Virus record (IMG/VR): IMGVR_UViG_3300025168_000272
Location: 1-35,856 of that record
DNA length: 35,856 nucleotides
From: a virus
Direction: 5' to 3' (one strand)
In this document: in pieces, positions 1 to 35,856 of the stretch
Layout of the letters: each line of letters starts with the position of its first letter
Numbering within the stretch: the first letter of the stretch is position 1
Translations under genes and position numbers: made by a program
Notes under the pieces: generated by a model
Seen by the model: only the letters and a program-made list of their open reading frames with translations
Told to the model about the DNA's origin: nothing
Database searches by the model: none

Positions 1-146
1 TAAATTTTTCATTTTTAAGGGGGGGTTTTGTGGGGAGTTTTTAAGCTCCCCTAGTTATTTTTTATTTTCTATTTTCTGTTATTACTTGCTCCAGGATTAT
101 TTTTAAATCCTCTATAGGCGTCCAACTGACGAAATAGTCGTAAGTC
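1..146. repeat. Terminal direct repeat, left copy
   Basis: Bases 1-146 are repeated at 35712-35856. The copies are identical except for a G run, which is 7 long here (19-25) and 6 long at the right end (35730-35735). This shows that the contig closes into a circle of about 35,711 bp. The repeat covers the first codons of the gene starting at 35723, its leader, and the 3' part of the gene at 62-295. It may be an assembly overlap of a circular or circularly permuted molecule, or a true short terminal repeat. Sequence alone does not separate these. Confidence 0.93.
32..51 (-). other. Hairpin between two small genes (possible terminator or leader element)
   Basis: GGGGAG (32-37) and CTCCCC (46-51) form a perfect 6-bp stem with an 8-base loop. 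On the minus strand it lies between the stop of the 77-aa gene (62) and the start of the 87-aa gene (35721-35723 across the junction; duplicate copy 35742-35761). The minus-strand 3' flank is C-rich rather than a T tract, so it is a poor intrinsic terminator in the sense direction. It may be an mRNA-processing or leader hairpin. Confidence 0.5.
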
Positions 147-295
147 ATTATTGACCTAGCTTCTCCAATATACATCTTATATAGGTTGTCTTTTTGTACT
201 TCCTTAGATGCGTTATCTAGCTCTTCAGATAGTTTATTTATTAGATAACTTCTTTCTGTTTGTTGCTCCTGCGTTTCGTTGTTTACGTTTAACAT
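62..295 (-). CDS. Small hypothetical protein, first gene of the junction-crossing operon
   Basis: 77 aa, acidic and mostly helical in appearance, with no recognised domain. It follows directly from the best-spaced promoter in its region (323-354) with a leader of about 20 nt ending in an A-rich AACCTAAAAAAA tract. Downstream, across the circular junction, lie the 87-aa membrane protein and the 338-aa conserved phage protein, so it probably starts an early operon. A truncated duplicate of its 3' end is present at the right end of the window. Function unknown; the position suggests an early, host-interaction type gene, which is inference only. Confidence 0.75.
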   Translation of the reverse strand: MLNVNNETQEQQTERSYLINKLSEELDNASKEVQKDNLYKMYIGEARSIMTYDYFVSWTPIEDLKIILEQVITENRK

Positions 296-322
296 TTTTT
301 TTAGGTTTTAATTAATAATAGG

Positions 323-354
323 CAAATATAACGGCTTTTATTTGGACTATACAA
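323..354 (-). promoter_or_regulatory. Bacteroidota-type promoter for the 77-aa gene
   Basis: On the minus strand, TTG (352-354) is followed after 21 bases by TATATTTG (323-330). This fits the Bacteroidota consensus TTG-N17-23-TAnnTTTG. The start codon at 295 lies just downstream. The repeat arrays at 417-710 lie immediately upstream, where regulators would be expected to bind. Confidence 0.72.
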
Positions 355-416
355 ATAATTTACAAACTATTTACAATTTATTTCTAATTTATAATGATTC
401 TAAATAAGCTTTTTGT

Positions 417-490
417 CTAAAAATAAATTTAGGCAAACCTAAAAATAAATTTTAGGCGCGGCTAAAAATATATTTAGGCCAGGCTAAAAG
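417..490. repeat. Tandem 22-23 bp iteron-like repeats
   Basis: Three and a third head-to-tail units start at 417, 439, 462 and 484, each beginning CTAAAAATA and carrying TTTAGGC. Periods are 22, 23 and 22 bp, about two helical turns, so protein bound to successive units would sit on one DNA face. Each unit is also partly self-complementary (GCCTAAA against TTTTTAGC). The array sits in the gene-free region 296-750. The form fits replication iterons or cooperative operators. Confidence 0.8.
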
Positions 491-508
491 TACTATGCAT
501 GCATAGTA
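491..508. repeat. Perfect 18-bp palindrome
   Basis: TACTATGCATGCATAGTA reads identically on both strands and directly abuts the last iteron-like unit. It is long enough to be unlikely by chance in a region of this size. A dimeric DNA-binding protein site is the simplest explanation; cruciform or dimer-resolution functions are possible. Confidence 0.85.
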
Positions 509-533
509 AAAAAAAATTCAAAAAAATCTCCTA

Positions 534-710
534 ATATAAGCCCCTAACAGTTTCAGGACTATATATAAGCCGAGGACAGTTTCAACAGTAAATCAGCTTC
601 AGGAAATTGTTTGGGAAGAAAAAAATTTTTTTTATTTTTTTATATAAGCGGGAGACAGTTTCAACAGTGTTTTGTTTTTTTATATATAAGGGTAAGACAG
701 TTTCAGGGCT
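534..710. repeat. Four dispersed direct repeats, TATATAAG-N6-9-CAGTTTCA
   Basis: Copies lie at about 534-560, 561-589, 641-668 and 682-710. Each has an AT-rich ATATAAG block, a variable 6-8 bases, then ACAGTTTCA followed by either GGACTAT/GGGCTAT (outer copies) or ACAGT (inner copies). All face the same way. A partial extra copy (CAGCTTCAGG) lies near 593-602. Together with the iterons and palindrome they fill the gene-free interval 296-750, making it the best candidate for an origin or master regulatory region. Confidence 0.8.
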
Positions 711-750
711 ATGATGGCCATATTACAACTAAAATATAATTCATTGTACC

Positions 751-954
751 TTAATCTTTAGTGTAGGTTTTGTGTGTAAGTATCTGATTTATAATTGGTT
801 GACTAACTTCACATACCTCAGCTAATTGGTCTTGTGTGTATTTTCCAGTCTTGTATAATTCTCTTATACCTTCAGCCTGCTCGTATGTAAACTTTCTTTT
901 TGCATATCCTCCACCTCTCCTGTCTTTTCTATCTTCTCTTTTAATCTTCCCCAT
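751..954 (-). CDS. Small helix-turn-helix protein
   Basis: 67 aa from the ATG at 954. A longer reading from 1008 is possible but would overlap the preceding gene by 68 nt and adds only a basic low-complexity stretch. The N-terminus is very basic (KREDRKDRRGGG). It is followed by a resolvase/Hin-type HTH: a helix around FTYEQAEGIRELY, then the recognition-helix candidate EVSQPIINQIL. It overlaps the 3' end of the Zn ribbon gene by 14 bp. It lies beside the repeat region 417-710, so it is a natural candidate to bind those repeats; that pairing is inference. Confidence 0.75.
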   Translation of the reverse strand: MGKIKREDRKDRRGGGYAKRKFTYEQAEGIRELYKTGKYTQDQLAEVCEVSQPIINQILTHKTYTKD

Positions 955-1144
955 TATTCTTTTTTTTCTTATCTTTAATCTTATTTTTCTCAACCTTATA
1001 ACAAACACTACATAATCCTATTATCTCTGTTGTTAATGGGTCGCATTCTTCAGGGTTTTTAGAGTCAAGACGAGCTCCTAAATAACTTTTATTCTCTAAT
1101 AGCTCAAACTCTTTACTACATACATCACAAATAATCTCCATCAT
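941..1144 (-). CDS. Small zinc-ribbon protein
   Basis: 67 aa with two CxxC knuckles (CDVC near residue 6 and CSVC near residue 45), a typical treble-clef or zinc-ribbon spacing, and a lysine-rich C-terminal tail. No further domain. The next gene, an HTH protein, overlaps its end by 14 bp, suggesting translational coupling. Function unknown; possibilities are a nucleic-acid-binding or regulatory factor. Confidence 0.7.
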   Translation of the reverse strand: MMEIICDVCSKEFELLENKSYLGARLDSKNPEECDPLTTEIIGLCSVCYKVEKNKIKDKKKKNNGED

Positions 1145-1188
1145 AACTTTTTGGTATTAAGTTTATGATTTTGAAAACAAAGGTCTAA

Positions 1189-1236
1189 CCCCTGCCCCCT
1201 GTACCCCCTATATCCCCCTCCTCTATAGCTTACCCC
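1189..1236 (-). other. Guanine-run tract with G-quadruplex potential
   Basis: The minus (coding) strand carries runs GGGGG (1232-1236), GGGGG (1214-1218), GGGGG (1204-1208), GGGGG (1195-1199) and GGGG (1189-1192). The last four are separated by 5, 4 and 2 bases. It begins in the last codons of the VRR-NUC gene and extends into its 3' untranslated region. Such a tract is exceptional in this AT-rich genome. Confidence 0.75.
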
Positions 1237-1651
1237 CATCATACTGTTTATGCATATAATTATCAATAGCTTCTTTACATTCATCAAACCCTTTACATAC
1301 CTTAGCTGTATATCCAACTTCGTTTAGGTATTCAATCCATTCGTGTTGATGTTTTGAAGCGTAGGACTTTCTATCTTTCTTTATTTCTAAAAAAAGACCA
1401 CATGATTCTCTGGTAGGGTAGCAGATTTGGAGGTCGGGGAAACCTTTTATATAGCCGCTAGCTTTCGCTTTTACAGCTTGAGTATAAGATGTTCTTATCC
1501 CTCCTAAACTCGCACAGAATTTAGCTAAGGGATATTGTAGTTGTAGGTATTTAACTACTGACTTTTGGAGCTCGTACTCGCTTTGACTTTTTGATAATCC
1601 GTTTTTTGTTGTCTCGTTTAGCTTTTGGCTTATCTTCTTTTTCTTTTTCAT
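1223..1651 (-). CDS. VRR-NUC family nuclease
   Basis: 142 aa. The VRR-NUC (PD-(D/E)XK superfamily) core is visible: GFPDLQI with the catalytic Asp near residue 73, then LFLEIKK with the Glu/Lys pair near residues 89-91, followed by the usual helix with HQHEWIEYLNEVGY. Stand-alone VRR-NUC proteins are common in phages and are thought to be structure-specific DNA nucleases. The N-terminus is lysine-rich. It overlaps the upstream membrane-protein gene by 101 bp. Its 3' end runs into a G-run tract. Confidence 0.88.
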   Translation of the reverse strand: MKKKKKISQKLNETTKNGLSKSQSEYELQKSVVKYLQLQYPLAKFCASLGGIRTSYTQAVKAKASGYIKGFPDLQICYPTRESCGLFLEIKKDRKSYASKHQHEWIEYLNEVGYTAKVCKGFDECKEAIDNYMHKQYDGGKL

Positions 1652-1802
1652 CTTTTAATTGTTGAGCAGACTTAACAAGTTCTAAAAGATTCTTATCTGT
1701 ATTATGCATAATACTTATTTTCTTGTTAATCTGATAATATCTTATATCAACTCCAATGAGCCATAAGATAATTACTGCTAATGTAATGTAAATTGTTGTC
1801 AT
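1551..1802 (-). CDS. Small membrane protein with lysine-rich cytoplasmic tail
   Basis: 83 aa. An N-terminal transmembrane helix (about residues 3-20, TIYITLAVIILWLIGV) is followed by a short helix and a very basic tail (KKRIIKKSKRVR). The last third overlaps the VRR-NUC gene in another frame. It has an ATG and lies 3 bp after the stop of the DUF3310 gene, so it is probably real. No family recognised. Confidence 0.6.
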   Translation of the reverse strand: MTTIYITLAVIILWLIGVDIRYYQINKKISIMHNTDKNLLELVKSAQQLKDEKEKEDKPKAKRDNKKRIIKKSKRVRAPKVSS

Positions 1803-1805
1803 AGT

Positions 1806-2117
1806 TTATTTTTCTTGGTTAATTTTTTCTAATTCAAATTCTAAATGAGCTATAGCTTTCTTGATACAATCTGTTGGAGTATCGTGTTTTTTGTAAGCTC
1901 TTAATATATATGTTGTTGCTGTTGCTAGATGGTATGTTAAATCAAAGTTATCACAAACTTTCCTTGCTTCATAACCTTCTTTACCCTTGTAATATTCAGG
2001 TATTCTATTATCGTTTTGCAGTCCTCCTGATAATGTTTTGCCATCATATTGGCCTGAGGTTAAACTCATATTCCTGTCTAATTCATAGTAATGTTTACTA
2101 TGCTCTTTCTTTTTCAT
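1806..2117 (-). CDS. DUF3310 family protein
   Basis: 103 aa. The second half matches the DUF3310 pattern: P-EYYKG...G-EA, then F-LTYHLATATTYILRA-KK and a final helix IKKAIAHLEFELEK. DUF3310 is a small helical domain widespread in phages, sometimes fused to or next to nucleotide-metabolism enzymes; its role is not established. It overlaps the preceding 60-aa gene by 20 bp. Confidence 0.8.
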   Translation of the reverse strand: MKKKEHSKHYYELDRNMSLTSGQYDGKTLSGGLQNDNRIPEYYKGKEGYEARKVCDNFDLTYHLATATTYILRAYKKHDTPTDCIKKAIAHLEFELEKINQEK

Positions 2118-2280
2118 CTAAATAAGTAATTAGTTGTTTTGGAGTATATATAGATAACTGGTTTGTATAGTTTTTGTATATCATGGTAAACTCTGGCTCT
2201 ACTTCGTTAAATGTCCATAAAGACCTAACTCCACTTTCAATCTGTTGTCTTAATAATCTTTTTATATTATTATATTTCAT
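2098..2280 (-). CDS. Small hypothetical protein
   Basis: 60 aa with an ATG at 2280, 16 bp after the stop of the DNA methylase gene, and overlapping the DUF3310 gene by 20 bp. No domain recognised. A TATATTTG element (2285-2292) precedes it, but no TTG lies at the right distance, so separate transcription is doubtful. Confidence 0.6.
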   Translation of the reverse strand: MKYNNIKRLLRQQIESGVRSLWTFNEVEPEFTMIYKNYTNQLSIYTPKQLITYLDEKERA

Positions 2281-2296
2281 AATGCAAATATATAAA

Positions 2297-3115
2297 TTAA
2301 TAATTCATAATAAGTAATTCTGTTCCCTTATTTTGTTTCTTACCTTTCTGAGCTCCAGCAGCTTTATTAAATTCTTTACTTTCCCATCTGTATTTATCTT
2401 TAGGTAGCCATTCTGATAGTAAGGGGAAATCATAGTAAGACAATGCAAATTTACCTCTAATTCTTTTTAGATGTGTTACTAATGTGTCGTGGTCATCTAC
2501 ATCAAAATCATGATTAGAATAATAATCTTCAGTTTTCCAATAAGGAGGGTCAACATAAAAGAATGTTTTGGGGCCATCATATTTTAATATTAAATCTGTA
2601 TAATCTAAATTCTCTACATCTGTAATCTTTTCTAATCTATCTATTATGTCGGAGTTCTGCAACTTGTTTATTAGGCTGTCGTATTTACTACCATACTTAC
2701 CTTTTAAGTCAATAAAACTACTTTCTAATATCTTACTACCACTAAAGACTTGAGTTGCGCAGTAAGCGTATTTCATAGCTATCGGATAAGTACCTAATGG
2801 AAAATTAATATTCTCATCAACCAATGTGTTTAAGTAATCTTGAAACTTATAAAACCTTTCTTCGTCTTGAGACTCAAACATTTTTAAAGATTTGGCTATA
2901 ATGTGTGGGTTTTGAAAACACGCAAACATATTTGCCATAAACTTATTCTTGTCATTATATACAATTTTTTTAAGTTCAGGCTTAGAGTGTATGTCTCCTT
3001 TAACATAAACCCAGAAAGCTCCTCCAAAAACTTCTACATAAGCTTCTATATCGTTAGGTATGTATTCACATATCCATTTACTCATTCTTGATTTACCTCC
3101 TATATAACTAATCAT
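2297..3115 (-). CDS. D12-class DNA adenine N6-methyltransferase (Dam-like)
   Basis: 272 aa. Motif I for S-adenosylmethionine binding is near the N-terminus (YIGGKSRM). EVFGGAF follows (motif II-like), and the catalytic motif IV DPPY is near residue 189. Together with the length this is characteristic of the D12/Dam family, whose best-known members methylate adenine in GATC. Specificity cannot be read from sequence, and I found no GATC anywhere in the window (see findings). It overlaps the 3' end of a 50-aa membrane-protein gene. Likely role: protecting phage DNA from host restriction, or marking it. Confidence 0.93.
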   Translation of the reverse strand: MISYIGGKSRMSKWICEYIPNDIEAYVEVFGGAFWVYVKGDIHSKPELKKIVYNDKNKFMANMFACFQNPHIIAKSLKMFESQDEERFYKFQDYLNTLVDENINFPLGTYPIAMKYAYCATQVFSGSKILESSFIDLKGKYGSKYDSLINKLQNSDIIDRLEKITDVENLDYTDLILKYDGPKTFFYVDPPYWKTEDYYSNHDFDVDDHDTLVTHLKRIRGKFALSYYDFPLLSEWLPKDKYRWESKEFNKAAGAQKGKKQNKGTELLIMNY

Positions 3116-3260
3116 TTTTCTTTTTATTTAATTTATCTATGTTTTTAATAATTTTATTTCGGTTAACGGAACTGCTTATTGAGCGCTCTATTTGTGTTAC
3201 TACATACATTCCTACTATAACTCCAACAACAAATGTTATTAATGATAATGTTATTTCCAT
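3108..3260 (-). CDS. Small single-pass membrane protein
   Basis: 50 aa from the ATG at 3260. A hydrophobic segment (residues about 5-21, SLITFVVGVIVGMYVV) is followed by a basic tail ending KLNKKKND. The stop overlaps the methylase start (AATGATTAG arrangement), which supports coupled translation. No family recognised; small membrane proteins of this sort are common in phage early operons. Confidence 0.6.
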   Translation of the reverse strand: MEITLSLITFVVGVIVGMYVVTQIERSISSSVNRNKIIKNIDKLNKKKND

Positions 3261-3264
3261 AATA

Positions 3265-3456
3265 TTATTTAGTTAATTTATCGTATTCATTTATTACCTC
3301 TCCCCATATCTCATGACCTTCGTAAACTCTAGAAACTCTTATATAAAATATAGTTAGATACCTTTTGTATATAGCAGCTTTATCATCTCCACTACTTAGT
3401 ATAGTGTATCTCTTATGGTCTGGTATTACCTTAAGCGTTATTTTTATTGGGGTCAT
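3265..3456 (-). CDS. Small hypothetical protein
   Basis: 63 aa, with a predicted mainly beta pattern at the start (PIKITLKVIPDHKRYTIL). The start codon shares a base with the HNH gene stop at 3456. No known domain. It is part of the tightly packed early operon. Confidence 0.6.
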   Translation of the reverse strand: MTPIKITLKVIPDHKRYTILSSGDDKAAIYKRYLTIFYIRVSRVYEGHEIWGEVINEYDKLTK

Positions 3457-3671
3457 TATTTTAATTTTTTATTAATATTATATATTTGTATTAAATTTTC
3501 TATTTCATCTTTTGCCATATATCCACATTGATGTATAACTGTATGAATTACTTTTGGAATAGCTATTAAATTATCTAAACTATTGTTATTATGATTAAAA
3601 TCAATATGATGAACATCCCAATCTTTAGGTATTTTCTCAATATGTTTCTCATATAATGCCCTATAACTCAT
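3456..3671 (-). CDS. Small HNH endonuclease
   Basis: 71 aa. The HNH core is clear: DVHHIDFNHNNNSLDNL with His 21-22 and the Asn-rich middle, followed by VIHTVIH where the last metal-binding His is expected. It has only the catalytic beta-beta-alpha-metal region and no DNA-binding extension. Such mini-HNH genes are either free-standing homing-type endonucleases or packaging/recombination helpers. It overlaps the upstream gene by 4 bp (ATGA). Confidence 0.88.
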   Translation of the reverse strand: MSYRALYEKHIEKIPKDWDVHHIDFNHNNNSLDNLIAIPKVIHTVIHQCGYMAKDEIENLIQIYNINKKLK

Positions 3672-4045
3672 TTTAATTTTTTAATTTCTTTATTCATAAT
3701 CTTAAGTCCCGTTCCCTTCCTACTTCTATATACTAATCTTTTATCTCTACGCTCAGGTTCTTTACTAGACTCATTCCATATTAATTGTCTATGTTCTTTT
3801 ATCCATTTATAATAATTCTGAACATTCAACACAAAACTATCTGTCCCTCTTACCCCCTGTCTAAAAGATTGAACTATATCCTCAAAATATAAATTCTTAA
3901 AATCTTCCTTAACATCATAAGCTAAAGACTTAGCTAGTATAACAATATGTTTCTCATCTTTTAACTGCCCTAACTCAACTAATGTTTTACTTATTAAATC
4001 AACACACATTAGCTCTAACTCTTTTATATCTATGTCTTTTATCAT
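3668..4045 (-). CDS. Conserved phage protein of unknown function
   Basis: 125 aa, helical, ending in a basic region (GTGLKIMNKEIKKLK). The central part (LAKSLAYDV, DFKNLYFEDI, FRQGVRG, YYKWI) resembles a protein often found next to replication genes in Bacteroidota phages, but I cannot name a function. It overlaps the genes on either side by 4 bp (ATGA). Confidence 0.7.
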   Translation of the reverse strand: MIKDIDIKELELMCVDLISKTLVELGQLKDEKHIVILAKSLAYDVKEDFKNLYFEDIVQSFRQGVRGTDSFVLNVQNYYKWIKEHRQLIWNESSKEPERRDKRLVYRSRKGTGLKIMNKEIKKLK

Positions 4046-4302
4046 TTTATTTGGTCTTTTCTTATTATTAATTTATCAGTAAATTTTTTATCCTCATCTT
4101 CTAATACTAACATATTTTTATCTCCAACACTCATAATGATATTATCTCCAACCACCAATCTAATCTCATATCTTTCAAAATATCTGCCGTTTTCTGGATA
4201 AACTCTATATTTATCTCCATCTAAAGACATAACATAAGCGTCTAAAGATTTATCTGTAAGCTGATTTAATTCCATTTGAGTCATTCTACTTCTATGTTTC
4301 AT
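4042..4302 (-). CDS. Hypothetical protein
   Basis: 86 aa; the N-terminus is basic and the rest is predicted beta-rich (DKYRVYP, RYEIRLVVGDNIIMSV). The start shares a base with the stop of the loader-like gene. No domain recognised. Confidence 0.65.
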   Translation of the reverse strand: MKHRSRMTQMELNQLTDKSLDAYVMSLDGDKYRVYPENGRYFERYEIRLVVGDNIIMSVGDKNMLVLEDEDKKFTDKLIIRKDQIK

Positions 4303-4952
4303 TAACTATTGTTTACTATATCTCTAGCTTTCTGCCAAGAATCTATTTGGTTTTCTACTTTACTTGATTTATTAGAGTTTGTTGAGTTCTTTTCCCAAGT
4401 CCTTAAAGAAGCCTTCCAATCTTTCATAGAGTTCTTTCCAACCTTCCATCCGTTACTTTCGTAGAAGTCTATGAATATTTCAGGGTTTATATTATTCCCT
4501 CTCTCTAAACAATATTCTTTAACCTCGTCTATTGTAGGTTTTTTAAATCTTTTAAACTTTACAGGATTACTTATCTCTCCCTCAAAACCAGCAACATCAA
4601 CAGGGCTTATACCCTCTACATTATATACATCATACTTGTCTAACAATTTAATTACTGATTTATGAGCGTTAACATTTTCATTAAGTTGTCCATATTGAAA
4701 ATCTATAAACTTAGGTATAAACCATTTATTGCCATTATCAAATATCTTTATCTGCTCTCCTAATACTCGTGAAGCTTCTTTTTCGTTTATCTTACTTCCT
4801 ATTCTTATTGAAGCAACCTCAAAGTCTGTGTCCCATATACCAGCGTGGTTACAATCGTCTAATATATATAACCACAGTAATTTATATTTTGAAGGTAGGT
4901 TTCTTATAAATCCTTTTTTCCATTTATCTGTATCTGTAAATCTTTTAGGCAT
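4302..4952 (-). CDS. Replisome organiser / helicase-loader-like replication protein
   Basis: 216 aa. The N-terminal half begins MPKRFTDTDKW-KGFIRNLPSKYKLLW, typical of phage replication proteins with a winged helix that start by binding the origin. The C-terminal half (about residues 140-190) has PTIDEVKEYC...INPEIFIDFYESNGWKVGKN-MKDWKA-LRTWEKN, a domain shared with phage primosomal proteins and helicase loaders. With no phage helicase or polymerase recognised, this is the best candidate for recruiting the host DnaB helicase. Confidence 0.82.
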   Translation of the reverse strand: MPKRFTDTDKWKKGFIRNLPSKYKLLWLYILDDCNHAGIWDTDFEVASIRIGSKINEKEASRVLGEQIKIFDNGNKWFIPKFIDFQYGQLNENVNAHKSVIKLLDKYDVYNVEGISPVDVAGFEGEISNPVKFKRFKKPTIDEVKEYCLERGNNINPEIFIDFYESNGWKVGKNSMKDWKASLRTWEKNSTNSNKSSKVENQIDSWQKARDIVNNS

Positions 4953-4963
4953 AATTATTTATT

Positions 4964-6022
4964 TTAGTAGTGAGTATTAATAACATTATTTACTTTGTCT
5001 AAGGTTGGGGTTTCGTCAACATCATATATTGATTCATCATAATAAACCTCAGCTTTACATCCCTTGCAGTATCTATAATTTTTTACCTTTGATATAGACT
5101 CTACAACTTTATCTCCACAATAGTAACACAACTCCTCTCCATCTTCATATACTACCTCGTTACCATACTCATCTTCCCATTTGTCAGTTTCGTAGTAATG
5201 TCCTCCATAACCACCTCCCCAATAATTTTTACCTCCATTTGAAAAATCGTATGTTGTTTTATTAAACTCAGTATTAATATATTTTTCACATCCTAAATGA
5301 ACTATAAGATTATATATTAAGTTAAGACAATTTTCTGCATCATAGAAATCTACAGTTTCACTATCTGTATGGGGATTGTAATATCCACTACTCATGTTAG
5401 CTACACAAACATCTAAACCATTATCAACTAACTGCTCTACATCTGTCATAGCTCCGTTTGTTTCTTTGTATTCATGGTATTGTAAAACAGGAGCAATCTT
5501 TTCTGAAAAATCTTTACCAAACAAATCCTTACCACCTATGTTGTTTACAAAATCATTATGACCTCTCCTGTCTGATTGAAACACATATCCAACATCTTTG
5601 AACCATTCCATATCAGCCTGACTACTACCTACACATCCAACTTCTTCTGAATGAAAGAATGCACATTTAACTATCTCTAGGTCTAATAACATCTCTAAGC
5701 ATATCCATACTCCTACATTATCATCTCCACCTACTCCTACTTGTTTTTGTTTGTCGTTACTAAATGCAAATAATACACCATCATTATCAAACACCTTAAA
5801 GTCTTTATGTATATCATGCACTGTATCTGTGTGAGAAACCACACAAGGATAGTTTTCTGAAATTCCCTTAGTAACATAAACATTATTGTTTTTTATTACT
5901 ACTGATGCTTCAGGAACATTTTTTGTTACAAAATCTTTTATGTACTCTATCATCATTTCCTCTCTACCTGATGACGATTGAACTGATAATACATCAATCA
6001 GTCTTTGTTTAGTTTCATTCAT
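4964..6022 (-). CDS. M20/M42-type zinc metallopeptidase with C-terminal zinc ribbon
   Basis: 352 aa. The catalytic set of a co-catalytic zinc aminopeptidase of the M20/M28/M42 clan is present in order: SHTD (His64, Asp66), GGDDN (Asp100/101), HSEEVG (Glu126, Glu127), SDRRG (Asp151) and NPHTDSE (His218). A glycine/tyrosine-rich linker (about 263-275) then leads to a four-cysteine ribbon, CYYC (299-302) and CKGC (319-322). It looks intact. It is first in its operon, with its own strong promoter (6080-6110) and a structured leader. Substrate unknown: peptide salvage, a host-protein target or a repurposed hydrolase are all possible. Confidence 0.85.
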   Translation of the reverse strand: MNETKQRLIDVLSVQSSSGREEMMIEYIKDFVTKNVPEASVVIKNNNVYVTKGISENYPCVVSHTDTVHDIHKDFKVFDNDGVLFAFSNDKQKQVGVGGDDNVGVWICLEMLLDLEIVKCAFFHSEEVGCVGSSQADMEWFKDVGYVFQSDRRGHNDFVNNIGGKDLFGKDFSEKIAPVLQYHEYKETNGAMTDVEQLVDNGLDVCVANMSSGYYNPHTDSETVDFYDAENCLNLIYNLIVHLGCEKYINTEFNKTTYDFSNGGKNYWGGGYGGHYYETDKWEDEYGNEVVYEDGEELCYYCGDKVVESISKVKNYRYCKGCKAEVYYDESIYDVDETPTLDKVNNVINTHY

Positions 6023-6038
6023 ATGTTTTTATAGTTTT

Positions 6039-6069
6039 TAAGGGTTAACGAAGGGTTCTCTAACCCTTC
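6039..6069 (-). promoter_or_regulatory. Leader hairpin with alternative pairing, upstream of the metallopeptidase
   Basis: On the minus strand the leader contains GAAGGGTT-AGAG-AACCCTTC, a perfect 8-bp hairpin (6050-6069). A second AACCCTT follows at about 6040-6046, immediately before the A-rich translation leader. The single AAGGGTT strand can pair with either AACCCTT copy, so two mutually exclusive stems are possible, one of which would bury the leader close to the start codon. Confidence 0.6.
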
Positions 6070-6079
6070 AAATCTTATA

Positions 6080-6110
6080 CAAAGATACGAAATAAATCCG
6101 AGACTGCCAA
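6080..6110 (-). promoter_or_regulatory. Early promoter, copy A
   Basis: Minus strand: TTG (6108-6110), 20 bases, TATCTTTG (6080-6087), an exact match to the Bacteroidota consensus. The surrounding sequence (ATTATTTGGCAGT upstream, GTATAAGATTTGAA downstream) is nearly identical to the promoter at 8762-8792. It drives the metallopeptidase and probably the genes down to about 751. Confidence 0.85.
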
Positions 6111-6128
6111 ATAATTTGGTAGTTATTT

Positions 6129-6485
6129 CTAAATATCTATTAATAATTGTAACAATGGTAGCAATATACCCTTAGAAGTGTTGTTATCTCCACCCTTAAG
6201 GTCTAAATTTGTGTTAAGAAACTTTCTACATTTTTCTTTAAGCTTCTCTGTTTTGATAAGGATAAAAGAATCCTTAGACACAACAAAACAATAGTAATCA
6301 GCTTCGGTCTTAGAAATTCCAGATGGATTACCACGGCTTTCATATTCAACAAACACACTGCCAGTCTCAGCAGCTTTAAGGTCTGTCTTAACTTCTATTG
6401 ATTTGTCGTTAAGTATGTCTCCGAGTTCTTTCTCTTTGATTTGTCCTAATTTTAAATCGTATCTAAAATCGTTTGAGTATTCCAT
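6129..6485 (-). CDS. PD-(D/E)XK endonuclease / resolvase-like
   Basis: 118 aa. The pattern GQIKEKELGDIL, then SIEVKTD (Glu31, Lys33 of the E-x-K catalytic pair), then SVFVEYESRGNPSGISKTEADYY, is that of small phage PD-(D/E)XK nucleases related to Holliday-junction resolvases. Likely role: processing recombination or replication intermediates. It ends upstream of the 6080 promoter, so it is the last gene of the operon that starts at 8713. The gap before it (6486-6587) holds only a possible 23-codon reading frame and a repeated GAGATTGAGATTCTC tract. Confidence 0.8.
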   Translation of the reverse strand: MEYSNDFRYDLKLGQIKEKELGDILNDKSIEVKTDLKAAETGSVFVEYESRGNPSGISKTEADYYCFVVSKDSFILIKTEKLKEKCRKFLNTNLDLKGGDNNTSKGILLPLLQLLIDI

Positions 6486-6587
6486 ATTAATTTTATAAAA
6501 GGAAGGGGAGAGTTAAATGATGAGAATCTCAATCTCCTGTATCTTATTCACTCTACTCAACCCCGACCTATAATGTGCGGTCATGTA

Positions 6588-6848
6588 TTAGAACGGCACA
6601 TCTGTATCATCAGAAGTCTTAAATTTAGATTCTGAAGTTTCTTTTTTAGGAGCTTCATAAGTGTTCTCAAAAGCATAATGAGTAGCTCCTTTTTCTGAAG
6701 GAGTTTTTCTTTCAGCTATTGTAATTTGTACCCATCCATTTTTAGCTATCTTTTGTAATTCATCTAATTTAAGATTAGCGTTAATTAGTGTTCCGTACTG
6801 AGTATTAAATTCTTTAATACTACTAGCGATGTAATTCTTTTCTGCCAT
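6588..6848 (-). CDS. Small single-stranded-DNA-binding-like protein
   Basis: 86 aa. The body is short and predicted beta-rich (GWVQITIAERK, THYAFENTY). The C-terminus is acidic and ends DDTDVPF, closely resembling the bacterial SSB tip (DDDIPF) that docks SSB-interacting proteins. This tail plus the replication/recombination neighbourhood supports a compact SSB. The 26-bp overlap with the upstream DnaA-like gene suggests coupled synthesis. Confidence 0.7.
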   Translation of the reverse strand: MAEKNYIASSIKEFNTQYGTLINANLKLDELQKIAKNGWVQITIAERKTPSEKGATHYAFENTYEAPKKETSESKFKTSDDTDVPF

Positions 6849-7245
6849 TTTGTAATTGTTTAATTGTTAGTAATTTATCTAATTCTTTGTTGATTAAAAT
6901 TATTTTTTCTTTCATATCTTCAACCTGTTCTTCAACAGAATCTTTCATTAAATCTAATTGAAAACATATATCTTTGTATGGTAATATAGTTAGTTTAGGA
7001 TAAGGAACAGTGTAGTCGTCAAATGTTCTACACGCGTGTAACACAGTTGCGTGATTATGAAGTGTGATTTTACCTGCTTTTTCAAAACTGTATTGAAAAT
7101 AGTTTCTCATAACATAAAAAAACAATCTTCTTGCATCTAAAATCTCTCTTTTTCTTACCTTGCTTCTAATTTGTTGCTCACTTATACCCATTTCCTTATG
7201 TATATAGTCAAATACAAATTGTATTTTTTTTCTATCTCTTTCCAT
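6823..7245 (-). CDS. Stand-alone DnaA domain IV-like DNA-binding protein
   Basis: 140 aa. Residues about 20-75 look like DnaA domain IV: IRSKVRKREILDARRLFFYVMRNYF (the basic helix and helix-turn), then ITLHNHATVLHACRTF, which matches the DnaA signature (RDHTTVLHA). No AAA+ domain precedes it, and a charged helical tail follows. Known phage and bacterial proteins of this type can bind DnaA boxes without ATPase activity. It may recruit host initiation factors to a phage site or interfere with host DnaA. Confidence 0.85.
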   Translation of the reverse strand: MERDRKKIQFVFDYIHKEMGISEQQIRSKVRKREILDARRLFFYVMRNYFQYSFEKAGKITLHNHATVLHACRTFDDYTVPYPKLTILPYKDICFQLDLMKDSVEEQVEDMKEKIILINKELDKLLTIKQLQNGRKELHR

Positions 7246-7247
7246 AA

Positions 7248-7559
7248 TTACCTTCTGTTAGTTGGTAAAGCTTTTACCATATCATAGTCCTCCTCTCCTT
7301 CAACTACTATAGAGTGTCTGTTTGGTATATCAACTTCTATTATATCTATTACATCTCTAACATCTATATTTAGAAAGGTAGCTAATCTAGCCATGTGAAA
7401 GTATCTTAAATAAAAAGGGTTATCAATATATTTTTCTATTGTACTTCCTTTTACATTTATTATCTTGCCAAATCTTACTTTGGATATACCTCTAATACGA
7501 AGTATTGCTTCAAGTTCATTCTTAGAACTTCTTATCTTATCATAATTATTCTTTGCCAT
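7248..7559 (-). CDS. XRE-like helix-turn-helix protein
   Basis: 103 aa. Residues about 13-60 form a Cro/CI-like HTH: ELEAILRIRGISKVRFGKIINVKGSTIEKYI, followed by HMARLATFLNIDVRDVIDII. The C-terminal 35 residues are acidic. It lies 2 bp from the DnaA-like gene. It could regulate the twin early promoters or the repeat region, but no target can be assigned from sequence. Confidence 0.78.
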   Translation of the reverse strand: MAKNNYDKIRSSKNELEAILRIRGISKVRFGKIINVKGSTIEKYIDNPFYLRYFHMARLATFLNIDVRDVIDIIEVDIPNRHSIVVEGEEDYDMVKALPTNRR

Positions 7560-7570
7560 TTTTTGTTTTT

Positions 7571-7810
7571 TTAGTTAAACATTTTTTTCCATTGTTTTCT
7601 TACATCAGTTTCAACTACATCTTCCTTTAACATTCTTATAACAGATGATGCTTCATCTTCACTGTATGTATCTATCTGTGAAAGTATTTCAGATTTTTCT
7701 GGTTCTGATATAGGACTAATCTTTAACAGAGACTCTATTACACCCATCTGTATAGATGAGCATAATAAAGGTTCTCCATTAGTTAGTTCATCAAACCACT
7801 CCTCATTCAT
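7571..7810 (-). CDS. Small hypothetical protein
   Basis: 79 aa, acidic, helical (ISEPEKSEILSQI, SEDEASSVIRMLKED), ending WKKMFN. The start overlaps the stop of the upstream gene by one base. Proteins of this look recur beside annealing proteins in Bacteroidota phages, but no function is known to me. Confidence 0.65.
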   Translation of the reverse strand: MNEEWFDELTNGEPLLCSSIQMGVIESLLKISPISEPEKSEILSQIDTYSEDEASSVIRMLKEDVVETDVRKQWKKMFN

Positions 7811-8433
7811 TAGTCAACAATCTCATCTTGACCAAACACTCCTTGCTCGTAGAATCCAGCAATCTTTAATACAACTCTACTCATAGCTCTTTTCTCTGCC
7901 ATAGCTACAGGGAATTTTTTACCTCCTCCCATTAAGTTGTTGTCTGCAGACTCTCCAAACGACATCATGTTTCTAGGCTCTCCATTAACAGTCATAGAAG
8001 CAACAGCTTTTAATACACAATATCCTTTCTCAATATCCATACTTATAACTTCATAAGCTACAGTTATCTTTTGTTTAGATACAATCTTGTCTATACCTGT
8101 TCTTGTGATAATTACAAATCCTCTTTTGTCTTTGTAAATATCTTCTTCTGTTAAACCATTTTCAATATAAAGCCTTCTTAAAGCTTCTTTCTTGGTTTCA
8201 ATTTTTACCTCAGTGTTGTTTTCAACTTTTTTCATTTTAGTTTTAGTTAAGTTATTACTCATTTTATAATTAGTTTGGTTAATATTCTCTTTTGGTTGGT
8301 AATTATTATATTCGTATTCAGTTAAATCCCAATCTATATCCATCATCTCCATCTCATCAATACATTCAGAACCCCTTTCATTTCCATAAGCGTCATACGA
8401 TTCTTCTAATAGTCTTTTTTTAATTCTACTCAT
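7810..8433 (-). CDS. Probable ssDNA-annealing/recombination-associated protein
   Basis: 207 aa. The N-terminal 60 residues are charged and poorly conserved in appearance; a later start near MSNNLTKTKM is possible. The core ends GGGKKFPVAMAEKRAMSRVVLKIAGFYEQGVFGQDE. This AEKRAxxRxVLKxxG motif with an acidic end is common in phage proteins grouped with Rad52/ERF-like annealing factors. The assignment rests on that motif and on the neighbours (SSB-like, nuclease, phosphoesterase), so it is tentative. Confidence 0.55.
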   Translation of the reverse strand: MSRIKKRLLEESYDAYGNERGSECIDEMEMMDIDWDLTEYEYNNYQPKENINQTNYKMSNNLTKTKMKKVENNTEVKIETKKEALRRLYIENGLTEEDIYKDKRGFVIITRTGIDKIVSKQKITVAYEVISMDIEKGYCVLKAVASMTVNGEPRNMMSFGESADNNLMGGGKKFPVAMAEKRAMSRVVLKIAGFYEQGVFGQDEIVD

Positions 8434-8713
8434 ATCTATATGTTTTTTTATTAAAATTATGTTCTGTACAATATGAATCTAATGCTGTTTCTGAATGTTC
8501 TTTACAATCAAAACAAACAAGTATGTCTGTATCAATAGTTGCATCACAACAAGAACTTACTGTGTCCCATTCATCAAATTCATCAATACATCCTGAACAT
8601 ACATCCGTATCATCAATCTTATCGTTCATTCCGCAGTTCTTACATTGTGGGGTGTCATCTTGGTATTCTCTTGGGTCATCATACTGACCTCCTGTAATAA
8701 TAGTTTTAATCAT
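8426..8713 (-). CDS. Cysteine-rich zinc-binding protein
   Basis: 95 aa, strongly acidic, with CKNCG (about 24-28), CSGC (about 39-42), a CC pair (about 54-55) and CFDC (about 67-70). This suggests two zinc sites of rubredoxin/ribbon type. It is the first gene after the promoter at 8762-8792 and overlaps the next gene by 8 bp. No named family recognised. Confidence 0.72.
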   Translation of the reverse strand: MIKTIITGGQYDDPREYQDDTPQCKNCGMNDKIDDTDVCSGCIDEFDEWDTVSSCCDATIDTDILVCFDCKEHSETALDSYCTEHNFNKKTYRYE

Positions 8714-8761
8714 AGTTAGTTTTTTTAGGTTTATATTCTATTTATTCTTTCAAATCTTGTA

Positions 8762-8792
8762 CAAAGATACGCATAATAATTGGAACTGCCAA
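8762..8792 (-). promoter_or_regulatory. Early promoter, copy B
   Basis: Minus strand: TTG (8790-8792), 20 bases, TATCTTTG (8762-8769), followed by a leader of about 45 nt ending AAACCTAAAAAAACTA before the ATG at 8713. About 50 bp around it matches the promoter at 6080-6110. The hexamer array at 8825-8877 lies just upstream. Confidence 0.85.
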
Positions 8793-8824
8793 ATTATTTA
8801 GAAAGTTTTTTTAAATTTCTTTGT

Positions 8825-8877
8825 TATTTATCCTTATCTTTATCTTTATATTTATCCTTATCTTTATATATAAGGGT
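8825..8877. repeat. TTATCC/TTATCT hexamer array with a 20-bp conserved end
   Basis: A run of six-base units alternating TTATCC, TTATCT and TTTATA fills 8825-8870 and ends in TTATCTTTATATATAAGGGT (8858-8877). The same 20 bases recur at 33689-33708, again next to TTATCC units. The array sits about 35-85 bp upstream of promoter copy B. It could be an operator, an AT-rich unwinding element or weak DnaA-type boxes. Confidence 0.7.
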
Positions 8878-8910
8878 TCACTAAAGTGTTAGTTAAGGGT
8901 TGTTTAACTG

Positions 8911-10002
8911 TTAAAAATAATGTGTAATTCTTGCAACTTGACCATTAGTTTTCTCGTGTAAAAATCCTTCAACAGCTTTAGGCACCCCGCAAAATCCTTT
9001 TCTACTATGCCAACTATCTGTTCCTGAGGGACTTCTTAAGTACTCTATAGTAACACCTATATAATCTTTAGCATCTAAATACTTATGTTTAACTTTATGA
9101 TGTAAGTGATGTAAATACCAATACCTAAATTTAGTTTCAGACCATTCTTTTGGTTTTTCATTAGCCATTAATAAGGGTAATTTATCCATTTTAGCTCCAT
9201 CTCCATGTTCTAATCCTATTAAACTATTACCATATCTATAATATTTTCTATGAGAAACTTCAGCGTCAACAGTAACATCATCACATTTTCTAAACCAAGA
9301 TTTTAATGCGTGAGCTAAATGAAATCCACTCTGGTAATCGTGATTAGACATACTATGAACACAATCTACAGGAGCAACCTCTCTCAACATCTCAACACAT
9401 TTAACATATAAAGCTAATGCTATTTCAAAATGCTCCCACCATTTACCATCTGTATCTTGTGGGGTTCCTTTAGTTGTAGTTCCATAAACATTGTCTATAT
9501 GTAGAATATCATTACCAATACAAAAAAGTATTCTATCTACATTAAAGTTTTCTACCTTCCATAATATACCATTTATACCCTCTATAACTCTATTGACAGC
9601 AGTGTCTATATCATAACCCTCAACAGTTTCAACGCTATTTGCATATTTACCTATATGAATATCCGCTGGATTTATTACTAACAAATGCTCGTTAGCATCT
9701 TTTTTATTTCTTTTTAATTTTTTGTAGTTTGGAGAGTAATTTTCTATTAAATCTTTGATTTTAGGAAGTATATCCTCTTTATCTACAACATCTTCTTTTG
9801 TAACTATAGAGAACCTTAACTCTCCTGATGATGATTGCCAATGCTTAACACTAACGACATCCTTTTTATTTATACCCCTATCCTTTAAATGAATTTCTAA
9901 GGCTGTATTACCATTAATATTGTCAACAGTTTCAGCTCTATTTTGATAAATTAATTCTTCTTCTTCTGTGGTAAGTCTTAATCTTTTTCCGTACTCTTTC
10001 AT
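8911..10002 (-). CDS. Calcineurin-like metallophosphoesterase (phage SbcD-like)
   Basis: 363 aa. The metallophosphoesterase motifs appear in order: NPADIHIGK (Asp114, His116), CIGNDILHID (Gly163-Asn164-Asp165), SMSNHDY (Asn220-His221-Asp222), EHGDG (His266, Asp268) and a histidine cluster LHHLHHK near 298-302. The N-terminal 100 residues are a separate charged region. Related phage proteins are annotated as DNA repair exonuclease or phosphoesterase. It lies alone between the lysis-operon terminator and promoter B; a TATATTTG at 10013-10020 precedes it without a spaced TTG. Confidence 0.87.
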   Translation of the reverse strand: MKEYGKRLRLTTEEEELIYQNRAETVDNINGNTALEIHLKDRGINKKDVVSVKHWQSSSGELRFSIVTKEDVVDKEDILPKIKDLIENYSPNYKKLKRNKKDANEHLLVINPADIHIGKYANSVETVEGYDIDTAVNRVIEGINGILWKVENFNVDRILFCIGNDILHIDNVYGTTTKGTPQDTDGKWWEHFEIALALYVKCVEMLREVAPVDCVHSMSNHDYQSGFHLAHALKSWFRKCDDVTVDAEVSHRKYYRYGNSLIGLEHGDGAKMDKLPLLMANEKPKEWSETKFRYWYLHHLHHKVKHKYLDAKDYIGVTIEYLRSPSGTDSWHSRKGFCGVPKAVEGFLHEKTNGQVARITHYF

Positions 10003-10045
10003 AATTTTTTTTCAAATATACAAAAAAAATAATTATAAAAACGTA

Positions 10046-10067
10046 AAAGGGGGAACTACCCCCCTTT
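10046..10067 (-). terminator. Intrinsic terminator of the late/lysis operon
   Basis: On the minus strand AAAGGGGG and CCCCCTTT pair (8 bp, 6-base loop), followed by a T-rich tail (TTTTACGTTTTTATAATTATTTTTTTT). It stands about 75 bp after the last lysis gene and before the phosphoesterase gene, closing the structural/lysis transcript. Confidence 0.82.
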
Positions 10068-10102
10068 CACAACCCAAAAAAACTACTTGAAAACATAGAA
10101 AT

Positions 10103-10143
10103 ACTCCCGAATGGGAGTGTGTAGTTATCAGCAAAGATAACTA
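10103..10143 (-). other. Two perfect hairpins at the 3' end of the late operon
   Basis: ACTCCC-GAAT-GGGAGT (10103-10118, 6-bp stem) and TAGTTATC-AGCAAA-GATAACTA (10122-10143, 8-bp stem). The second contains the stop codon of the gene ending at 10141. With the terminator at 10046-10067 they make three consecutive stem-loops, which may protect or process the 3' end of the late mRNA. Confidence 0.7.
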
Positions 10144-10440
10144 TTTTTTACAACAATCATTGCCACAAACAGGATTTTTTTCAAATGCTGAAAAAATTAA
10201 AGGTAATACACCTATCCCTGTTAGTATTAAATTATTTGTTGTTATACCATGTGCTGTTATATCAGCTGAAGCAGCTAATACAATTACACCTGATACAGTT
10301 CTTTTACTAGACCACTTACCTTTGTTATCCTTAAATAACTCTAATACAGCTTTTACTAATTCTGTAATTGGTTTTATGGCACTGTCCGCAACAGCAGACC
10401 CTATCCATTTTGTAAACGGGTTTTTAAATTTAATACCCAT
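10141..10440 (-). CDS. Holin-like membrane protein
   Basis: 99 aa. A helical, partly amphipathic N-terminus precedes two hydrophobic segments (TVSGVIVLAASADITA and NNLILTGIGVLPLIFSAF, about residues 48-88), with a cysteine/lysine tail (CGNDCCKK). The size, topology and position directly after a second small membrane protein and the lysis-enzyme candidate suggest a holin or holin accessory. No specific family recognised. Confidence 0.65.
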   Translation of the reverse strand: MGIKFKNPFTKWIGSAVADSAIKPITELVKAVLELFKDNKGKWSSKRTVSGVIVLAASADITAHGITTNNLILTGIGVLPLIFSAFEKNPVCGNDCCKK

Positions 10441-10441
10441 A

Positions 10442-10618
10442 TTACTTCTTAGATATATCAGCTATTCCCTGACCTAAGATAAGAGCGAGAATTGCGTAAT
10501 AAACTTTTTCAACTTCTACTTCTGTTAATCCTAATTTAGCCGCAATAAAAGGAACAAATATAGCTCCCATTGTGTACCAAAATTTTCTTGAACCAAACAT
10601 TTTTTTTAAAATTTCCAT
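10442..10618 (-). CDS. Small two-helix membrane protein (holin/antiholin candidate)
   Basis: 58 aa from the ATG at 10618. The basic N-terminus (MEILKKMFGSRKFW) leads into YTMGAIFVPFIAAKLGL and, after an acidic turn, VYYAILALILGQGIADI, giving two probable membrane helices in a hairpin. It sits between the DUF5675 gene and the other holin-like gene. The paired arrangement suggests a holin with a partner, but which is which cannot be told. Confidence 0.65.
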   Translation of the reverse strand: MEILKKMFGSRKFWYTMGAIFVPFIAAKLGLTEVEVEKVYYAILALILGQGIADISKK

Positions 10619-10629
10619 TTTTTATTTAT

Positions 10630-11094
10630 TTAATTAATATATTCTATTGTTACTTCTTTACAATCCTCTAAAGCTTTAGCTATAGCAGGATATATTCTAG
10701 TGTAAGCTTGTGTAGATTTTCCTATGTAACCATCTTTTTCAATCTGATTATTAACTTGAGTATCTCCAACAAGCAAACAACCAGAAGTGTGCTCATCAGT
10801 ATTACCGCAATGTATAAGTATATACTCAAAGTTCGGAACATCTCTTACCCACAAAGTCCCCTTATGTATATCAGAGAACCTTTTTTTATATTTATTATGT
10901 ATTCCACCAACTGTTCTTAAAGTTATTCTATATGTACCTTGTGGTATTCTAGTTTCTGTTATAATCTTTTCTTCCATAGGTCTATACTCATCTTCTAAAG
11001 TATAACACAAAAACTTAATACCATCTGTTACATCAAACAAAAGACCATTAGTAGAATCTTTTTCACTACTAAATCTTATTACTCTTAATTTCAT
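10630..11094 (-). CDS. DUF5675 family protein, candidate lysis enzyme
   Basis: 154 aa from the ATG at 11094. A TTG at 11202 would add 36 residues, but that stretch is better explained by a small gene in another frame. DUF5675 features are visible: TRIPQGTYRI, LWVRDVPNFEYILIHCGNTDEHTSGCLLVGD. His95 and Cys106 in the IHxGN...TSGC arrangement recall the catalytic His/Cys of L,D-transpeptidase folds. No standard endolysin was recognised and the holin-like genes follow directly, so this is the best lysis-enzyme candidate; that role is inference. Confidence 0.8.
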   Translation of the reverse strand: MKLRVIRFSSEKDSTNGLLFDVTDGIKFLCYTLEDEYRPMEEKIITETRIPQGTYRITLRTVGGIHNKYKKRFSDIHKGTLWVRDVPNFEYILIHCGNTDEHTSGCLLVGDTQVNNQIEKDGYIGKSTQAYTRIYPAIAKALEDCKEVTIEYIN

Positions 11095-11095
11095 A

Positions 11096-11224
11096 TTATC
11101 TTCCTTGACCCCTATACTTTTTTCTATAGCCTTTTTGACCAACAGAAGCGTTCTTGCTATGAACTCCCCTACGCTTCTTGCTATTAGACTTCCTAAAGAC
11201 AAATCCTAATCCTTTTCTAGTCAC
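11096..11224 (-). CDS. Small highly basic protein
   Basis: 42 aa starting with GTG at 11224. The GTG overlaps the TAG stop of the preceding gene by one base (TAGTG). The protein starts M-TRKGLGFVFRK, has a KKRRGVHSKN centre and ends KKYRGQGR, with about 40% Lys/Arg. Similar short basic peptides with GVHxK...Y-GQGR ends occur late in the virion or lysis modules of many Bacteroidota phages, from my recollection. Candidate DNA- or RNA-binding or virion-internal peptide; function unknown. Confidence 0.6.
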   Translation of the reverse strand: MTRKGLGFVFRKSNSKKRRGVHSKNASVGQKGYRKKYRGQGR

Positions 11225-11676
11225 TATGACAATGGAGCTGTTATCATTAAAACCTCAACATCACAAGCTGCTGTATGAGCATCAGCTGCTATCTGAGTTA
11301 TATCTGCAAAACCATTAAATGTTGTTCCAACATCTATATCAATATCAGGACTCATTAAGAAAAATGACTCTCCCGCCTCTACTTTAAAAAACTGAGAGTC
11401 TGTTCCATTATATAATCTAAGAGTTACATAATTAGTGTCATCTAAATTTGTTATTCGGAAATAACACCAATCATCAGCTACTACCTGACCTCTGCCATCT
11501 ACTGTAGAAGTATGAAAAATATCTGTAAAAGATGTTGCTATACTCATTATTCTTTGTATAACCTCTCCTTGACTTCCAAAAGATTTAGATACAGCGTTAC
11601 CATAGGTTACACCGTTAAGAGTTATGTTTTCTGATAGTGTTATTGTTGCTATTGCGGGAGTTACTGTAGTTGCCAT
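11224..11676 (-). CDS. Probable virion protein
   Basis: 150 aa, beta-rich and low in charge. VVADDWCYFRITNLDDTNYVTLRLYNGTDSQFFKVEAGESFFL looks like a beta-sandwich domain seen in phage accessory virion proteins. It is located between a small membrane protein and the basic peptide, at the end of the structural block. Possible roles are decoration or tail-associated protein. Confidence 0.6.
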   Translation of the reverse strand: MATTVTPAIATITLSENITLNGVTYGNAVSKSFGSQGEVIQRIMSIATSFTDIFHTSTVDGRGQVVADDWCYFRITNLDDTNYVTLRLYNGTDSQFFKVEAGESFFLMSPDIDIDVGTTFNGFADITQIAADAHTAACDVEVLMITAPLS

Positions 11677-11677
11677 A

Positions 11678-11827
11678 TTATTTATTTTTTAATTTGTAAA
11701 ATTTATATATTGTAAATGCAATCGCTAAAGATATTGAAATAAAAGTCAATATCTGATTACACTCTGTTAAGGTTAAAGCACTCGCACCTCCATTTGCCAT
11801 TACTACCTGAGCCGTATCTTTTGTCAT
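11678..11827 (-). CDS. Small single-pass membrane protein
   Basis: 49 aa from the ATG at 11827. The N-terminal 20 residues are polar, then comes QILTFISISLAIAFTIYKFYKLKNK: a hydrophobic helix with a basic tail. It lies 12 bp after the upstream virion gene and its stop abuts the next gene. It could be a lysis accessory (spanin-like or antiholin) or a virion membrane-contact protein; there is no lipobox. Confidence 0.6.
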   Translation of the reverse strand: MTKDTAQVVMANGGASALTLTECNQILTFISISLAIAFTIYKFYKLKNK

Positions 11828-11839
11828 TTTTTTTGTTTT

Positions 11840-12487
11840 TTAATTTGAATAAATTAATTCTATTGATATGTTAAAATATAAATCACTATTTCCTCCAGCT
11901 GATTTCACTAAAGGTATTATTAACTCTCCCTTAGATAAACTTCCCACTGTAAAAGATGTATCATCTATCACTCCCATTAAATTATTATTACCATAAGTAG
12001 AAACGCTTATTTCATCTAAAATAGTTATAGTGTTAGCTGCAGCTTCTACCTCAAAAGAATCTGAAAGGTCTGCTGTTGGAGTACATTTAATTAATGCTAA
12101 TGTAGCTGTCTCTGCAACATCTCCTGACATCCATCCAGAAATTTGATTTAAAGAGCAATTTACTGCAGCCGCATAACAAGATGACCTCATTACCTTACTC
12201 ACTGTAATATCATTCGCTGCGGTAATACTAGAAGCCCCATAATCTTCTGCAAACTCAAAAGAAGCTTTAGTGTCTGTCATAGCTGAAGGGAAAAAATAGT
12301 TAGTAGAGCCGCCTGGATTCATAAACCCTCTAATATTAACAATAGTTGATTTTAATGACGCTTGAGGAATCCACTCAACAGAGCCTGTAGAGTTTTTAGA
12401 AAGAACTGTACTATTAGAAGCCGTGCTAAAATCTAAGGGAGGATGAAGATTAGCGTTGTTTAAGTTTTTATGTTCGTTAGAAGCCAT
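11840..12487 (-). CDS. Probable virion surface/fiber protein
   Basis: 215 aa. The N-terminus (ASNEHKNLNNANLHPPLDFSTASN...VEW) resembles the attachment segment of phage head-fiber or surface proteins, which repeat the NEHxNLxxxNLH motif. The rest is a beta-rich domain (ITILDEISVSTYG, SFTVGSLSKGELIIPL, LYFNISIELIYSN). Start and stop overlap as TAATG with the preceding gene. Confidence 0.6.
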   Translation of the reverse strand: MASNEHKNLNNANLHPPLDFSTASNSTVLSKNSTGSVEWIPQASLKSTIVNIRGFMNPGGSTNYFFPSAMTDTKASFEFAEDYGASSITAANDITVSKVMRSSCYAAAVNCSLNQISGWMSGDVAETATLALIKCTPTADLSDSFEVEAAANTITILDEISVSTYGNNNLMGVIDDTSFTVGSLSKGELIIPLVKSAGGNSDLYFNISIELIYSN

Positions 12488-13146
12488 TAAATATTCTTTT
12501 TATATTTATTATTAATCTCTTTTAATTCTTTAGCTAAATCCATTATTTCATCATCTCCTATTTCGTAATCTTCAGTTTCAACCTCCTCGTTACCATAGGT
12601 AAATTTAATAACCATTTCTTTTTCATCTTCTTCAACCAATACAACCAACTCTCCGTTACCATGTAGTTCTTCCATCATTTCTTGAGTGAAATGAAAATGA
12701 TAGTCATGGTCTATATCATTCTTTATTTTTGACTCCATAATATTATCTATTTGTTCTAACTTTTTTATAGCCCACTCTACTCCACTTGTTCCTCCCCAAG
12801 CATCCCACATTATACCTCCACAACCTTCATCATAAGGAACATCTTTATGTTGTTGATGTCTTTTAAAAGACGCCATTCTAGCTATTGTACTTCTTGATAA
12901 TTTTTCTCTCCTAGCTAATTGACCAGCTCTTGTCCATCCAACACTTGTTCCACAATCACTACCATTTTCCTCTTTATATTTTATAGCTCTCTTAGCATTG
13001 TTCGTAGCTGATTCAGGATAATCATTGTAAGTTTCCTCAGCGTAGTAATCAGCGTTAGCTTCATCACATTGAGATTTACTTTCGTATTGACATTTACCTG
13101 TCTCTCCGAATTTCCATAAATTATTTTCACACTCTAAACAAGGCAT
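12487..13146 (-). CDS. Conserved virion-module protein (unknown function)
   Basis: 219 aa. An N-terminal cysteine cluster (CLECENN...CQYES..QC) precedes a conserved segment, about residues 43-130: YPESATNNAKRAIKYKEENG, CGTSVGWTRAGQLARRE, STIARMASFKRHQQ and GGIMWDAWGGTSGVEWA. This module recurs, fused or free, in head-region proteins of many phages. The C-terminus is strongly acidic. Its role is unknown; the setting suggests a minor head or assembly protein. Confidence 0.72.
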   Translation of the reverse strand: MPCLECENNLWKFGETGKCQYESKSQCDEANADYYAEETYNDYPESATNNAKRAIKYKEENGSDCGTSVGWTRAGQLARREKLSRSTIARMASFKRHQQHKDVPYDEGCGGIMWDAWGGTSGVEWAIKKLEQIDNIMESKIKNDIDHDYHFHFTQEMMEELHGNGELVVLVEEDEKEMVIKFTYGNEEVETEDYEIGDDEIMDLAKELKEINNKYKKNI

Positions 13147-13157
13147 AATTTTAATTT

Positions 13158-13757
13158 TTAATAATAATAACCTTCATAATAATCACAACCATAATTACAA
13201 TTATAATCTCCACAACAATTTCTGCGTCTATCATAAATACTATCATACATTATAATTCCATGATTTTTCCAAACACCCGTTCTACAAGGTTTGTTAGATT
13301 CATAAGTAGGGAAATCTCCAGCTTGGTCTGAGTCATTAAGATACTCTATAGCGTCCTCTAAAAATATTTCCGCTTTTCTGTAAGTGTCTTGTTTATAGAC
13401 ATTTAACTCGTCAGGATTTACAACACTACTAAATTCATCCATACTTGTAACAACCCCCATACTTGTACTATTCATTTGAATCTCATTGATAATTTCAAAT
13501 CTAGTAAACCAAGCCAAGCAATCATTAAGATAATCTGTTAAAAATGTAGTATTATTAGCTGTTAAAGTTCCATTGTTATGTTGTTCTTTTAGTTCTCCAT
13601 AAAATTTTATTCCTAACTTATCTTTTATATGAGCTAACTCTGTAATAATTAAATTATTATCACTAATTAAATAAGGGTCGGTATTAGCGTTAGTAAAAGA
13701 TTTACTAATTACTTCAGACGCTGTTATGAGTGGTTTATATTGTCTTAAATTAGCCAT
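13158..13757 (-). CDS. Head-tail connector-like protein
   Basis: 199 aa, directly downstream of the portal gene. The helical body (ITASEVISKSF, ELAHIKDKLGIKFYGEL, FLTDYLNDCLAWFTRFEII, YRKAEIFLEDAIEYLND) fits the head-tail connector (gp6-like/DUF6712-type) proteins of Bacteroidota phages. The last 25 residues are unusual: RRRNCCGDYNCNYGCDYYEGYYY, rich in Cys and Tyr. Confidence 0.68.
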   Translation of the reverse strand: MANLRQYKPLITASEVISKSFTNANTDPYLISDNNLIITELAHIKDKLGIKFYGELKEQHNNGTLTANNTTFLTDYLNDCLAWFTRFEIINEIQMNSTSMGVVTSMDEFSSVVNPDELNVYKQDTYRKAEIFLEDAIEYLNDSDQAGDFPTYESNKPCRTGVWKNHGIIMYDSIYDRRRNCCGDYNCNYGCDYYEGYYY

Positions 13758-13758
13758 A

Positions 13759-15093
13759 TTAATTTTGTTCTATAGTTGTTTCTTTTCTTTCAACTTCTCC
13801 ATCTCCATCATCATCTTTTTCTACCACTATAACCTCTCTATCAGCAACAAACATATCTCCATCTTCTAACATATCAAAATCTTCATCTAATAAAGCTCTC
13901 TGTTCGTTTATAGTTAAGACTTGTTTAATATCTACATCGTTAGCGTAAGAAACTGGCGGCTCGTAATGTATCTTTAAGTTCTTAGGGTCAAATCCCATTT
14001 CATGATATAGTAGTTTGTGAATACCTGTTAGTAATAAATCTGTAGTTTCTTTAATAACAGTAGTCATAACTAAGTCATAAGATATTCTAATTTCACTTCC
14101 TGTATTATTCATCTTACCAGAACTAACAATACCACTTAAAGATGGTTGCCATCTATGAGCGGTAATTATATTTTGGTCTGTAATTTGTTGAAGCTCCATC
14201 CAACTACCATCTCTATCATCTTTTAATATCTGAACATTAGCATTTGCTGTATCTCCATTCTTAACGATAAACATAATTTTACCATTATTACCCTGTCCAC
14301 AAAATTTCTTTTGAGCTTCTGTAACTAATTTTTTAGCTTCTTCTTCTCCCATATCTCCATTTATCTCAACGATAGCTGAAGGTTGGAATCCATTTTGGAA
14401 CTGTGTGTTATTCCATAATCCTATTTCATAATCTACCGATATATGTTCTAGTCCAGCAACATAATCAGGTAGTCCATAAAAACTAAAAGTAGGTTCATAA
14501 TCCTTAAACTGCATTATAAATCTACTTGATGTTACTCTTGGATAAAGAGCTATTTTTTGTATTTTTTCATCTTGACTTCTATAATTCTTCCAATCAGGAT
14601 GTACATAGACATCTTTTTTGTTTTTAGACATTCTAACTGTAGTAGCGTCTACATGATAAAGATTTACGCCTCCATCATATAAAACACCCTCTACATAAGC
14701 ATTACCAAATGTATAGTAGTCATCAGCTAATTTTTTGAATACATCTCTCAATGATTCTCCATCAGCATTTACATCTTTAATAAAATCTCTTGTAGCGTCA
14801 TCTTTACAAACGAATTTAGCTCCAGCTGTAAACACAACTTTCTGAGCTAACACAGACCTGTGAGTAGATGATTTTCTTTTAAGTTCTGCTAGGTATTGAG
14901 GAAATAAATTATCTTTTCCAAAAGGAATAAATTTAGTATTTATCCTGTTTAAATCTAGAGGCTCCACCACATTAGGAGGAGTTACTAAATCAAATACACC
15001 AAACTCAAAAGTATTACTCTTTGTCTTTTTTGTCTTTACCTGACTCTTTTTCGGACTCGTTTGTTTCTTTGACTTTGCTGACTTTTTTAGCAT
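13759..15093 (-). CDS. Portal protein
   Basis: 444 aa from the ATG at 15093; the longer reading from 15135 would need TTG. After a lysine-rich N-terminus the portal pattern begins: FIPFGKDNLFPQYLAEL, SSTHRSVLAQKVVFTAG, DDYYTFGNAYVEGV, YGLPDYVAGLEHI, then HRWQPSLSGI and the long C-terminal helix region. This is typical of HK97-fold portals of Bacteroidota phages. It forms the DNA gate at the capsid vertex. The first 80 nt overlap the lysine-rich 3' end of the preceding gene. Confidence 0.9.
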   Translation of the reverse strand: MLKKSAKSKKQTSPKKSQVKTKKTKSNTFEFGVFDLVTPPNVVEPLDLNRINTKFIPFGKDNLFPQYLAELKRKSSTHRSVLAQKVVFTAGAKFVCKDDATRDFIKDVNADGESLRDVFKKLADDYYTFGNAYVEGVLYDGGVNLYHVDATTVRMSKNKKDVYVHPDWKNYRSQDEKIQKIALYPRVTSSRFIMQFKDYEPTFSFYGLPDYVAGLEHISVDYEIGLWNNTQFQNGFQPSAIVEINGDMGEEEAKKLVTEAQKKFCGQGNNGKIMFIVKNGDTANANVQILKDDRDGSWMELQQITDQNIITAHRWQPSLSGIVSSGKMNNTGSEIRISYDLVMTTVIKETTDLLLTGIHKLLYHEMGFDPKNLKIHYEPPVSYANDVDIKQVLTINEQRALLDEDFDMLEDGDMFVADREVIVVEKDDDGDGEVERKETTIEQN

Positions 15094-15265
15094 CTGTTTT
15101 AGTAGTTTTATTAGTTTTTTCTGTTTTCTCAACAAGTTTTGTTAATCCTAAAACTTCATATATAAAAGCTAATTCTTCCTGAGTATTACCTTCATTTATT
15201 GAAGTTATATTGCCGCCTCCATATCTTATTTGTTGATACTCAACTAGAGCTTTGTATTTTGCCAT
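15014..15265 (-). CDS. Small hypothetical protein upstream of portal
   Basis: 83 aa from the ATG at 15265; an ATG at 15322 would add a 19-aa CxC-containing extension. I prefer 15265 because of its A-rich leader and the sequence AKYKALVEYQQIRYGGG, which looks like a natural N-terminus. The first 45 residues form a small domain; the rest is a Lys/Glu/Thr-rich tail that overlaps the portal gene by 80 nt. Function unknown. Confidence 0.62.
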   Translation of the reverse strand: MAKYKALVEYQQIRYGGGNITSINEGNTQEELAFIYEVLGLTKLVEKTEKTNKTTKTDAKKVSKVKETNESEKESGKDKKDKE

Positions 15266-15339
15266 AATAGTATATATTTTTATTTGCTGTAAATCTACAA
15301 CATTATTTTCACAATCACACATATAAATAAAAAAGATAT

Positions 15340-15361
15340 AAGGGGGTTTTTACACCCCCTT
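15340..15361 (-). terminator. Intrinsic terminator after the capsid/tail-tube genes
   Basis: Minus strand: AAGGGGG-TGTAAAAA-CCCCCTT, a 7-bp stem, then ATATCTTTTTTATTTATA. It lies 19 bp after the stop of the gene at 15380-15991. It would end or attenuate the transcript after the most abundant virion proteins and reduce expression of the portal genes. Confidence 0.82.
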
Positions 15362-15379
15362 TTATCATTCTTATAAATA

Positions 15380-15991
15380 TTAGGCAGTTGTAGCTGTTAA
15401 AGCAGCTAAGTCTGGAGATAAAAGACCAGAGTATAATCTCGGTAACTCAAACTGTCTAGCTGTTAAAACTACTGTAATTCCATTTTCCTCAGAATAAGCA
15501 GCTCCTGTTTGACCTTCCATTGAAGTAAGGTTTAAGTAAGTCTGACTTCTTGCTATCTGAGCAGTAGAAGCTCCTGTACCTGAAGCTGGTGCTCCTACAG
15601 AGTATTTATTACTCGCTCCAATAACATAAACCTTGTCATTTGTATCTACCACTAACCCCATCATACAAGTATTTAGCATTTCTTGTAGAACACCATATTT
15701 AGCGCTACTCATTCTTGGTATGTAGAAAGATAAAACACAATCAAAAGACGTTGAACCATTCTCTTTTGAAGCTGTTACATTTAATGTAGGAGTTTCATCC
15801 TTAAATTCATACATTAACCAATCTGCATCAGCAGCTCCTTTTTTAATACTTGATATAGCGTGATTTGAGCCAGCTGTTGTTGCAAAAGTTATTATATCAG
15901 TCTCGTGCCAAGTTCTTAGAAATATTTGTGATATACCACCTGTTCTTTGTAAATCAGGGCATGTTATTGATAATCCTGTTGTTAATCCCAT
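15380..15991 (-). CDS. Probable major tail tube protein
   Basis: 203 aa, Ala/Ser/Thr-rich and beta-strand-rich (CVLSFYIPRM, GLVVDTNDKVYVIGAS, YLNLTSMEGQTG, ITVVLTARQFELPRLY), with few lysines. The size, composition and position directly after the major capsid gene and before a terminator fit an abundant tail tube protein. A capsid decoration protein is the alternative. Confidence 0.6.
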   Translation of the reverse strand: MGLTTGLSITCPDLQRTGGISQIFLRTWHETDIITFATTAGSNHAISSIKKGAADADWLMYEFKDETPTLNVTASKENGSTSFDCVLSFYIPRMSSAKYGVLQEMLNTCMMGLVVDTNDKVYVIGASNKYSVGAPASGTGASTAQIARSQTYLNLTSMEGQTGAAYSEENGITVVLTARQFELPRLYSGLLSPDLAALTATTA

Positions 15992-16020
15992 TTTATTTTA
16001 TTTTTAAAGTTAATAATTAA

Positions 16021-17121
16021 TTAAGAAGTAAGACAAGCTCCATATATTAATGAACTCCAACCATACTGGAAGCCCATAGTGAAGTAAGAGCGAATATACA
16101 TCTTATCAGTAACTTCATCATAGAACATTTTTAATTCATTTTCAGGAGCATTAACATCTGTTCCAATAAATAAATTGTCTATTGACGCATATATAACTCC
16201 GTTTTTAGCGTCAAATCCTGCTCCTGCAGAGTCAAGTACACCAAAAATATCAGGCTTGTCTGCTCCTGTTCTTGCAGTTAAAGCCTCATCCCAAGTATAT
16301 AAAGGTACACACTCAATTCCTCTAAAGTATAATCTACCTTTTCCTGTTTGTGCTTCTGAGTGTCCATAATCAACTGAACCAGCTGTCGCAACCGCTGTTA
16401 AAGAAGCATACCAAGCATTGTAAATATTTGGAGTCATAAACATTCTCTTTCTACCCGCTTCTAATTGTTGTAGCTCAGAAGGAGCTCCTTCAAACGCTTG
16501 TCCTAATACTGTAGCTGCGTCTGCACTAGGTATTCTTGCTGATACCACATTGTAGTCTGCTGCTACTCCACCACCTTTTATTGCTTGTAAAGAACCTGCG
16601 TGAGCGAAATTAGCATCTGCTCCTAATTTATCCCAAAGTCCTTCTCCCATTGATTCGTAAGTACAGTCTGCTACTGCAGTAGCTGTCATTCCTGCCCAAA
16701 TATTTCTACTCATATCATTCATGATACCATTTCTTACTCTGTTGATGATAACATCAGCTAATTGAGTTCCTGATAAGTCAGGCATACTGATACCATTCTT
16801 GTAAGACTCTACAATAATTTGGTCTTTAAACTCATCCCAACATTGTTCTTGTTTTACAGAAACATTTTCTACTGTAATTGTTTTCTTTGTAACTGAAAAT
16901 CCTGCAGGGTCGCAACCTGCGTTTGGCCCACAACCTTCGTTTACTGCTGTAATACCTCTTAACGCAGGAGCCATTGTTATATTTTGTTTATATTTCACAG
17001 ATGGGTATATAGTGTAATTACCACTAATACTGTCAGAGTGAAACATAGGTTCTAAAAGAATTTTTGAAGCGTAAGTACCTTGATACCCTGCTCCCATTCC
17101 GTCTAATGCTACATTTGCCAT
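16021..17121 (-). CDS. Major capsid protein
   Basis: 366 aa, directly downstream of the prohead protease gene. Ala/Gly-rich with the look of the HK97-fold capsid proteins of flavobacterial phages: SGNYTIYPSVKYKQNITMAPALRGI, VSVKQEQCWDEFKDQIIVESYKNG, and a C-terminal KMFYDEVTDKMYIRSYFTMGFQYG. Several cysteines occur. Its codon use is noticeably less AT-rich than that of the early genes, as expected for a highly expressed gene. Confidence 0.85.
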   Translation of the reverse strand: MANVALDGMGAGYQGTYASKILLEPMFHSDSISGNYTIYPSVKYKQNITMAPALRGITAVNEGCGPNAGCDPAGFSVTKKTITVENVSVKQEQCWDEFKDQIIVESYKNGISMPDLSGTQLADVIINRVRNGIMNDMSRNIWAGMTATAVADCTYESMGEGLWDKLGADANFAHAGSLQAIKGGGVAADYNVVSARIPSADAATVLGQAFEGAPSELQQLEAGRKRMFMTPNIYNAWYASLTAVATAGSVDYGHSEAQTGKGRLYFRGIECVPLYTWDEALTARTGADKPDIFGVLDSAGAGFDAKNGVIYASIDNLFIGTDVNAPENELKMFYDEVTDKMYIRSYFTMGFQYGWSSLIYGACLTS

Positions 17122-17144
17122 TTTTTTATTATTTTAAATTATTA

Positions 17145-18140
17145 TTATATATTAATTTTCGCTAACATTTTATTGAAAAATGCAGCATCGCCACTCTCTA
17201 CCTCTGTAACTTCTACTACTTCAGGGTCTGAATCAGTTGTGATTTCAGTTCCTTTAGCGTTAGATTTACTTGTCAATCTCTCTACTTCAGCTTTCAACTC
17301 TGTAATTTCATTGTCTTTAGCTTCTGATAAAGTATTAACTTCTACTACTTCGGATTCTAATTCAGAAAGCTTGTTAGAGATTTCTTCATTATCAGCCAAA
17401 ATAACATTTACTTCTGATACTTCTGTTTTATCAACTCCGCCCTTTACTGCAGCAACAATTTCTTCAACTTTTGTACCAAACCATGATTTTAATTCTTCTG
17501 TCATTGTCTTACTTTTTTTGTTATTATTTAATTGATTTACGATTTCTTTTTGGGTTTTATTTTTAAATTTAGTAATGTCGTACTTAGCTGCAACCATCAC
17601 AGCATCAGAAATCCTATCAATAAATCCGTATTGCAAAGCTTCTTCTGAATTAAACCAAGTCTCCTCATCCATCATTTCCTCAATTTGAGATAACGGCAAA
17701 CCTGTTTTCTTTGAATATATATTAGCTATTTCAGAACTTAACTTGTCTAGCAGGGTTGCTGTCTTTCTCATATCCTTTGCTTCTCCCATTGCCCCACCCC
17801 AAGCATTATGTATCATATATAAAGAGTTCTCTGACATTATAATCTCATCAGCGGCTAAGGGAATAATGCTACCCATACTTGCAGCTATACCTTCTACATA
17901 AGCTATAACCTTTCCTTTATATTTTTTAAGAGTGTTATATATAGCCATTCCATCAAACACCTCTCCTCCAACACAATTAACATGAAGATAAATGTCTTTA
18001 CCTTTTAATAATTTTATATCATTAACAAAATCTTTAGCTGACACTCCATAGCTTCCAACTTCGTCATATAAGTAAACATCCACAAACCCATCAGTTTGTT
18101 TTGCGTTTATTGAATACCAACTTTGTTTATTATTATTCAT
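17145..18140 (-). CDS. ClpP/S14-type prohead protease with C-terminal scaffold region
   Basis: 331 aa. The protease domain is residues about 1-185: HVNCVGGEVFDGMAIYN, GIAASMGSIIPLAAD (catalytic Ser88), LYMIHNAWGG (catalytic His111), and DEETWFNSEEALQYGFID supplying the Asp. Residues about 213-331 are acidic coiled coil (EEISNKLSELESEV, KDNEITELKAEVERL), as in capsid scaffolds. An in-frame ATG at 17504 (MTEELKSWFG) is preceded by an A-rich tract (CAAAAAAAGTAAGACA) and could give a separate 119-aa scaffold (17145-17504). Confidence 0.9.
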   Translation of the reverse strand: MNNNKQSWYSINAKQTDGFVDVYLYDEVGSYGVSAKDFVNDIKLLKGKDIYLHVNCVGGEVFDGMAIYNTLKKYKGKVIAYVEGIAASMGSIIPLAADEIIMSENSLYMIHNAWGGAMGEAKDMRKTATLLDKLSSEIANIYSKKTGLPLSQIEEMMDEETWFNSEEALQYGFIDRISDAVMVAAKYDITKFKNKTQKEIVNQLNNNKKSKTMTEELKSWFGTKVEEIVAAVKGGVDKTEVSEVNVILADNEEISNKLSELESEVVEVNTLSEAKDNEITELKAEVERLTSKSNAKGTEITTDSDPEVVEVTEVESGDAAFFNKMLAKINI

Positions 18141-18197
18141 TTTACAAAAATAATTTTAATTAACATTATATTTACGAAAAAAATGGAAAAAAGATTT

Positions 18198-18518
18198 TTA
18201 ACGAACATTTCGTTTTAACACTGACTTATTTCTCTCCTTATAAACTATGTTCTGAGCTGTTCTCTCAGTTATATCATATTTTATTGATAAGTCTATAAAA
18301 CTATGAGTTCTGTTACCTTCATTAGTAACAAGTAAACTGTCAAAATCTTTAATTACCATATAATTCCTTAGCCTCTTTGGCTCTATCATTCCTCTCTCAA
18401 TTAAATGAGATAGCATATCTTTTATTTGAGGCTCTTCCCCAAACCTTGTTTGTAACTCATGATATAATAAATCAATATACTCTGTTATTATATCTACCTT
18501 ATTTTCTCTTTGAGCCAT
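18198..18518 (-). CDS. Helix-turn-helix protein inside the virion module
   Basis: 106 aa. The C-terminal third is a clear HTH resembling Mor-type activators: THSFIDLSIKYDITERTAQNIVYKERN. The N-terminal half is helical (IITEYIDLLYHEL). It sits between the tape measure and protease genes, unusual for a regulator. It may be a late-gene regulator or an assembly factor that uses the fold. Confidence 0.72.
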   Translation of the reverse strand: MAQRENKVDIITEYIDLLYHELQTRFGEEPQIKDMLSHLIERGMIEPKRLRNYMVIKDFDSLLVTNEGNRTHSFIDLSIKYDITERTAQNIVYKERNKSVLKRNVR

Positions 18519-18519
18519 A

Positions 18520-18810
18520 TTATTCTTCCCAATAATTATATACCTGAGTCCAAAATTTAACCACAGCTTTCCTACAACCTATACAACCAATAGATTGTTT
18601 AATTGTTGGAAAATGCCTATGCCATTCAGAGAATAAAAATGGTAAACTTGTAGGATGATACACTTCTTTAGAGTCCATATGTTCTTTGTTTCTAATAATA
18701 TTCTCCATTATTTCCTTTCTTTTATCTCCCTTAATTTTTTCAGCTACTAATTCTACACTCATATTGTCAACAGTTTCAACTGTATTTAAGTTATTAATTA
18801 CTCTTTCCAT
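18520..18810 (-). CDS. Conserved small phage protein with CxxC
   Basis: 96 aa. The N-terminal half is charged helix; the C-terminal half contains PTSLPFLFSEWHRHFPTIKQSIGCIGCRKAVVKFW, a pattern I have seen in unnamed Bacteroidota phage proteins. Its CxxC together with nearby His could bind a metal. The start overlaps the zinc-ribbon gene by 13 bp. Function unknown. Confidence 0.68.
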   Translation of the reverse strand: MERVINNLNTVETVDNMSVELVAEKIKGDKRKEIMENIIRNKEHMDSKEVYHPTSLPFLFSEWHRHFPTIKQSIGCIGCRKAVVKFWTQVYNYWEE

Positions 18811-18998
18811 TTACCTAAAGGACATTCTCCGTAAAACTCTTTAGTAAGAGTTGTTTTTGCATCTAAGAAACAACTACATTTACCACATCTTGCTCCCCAT
18901 TCCCATTTAGGTTTTTTTAACATTAAAAAATTTCTGTAAAAACTACAGCTTTTACAGGTATCTAATCTTTCTTGTTTAACTTTTTTATTAACAAACAT
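18798..18998 (-). CDS. Small cysteine-rich zinc-ribbon protein
   Basis: 66 aa with CKSC (about 15-18), CGKCSC (about 38-43) and a final CPLGKW (from 59). The spacing fits one or two zinc sites. It starts 3 bp after the tape measure stop. Unnamed CxxC...CxKCxCF proteins are common next to tape-measure genes in Bacteroidota phages. Function unknown. Confidence 0.7.
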   Translation of the reverse strand: MFVNKKVKQERLDTCKSCSFYRNFLMLKKPKWEWGARCGKCSCFLDAKTTLTKEFYGECPLGKWKE

Positions 18999-19001
18999 AT
19001 C

Positions 19002-22000
19002 TTAAAAACTTGCTTCTGATTGAATTGTAGTTACCGTGTTTTGAGATTTAGTTATATCAGACTCAACCACAACAACTTTAGATTTTTGTCCTATCGCTCC
19101 TTGTAACCCCCTTTGTCCATCAACTTGGAACTGTGTTTGAGAAAACGAAGGTACATTTGCTATACCTCCATCAGCAAACCTAGCTCCTCCTCCAGCAGTA
19201 TTCATAGCTGATAATTGACTTCTAAACATTGCTGTACTTCTTTTGTTTATAACAGCCTCTCCTCCTTCTAATTCAACTACTCTACCACCTACAGCAAACT
19301 TCTCCCCACCTTGAGCATGAGATTTACCATGTACCATACCTCCATCAGCATAACTATCAACCTCTCCAACAGTTTGATGTCTCCCTCCAAAAGTCATTAA
19401 AGACATCATTCCCCCTCCTTCTCCTCCACTACTACCACCACTACTACTACCCCCACTATCTGAAGGCATATCTCCAACACCTCCTCCTCCAAAACTAGAT
19501 TTAATACTCCGAACAACTCCTTTTATTGCCATATAAGTAGCAGCTATAGCTAATAAGTTAAGCGGGAAAGGTATAGATTTAGCCGCAGCAGATACTGTAG
19601 CTATAAAGCCCGAAGCAGCTGTAGATATATTTGAAATTGTTTTCTTTAGATTAGCAGCTACAACTTTACCCGTCATAGCAACATCTATTACTTCAGCTAT
19701 AGTTTTCTTCTTTGTAGCTAAGGTGTTTATTGTTGTAGCAATAGCTAATATTTTTTCTGCTGTAGCTGCGGCTTTAGTAACAACTACACCAACCTTTCTT
19801 AATCCTGATAACTTTTCCTCATCTCCCGCTAAATCTTGCATCTGCTGACCTAAGTCTCCAACACTACTTATGTAATCATTCATAGCTGCCATTTGAGCTT
19901 CAGTAGTCTCTATAGTGTTTCGTTTTAATTCCTTATTAATATTCTTTTGTTCCTCTGCATATCCATTATAAATGTCGTGTTTTTGTAATAAATAACCCGC
20001 TTCTAACATTAACATAAATTGTTGATGCTCCATTTCTGTAATCTCTTTATTAGCAAGAGCCTCCTCAAGGTTTAGTTGGTCGGTTTCATACTGTTCAGTT
20101 AACAAATTTGCTTCTTGGTCTTTCCTTAATTTAGCTGAATCTAATTCTTGTTGAGCTATTTTGTTTTCAATCTGTGTAGTTTCTTGATTATGTTTTTCAA
20201 GAGCTTTTTTCTTATCGTCTAGAAATTGAGCGTCAACAGCGTCTAATAATGCTAGTTCATCTTCTTTAAGTAAATTCAGTGATTGAACATGAATCCTTTC
20301 TTCATCTTTAGCATTTGTTAAATCTCGTAATTCCTGAGCGTATCTAGCTTTATTTAATGCTAATAGATTTTTATTGTAAGCTATATTAGCAGTTCTTTCT
20401 TCATCTTTAGTTATTTTATCTTGCTTCTTAAAAGCTTCTATTCCTCTACCTTTAGCTTCTAACATTAATACATTATACTCTAGTTGGTCGCTAACATCAG
20501 AAACTTCCACTTGTTCTTCTGTTACCTTCTCAGACATACTGTATTTAGCTCCTGTAGATTTCTTAACACACCTACCAGCAGATTCACTCCATTTATAACC
20601 CTTTCCACAACTTCCAGGCCCACCACCTTCATCTCCTAAATCTAAAAGAGCTGTAACATCAATATCTTTAATATTGCTTTCTATTGCTTCTTTAAGTTGT
20701 TCTGCTTCTTCCAGCTCAGGGATGCTAACCATAAGTTTCTCGTAAGATTCAACAGAACTAATCAGTTTCGCAGCTTGTTTTTCATTATAGCCGTACTCAT
20801 CCAAAACACCTCCCCACTCTAACCTTCTTATTGTTTTTATTGTAGTTTCCTCTGAAGCAGACTTGTCTTTCATCCAATTTTTTCGGAACTCATACATTAA
20901 ATCTGTATTTTCTGCATAAACCAGAATTTGAGCGTCAAGCTTAGCTATTTGTCCTGCAACCTCTATTAAAGCAGATTTACCAGCTTCTATAGTAGCTAAT
21001 TCTATAAGAGTAGTTTTATAAGCTTCGGCTGCTTTATCTAAATCTTCATAATTCTCCATTCCGATTTTTAAGTTTCCGAAATGTTGTTCACTTATACCTT
21101 TTAATTTATCTAATATCTTAACTCTTGTTTCAAGAGGAGTTTCAGCATCCCTAAAAGCTTTAGTTAATCTATCAACTTGTGTTATTTCTTTTGTTGTAGC
21201 GTCAATAACATCATCCTCAATTTTAGCTAAATCTCTTTTCTTATCAATCAATTTAGATATAACTTCTCCTTGTTCGTTAATCAGCCCAGCAAGACGCTCT
21301 GCGCTTGTTTCAGCAAAAAACCAAGATGCAGCTAACTCTCCTAATCCAATAATTAATAAACCTATACCTGTAGAAGCTATAGCTATTTTAAGTCCCCTTA
21401 GAGCAAACTTAAGTCCTATTACCGCCCCTTCTAATATAGTTATACTTCCAGCAGCTCCAACAGTTTCAGCAGCAAAGAATTTAATAGCTCTTCTAACAAT
21501 AGGAAGTCCTATAGCAAAAGCTGCAAGTGTCTTTGTAGCAGTTTTTACACCCTTCCAAAATTTTTCTAATTTTTCTTCACTATCAACCATTCTATTAAGC
21601 CAACGAGCTAATTTCTCTAGTGTTTTCTTCATAGCGTCGCCAAATTGCTTAACTAAAGCTATAGAAACCCCTTGTAAAGCTGATTTAACCCTAAATATAC
21701 TACCCTGTAATGTATCTCCAATAGTGTCCGCCATATCTTGACCTGCTCCATCAGCATTCTTTAATTCTTCTACTAAAGCTTGTATATCATCAGCTCCCTC
21801 CAACATAGTACCAAAAGCAGCTACTTGTCTAACATCCATGAATGTTAGAACATCTCCTAAATCAGTTCCTTCATCCTGTAATTGCTTAAAGTAAGACAAC
21901 ATATCATCTAGATTTGTTATTGTATGCCCAACCTTTTTAGTTAACTCAGATGTAGGGTCTTGCATTTTAAGTAATATGTTTCTTAAAGATGTACCAGCAA

Positions 22001-22838
22001 TAGAAGCTTCAATACCTGTATCAGATAATTTAGCCATAATAGCTGTTACTTCCTCAATACTAAATCCAGCCATTGCTGCAATTGGAGCTACTTTAGTCAT
22101 AGATGTTTGCCATTTCTCAATATCTAAAGCTGAACTTGTAAAAGCTACAGCCATAATATCTACAACTCTTGTTGTTTCACTAGCATCTAATTGAAAACCT
22201 CTAATAGCGTTACCAGCAACTGTTGCACTTCTAGCTAAATCACTACCTGTAGCTATAGAAAGATTAATAACCCCTTGTGTAGCTTGTTCTATTTCTGTTA
22301 CTGTAAATCCTAATTTAGATAAATTTAACTGTAGATTACCTACTTCAGTAGCGGTAAAAAATGTTGAACGACCTAATTCTTCAGCAGCAGCTGTAAGTCT
22401 TTTAAATTCTTCAGGAGTAGCGCCACTAACGGCTTTTACCTTAGCCATTACAAATTCAAACTCAGTAAATGTTCCTATAACAGATGTTAAAGCTTGACTA
22501 ACTCTCCTGAAAGCTGTTACTAATATAGAGAAAGCAGCAGCTCCCTTTATAATACTCATAGTCATTGACCCTTGTAAGCTAGTGGATTTTTTAGTAGTGT
22601 TATTAGCGTCTAACATAGCTTTCTTTGTTTCTCTTAAAGCTTTAGATTGACCTTTAATAGCGTTTTCACTCTTTTTATATTGTTGTTCGGCATACTTACC
22701 AGCGTTAGCTCCATCTTTCATATCCTTCTTGATGTCTCTTTGCTGTTTTCTTAATTTCTTAAGACTTTCCTCAAGTTGTTTTATTTTACCTACACCCTCA
22801 ACCTTTACATTTATTATCTTATTTACTTTTCCTGCCAT
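19002..22838 (-). CDS. Tail tape measure protein
   Basis: 1278 aa, the longest gene. After an N-terminal coiled coil, the TP901-type tape-measure core spans about residues 110-330 (EFVMAKVKAVSGATPEEF, ELGRSTFFTATEVGNLQLNLSKLG, VAPIAAMAGFSIEEVTAIMAKLSD). Hydrophobic segments follow near 440-510 and 1080-1120, then long coiled coils. The C-terminus has the glycine-rich ADGGMVHGKSHAQGGE...VELEGGEAVINKRSTAMF motif known from phage tape measures. An odd short Cys motif, CGKGYKWSESAGRCVKK, lies near residue 740. It sets tail length (roughly 190 nm by the 1.5 angstrom per residue rule), implying a long siphovirus tail. Confidence 0.93.
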   Translation of the reverse strand: MAGKVNKIINVKVEGVGKIKQLEESLKKLRKQQRDIKKDMKDGANAGKYAEQQYKKSENAIKGQSKALRETKKAMLDANNTTKKSTSLQGSMTMSIIKGAAAFSILVTAFRRVSQALTSVIGTFTEFEFVMAKVKAVSGATPEEFKRLTAAAEELGRSTFFTATEVGNLQLNLSKLGFTVTEIEQATQGVINLSIATGSDLARSATVAGNAIRGFQLDASETTRVVDIMAVAFTSSALDIEKWQTSMTKVAPIAAMAGFSIEEVTAIMAKLSDTGIEASIAGTSLRNILLKMQDPTSELTKKVGHTITNLDDMLSYFKQLQDEGTDLGDVLTFMDVRQVAAFGTMLEGADDIQALVEELKNADGAGQDMADTIGDTLQGSIFRVKSALQGVSIALVKQFGDAMKKTLEKLARWLNRMVDSEEKLEKFWKGVKTATKTLAAFAIGLPIVRRAIKFFAAETVGAAGSITILEGAVIGLKFALRGLKIAIASTGIGLLIIGLGELAASWFFAETSAERLAGLINEQGEVISKLIDKKRDLAKIEDDVIDATTKEITQVDRLTKAFRDAETPLETRVKILDKLKGISEQHFGNLKIGMENYEDLDKAAEAYKTTLIELATIEAGKSALIEVAGQIAKLDAQILVYAENTDLMYEFRKNWMKDKSASEETTIKTIRRLEWGGVLDEYGYNEKQAAKLISSVESYEKLMVSIPELEEAEQLKEAIESNIKDIDVTALLDLGDEGGGPGSCGKGYKWSESAGRCVKKSTGAKYSMSEKVTEEQVEVSDVSDQLEYNVLMLEAKGRGIEAFKKQDKITKDEERTANIAYNKNLLALNKARYAQELRDLTNAKDEERIHVQSLNLLKEDELALLDAVDAQFLDDKKKALEKHNQETTQIENKIAQQELDSAKLRKDQEANLLTEQYETDQLNLEEALANKEITEMEHQQFMLMLEAGYLLQKHDIYNGYAEEQKNINKELKRNTIETTEAQMAAMNDYISSVGDLGQQMQDLAGDEEKLSGLRKVGVVVTKAAATAEKILAIATTINTLATKKKTIAEVIDVAMTGKVVAANLKKTISNISTAASGFIATVSAAAKSIPFPLNLLAIAATYMAIKGVVRSIKSSFGGGGVGDMPSDSGGSSSGGSSGGEGGGMMSLMTFGGRHQTVGEVDSYADGGMVHGKSHAQGGEKFAVGGRVVELEGGEAVINKRSTAMFRSQLSAMNTAGGGARFADGGIANVPSFSQTQFQVDGQRGLQGAIGQKSKVVVVESDITKSQNTVTTIQSEASF

Positions 22839-22851
22839 ATTTTTTTATTTA

Positions 22852-23382
22852 TTAACCTGCTACTACATCAATTATATTACCTTCTTCATTTAAGAATCTA
22901 AAAAGGTCATCTACTTCATCACTAAAAGCTGAATCTAAACCATTATATAGACCCTCATATTCTGCCAACGCATCTGCTTTACCTGAAAAATCACTCCTTC
23001 CTGCAGATTCAGCCATTCCACGCTCAGTTGGCCAACCCTCATCAGTTAATTCTTTGGCTATTCTACTAGCTGCTGCTCGCAAATAAGCGTCATCGCTAGT
23101 ATCAAATGTCCCTTTTTCCCTCATCCACCAATAAATAACCCCTTTTTTAACATTAGCAGGGTATCTTTGGTTACCATAATTATCAATCATTTGCCAATAA
23201 GACCTACTATTACCTATTGTTAAATTAATTACATCTGAATCTTCCTTAATACTCCAATAAAATCCTCTTACAAGAGACCCTTTAGCACTATGACCCTGCT
23301 CTTCAATTATCCTAATCATATACTGCGTAAGCTTATCCCCTATATACGCTAACTCTCTTTTTATTTCTTTGTTTTCTGCCAT
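22852..23382 (-). CDS. Tail completion / neck protein candidate
   Basis: 176 aa. The body (IKRELAYIGDKLTQYMIRIIEEQ, MIDNYGNQRYP, KKGVIYWWMREKG, YLRAAASRIAKELTDEGWP) has the size and helix-strand pattern of HK97 gp10-like tail completion proteins, which often contain a late 'W' helix before RIA/I-KE. The acidic C-terminus ends VDDLFRFLNEEG. Start overlaps the preceding gene stop by one base. Assignment is moderate. Confidence 0.55.
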   Translation of the reverse strand: MAENKEIKRELAYIGDKLTQYMIRIIEEQGHSAKGSLVRGFYWSIKEDSDVINLTIGNSRSYWQMIDNYGNQRYPANVKKGVIYWWMREKGTFDTSDDAYLRAAASRIAKELTDEGWPTERGMAESAGRSDFSGKADALAEYEGLYNGLDSAFSDEVDDLFRFLNEEGNIIDVVAG

Positions 23383-23825
23383 TAGTACATTATTTCTTCA
23401 TCAATCATAGGATTTCTAAATTGAGCAGGCCTATTATTATCTTCTTGTGTTACACTTCTTATAACTTCTTGAAGATTATTAGAGCTATCAGTGTACATAA
23501 TAGGTAAAAATATATCTTCTTTAACATCTGCAACCCCAACATTCGCAACAGTCCAGTCAACATTGTCGCCAACAGTTACATTAGTTAATAACTCGTCTAC
23601 AGCCTCACAACATTCCCCTGTGCTTGATGTAGTAAGTGTTGTAGAAGTCATCCTTTCTCCCATTGTAACGGTAGTAGTTGTAGAAGTCATAAAACTATGA
23701 GTCATATATATCTTACCTCCTTTTTGCTCTACAATACCCTGTGTATTTATATTTATTATATTTTTATTATCCTTAACATTTAAGTTAGGGTCAACAAAAT
23801 TTAGAGAAGCTTTGCTATTGCTCAT
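23382..23825 (-). CDS. Hypothetical virion-module protein
   Basis: 147 aa, with a Thr-rich central stretch (MTSTTTTVTMGERMTSTTLTTSS) followed by CCEAVDELL and a beta-like C-terminal half. No domain recognised. It lies between two tail genes; it may be a small baseplate or neck component. Confidence 0.6.
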   Translation of the reverse strand: MSNSKASLNFVDPNLNVKDNKNIININTQGIVEQKGGKIYMTHSFMTSTTTTVTMGERMTSTTLTTSSTGECCEAVDELLTNVTVGDNVDWTVANVGVADVKEDIFLPIMYTDSSNNLQEVIRSVTQEDNNRPAQFRNPMIDEEIMY

Positions 23826-23859
23826 TTATATATATTTTAATATTAATATTTTTCATAGA

Positions 23860-26800
23860 TTATTGAGACGAAATTAAAGCAGAAGAAACCTCCTCTGTCC
23901 ATTGAATAAGCTCTACTTTTGTTAAATCGTTTTTAGCTGGGGCGTAATCTACAATTTTATTTATTTTCCAATAAGAACCATCTATATAAACTAACCTTCT
24001 TAAGTCTATATTTATAATATCTGATAATTGCAAGTTAATATAGTAAGTCCTTGTTCTAGGGTTAGCTTTATATTTTTCAATCATACCTTCCCAAAATAAA
24101 CTATACAATCCTTTGTTGATAATTGTCTGATTAGAATAAGGAGGGTTTATTATTTCGTCTGCAAAAGATAAATTACTAAACAAATCTTCAGTTGTATCTT
24201 CCCAATCTACAAACATAGCTCTAGGAGATAAAGCTGAACCATGATAAGTATCAGATTGTCCAGAGAAAGCTGTTCCATAATAACTCCACACAGTTTGAAA
24301 TCCTATTTGACCAGCAGTAGCGTTACTAGGGTCATTTGGCCCCTTAACCATTCCGTTGTACTTCATTATTCTTGGAGCGTATTTAGTTATTTTATCTGGT
24401 CTAGTAGGATATGGAGCTACAGCATATCCATATATAGACTCAGATTTATTTATAACAGGCATTAGTTTTGGACTACTAGCTGGCCCAGCGTCAGCGTTCC
24501 AATCTGTCCATGTACTTGCAAACACAGGATTTACAAATCTTTTCATGCCTTTATTAAATTTAACACCCATATTATGTTTTACATTAAAGAAATGTTCAGA
24601 AGAATCTGCTGGTCTAAAAGCTTCATTTACGAAACTCATCAAACCATCCGAACTATCTTTTTTATATTCCCAAGACATTTCTTCAAATATAGCGATATTG
24701 AAAACATCTTTAATGTCTTTAGAATAATCCACCTTATTACTCCAGTCATAAGCTTGAGATTTGTCTAAATAAAAATCATCAAAAGGCTCTATGCTAACTG
24801 TCTTAGAATCAGCGTTTGTACTGAATTGTAAATTAAATAAATGAGACAATGATTTAATAAAATCTATTTGACTTACATTAGCGGGCAAACACTGTTTTAT
24901 TTTATAAACTTCTGGAACCATGAATCCCTGATTAGGGACAGGTTCAACCTTAAAAAATGGCTTAGTGCTTTTTGCCCATATTTTATCAGCATTAGCAATA
25001 TCTACATTACTATCCCCAGCTAGGCCAGGGTCATTATTCAAAAAACCCTTACTACCAGCAGTATAGTAACTATCATTATAGTTGTTAGCGCTTTTATTGT
25101 ATGGTAATATTCCTGGAGCTCCACCTGAACAAGCTTTCCTATGCTCATCACTCAACACAATATATCCCATCCTAGCAGCGGTAGGGTTAGAGTTCAAATT
25201 TTGAGCTACGTCATAAAAATTAAACTGTACTGCCACCTGAACTTTTACTCTATATCCTACAGGCACATACCAAGCGTATGGGGTCTGCATTTCTTTGTGT
25301 ACTGGTATAAATATAGGAACATCCTGCCCTTCATAATTTCCACCATCACCCAGAGTAGGTAGAGCAATCTTTCCAATCTGTGTACGGGATTTTAGCTCTG
25401 TTTGTGAGGTACCAAAATTATCAAAAGCCGATAATCCTGTACTAGCTCCCGTATTAGTTTCCATTACTATTCTTATACCAACTTCATGAGGATGAGTAAA
25501 ACCAACATAATCATCTGCAATCACACCATTTGAAGCCTGACTATTATCAAAATTTCCTATTAAAATATCAATTGCTGTAGAGAAATTATACAATCCAGAT
25601 TTGGGGCATGTCCACACTCCTGTAGTTTCGTTATAAGATGAGTTGGTAACACCACTGGCCGAATTAATTTCCTTATTCATTATTACAGTTCTCCATTCGG
25701 GGTCTCCATTACCATCAATATTTCCTTGTGTAACCCCAGATAAAGTTCCTGATACCCAATTAGCAGACTCTACTATTTGATAATCTACAAGTCCAACTAA
25801 ACTACTATCCCATATACCCTTATTTCCACCTGTAGGGGTTTCTAAGTTCCAGTATGCTCTTGTTGCAAAAGTAGCTCCCTCAGTAGAGGTTACTCCCTCT
25901 GTAGAAGTTGAGCTGTTATCAGGAGAGAAATGACATATTAATTTCTTAAATTCAGAATTTTCTATAAAATTACTATTTATAGTATAACCTATGTTGTTAA
26001 ATATTCTTTGCAGTATATTGTAAATCCAAAATGAAGGTCTCCAATCTTGAGAGTTATCTGTTTCATCAGATAGATTTACTCTTGCTGCAGTATGATTAAA
26101 CCCAGCGCCTGCATTTGGCCAAAAATCCCCATAACTAATTAGTGGGTAAACAAGCTCTGAATTAGCTTGGGTGTCGTTAAATGACTGCATAATACTCAGG
26201 TAGTCGTAGGTAAAAGTTTCAGTGTCGTTATATATTCCCTCATCATTAAGATTAAGTCCTTTTAGTTTAGAAATCCATCCATAATTACCCCCATATATTG
26301 TAGCAGAATAACTGTTTGGAGTAGATGTTTGTGAAGTTCCGTTTATCTTAATTCTACCTCTAAAAAATTCTGTATCTCCAACTAAAACTCTACAATTTTT
26401 AAGACCCGTTATATCCTTAGTGTTAACTGATTTAACATTAAAGACATGAGATAATAATTGATTATTGTTTTTTGTAGCGGGGATTTCAAATGTTTTAGAG
26501 TAATCTCCAAATCTACTTTCTAAATTTTCTCCATCAGAAACAGCGTAAGATAAAGAGAGTGGGAAATTTTCACTGTCTGTTAACTCTATATCTCCTACAA
26601 TATTGTTGTTTTTATTAAAAGCCACCTCTTTGCAAGATATATTGCATAGTACAGCATTAGAAAATGTATGTCCAACAGTAGACCCTCCACTAGTAGCTTT
26701 AGATTTAGATGACTTTATTCTAATTTGAGTTCCTGTAGCTACAAAAGTTTCACTATAATATCCGTCTGCAGACAGCCAAGCGTTAGTAGAAATTCCTCCA

Positions 26801-27174
26801 GTTTGTGCAAAACCTAATTTACCTGTATAACCCAAGTCAGCTCTCATATTAGTTAGTGCGAATGAAAGTAAATAAGTTTTACCTACTGTTAAAGGGGTTG
26901 ATAATATATTTTCTAAATAATGAGGTTGAGTAGGAGACACTCCAGGCATGCAACGATTACTAGGAATAGTAGCGGAACCAATATCATAAGCTCCTTGATA
27001 TAAAAATGCCTGTTGCGTGGTTACGACAGAATATGTTTTAAAATAAAAAGGAGGCATCCATTGCCCCACCCCAGCAGCTCCTGTACGGGTACCCCCCATA
27101 ACATCAATTAATTCTGGATTTGCATTTACAGAATCTATAACATCTGTTATTTGTAATCTAACTTTTTTATCCAT
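23860..27174 (-). CDS. Large tail/baseplate protein
   Basis: 1104 aa. Residues about 30-185 look like an inserted carbohydrate-binding-type jelly roll (TVGKTYLLSFALTNM, GYYSETFVATGTQIRIKSS). After that, DIELTDSENFPLSLSYAVSDGENLESRFGDYSKTFEIPATKNN is a signature I associate with large tail proteins of Bacteroidota phages, followed by long beta-rich stretches and, near the end, ...TRTYYINLQLSDIINIDLRRLVYIDGSYWKINKI. Probable baseplate hub or tail-tip component. Confidence 0.65.
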   Translation of the reverse strand: MDKKVRLQITDVIDSVNANPELIDVMGGTRTGAAGVGQWMPPFYFKTYSVVTTQQAFLYQGAYDIGSATIPSNRCMPGVSPTQPHYLENILSTPLTVGKTYLLSFALTNMRADLGYTGKLGFAQTGGISTNAWLSADGYYSETFVATGTQIRIKSSKSKATSGGSTVGHTFSNAVLCNISCKEVAFNKNNNIVGDIELTDSENFPLSLSYAVSDGENLESRFGDYSKTFEIPATKNNNQLLSHVFNVKSVNTKDITGLKNCRVLVGDTEFFRGRIKINGTSQTSTPNSYSATIYGGNYGWISKLKGLNLNDEGIYNDTETFTYDYLSIMQSFNDTQANSELVYPLISYGDFWPNAGAGFNHTAARVNLSDETDNSQDWRPSFWIYNILQRIFNNIGYTINSNFIENSEFKKLICHFSPDNSSTSTEGVTSTEGATFATRAYWNLETPTGGNKGIWDSSLVGLVDYQIVESANWVSGTLSGVTQGNIDGNGDPEWRTVIMNKEINSASGVTNSSYNETTGVWTCPKSGLYNFSTAIDILIGNFDNSQASNGVIADDYVGFTHPHEVGIRIVMETNTGASTGLSAFDNFGTSQTELKSRTQIGKIALPTLGDGGNYEGQDVPIFIPVHKEMQTPYAWYVPVGYRVKVQVAVQFNFYDVAQNLNSNPTAARMGYIVLSDEHRKACSGGAPGILPYNKSANNYNDSYYTAGSKGFLNNDPGLAGDSNVDIANADKIWAKSTKPFFKVEPVPNQGFMVPEVYKIKQCLPANVSQIDFIKSLSHLFNLQFSTNADSKTVSIEPFDDFYLDKSQAYDWSNKVDYSKDIKDVFNIAIFEEMSWEYKKDSSDGLMSFVNEAFRPADSSEHFFNVKHNMGVKFNKGMKRFVNPVFASTWTDWNADAGPASSPKLMPVINKSESIYGYAVAPYPTRPDKITKYAPRIMKYNGMVKGPNDPSNATAGQIGFQTVWSYYGTAFSGQSDTYHGSALSPRAMFVDWEDTTEDLFSNLSFADEIINPPYSNQTIINKGLYSLFWEGMIEKYKANPRTRTYYINLQLSDIINIDLRRLVYIDGSYWKINKIVDYAPAKNDLTKVELIQWTEEVSSALISSQ

Positions 27175-27182
27175 ATATTTTT

Positions 27183-28937
27183 TTAATTAGACTGAGTAAC
27201 TATTGAGTTAGCCATAGTGTATTCTAAATTAAATTTAACCAACCCTAAAGCTTGGTCAACTGTTGTTAATGAACTATTAGTAATTGTTACAGGGAAATAA
27301 TCTCTTGTTGATGGATGGATTTCAGCCGAGTTGTCTGTAACCCATTCAGTCCAAAATCCAGCTTCATTATCTAATTCTACCCAAACATTTGGAGAGGTTA
27401 ATATTTCTTCTAGCCATTTTGATTCTTCCATATTAAGAGGCTCTGTATATACAGTTTTACTTCTTGTTGCTTCAACAGCTAGTGTATTAACAGAACCTTT
27501 ATAGGTATCTCCTCCTAAAGCGTCTTGTGGATTACTAAAAGTATTACCAGTACCATTATACTGTTGAATAAACTGACGATTAGGAGATTGTCTTTCAAAA
27601 AATACTTTACTAACATTTACGGATTCTGATATATCTCTCTTTGCTGTATAGCTATCTATACCTCCTAATCTATTTAACCAATGGAATCTTACATAGTCAT
27701 AAGCTGTATTAGCGGTTTCATGGTCTAATGCATAAAATCTAGATTCAGATACTGATTTACCTGTACCTAATGTTCCTCCTGAGCAAATTAATTTAGCTCT
27801 GTATGAAATAGTATCAGATGTTATTGTGCCAGGTTGAACACTATTTATATAAGCTGGAGATACATTTTGAGATAATACTTTCATTACTTCTGTGTCGTAT
27901 GGGTCTGAATTAGCCCCCCATCCTGAGTTACCCCACCAAGAAGAGCTTATAGTGCCAGTATTACCTAATGTATATTGAACATCTCTTAAAGCTGCTGTAT
28001 GATGAGTTCCATCACTTTCATCTGTATATATCTGTAAATAAAAATCTGCCATATCATAAGTATGACTAGGACTTCCACTATTAGCGAATTTTTCCTGAAA
28101 CCAAGATAAAAACTCTCCTTCATCATCTAATCTAACTTTCTTAAATATTTGAACCCTTTTCTCTCCAGATGTTGAATCGTTGTTTGGGAAGTTACTAAAA
28201 AATTCCTTATATGTAGTACCTAAATTACAATTTACATTATATCTATTAAGAAGTGGTTTTTCATCATGCTGAAGAGCTGCGTTTACCACCACAATACCAC
28301 CTGTGTTTTTAACAACTTCACTACCACCAGATGTAGCTATAACTAATCTTTCAGATATAGTTGCGTCTTGCTCATAAACTTCAAACCTAGCCTGTATTTG
28401 TATAATTCTATCGCTACCTCCTATACTTGTAAAATCATAAGAATTATTTGTATTGTAAGTTCCTCCCATATTAAAAAGTTCAGAAGGAGAGCCTTTCATA
28501 AATGGAGTTAGTGTATATGATAAATAACTTTTAACAACAGGAGCTATATCAACAGTGAATGTATGAAAATTTTTTGTGTTAACTCCTGTTGTAAATTGAG
28601 GGTTCATCCCTTCTCCCATTATTAAAGGCATATCTCTAGATTTTCTTAAAGAGCCAATAAACGCCATATTAGGTATATTGTTATCATGCTCTCTCCATAC
28701 ATTACCCATATATATATCAAATATAACATTAGCTACATCTCCATCTTGATACTCATCTTTGGTCATAAAATTCGTTATACGAGAGTTTGTTTGACCCCAT
28801 TGAAGCTGATAGGTAATAGGATTATTAACAGACATGATTTTTATTGCATCACTTTTGCTATATCCCTGACCAGCCATGTGGTCTAATGGATATTTAATGA
28901 AATGTATATTTGATACTCCGTTAGTTACATTTGGCAT
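27183..28937 (-). CDS. Tail structural protein
   Basis: 584 aa, beta-rich throughout, containing FTVDIAPVVKSYLSY, YDYVRFHWLNRLGGIDSYTAKRDI and, near the C-terminus, EESKWLEEILTSPNVWVE. The latter two motifs recur in Bacteroidota phage tail proteins encoded next to a hub. It starts 2 bp after the upstream gene. Precise role (distal tail, baseplate wedge or adhesin carrier) is not determinable by eye. Confidence 0.65.
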   Translation of the reverse strand: MPNVTNGVSNIHFIKYPLDHMAGQGYSKSDAIKIMSVNNPITYQLQWGQTNSRITNFMTKDEYQDGDVANVIFDIYMGNVWREHDNNIPNMAFIGSLRKSRDMPLIMGEGMNPQFTTGVNTKNFHTFTVDIAPVVKSYLSYTLTPFMKGSPSELFNMGGTYNTNNSYDFTSIGGSDRIIQIQARFEVYEQDATISERLVIATSGGSEVVKNTGGIVVVNAALQHDEKPLLNRYNVNCNLGTTYKEFFSNFPNNDSTSGEKRVQIFKKVRLDDEGEFLSWFQEKFANSGSPSHTYDMADFYLQIYTDESDGTHHTAALRDVQYTLGNTGTISSSWWGNSGWGANSDPYDTEVMKVLSQNVSPAYINSVQPGTITSDTISYRAKLICSGGTLGTGKSVSESRFYALDHETANTAYDYVRFHWLNRLGGIDSYTAKRDISESVNVSKVFFERQSPNRQFIQQYNGTGNTFSNPQDALGGDTYKGSVNTLAVEATRSKTVYTEPLNMEESKWLEEILTSPNVWVELDNEAGFWTEWVTDNSAEIHPSTRDYFPVTITNSSLTTVDQALGLVKFNLEYTMANSIVTQSN

Positions 28938-28939
28938 AT

Positions 28940-30175
28940 TTAATAAATTTTATATTTGTTATTTAAGTAATCTAACACTTGATTTGTTTCTGATGTTGAT
29001 AAAGCTTTATTATAAACAAGAATCTCTGGAGTGTCAAATTCTGGCCAAAATCCCTCCGCAAATCCAGGAGCTCCTCCAATACTAAAAGTCTGAGTATTAA
29101 AAAGAGCTGTCGCATTAAAACCAGGAGTAGTATTAGTTACCTTGCTGTTATTGTTATGTTGCACACTTAAGTTGTCTGATTCTAATGTGGTTACAAATAT
29201 GTTATCTGACTCTATATTTGTTGTACTAACAATAGTAGTAATACTTTTCCCAGTTTCATCTGTTACTAATGAGAGAAACTTATCTGCACTTCCTTGACCT
29301 ATTTTTATAGTAACTCCATTTCCAGTATCTGTATAAGAATAAATAGGTCTATGTACTGTCGCTTCAATACAGTTTGCTACAATAAAAATAGTAAAATCAT
29401 TTCCTGATATTGGAGAGTTATTATCAGACAAAAAATGATATTGAGGTTGAAGTCCTGTAGATGGTTTGGGAAATGTTATTCTAGTTTTATCTAAATAATC
29501 TCCACTTGGTTCAATTGGAGATGAGGGACTGTAACTGTATCTGAAAGGCTTCCTTCCTGCCGCTCCTTGTGATATACTATTATTGTTACCTGAAGAATCT
29601 CCCCAAGTAGATACTTTTTTTGTAGGTATATCAAAATTCACATTACTATCTGCTCTAAGCCATACCACTAAATCACTTATTGTATTAGGATAAACAGATT
29701 TTGGAGTGAAGCATCTTGTAAACATTCTCATGTCAAATCTCATTGTTATCCTACACAACTTATCGTTCTTATTATTCTTTATTCTTTCTATTTGTAATGA
29801 TTCTTTATCTATATAAACCTGTGTTGGAGTAGGAGAAGATGTTGAAACATTAGGTATTACTCCACCAGAATACTCTATCAAAACATTATCTAACCATTCT
29901 AAAGCTAAATCTTGTAAGTTATCCCATCTTAATTGTAATGTAACTGCATTTTGAGCTGCTGTTTGATAAGTGTTATAAAACTCCATCTCTACATTATAAT
30001 GTTCCCACCCTTCATAAATATCAGGCATCCTAGATGTAGGAGGAGTCATAATCATTAGGGGGTATATAGTATCGTGGTCTTGATTTACCTCTCCCTCATA
30101 CTTAAAAGCACTATCTCCATAAGTCCATTTGCTTGTAGCAACAGTTATGAAATCTGTTAGTCTTGTGATAGCCAT
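28940..30175 (-). CDS. Tail protein fused to a LamG/concanavalin-like domain
   Basis: 411 aa in two parts. Residues 1-160 resemble small phage tail proteins (MAITRLTDFITVATSKWTYG, LQLRWDNLQDLALEWLDNVL, ITMRFDMRMFTRCF). Residues about 165-411 are a laminin-G-like jelly roll: ISDLVVWLRADSN, STWGDSSGNNN, DFTIFIVANC and the closing FDTPEILVYNKALSTSETNQVLDYLNNKY. The second part probably binds a sugar, either host surface glycan or environmental polysaccharide. It is also the third partner of an ATGA-coupled group. Confidence 0.75.
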   Translation of the reverse strand: MAITRLTDFITVATSKWTYGDSAFKYEGEVNQDHDTIYPLMIMTPPTSRMPDIYEGWEHYNVEMEFYNTYQTAAQNAVTLQLRWDNLQDLALEWLDNVLIEYSGGVIPNVSTSSPTPTQVYIDKESLQIERIKNNKNDKLCRITMRFDMRMFTRCFTPKSVYPNTISDLVVWLRADSNVNFDIPTKKVSTWGDSSGNNNSISQGAAGRKPFRYSYSPSSPIEPSGDYLDKTRITFPKPSTGLQPQYHFLSDNNSPISGNDFTIFIVANCIEATVHRPIYSYTDTGNGVTIKIGQGSADKFLSLVTDETGKSITTIVSTTNIESDNIFVTTLESDNLSVQHNNNSKVTNTTPGFNATALFNTQTFSIGGAPGFAEGFWPEFDTPEILVYNKALSTSETNQVLDYLNNKYKIY

Positions 30176-30321
30176 ATCTTTTTATTGTTTTTTCTGTTAT
30201 ATTTTTTTTTATTCAAATGTATTTTGTTTCCAATCATACCTCCATTCTTTTTGTCCTCTTGGATTTCTAACCATTTAACATACTCTTTTAACTTTTTGTT
30301 ATCTTCTTCTGATATTATCAT
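30157..30321 (-). CDS. Small lysine-rich protein coupled to the frameshift ORF
   Basis: 54 aa. Its ATG (30319-30321) overlaps the TGA stop of the frameshifted chaperone extension as ATGA, and its 3' end overlaps the next gene by 19 bp. Helical and basic (NKKLKEYVKWLEIQEDKK...NKKKYNRKNNKK). The tight coupling supports translation; function unknown. Confidence 0.62.
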   Translation of the reverse strand: MIISEEDNKKLKEYVKWLEIQEDKKNGGMIGNKIHLNKKKYNRKNNKKIWLSQD

Positions 30322-30641
30322 GCTATTTTATTTGGATTCCTAATTTTATCATTAACAGCAGCTTCAAAATCTTTTGTTGCTGTTTGCCAACTCATATATG
30401 TTAATACTTTATATAAATTTGCATCTTTTACTGAATCTATACTATTTTTATCCCCTTCTGTAAATACTCCCTTTTCTGCTATACTATACAAACTATTTAA
30501 CCAACCATAAGGCTGTATAAATTTTTTATACTCTCCCGCTGTTCTTACTCCACCTGTTGGAGTTGGTCTTGAACCGAAGATATTTGAAAATGATTGGTCA
30601 ATTTGAGATTTTGTATGCTTAAAAAAAAACTGAACTCCCAA
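30318..30641 (-). CDS. Tail chaperone extension, expressed by -1 frameshift
   Basis: 107-codon reading frame in the -1 frame relative to the gene at 30545-31207, with no ATG; the only possible start is a TTG at 30641. It overlaps the upstream gene around nine consecutive T (minus strand; 30621-30629). A -1 slip there gives a fusion of about 295 aa ending in a GGVRTAGEYKKFIQPYGWLNSLYSIAEKGVF...LTYMSWQTATKDFEA domain. That is the expected gpGT-like layout of a siphovirus tail assembly chaperone. Confidence 0.75.
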   Translation of the reverse strand: MGVQFFFKHTKSQIDQSFSNIFGSRPTPTGGVRTAGEYKKFIQPYGWLNSLYSIAEKGVFTEGDKNSIDSVKDANLYKVLTYMSWQTATKDFEAAVNDKIRNPNKIA

Positions 30642-31207
30642 ATAATATCCATTGTAAGTAACTTAAATCTCTCTGTTTTCTTATCTATCGCATCTTCATC
30701 ATATTCTTCTCCTGCTCTCCTACATAAAATTGCCATCTGCTCTGGTAATACATCAAATACTCCATGTTTCATACTCTCAATAGTCATATCTAACTGTGTA
30801 GCTTCAATATAATCCCCAAAAGTGTTATCAAACATAGCTTCTTTAGGGAAAAAGTACTTTTCTTCTTCAAACATAAAACCATCTACTCCCATAGGTTTAT
30901 ATTCCTCGGTTACCTTACCTATAAACTCCATAGCTCTACTAATACTATCTACATCACATCTTTGTAGTGTATTATCATCAATTTTTGTTATATATTGAAA
31001 AATCTCAGTATTCATCTTTAACATTTCAACTGTACTAATTTTAGCGAATGGTTTTTCTTCATCAAACTCCCCTTCTTTTAATTTAGCCCTATGTTTTTGT
31101 TCATTACTTTTAATAATATCATACCAATCACACCAATACTCTAATGTAATGTCCTTCCATTCTGTAGGAACTTCATATTTTTTACCATCAATATCTAATG
31201 TTACCAT
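30545..31207 (-). CDS. Tail assembly chaperone, upstream (gpG-like) product
   Basis: 220 aa. It begins MVTLDIDGKKYEVPTEWKDITLEYW and is helical and acidic, in line with tail chaperones that coat the tape measure before assembly. The 3' end overlaps another frame by 97 bp with a T9 slippery tract near residue 193. Unshifted translation ends 25 or so codons later. Gene pair order and geometry match G/GT of lambda-like tails, although five other tail genes separate it from the tape measure. Confidence 0.72.
   Translation of the reverse strand: MVTLDIDGKKYEVPTEWKDITLEYWCDWYDIIKSNEQKHRAKLKEGEFDEEKPFAKISTVEMLKMNTEIFQYITKIDDNTLQRCDVDSISRAMEFIGKVTEEYKPMGVDGFMFEEEKYFFPKEAMFDNTFGDYIEATQLDMTIESMKHGVFDVLPEQMAILCRRAGEEYDEDAIDKKTERFKLLTMDIIWEFSFFLSIQNLKLTNHFQISSVQDQLQQVE
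30621..30629 (-). promoter_or_regulatory. T9 slippery sequence for -1 frameshifting
   Basis: In the zero frame the mRNA reads AGT TTT TTT TTA AGC. The heptamer T TTT TTT allows both tRNAs to re-pair after a -1 slip, yielding TTT TTT TTT AAG. The shifted frame is open for about 100 codons. The same tract could also act by transcriptional slippage, or be a homopolymer miscount. Confidence 0.7.
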
Positions 31208-31214
31208 AAGTCTA

Positions 31215-31619
31215 TTATATTTCTTTTAATTTAACTTTAAATTCATCACTTACTCTATCTTCAGCGTATATATCGTATGTCTCCCCAATTATTTCTGAGG
31301 TTTTTCTAAATAATTTCTTTTTCAATATTTCAACATCTTTACTTATAGATTTTCTTTTTATTCCCGATAAAAATCCAACAGATGAAAATACTACTAAGTT
31401 TGGAATCATATATCTCCATTCATTCATTAAAGATGTCTGTTTTTCATTATCTTCTCTAAATTCATTAGAATATGTTATTATTGATTCTAGCGTGTCTATA
31501 AAATCTCCAAATTTCCCCGCTTCATGCTCTTCAGTGATGTGATAAATAGAAGCTTTAACATATTGCAAGTATTTTTCTAATATTTGCTTGTGTTTTACGT
31601 TATCGCATACTATTTCCAT
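31215..31619 (-). CDS. Hypothetical protein downstream of terminase
   Basis: 134 aa from the ATG at 31619 (a reading from 31664 would require TTG). Largely helical, with a hydrophobic segment near the middle (YMIPNLVVFSSVGFLSGI) flanked by basic residues and a charged C-terminus. A promoter-like element lies just upstream. No domain recognised. Confidence 0.65.
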   Translation of the reverse strand: MEIVCDNVKHKQILEKYLQYVKASIYHITEEHEAGKFGDFIDTLESIITYSNEFREDNEKQTSLMNEWRYMIPNLVVFSSVGFLSGIKRKSISKDVEILKKKLFRKTSEIIGETYDIYAEDRVSDEFKVKLKEI

Positions 31620-31638
31620 AATTTTAGATAAATTTGTA

Positions 31639-31664
31639 CAAAAATAAGATATTAAATAATACAA
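31639..31664 (-). promoter_or_regulatory. Possible promoter for the virion operon
   Basis: Minus strand TATTTTTG (31639-31646) is an exact -7 match in the short gap after the terminase gene. A TTG (31662-31664) lies 15 bases upstream, shorter than the usual 17-23. The start codon at 31619 follows after about 20 nt. Plausible but not strong. Confidence 0.45.
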
Positions 31665-31684
31665 ACCACGAAAAAAAAGGAAAT

Positions 31685-33136
31685 CTACGAAAAATATACA
31701 ATTTTACCAGAATTTGACCAAATTTCTCTGTTTACAGCCATTACAAGACAATCTACCATATCATCATGCTTGCCTGATGGAAATTTAACACATTGTTGTA
31801 TAAATGATTCGTTCCAATCCCCTTTTAACAAAGTTACTCGCTCAGATTCTAAACTTGCGCTTATATCTTGTACTCTAGCTACCTTATCTTTAGTTGGAGG
31901 TTTATCTTCTCTAATATTTAACCCTGTTTCTCTTTTTAATGTTTGAACTATTGACTTACCCGAAGCTTTTGGCTCTACATATATCCTGCTGCTATTTGTA
32001 TATCCATTCATCTGTACCCACTCAGGAATAAATCTAATTAAATCAGGGAATGTTTTATGAACATTTATACAATTAATAATCTGCCATTTATTATCTAAAT
32101 AAATATAAGCTAATAATGCTGATGGGTCGTTCTTTTGATTTTCAGTATATGCTGGGTCTATTATAAAATTCACATTTACTCCATTATTTTTTTTAGAATA
32201 CTCATCTATCTTAAACCAATTACCCTTAATCAATCCTGAATTTAGAGGAGTTGGAGTTTGCATTAGCTGACCAGAATACCCATAAGTACCTAAAGCTTCT
32301 TTATAATCTTGTAATATATCTCTACTAAACCTGTCTGTCCAAAATAAATCATCTTCATCATAATATTGAGTTAAAGAAGATGGTTTTACATCATCTGACA
32401 ATTCTGCGGGTATGCAAATGTGTTTATACTTCAATCTTGTGTTTATACCATTAACTAAATAACCGCTTAAGTCATTTTCATGGATTCTTTGCATTATTAT
32501 TATTCTGACCCCCGTTAGTGGATTATTTAACCTAGAGTAAAATGTTGTTCGGTACCACTCGTTCGCATTTTCCCTTTCTACTTCAGAAGCAGCGTTTTTC
32601 GGAGAAACGGGGTCATCTATAATTAGGAAATCTGCTCCCTGACCTGTAATGGTACCTCCAACAGATGTAGCTCTTCTCATTCCCATATAGTTATTCTCGT
32701 ATCTAGCTTTTAAGTTCTGGTCTTTCTTTATATGGAATATTTCTCCCCATCTTTCTTTATACCAATCACTTTGAATAACATCTCTTGATTTAGTTGCGTG
32801 TTCTATAGATAGGTCTGCAGAATAAGAAGCTGTAATAAATCTAAGCTTAGGGTCTCTAATCCAACACCAAACAGGAAACAGTACCGTAGTAATTAAAGAT
32901 TTAGTTGAACGGAAAGGTACATTGATAATAATATCTTTCTTTTTTGGTTTTCCTTCAATAATTCTTTCTGCTTCCTCTTGTAATAAATTGCATAGATATT
33001 TATGATGCCAATTTGTTGATAGTGGTACAGATGGTTCTACAATATGCCAAGACATCTTAAAAAACTCATAAAATGACATCTCACATAACTTTTGCTCAAT
33101 AGCAAGTTTTATAGGGTCGTTATTCGCTGTACTCAT
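31685..33136 (-). CDS. terL: Terminase large subunit
   Basis: 483 aa, full length. The ATPase has a variant Walker A, VPFRSTKS (73-80), Walker B FLIIDDP (170-176) and motif III-like IIIMQRIHENDLSG. The nuclease half shows IIDPAY (Asp327), YVEPKASGKS (Glu388) and HDDMVDCLVMA (Asp458/459 and Asp462), the three RNase H-fold metal ligands. It packages DNA through the portal. The start overlaps the small-subunit gene by 17 bp. Confidence 0.94.
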   Translation of the reverse strand: MSTANNDPIKLAIEQKLCEMSFYEFFKMSWHIVEPSVPLSTNWHHKYLCNLLQEEAERIIEGKPKKKDIIINVPFRSTKSLITTVLFPVWCWIRDPKLRFITASYSADLSIEHATKSRDVIQSDWYKERWGEIFHIKKDQNLKARYENNYMGMRRATSVGGTITGQGADFLIIDDPVSPKNAASEVERENANEWYRTTFYSRLNNPLTGVRIIIMQRIHENDLSGYLVNGINTRLKYKHICIPAELSDDVKPSSLTQYYDEDDLFWTDRFSRDILQDYKEALGTYGYSGQLMQTPTPLNSGLIKGNWFKIDEYSKKNNGVNVNFIIDPAYTENQKNDPSALLAYIYLDNKWQIINCINVHKTFPDLIRFIPEWVQMNGYTNSSRIYVEPKASGKSIVQTLKRETGLNIREDKPPTKDKVARVQDISASLESERVTLLKGDWNESFIQQCVKFPSGKHDDMVDCLVMAVNREIWSNSGKIVYFS

Positions 33137-33560
33137 CTAATCTTTTTCTCAATTCTTCAATAGATACATCTTCATTAAAATCAACCTTGATTCTTTTAGA
33201 TGTATTGTCTGTAATCTCAGATGATGAGAGTTTAGGTACTGTATAGTTCATTAATTTCGCAACAGCATTTATATATGCTTCAGGGTCTTTATCAAATAGT
33301 TTCTCTAAAGCTAATTTAATCTTTGTTGAGTGTCCCTCCAAAGCCCAAGCTAAAGCATTTCTACTCATCGCAGTTGTTTTAGCTTTTCCCCTTGTTGGTT
33401 TAATTTCCTCTATCTCTTTAGTTAATGGAGGTAAGTTTCTTGATTTTGGTTTAAGCATTTTTTCCCCATCTGCATTCTCTTTTATATTGTTCTCCATATC
33501 ATCCATATTGCTATCTAATCTTAATCTTCTTCTTAACTCCTCTTTTTCTTTATCTTTCAT
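33120..33560 (-). CDS. terS: Terminase small subunit
   Basis: 146 aa from the ATG at 33560; an upstream TTG/ATG reading to 33590 is less likely. The N-terminal third is charged and low complexity; then KAKTTAMSRNALAWALEGHSTKIKLALEKLFDKDPEAYINAVAKLMNYTVPKLSS, typical of small terminase subunits of Bacteroidota phages, and an acidic end that may contact TerL. It recognises phage DNA for packaging. The 17-bp overlap with terL confirms the assignment. Confidence 0.85.
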   Translation of the reverse strand: MKDKEKEELRRRLRLDSNMDDMENNIKENADGEKMLKPKSRNLPPLTKEIEEIKPTRGKAKTTAMSRNALAWALEGHSTKIKLALEKLFDKDPEAYINAVAKLMNYTVPKLSSSEITDNTSKRIKVDFNEDVSIEELRKRLDEYSE

Positions 33561-33669
33561 AGTATTATATTTAATATTACAAATAAACAAAATATAATTA
33601 TACCAATAACGAAATTTATAGAAATAATATAAAATTCAACTTTAAATTTTTATTTATATTATACCTAGC

Positions 33670-33708
33670 CTTATCCTTATCCATATCTTTATCTTTATAT
33701 ATAAGGGT
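33670..33708. repeat. TTATCC/TTATCT array, second copy
   Basis: CTTATCCTTATCCATATC then TTTATC units, ending in the same 20 bases (TTATCTTTATATATAAGGGT, 33689-33708) as the array at 8825-8877. It lies about 110 bp upstream of the small terminase gene. The shared end suggests a protein-binding or origin function rather than simple low complexity. Confidence 0.68.
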
Positions 33709-33794
33709 ACTATAAACTATTACCCAACCCTTCCCTAACCCTTGATATTTCCCCTTTTTTCGTAGTTATTAAATTTCATTCCCCTAACTTGTGC

Positions 33795-33816
33795 TTACAT
33801 TTGTATTACATTTGTA
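33795..33816. repeat. Tandem 11-bp palindromic element
   Basis: TTACATTTGTA occurs twice without a gap. Each unit contains TACA-TT-TGTA, with inverted arms, so two dyad sites lie exactly 11 bp (one helical turn) apart. On the plus strand each unit also contains TACATTTG, a -7 match, but no plus-strand gene follows. A regulator site is the likelier reading. Confidence 0.65.
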
Positions 33817-34129
33817 TTTCCTAGAAAACATCCTAACAATCTTTCTTAACTTACTAATTATCTGTTTAATATGGATATAAAATTGAAGTTCAAAATTTAT
33901 TCTGTATGTGTACACCCTTAAGAAAGGCGGCTTCAAAAATTGACGGAATTGCCAAAATATCCCGAATTTAAGTAAAAATATCCAACTTTTTTAACAATTT
34001 GAGAGAAAATTAAAGAAAATACAAACTTTTTTAGTTTTTTTGTCGTTTTTTTTGGAATATCCAAAGAAAAAGCGCTAGTATTTCAATAGTTTTTTTATAA
34101 ATTCTTTAACTTTCTTTCTAAATTATTTG

Positions 34130-34210
34130 TTAACTACAAAAGGCGAGAAATAAAAAAGTTATTATAACGATTGCTTTAATTGTTGCGCTCTCTGTTTGGA
34201 AGTTTGCCAT
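34130..34210 (-). CDS. Very small membrane peptide
   Basis: 26 aa from the ATG at 34210: a polar start (MANFQTESATIK) and a hydrophobic segment AIVIITFLFLAFCS. It follows the preceding gene by 22 bp in the same orientation. It is short enough that chance cannot be excluded; the composition and spacing make it plausible as a membrane peptide. Confidence 0.4.
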   Translation of the reverse strand: MANFQTESATIKAIVIITFLFLAFCS

Positions 34211-34232
34211 GTGTTTAAATTTTAGTTATTAA

Positions 34233-34403
34233 TTAATTATTTTTTCTTTTATATGTAATTATCCAATCATTGCCGAAGGCTATTCTGTATTCGTTTACTA
34301 ATTTGATAGCTTCTTTTTTGCTGTCGGCCGTGTCTATATTTTCGTTACTGTATTTTGACATACCTATTATATTGTAAATTGTTTTTTGTGTTTTTGTTTT
34401 CAT
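34233..34403 (-). CDS. Small conserved-looking protein
   Basis: 56 aa from the ATG at 34403, 13 bp after the preceding stop. NIDTADSKKEAIKLVNEYRIAFGNDWIITYKRKN is an alpha-beta pattern that I recognise from short proteins of Bacteroidota phages and plasmids, with no known role. It belongs to the junction-crossing early operon. Confidence 0.65.
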   Translation of the reverse strand: MKTKTQKTIYNIIGMSKYSNENIDTADSKKEAIKLVNEYRIAFGNDWIITYKRKNN

Positions 34404-34416
34404 TTTGTTTTTGTTT

Positions 34417-35433
34417 TTAGTTATTAATATTTAGATTATTTAATTGTTTTAAGGTACCTTCGAATCCGGGTATATCTTCTATTTCCTCTATTACAGGAGA
34501 TAATAAAAGTATAACTTTTTTTAAATCTTTTGCCAGTCTTTGAATCTCTGCAAATTTAATCTTATGGCAACCAATATATAAAGTTTTATTTTGTGCTTTT
34601 GTTATCGTGTAATATCCTATCTTTTGGCCTTTTAGATTTGCATTTATCTTCTCATCATTCCACTTCCAGAACTCTAGCGCTTTTATTGCCTTTTGTCCTT
34701 CTTCTAATGATATTTTAACATTCTGTGAAGTATGTATAAAATATCTTTCTTCATTATCTAGGTTTTGTTTATCATATTGCAAACTTAATAAATCATAATC
34801 AAGGCGTACAAAGTCGCTCTTCCCTAATCTATACATCCGTATTAATTGCTTTTGCCTTCTCTCTCTTTTGTTCTTTTGCTTTTGTTCTTCTTCTTTTGCT
34901 TCTTTCTCTAATATTGTTATATTGTCCATACTTTTAGCAATGTACAGGAACCTTTTCCAGTCTTTGGAACGTTTATCTATTTGGGCTTTTATAAAGTCGC
35001 TGTTACTCCATCTCACAAACTCTATTTTGTTGCTTTTGGCGTATCTTTGGAAATCTTGAAAATGGTTAAATATTCCTTTTATTGTCGCTATATATTCTAA
35101 TTTTCTACTTTTTGCCCTTGGTAGCTTTGACACTAATTTTTCTGTTCTTCTGAGGGCATTTTTTATAAATATATCCTCGCTATAAAACTGTTTTTTGTGT
35201 CTTGAGGCGTGCTGTATTTCGCCTATATGTTTGCTAGTTGTAACGCTATAACCTCCGTTATTTATTAGAATCGCTCCTCCGTCAAGATGTAGGGCTAGTT
35301 TATAATGGTAGCCGTAAGAATAAAGAGAAGAGCGCTCAAAAAATGCGTTCCTTGTTTGGTTTTTTGCGTGCGTTTGTGATTTGTTTGCGAATAGATGAAT
35401 AACTTCGCTAGAGCTTTGGAAGACTGTTTTCAT
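34417..35433 (-). CDS. Conserved phage protein of uncharacterised family (DUF8033-like)
   Basis: 338 aa. The N-terminal 80 residues carry a strongly patterned signature seen across many phages and metagenomic contigs: SSEVIHLFANKSQ, NAFFERSSLYSYGYHYKLA, GAILINNGGYSVTTSKHIGEIQHASRH. A helical, basic middle (KEEEQKQKNKRERRQKQ, about 185-200) follows, then IGYYTITKAQNKTLYIGCHKI near residue 275. My recollection is that this is DUF8033; the family function is unknown. The leader AACCCTTAAAAACTAAAAAA matches those of other early genes. It is the largest gene of its operon and the best early-effector candidate there. Confidence 0.75.
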   Translation of the reverse strand: MKTVFQSSSEVIHLFANKSQTHAKNQTRNAFFERSSLYSYGYHYKLALHLDGGAILINNGGYSVTTSKHIGEIQHASRHKKQFYSEDIFIKNALRRTEKLVSKLPRAKSRKLEYIATIKGIFNHFQDFQRYAKSNKIEFVRWSNSDFIKAQIDKRSKDWKRFLYIAKSMDNITILEKEAKEEEQKQKNKRERRQKQLIRMYRLGKSDFVRLDYDLLSLQYDKQNLDNEERYFIHTSQNVKISLEEGQKAIKALEFWKWNDEKINANLKGQKIGYYTITKAQNKTLYIGCHKIKFAEIQRLAKDLKKVILLLSPVIEEIEDIPGFEGTLKQLNNLNINN

Positions 35434-35459
35434 TTTTTTTAGTTTTTAAGGGTTTTATT

Positions 35460-35723
35460 TTAATATGTTATATAAGAATAGATAAGTACGCAAAAGCCGA
35501 TTAAAACGGTTGCAACTGCTATTGTTTCCGATATGTTTGCTATCCTTTGCGCTTTTCTTTGTCCTGGTGTTTCAAATTTGTACTTATGTAATTTTCCTCC
35601 GTTTCTTCGCATAAATTCCTGAACTTGATTTGATGGCAAAAATAAAACGGCGTTTGTCGCTCGGTTTGTTAGTTTGTAATCTTGTAAACTTTTTAGAATT
35701 GTTTTGTTTAGTAAATTTTTCAT
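35460..35723 (-). CDS. Small protein with C-terminal membrane anchor
   Basis: 87 aa. The first 60 residues are basic (KNLLNKTILKSLQDYKL, RRNGGKLHKYKFETPGQRKAQRIAN), followed by ETIAVATVLIGFCVLIYSYITY, a C-terminal transmembrane helix. It would face the cytoplasm as a tail-anchored protein. Its first codons and leader lie inside the terminal repeat, where the C run (minus strand) is 6 or 7 bases in the two copies. Function unknown. Confidence 0.7.
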   Translation of the reverse strand: MKNLLNKTILKSLQDYKLTNRATNAVLFLPSNQVQEFMRRNGGKLHKYKFETPGQRKAQRIANISETIAVATVLIGFCVLIYSYITY

Positions 35724-35856
35724 TTTTAAGGGGGGTTTTGTGGGGAGTTTTTAAGCTCCCCTAGTTATTTTTTATTTTCTATTTTCTGTTATTACTTGCT
35801 CCAGGATTATTTTTAAATCCTCTATAGGCGTCCAACTGACGAAATAGTCGTAAGTC
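35712..35856. repeat. Terminal direct repeat, right copy
   Basis: Matches 1-146 with one G fewer in the homopolymer (6 versus 7). See the left copy. It holds the hairpin 35742-35761 and a truncated duplicate of the 77-aa gene's 3' end. Confidence 0.93.

Follow-up and report, generated by a model that had tools for sequence, protein, structure and literature searches.

The 35,856-nt genome IMGVR_UViG_3300025168_000272, which was analysed over its full length as one window, contains not a single GATC, and this word has likely been removed by selection because the putative hosts of the phage, which probably belongs to a marine group infecting Flavobacteriales, cut DNA at GATC. The zero has been obtained by a string count of the plus strand and, GATC being a palindrome, holds for both strands. 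Base composition predicts 99.5 occurrences, close to the hundred or so given by an earlier note that had claimed the whole-genome lack of GATC, and an order-2 Markov model (trinucleotides) predicts 78.4. Shuffling of synonymous codons in 51 mechanically called minus-strand genes over 150 rounds, with the bases outside the shuffled codons left unchanged, yields 69.8 ± 6.1 sites with a minimum of 54. The avoidance is also seen at single codons: as the earlier note had proposed, Asp before a codon starting with C is written GAC (GAC 42, GAT 0), whereas elsewhere GAT accounts for 532 of 660 Asp codons (Fisher 2e-28), and Ile codons after a G-ending codon are ATC in 0 of 110 cases, compared with 41 of 713 elsewhere. 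A site lying this strongly below both composition and codon expectation is one of the features of phage genomes with restriction-site avoidance.

The repeat at the two ends (Table 1) is consistent with a closed genome, so that the absence of GATC probably extends to the entire genome. One weak repressor-like match (phrog_18342) has been found at 7248-7559, and VRR-NUC and HNH proteins are encoded as well. A megablast comparison of bases 1-25,000 (of 35,856) with known phages returned no match, tblastn with the major-capsid candidate (16021-17121) gave none either, and no literature on this phage group was found among open-access (PMC) papers.

Table 1. Features of the phage genome (positions in the 35,856-nt window).
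Feature	Position	Strand	Evidence
Whole genome without GATC	1..35856	.	0 vs 78.4 (Markov), 69.8 ± 6.1 (codon shuffle)
Stretch with an exact second copy at the opposite end (35730-35856)	20..146	+	127 identical bases
Left neighbour of the methylase gene; retained in relatives without methylase	2101..2280	-	
D12-class N6-adenine DNA methylase, DPPY motif; accessory	2297..3115	-	PF02086 E 5.6e-20
50-aa ORF between the methylase gene and its right neighbour	3108-3260		
Right neighbour of the methylase gene; retained in relatives without methylase	3268..3456	-	
Terminase large subunit (TerL); used for finding relatives and for the tree	31685..33136	-	phrog_38 E 1.2e-101

No other palindrome is depleted nearly as strongly as GATC in this genome, though GATC does not stand alone. 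TCGA (1 observed, 21.6 expected), ACGT (6 and 34), CCGG (1 and 11), CGCG (2 and 11), CATG (47 and 87) and CTAG (72 and 115) are also low, partly together with a genome-wide scarcity of CpG (rho 0.45), whereas AGCT, TGCA, GGCC, ATAT and TATA lie near or above expectation. An equal depletion of unrelated palindromes, named by the earlier note as an observation that would speak against its claim, has therefore been encountered only in so far as several of them are low, with five near or above expectation and GATC the most extreme.

The comparison with related phages, which the same note had called for, was based on 81 terminase-related (TerL) loci including this phage, and in 61 of them GATC stands at ≤10% of the expected count. 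Near relatives of similar GC content do carry GATC, and in one pair with 88.8% DNA identity all 20 of 20 aligned GATC sites are altered in the partner, with 67% of tetramers shared. Of the "long exposure" to GATC restriction that had been postulated, the restriction is the likely part, but "long" is too simple, as GATC content differs at 89% DNA identity. Sister phages lack other words instead, CATG having been lost in 26/81 loci and AGCT in 5/81, so that palindromes have been lost separately in sister lineages, as expected of varied host enzymes. Gene families were compared across 39 records, split by hand into 29 GATC-poor and 10 GATC-bearing ones (G047, 5/65, was placed with the latter; the limit of 0.1 used elsewhere would give 30/9). 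Among the best 40 rows no family is present in all 29 GATC-poor and in none of the 10 GATC-bearing records; the lowest p value belongs to a 200-aa family found in 5/10 GATC-bearing and 0/29 GATC-poor records (p = 0.00044, uncorrected for many families and for relatedness). Methylases of PF01555 and PF05869 occur in 0/38 records, and a methylase motif scan of the phage records returned one NPPY (194-aa ORF, G035) and one PCQTF (168-aa ORF, G026).

The Dam-family methylase that had been placed "next to" the missing word merely lies in the same genome, and the family name itself holds for the fold alone. The protein has the fold of Dam, DpnM and T4Dam (Foldseek E 1e-10 to 1e-7 for most) together with their DPPY motif, as the Dam family (TIGR00571) demands, but reaches only 49.8 bits against the NCBI curated cut-off of 114.85. 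A PDB search with the single sequence gave chance-like matches only, and one with the methylase profile matched DpnM and 7m6b. GATC specificity is marked by an (F/Y)NVP stretch, which DpnM carries as FNVPYG and the phage methylase lacks; it is found at that place in 0 of 32 members of the methylase family (one chance G.FN match lies elsewhere, in L098), and among the Flavobacteriales Dam loci above the cut-off, 12 yielded an ORF, 9 of which show a loose form. Unlike Dam, DpnM and T4Dam, the phage enzyme has its nearest cellular relatives in a syntenic orphan chromosomal gene of uncultured Flavobacteriales MAGs. The phage methylase probably targets another motif than GATC.

The methylase as the reason for the GATC absence is not supported. 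Two close relatives (G003 and G005) retain both neighbours but not the gene itself, and they have no GATC either. As GATC is likewise zero in 18 of the 33 D12-free records with a length of 24-39 kb, the enzyme is not needed for the loss. Both the relatives without the gene and this presence/absence at one locus count against a causal role; the methylase is a separate accessory gene, and among the options raised in the earlier note another specificity and a recent or accessory addition fit best.

As GATC is zero in most relatives with or without the methylase, its absence is most probably a trace of escape from bacterial enzymes cutting at this site. Of the possible readings, selection through restriction directed at GATC has the best support, namely codon-level avoidance, loss in most of the group, differences between near relatives and palindrome losses in sister lineages, with the host enzyme being putative. 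Each GATC would be a target of a host endonuclease upon phage entry; lineages meeting such hosts would lose every site via synonymous or near-neutral changes, and those not meeting them would carry sites. As the likeliest cutter we tentatively propose a Sau3AI-type system, consisting of a C5 methylase and a Sau3AI-family nuclease. Sau3AI is described as unaffected by Gm6ATC (PMC5608340) and thus cuts GATC whatever the adenine methylation, so that an adenine methylase would offer no shelter and site loss would be the open way out.

Such systems, with the nuclease beside a C5 methylase, are present in Flavobacteriales cellular genomes; for the host of this phage they are only proposed. Among 296 Flavobacteriales genomes, the GATC-cutter families comprise DpnII in 1, DpnI in 5 (over cut-off) and MutH/Sau3AI in 8. 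Five of these eight MutH/Sau3AI-family proteins were scanned; all five score well under the cut-offs of the MutH equivalogs, and 4/5 pass the Sau3AI equivalog NF040973. A C5 methylase adjoins the nuclease or lies one gene away in 7/8 (by profile in 4, by motif only in 3). One genome carries a DpnI-type nuclease beside a Sau3AI-type nuclease and a C5 methylase. The rarity of known GATC cutters in Flavobacteriales counts against restriction, as they are few for so general a loss, and so does the lack of GATC in all but one of the 22 contigs found through close methylase relatives, which gives an association with the methylase some small probability. None of the genomes carrying a relative of the methylase (G090-G097) figures among the listed matches to Sau3AI or DpnI, and their GATC content is 0.61-0.96 of expected; DpnII gave no match in 9 genomes searched directly. 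A TerL pattern scan of genome contigs found no relative, and a TerL profile search of 395 Flavobacteriales genomes (E ≤ 1e-60) gave no close relative and two distant matches (50% and 38% identity).

Another GATC-directed defence, such as a DpnI-type nuclease alone, a phosphorothioate-based system with GATC as its site or a nuclease family yet to be characterised, is rather improbable as the agent. The five DpnI-bearing genomes point towards it, as do the low GATC content (0.16-0.20 of expected in three 20-kb stretches) of a genome with a short DpnI-like ORF (G384) and the phosphorothioation at GATC discussed for haloarchaea (PMC7230728), but DpnI requires adenine-methylated GATC and would spare phage from an unmethylating host. 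A similarly unlikely arrangement is that an uncultured marine clade of Flavobacteriales has a core orphan adenine methylase of CcrM/Dam-like type, of which the phage enzyme would be a version acquired to place the host's epigenetic mark on host or phage DNA; GATC would meanwhile be purged since Sau3AI/DpnI-type arrays of the hosts would cut methylated and unmethylated sites alike, leaving loss of the site as the sole protection.

It is very unlikely that the phage itself makes GATC self-harmful, be it through its methylase or through a nuclease of its own that attacks host DNA at GATC: zero GATC in 6/6 near-complete methylase carriers and in 21/22 contigs found through close methylase relatives (overlapping sets) and the VRR-NUC and HNH proteins would fit, but 24 of the 33 near-complete records without D12 are also at ≤0.1 of expected (Fisher 0.30), none of the best 40 gene-family rows fully tracks GATC state, and the methylase family co-occurs with near-normal GATC in a less closely related phage contig and in some contigs of large viruses (0.87-1.10 of expected in L189 and L107-L109). 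An escape from mismatch repair of the Dam/MutH type or from regulation by Dam, which has been put forward for phages of enterobacteria and for phiX174, is equally unlikely here. The ssDNA phage phiX174 of E. coli likewise has zero GATC, which is attributed to the mismatch repair of its Dam+ host, and its mutation rate drops when sites are restored (PMC5014478); an orphan GATC methylase is reported as common in Flavobacterium psychrophilum (PMC11837570). However, four of the five scanned MutH-family proteins pass the cut-off for Sau3AI and all five miss those for MutH, and the loss of CATG and AGCT in sister phages would be left unexplained. Composition, mutation bias or codon usage alone, for which the skewed base composition and the low CpG might be cited, is scarcely credible, given that 150 codon shuffles never fell below 54 sites and that GATC-bearing near relatives have a like GC content.

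Escape from restriction through site loss is an established type of phage adaptation. Restriction-site avoidance is described as widespread among non-temperate phages, and all 46 phages from hosts encoding a GATC enzyme were poor in GATC (PMC6286503). The present genome resembles those cases, the most extreme of which are non-temperate, in its strongly under-represented palindromic Type II site, but hosts and enzymes are known there and proposed here. A close precedent is the HF1 group of haloviruses, most of which carry an N6 methylase for which the authors conclude another target motif (PMC7230728); these are haloarchaeal viruses of about 76-78 kb, whereas the marine phages have about 36 kb, vary in GATC state within the group and carry the methylase in few members. 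For marine phages that have not been cultured, the group offers a natural experiment on the avoidance of restriction. Since related genomes differ in their missing palindromes, absent words may record the restriction systems of ungrown hosts; the co-occurrence of a phage methylase with the loss of a methylase-like motif does not have to reflect a link between the two, and the orphan methylase common to phage and Flavobacteriales chromosomes is a lead to the host clade.

The absence of GATC from the window is real, strong and selective. A string count has found 0 per 35,856 bases against 99.5 expected from base composition and 78.4 from an order-2 Markov model (Poisson probability of zero, 9e-35), and synonymous codon shuffling of the 51 mechanically called genes has given an expectation of 69.8 ± 6.1, with 54 as the lowest of 150 rounds. 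GATC has been avoided in each of the three codon frames of these genes: GAT is used for 0 of 42 Asp codons preceding C, ATC for 0 of 110 Ile codons following G, and GA|TC junctions with AGA, GGA or CGA number zero. Both the missing GATC and the Asp codon choice before C, which the earlier note had read from the sequence, have thus been borne out. The final 127 bases are a copy of positions 20-146, consistent with a closed genome. Regarding other palindromes, the singling out of GATC has held in that its depletion is the strongest, yet ACGT (6 vs. 47.5), TCGA (1 vs. 29.2) and CATG (47 vs. 71.9) also fall below the codon-shuffling expectation; AGCT is over-represented (253 vs. 195 ± 10). CpG is scarce in the window (rho 0.45).

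Depletion has likewise been found in most related phages. Among the window and the best 80 of 188 stretches matching its terminase large subunit (TerL; 72-100% identical, loci of 3-21 kb, the smallest carrying little weight), GATC is zero in 56 of 81 loci and at most 0.1 of expected in 61. A set of longer stretches, consisting of the window and 38 records of 21-39 kb counted whole save one cut point each (one, G086, entered via the methylase, not the terminase), has shown zero GATC in 24/39 and at most 0.1 of expected in 30/39, with the other nine at 0.13 to 0.67. On a TerL tree built by a quick method, the distribution of GATC states calls for 13 changes; well-supported branches make 9 of these unavoidable. 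Values of at most 0.1 have also been reached by CATG in 26 and AGCT in 5 of the 81 loci, and by ACGT in 15 of 76 of them; record G041 is without GATC, CATG and AGCT at once (observed/expected 0/69, 0/86, 0/111). AGCT is wholly missing in L042 (G041), L063 and L078-L080 (0 vs. 32-111 expected). A ~200-aa protein family, resembling the phage GP88 family, occurs in 5/10 GATC-bearing versus 0/29 GATC-poor records (uncorrected p 0.00044). The window's phrog_13596 protein, present in 7/39 records, each a close relative of the window, resembles a small PD-(D/E)xK nuclease on visual inspection.

In pairs of near relatives, whose partners were chosen as GATC-free so that zero sharing is given, locus L066 (23 GATC) and L065/L067 (0 GATC) are 88.8% identical along an alignment of 12,529 bases, and of the 20 GATC that L066 has there the partner matches 0, versus sharing of 67% for all tetramers and 64-78% for GATT, GATG and GATA; at a sharing of 0.71 the probability is about 2e-11. 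Four further pairs of 82-91% identity share 0/7, 0/9, 0/14 and 0/4. GATC sites expected to be mostly shared have been altered, the direction of change not being readable.

Coordinates of the features discussed
Feature	Record	Positions	Strand	Basis or remark
D12 N6-adenine methylase	window	2297-3115	-	profile match
phrog_13596 protein	window	6129-6485	-	118 aa, function unassigned
~200-aa family	G051	18237-18836		
~200-aa family	G060	22960-23559		
~200-aa family	G074	14383-15024		
~200-aa family	G075	3459-4100		
~200-aa family	G080	31908-32339		
C5 methylase, Sau3AI-type and DpnI-type genes, consecutive	L249 (G173, Flavobacteriales)	967-4026		
Cellular methylase gene	L190, L191, L194, L196	~5001-5820		

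The methylase, previously termed Dam-family, has indeed the fold of Dam, DpnM and T4Dam (AlphaFold2 pLDDT 82.7; Foldseek), yet remains below the Dam cut-off (49.8 vs. 114.85 bits). Where DpnM has FNVPYG it carries FIDLKGKYGSKYD, and 0/32 methylase family members have an FNVPYG-type stretch at that place; its best match among public phages, in uncultured phages of 630-735 kb, reaches 50% identity. Methylase and GATC absence in the same genome are probably separate matters. The gene has been found in 4/80 TerL-relative records (best 80 of 188, many being fragments), once interrupted by a contig end; among near-complete records, GATC is zero in 6/6 with it and in 18/33 without it (at most 0.1 in 24/33; p = 0.30). 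In G003 and G005, both with GATC = 0, the interval separating the methylase's flanking genes measures 373 and 455 bases and contains no methylase match. Contig L189 carries a 64% identical relative at a GATC of 39/36, and L107-L109 (L107 within a 187-kb virus record) carry the family at 0.87-0.88 of expected, other large-virus contigs at 0.40-0.69. L189 is filed in a Nanoarchaeota MAG; given its phage-like genes for a DNA polymerase, a helicase and a methylase, it is probably a misbinned phage contig. Counter to independence, contigs found via close methylase relatives have zero GATC in 21/22, with one GATC in the remaining contig; three of the 22 also belong to the TerL relatives.

A methylase-alignment scan of cellular genome contigs has yielded 11 loci, eight in Flavobacteriales MAGs, and 9/52 genomes of the GTDB family to which one of these MAGs belongs carry a relative (eight strong matches, one weak). 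The methylase tree unites 15 phage genes with L189 in a well-supported group whose neighbours are seven Flavobacteriales rows (L190-L196), an arrangement that suggests hosts within or near that clade. In the four inspected (L190, L191, L194, L196) the gene has the same chromosomal site, following a gene for a large secreted protein and preceding one for a pseudouridine synthase (names by eye), with no nuclease gene recognised by eye beside it, and it is possibly a core orphan methylase of uncultured Flavobacteriales. GATC in methylase-relative genomes amounts to 0.96 (G094, 100 kb), 0.62 (G096, 54 kb) and 0.61 (G095, 32 kb) of expected. Distant terminase relatives (E <= 1e-60) have been found in two of 395 Flavobacteriales genomes, G145 (50% identity), which has more structural genes of weak similarity, and G384 (38%); their loci appear prophage-like. 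In each of the two, GATC close to the terminase is just as low as in other parts of the genome (G145, 14/46 and 14/34 vs. 16/30 and 17/43; G384, 11/60 and 12/59 vs. 9/56). In three 20-kb stretches of G384 (L267, L268, L271), GATC reaches 0.16-0.20 of expected and ACGT about 0.03-0.07; elsewhere this genome has a short DpnI-like ORF.

Complete GATC absence is of an already known kind, not new; literature searches have found no report on this phage group. HF1-group virus isolates lack GATC and CTAG, and most carry, like the window, an N6 methylase, whose target the authors concluded must be another motif (PMC7230728). phiX174, like the window, has zero GATC (PMC5014478), and site avoidance is common in non-temperate phages (PMC6286503); the reverse combination, a GATC-type methylase plus 180 GATC sites, is reported for a Polaribacter prophage (PMC12570018). 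Five named phages counted for comparison are P2559S (CATG, CCGG and CGCG missing; GATC 10/48), PJN03 (GATC 5/108, CATG 1/99), P2559Y (GATC 56/117), Peternella (96/115) and phi17:1 (190/161).

Restriction by hosts, proposed earlier as the selecting force, is in our judgement the likeliest cause of the absence; that the cutting enzyme is of Sau3AI type is a tentative suggestion. Among 296 Flavobacteriales genomes sampled evenly across the order, 1 has exceeded the cut-off for the DpnII family, 5 for DpnI and 8 for MutH/Sau3AI. Of these eight MutH/Sau3AI proteins five were scanned; four score above the cut-off for the Sau3AI equivalog, though one exceeds it only slightly (306.6 vs. 300); that of G105, which shares its family with the methylase-carrying clade, was scanned as a 298-aa part and falls below (127.9 vs. 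300). A C5 methylase adjoins the MutH/Sau3AI nuclease, or lies one gene off, in 7/8 (4 by profile, 3 by motif). DpnII has no match in the nine genomes that hold a relative of the methylase, and G090-G097 are not among the DpnI or MutH/Sau3AI matches listed. Together, the products of the G173 trio would cleave adenine-methylated and unmethylated GATC alike. Sau3AI cleaves regardless of adenine methylation and DpnI requires it, cytosine methylation blocking both (PMC5608340), so that, by enzyme family, an adenine methylase would give the phage no protection in hosts with Sau3AI- or DpnI-type enzymes.

Follow-up and report, generated by a model that had tools for sequence, protein, structure and literature searches.

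A conserved direct-repeat array, phased box and promoter in a gene-free control region at an operon junction of uncultured marine phages

Short directional repeats lie near the packaging module in phage lambda (the R sites of cosB) and in phage P1 (the pac repeats), DnaA-box arrays consist of 9-mer sites in uniform orientation separated by 2-bp gaps, and operators with 7-1-7 geometry are typical of the Fur/PerR family. An activator or another factor that contacts RNA polymerase from one face of the DNA, as at CRP-type promoters, is expected to bind in helical phase with the promoter. The sigma-A consensus TAnnTTTG has been reported for Flavobacterium psychrophilum (PMC9723704). Little is known about how phages of marine Flavobacteria, which are major degraders of algal blooms, time their replication and late gene expression.

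The window analysed here is a virus record of 35,856 bp in which all annotated genes lie on the minus strand. Its last 145-146 bp (35711-35856) repeat its first 146 bp (1-146) with one gap in a G run, and four relatives have exact end overlaps, together indicating a circular map of approximately 35.7 kb. A gene-free gap of 455 bp (296-750) separates the end of the replication operon, comprising a VRR-NUC nuclease gene, a small gene and a gene for a helix-turn-helix (HTH) protein, from a short set of genes leading to the terminase genes. In the direction of transcription the gap contains four direct repeats, a palindrome, a 22-bp tandem, a box and a promoter. The features of the locus are as follows.

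62-295, minus strand: first gene behind the promoter, encoding 77 aa, without a hit to a family and lineage-specific
323-355, minus strand: promoter of the Bacteroidetes sigma-A type, with -33 TTTG (352-355), a 21-nt spacer and -7 TATATTTG (323-330)
388-404, minus strand: 17-bp box TTTAGAATCATTATAAA of 7-1-7 geometry, lying 57 nt before the -7 element and matching the phase that this box shows elsewhere among phages
417-489, no strand assigned: tandem of 3.3 copies of 22-23 bp, operator-like, with CTAAA-N6/7-TTTAG inverted repeats in each unit
491-508, no strand assigned: perfect 18-bp palindrome TACTATGCATGCATAGTA, operator-like
533-705, minus strand: array of four direct repeats TGAAACTGT-N6-CTTATATA, with the 9-mers at 697-705, 655-663, 576-584 and 547-555
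618-641, no strand assigned: tract of almost only A and T that separates repeats two and three
751-954, minus strand: small HTH protein of 67 aa, a putative binder of the array
1223-1651, minus strand: VRR-NUC nuclease gene, whose stop overlaps the array in some relatives

The gap is a genuine DNA control region. It marks the border between two blocks of genes and is widely conserved within a family of marine phages that are uncultured. The exact job of the array is most likely gene control and less likely the start of replication. The best explanation, to which we assign a probability of roughly 0.45, is a DNA-level control locus in which the array would act as an operon switch next to a promoter and operator region. 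A sequence-only reading of the window had placed a tandem, a palindrome and four same-facing repeats in this single gene-free region, with an HTH gene on one side and a well-formed promoter on the other, and all of these elements were recovered where it had put them, the promoter being on the minus strand and driving the gene at 62-295.

On the plus strand the array takes the form TATATAAGN6ACAGTTTCA in four same-facing copies at 533, 562, 641 and 683; because all annotated genes are on the minus strand, its functional reading is TGAAACTGT-N6-CTTATATA. No further match to the plus-strand form exists in the record, reading the pattern backward as a control gave zero matches, and none of 100 Markov sequences produced a cluster of four identical 9-mers, bearing out the four same-facing repeats of the earlier description. 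Among 43 array copies from the close clade, TGAAACTGT is essentially invariant in the copy profile. Copies follow one another at unphased pitches of 9, 11, 17, 18 or 29 bp.

Comparison with related phages, in line with a check proposed with the earlier description, found the direct repeats kept both in close relatives and family-wide. With the neighbouring HTH gene as bait, at least three copies of NNNAACTGY within 130 bp on the transcription strand were found at 65 of 67 testable loci, compared with 0 of 67 on the opposite strand and 0.4% at most in shuffles; the relatives are metagenome contigs rather than independent isolates, and counts over related sequences overstate independence. Close relatives keep two to five copies just behind the HTH stop despite changed surrounding sequence, and distant relatives (TerL 72-77% identical) carry three to five copies of TGAAACTGC at the same junction, mostly at a different pitch. 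One clade has AGTAACTGC at 11-bp pitch in place of TGAAACTGY. The two-copy pattern was matched in 29 of 38 records with a backward control of zero, and when clustered 9-mers were sought without bias in 31 genomes, most of these showed the array and few or no other clusters. Cultured phages at approximately 40% TerL identity are without the array. Several genomes (G020-G022, G031, L132, L136 and L142) possess two arrays, the second being of the CGAAACTGY type at another operon junction, and in several of these both arrays are followed by separate promoters at comparable distances (e.g., 130/141 nt in G021 and 130/135 nt in L132). The palindrome and the box at 388-404 are retained in the close clade and in some distant members, the palindrome lying beside the array there.

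Repeats of TGAAACTGC also occur within coding sequence as ETA repeats, in a small acidic ORF and in a p1806 homologue (G048:26581, G049:29724 and G054:9387). In some relatives, the small apparent arrays that precede p10630 or lie within p1806 are such coding ETA repeats and were excluded, and a contig-wide scan for three copies of TGAAACTG returned mostly unrelated coding repeats. A Chi-like polarity was rejected because the genomes are related and dispersed TGAAACTG only mildly exceeds the expectation of a high-order Markov model, with 106 forward copies against 62 and 24 reverse copies against 17.

The array is associated with promoters. The window's promoter has the general form TTTG-N21-TAnnTTTG, its -7 element matches the F. 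psychrophilum consensus, and it ends approximately 27 bp before the ATG of the gene at 62-295. A TAnnTTTG element stands just before the next ORF in 57 of 88 nonredundant noncoding arrays, compared with 18 of 236 control ORF starts, and long intergenic gaps contain such a promoter in 16 of 23 cases with an array and in 22 of 97 without one. Within 700 nt after the array, a -33/-7 promoter was found at 31 of 43 nonredundant loci (9 of 43 in the reverse-strand control), and a terminator-like hairpin precedes the array at 20 of these 43 loci; a terminator scan of the window's own gap found none. The distance from array to promoter is broad, covering 86-366 nt with a single case of 481 nt, and is only weakly phased (uncorrected p=0.003 for a period of 10.5 bp). 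These counts point to a DNA element tied to promoters. Together with the phased box, they support the regulatory-hub half of the earlier proposal of an "origin or regulatory hub", while the origin half is not established.

Helical phasing, weak for the array, is clear for the box at 388-404. The box, also written TTTAGAATnATTnTAAA and with the general form TTTAGAATnATT[CA]TAAA (L520-L597 and the window), occurs in more than 100 viral stretches, many of them apparently unrelated. Its distance to the -7 element peaks at 14-15, 35-36, 45-46 and 56-57 nt, the window's 57 nt falling within a peak, and the best period is 10.3-10.4 bp (Rayleigh p ~1e-6, n=69 after removal of similar sites at a deduplication threshold of 72% similarity chosen by the authors). 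Such phasing would fit an activator-like or RNA-polymerase-contacting factor on one DNA face. Searching the literature for a named site of Bacteroidetes corresponding to the box returned nothing usable.

The palindrome and the tandem, both described in the earlier reading, lie between the box and the array. The palindrome is the only perfect one of at least 18 bp in the window, which alone is weak evidence given an expectation of 0.27 in first-order Markov sequences. It occurs in 37 viral stretches, and phages that seem unrelated carry it ahead of TAnnTTTG promoters; in L515 and L518 it is located at the -33 region of such a promoter, and L507 has palindrome, box and promoter in the window's order within DNA that lacks window homologues. 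The tandem (22-bp period, TRF score 95) is lineage-restricted, being common to the window, its closest relative L005 and the array-bearing L637, where it lies beside a GCAGTTTCA array; a similar tandem stands alone in L499, a contig without detectable window homologues. The lower half of the gap is a genuine operator region. Because the palindrome, box and tandem sites are common to phages without detectable homology, the operator-like repeats and palindrome are probably read by host-type regulators.

The preferred control locus would work as follows. At the junction between the replication operon, which ends in the VRR-NUC gene and the small HTH gene, and the operon leading into the packaging and structural genes, the downstream half provides a TTTG/TAnnTTTG promoter served by the phased 17-bp box. 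Further up, the inverted repeats and palindrome would admit host-type regulators, and the upstream half holds the family-specific array of 9-bp sites (TGAAACTGY, or AGTAACTGC in one clade). A phage protein most likely binds the array in several copies, and the array, once bound, would probably turn the following operon on or off. An operator reading of the array is weakened by its unphased copy spacing and fixed strand orientation, both unusual for operators.

The putative binder is best sought in the HTH protein at 751-954, since it is present across the family and adjacent to the array; it carries an invariant RKDxRGGGYxxRKF arm. Its structure model is a plain three-helix HTH without a significant PDB match, and its sequence matches to flavivirus polymerase chains are due to chance. 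The HTH recognition helix is nearly identical in L454, which has TGAAACTGC in a coding array, and in L457, which has AGTAACTGC, although the outer bases of the two are TGA or AGT, suggesting that the protein may read only the AACTGY core; it may also not be the array reader. The recognition helix of the XRE protein (7248-7559), also proposed earlier as a binder, varies while the array stays unchanged.

Should the HTH protein be the reader, the TGAAACTGY array might represent a new class of phage switch, in which strand-polar 9-bp sites of variable pitch, read by an RKDxRGGGY-HTH at operon junctions, would couple the end of replication to the start of the packaging and structural operon, next to promoters carrying the same host-read phased box in different phage families. 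We regard this wider claim as unlikely as it stands.

A replication origin, in which the array would supply iterons for a phage initiator and the adjoining AT tract the unwinding element, is doubtful, although its architecture fits. Several direct repeats share one gap at the end of the replication operon, they form the sole iteron-like cluster in window-type genomes, and no iterons were found in the window's initiator gene region. The AT tract beside the array ranks high among unstable stretches in most genomes, among the least stable DNA of the genome in relatives; that of the window itself is weaker (rank 4 at 80 bp and 14 at 50 bp). However, the array is not tied to the initiator gene and its DNA-binding domain. 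The initiator-like protein (4302-4952) combines a conserved C-terminal domain with an N-terminal domain that is swapped between subgroups (HTH_36 in one), and the array is unchanged where the N-terminal domain has been replaced (G019-G024 and G031). The structure model of this protein was too poor for use (pLDDT 58). Moreover, the HTH_36-type initiator genes resemble lambda O in containing two to three repeats of TAAAGGGGGTATTAAAGAAAAC and, after them, a stretch rich in A and T (L366:7564-7657, L364:5991-6060 and others), yet the array is still present in these genomes. The occurrence of two arrays in several genomes also argues against an origin. The GC-skew check suggested earlier for an origin peak revealed only a local dip and no switch; GC/AT skew is an uninformative test here because all genes are co-oriented.

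It is quite unlikely that the repeats act as RNA, serving a small RNA or an RNA-binding protein as strand-specific decoys or binding motifs. Their orientation always follows transcription, their spacing is free and the motif has a seed-like length, but many relatives have a terminator ahead of the array and the next promoter only behind it, and an Rfam search yielded no match to a curated RNA family.

Very unlikely is a packaging-initiation site (pac/cosB-like) bound by the small terminase subunit, even though the array stands at the border preceding the packaging genes and keeps a fixed orientation relative to them in every genome. It lies approximately 3 to 11 kb from the start of the large-terminase gene with genes between and is not next to terS, several genomes have two arrays, and genome ends, as judged from metagenome contigs rather than at read level, are not fixed at the array, which at least eight near-complete contigs run through. 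Contig ends are commoner just downstream of the HTH gene and show no fixed point, so cos ends were rejected. A separate conserved noncoding gap of 600-900 bp lies directly before TerS; in the window, where the TerS gene is at 33120-33590, it spans 33561-34232 (~670 bp), its position and the blocks 33876-33946 and 33669-33741 are conserved in nearly all genomes examined, and it is a better candidate for the packaging site than the array. GATAAGG/GATAAAG hexamer repeats were observed in two intergenic regions of the window (8827-8867 and 33669-33698), each upstream of a gene start, and also before TerS in relatives. The window further encodes, at 34417-35433, a protein of 338 aa that belongs to phrog_7247, a group of unknown function; few relatives have it (88% in L093, 49% in L071/G020), and distant versions occur in phages of other hosts.

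A box array for the phage DnaA domain-IV-like protein (6823-7245), another binder proposed earlier, is extremely unlikely: PF08299 occurs in 32 of 37 records and the array is similar to those of DnaA boxes in its 9-mer sites, its 2-bp gaps and its uniform orientation, but the domain is absent from four long records (G006, G007, G008 and G010), and the TGAAACTGC array is intact in at least G006 and G010, excluding it as a general reader, while its signature residues vary as the array stays constant and the sites read TGAAACTGY or AGTAACTGC rather than TTATNCACA.

The host of these phages is probably a member of Flavobacteriia or another group of Bacteroidota, judging only from the promoter type and distant TerL relatives. 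The control locus offers named sites, a candidate regulator and a promoter that are directly testable. Since the phased box precedes TAnnTTTG promoters even in phages that seem unrelated, the input of one host regulator may be common to many phages; if true, this would give a rule, open to testing, for how phage and host genes are controlled in Bacteroidetes.

Compared with known systems, the array shares with the lambda cosB R sites and P1 pac repeats its short directional repeats near the packaging module, but it is distant from TerS, contigs run through it, and another conserved gap adjoins TerS. The cultured flavobacterial phages Muminvirus (L392:18150-18440) and phi17:1 (L394:13070-13360) have short-repeat arrays between a VirE-type replication gene and VRR-NUC/terminase genes, but their repeats differ (GGTTACCTA and GACCAGTGACCA, respectively) and include no TGAAACTG array. 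Lambda-type and plasmid iteron origins (e.g., the PLE RepA_N iterons, PMC7145576) likewise place several direct repeats by AT-rich DNA in a gap near replication genes; here, in contrast, the array is neither in nor beside the initiator gene, one subgroup has separate lambda-like repeats inside that gene, the sites are only 9 bp long at 9/11/17/18/29-bp pitch, and sometimes there are two arrays, each with a promoter. The box TTAGAATnATTCTAA has the 7-1-7 geometry of Fur/PerR operators, which is no more than a possible lead, and its sequence was matched here to no curated Bacteroidetes regulon. The lower half of the gap resembles flavobacterial sigma-A promoters (TAnnTTTG, PMC9723704) with class-I-activator-like upstream sites: the -33 and -7 elements are present and the box stands at ~10.5-bp steps from -7. 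Activator sites usually lie closer to the promoter than the array and tandem do.
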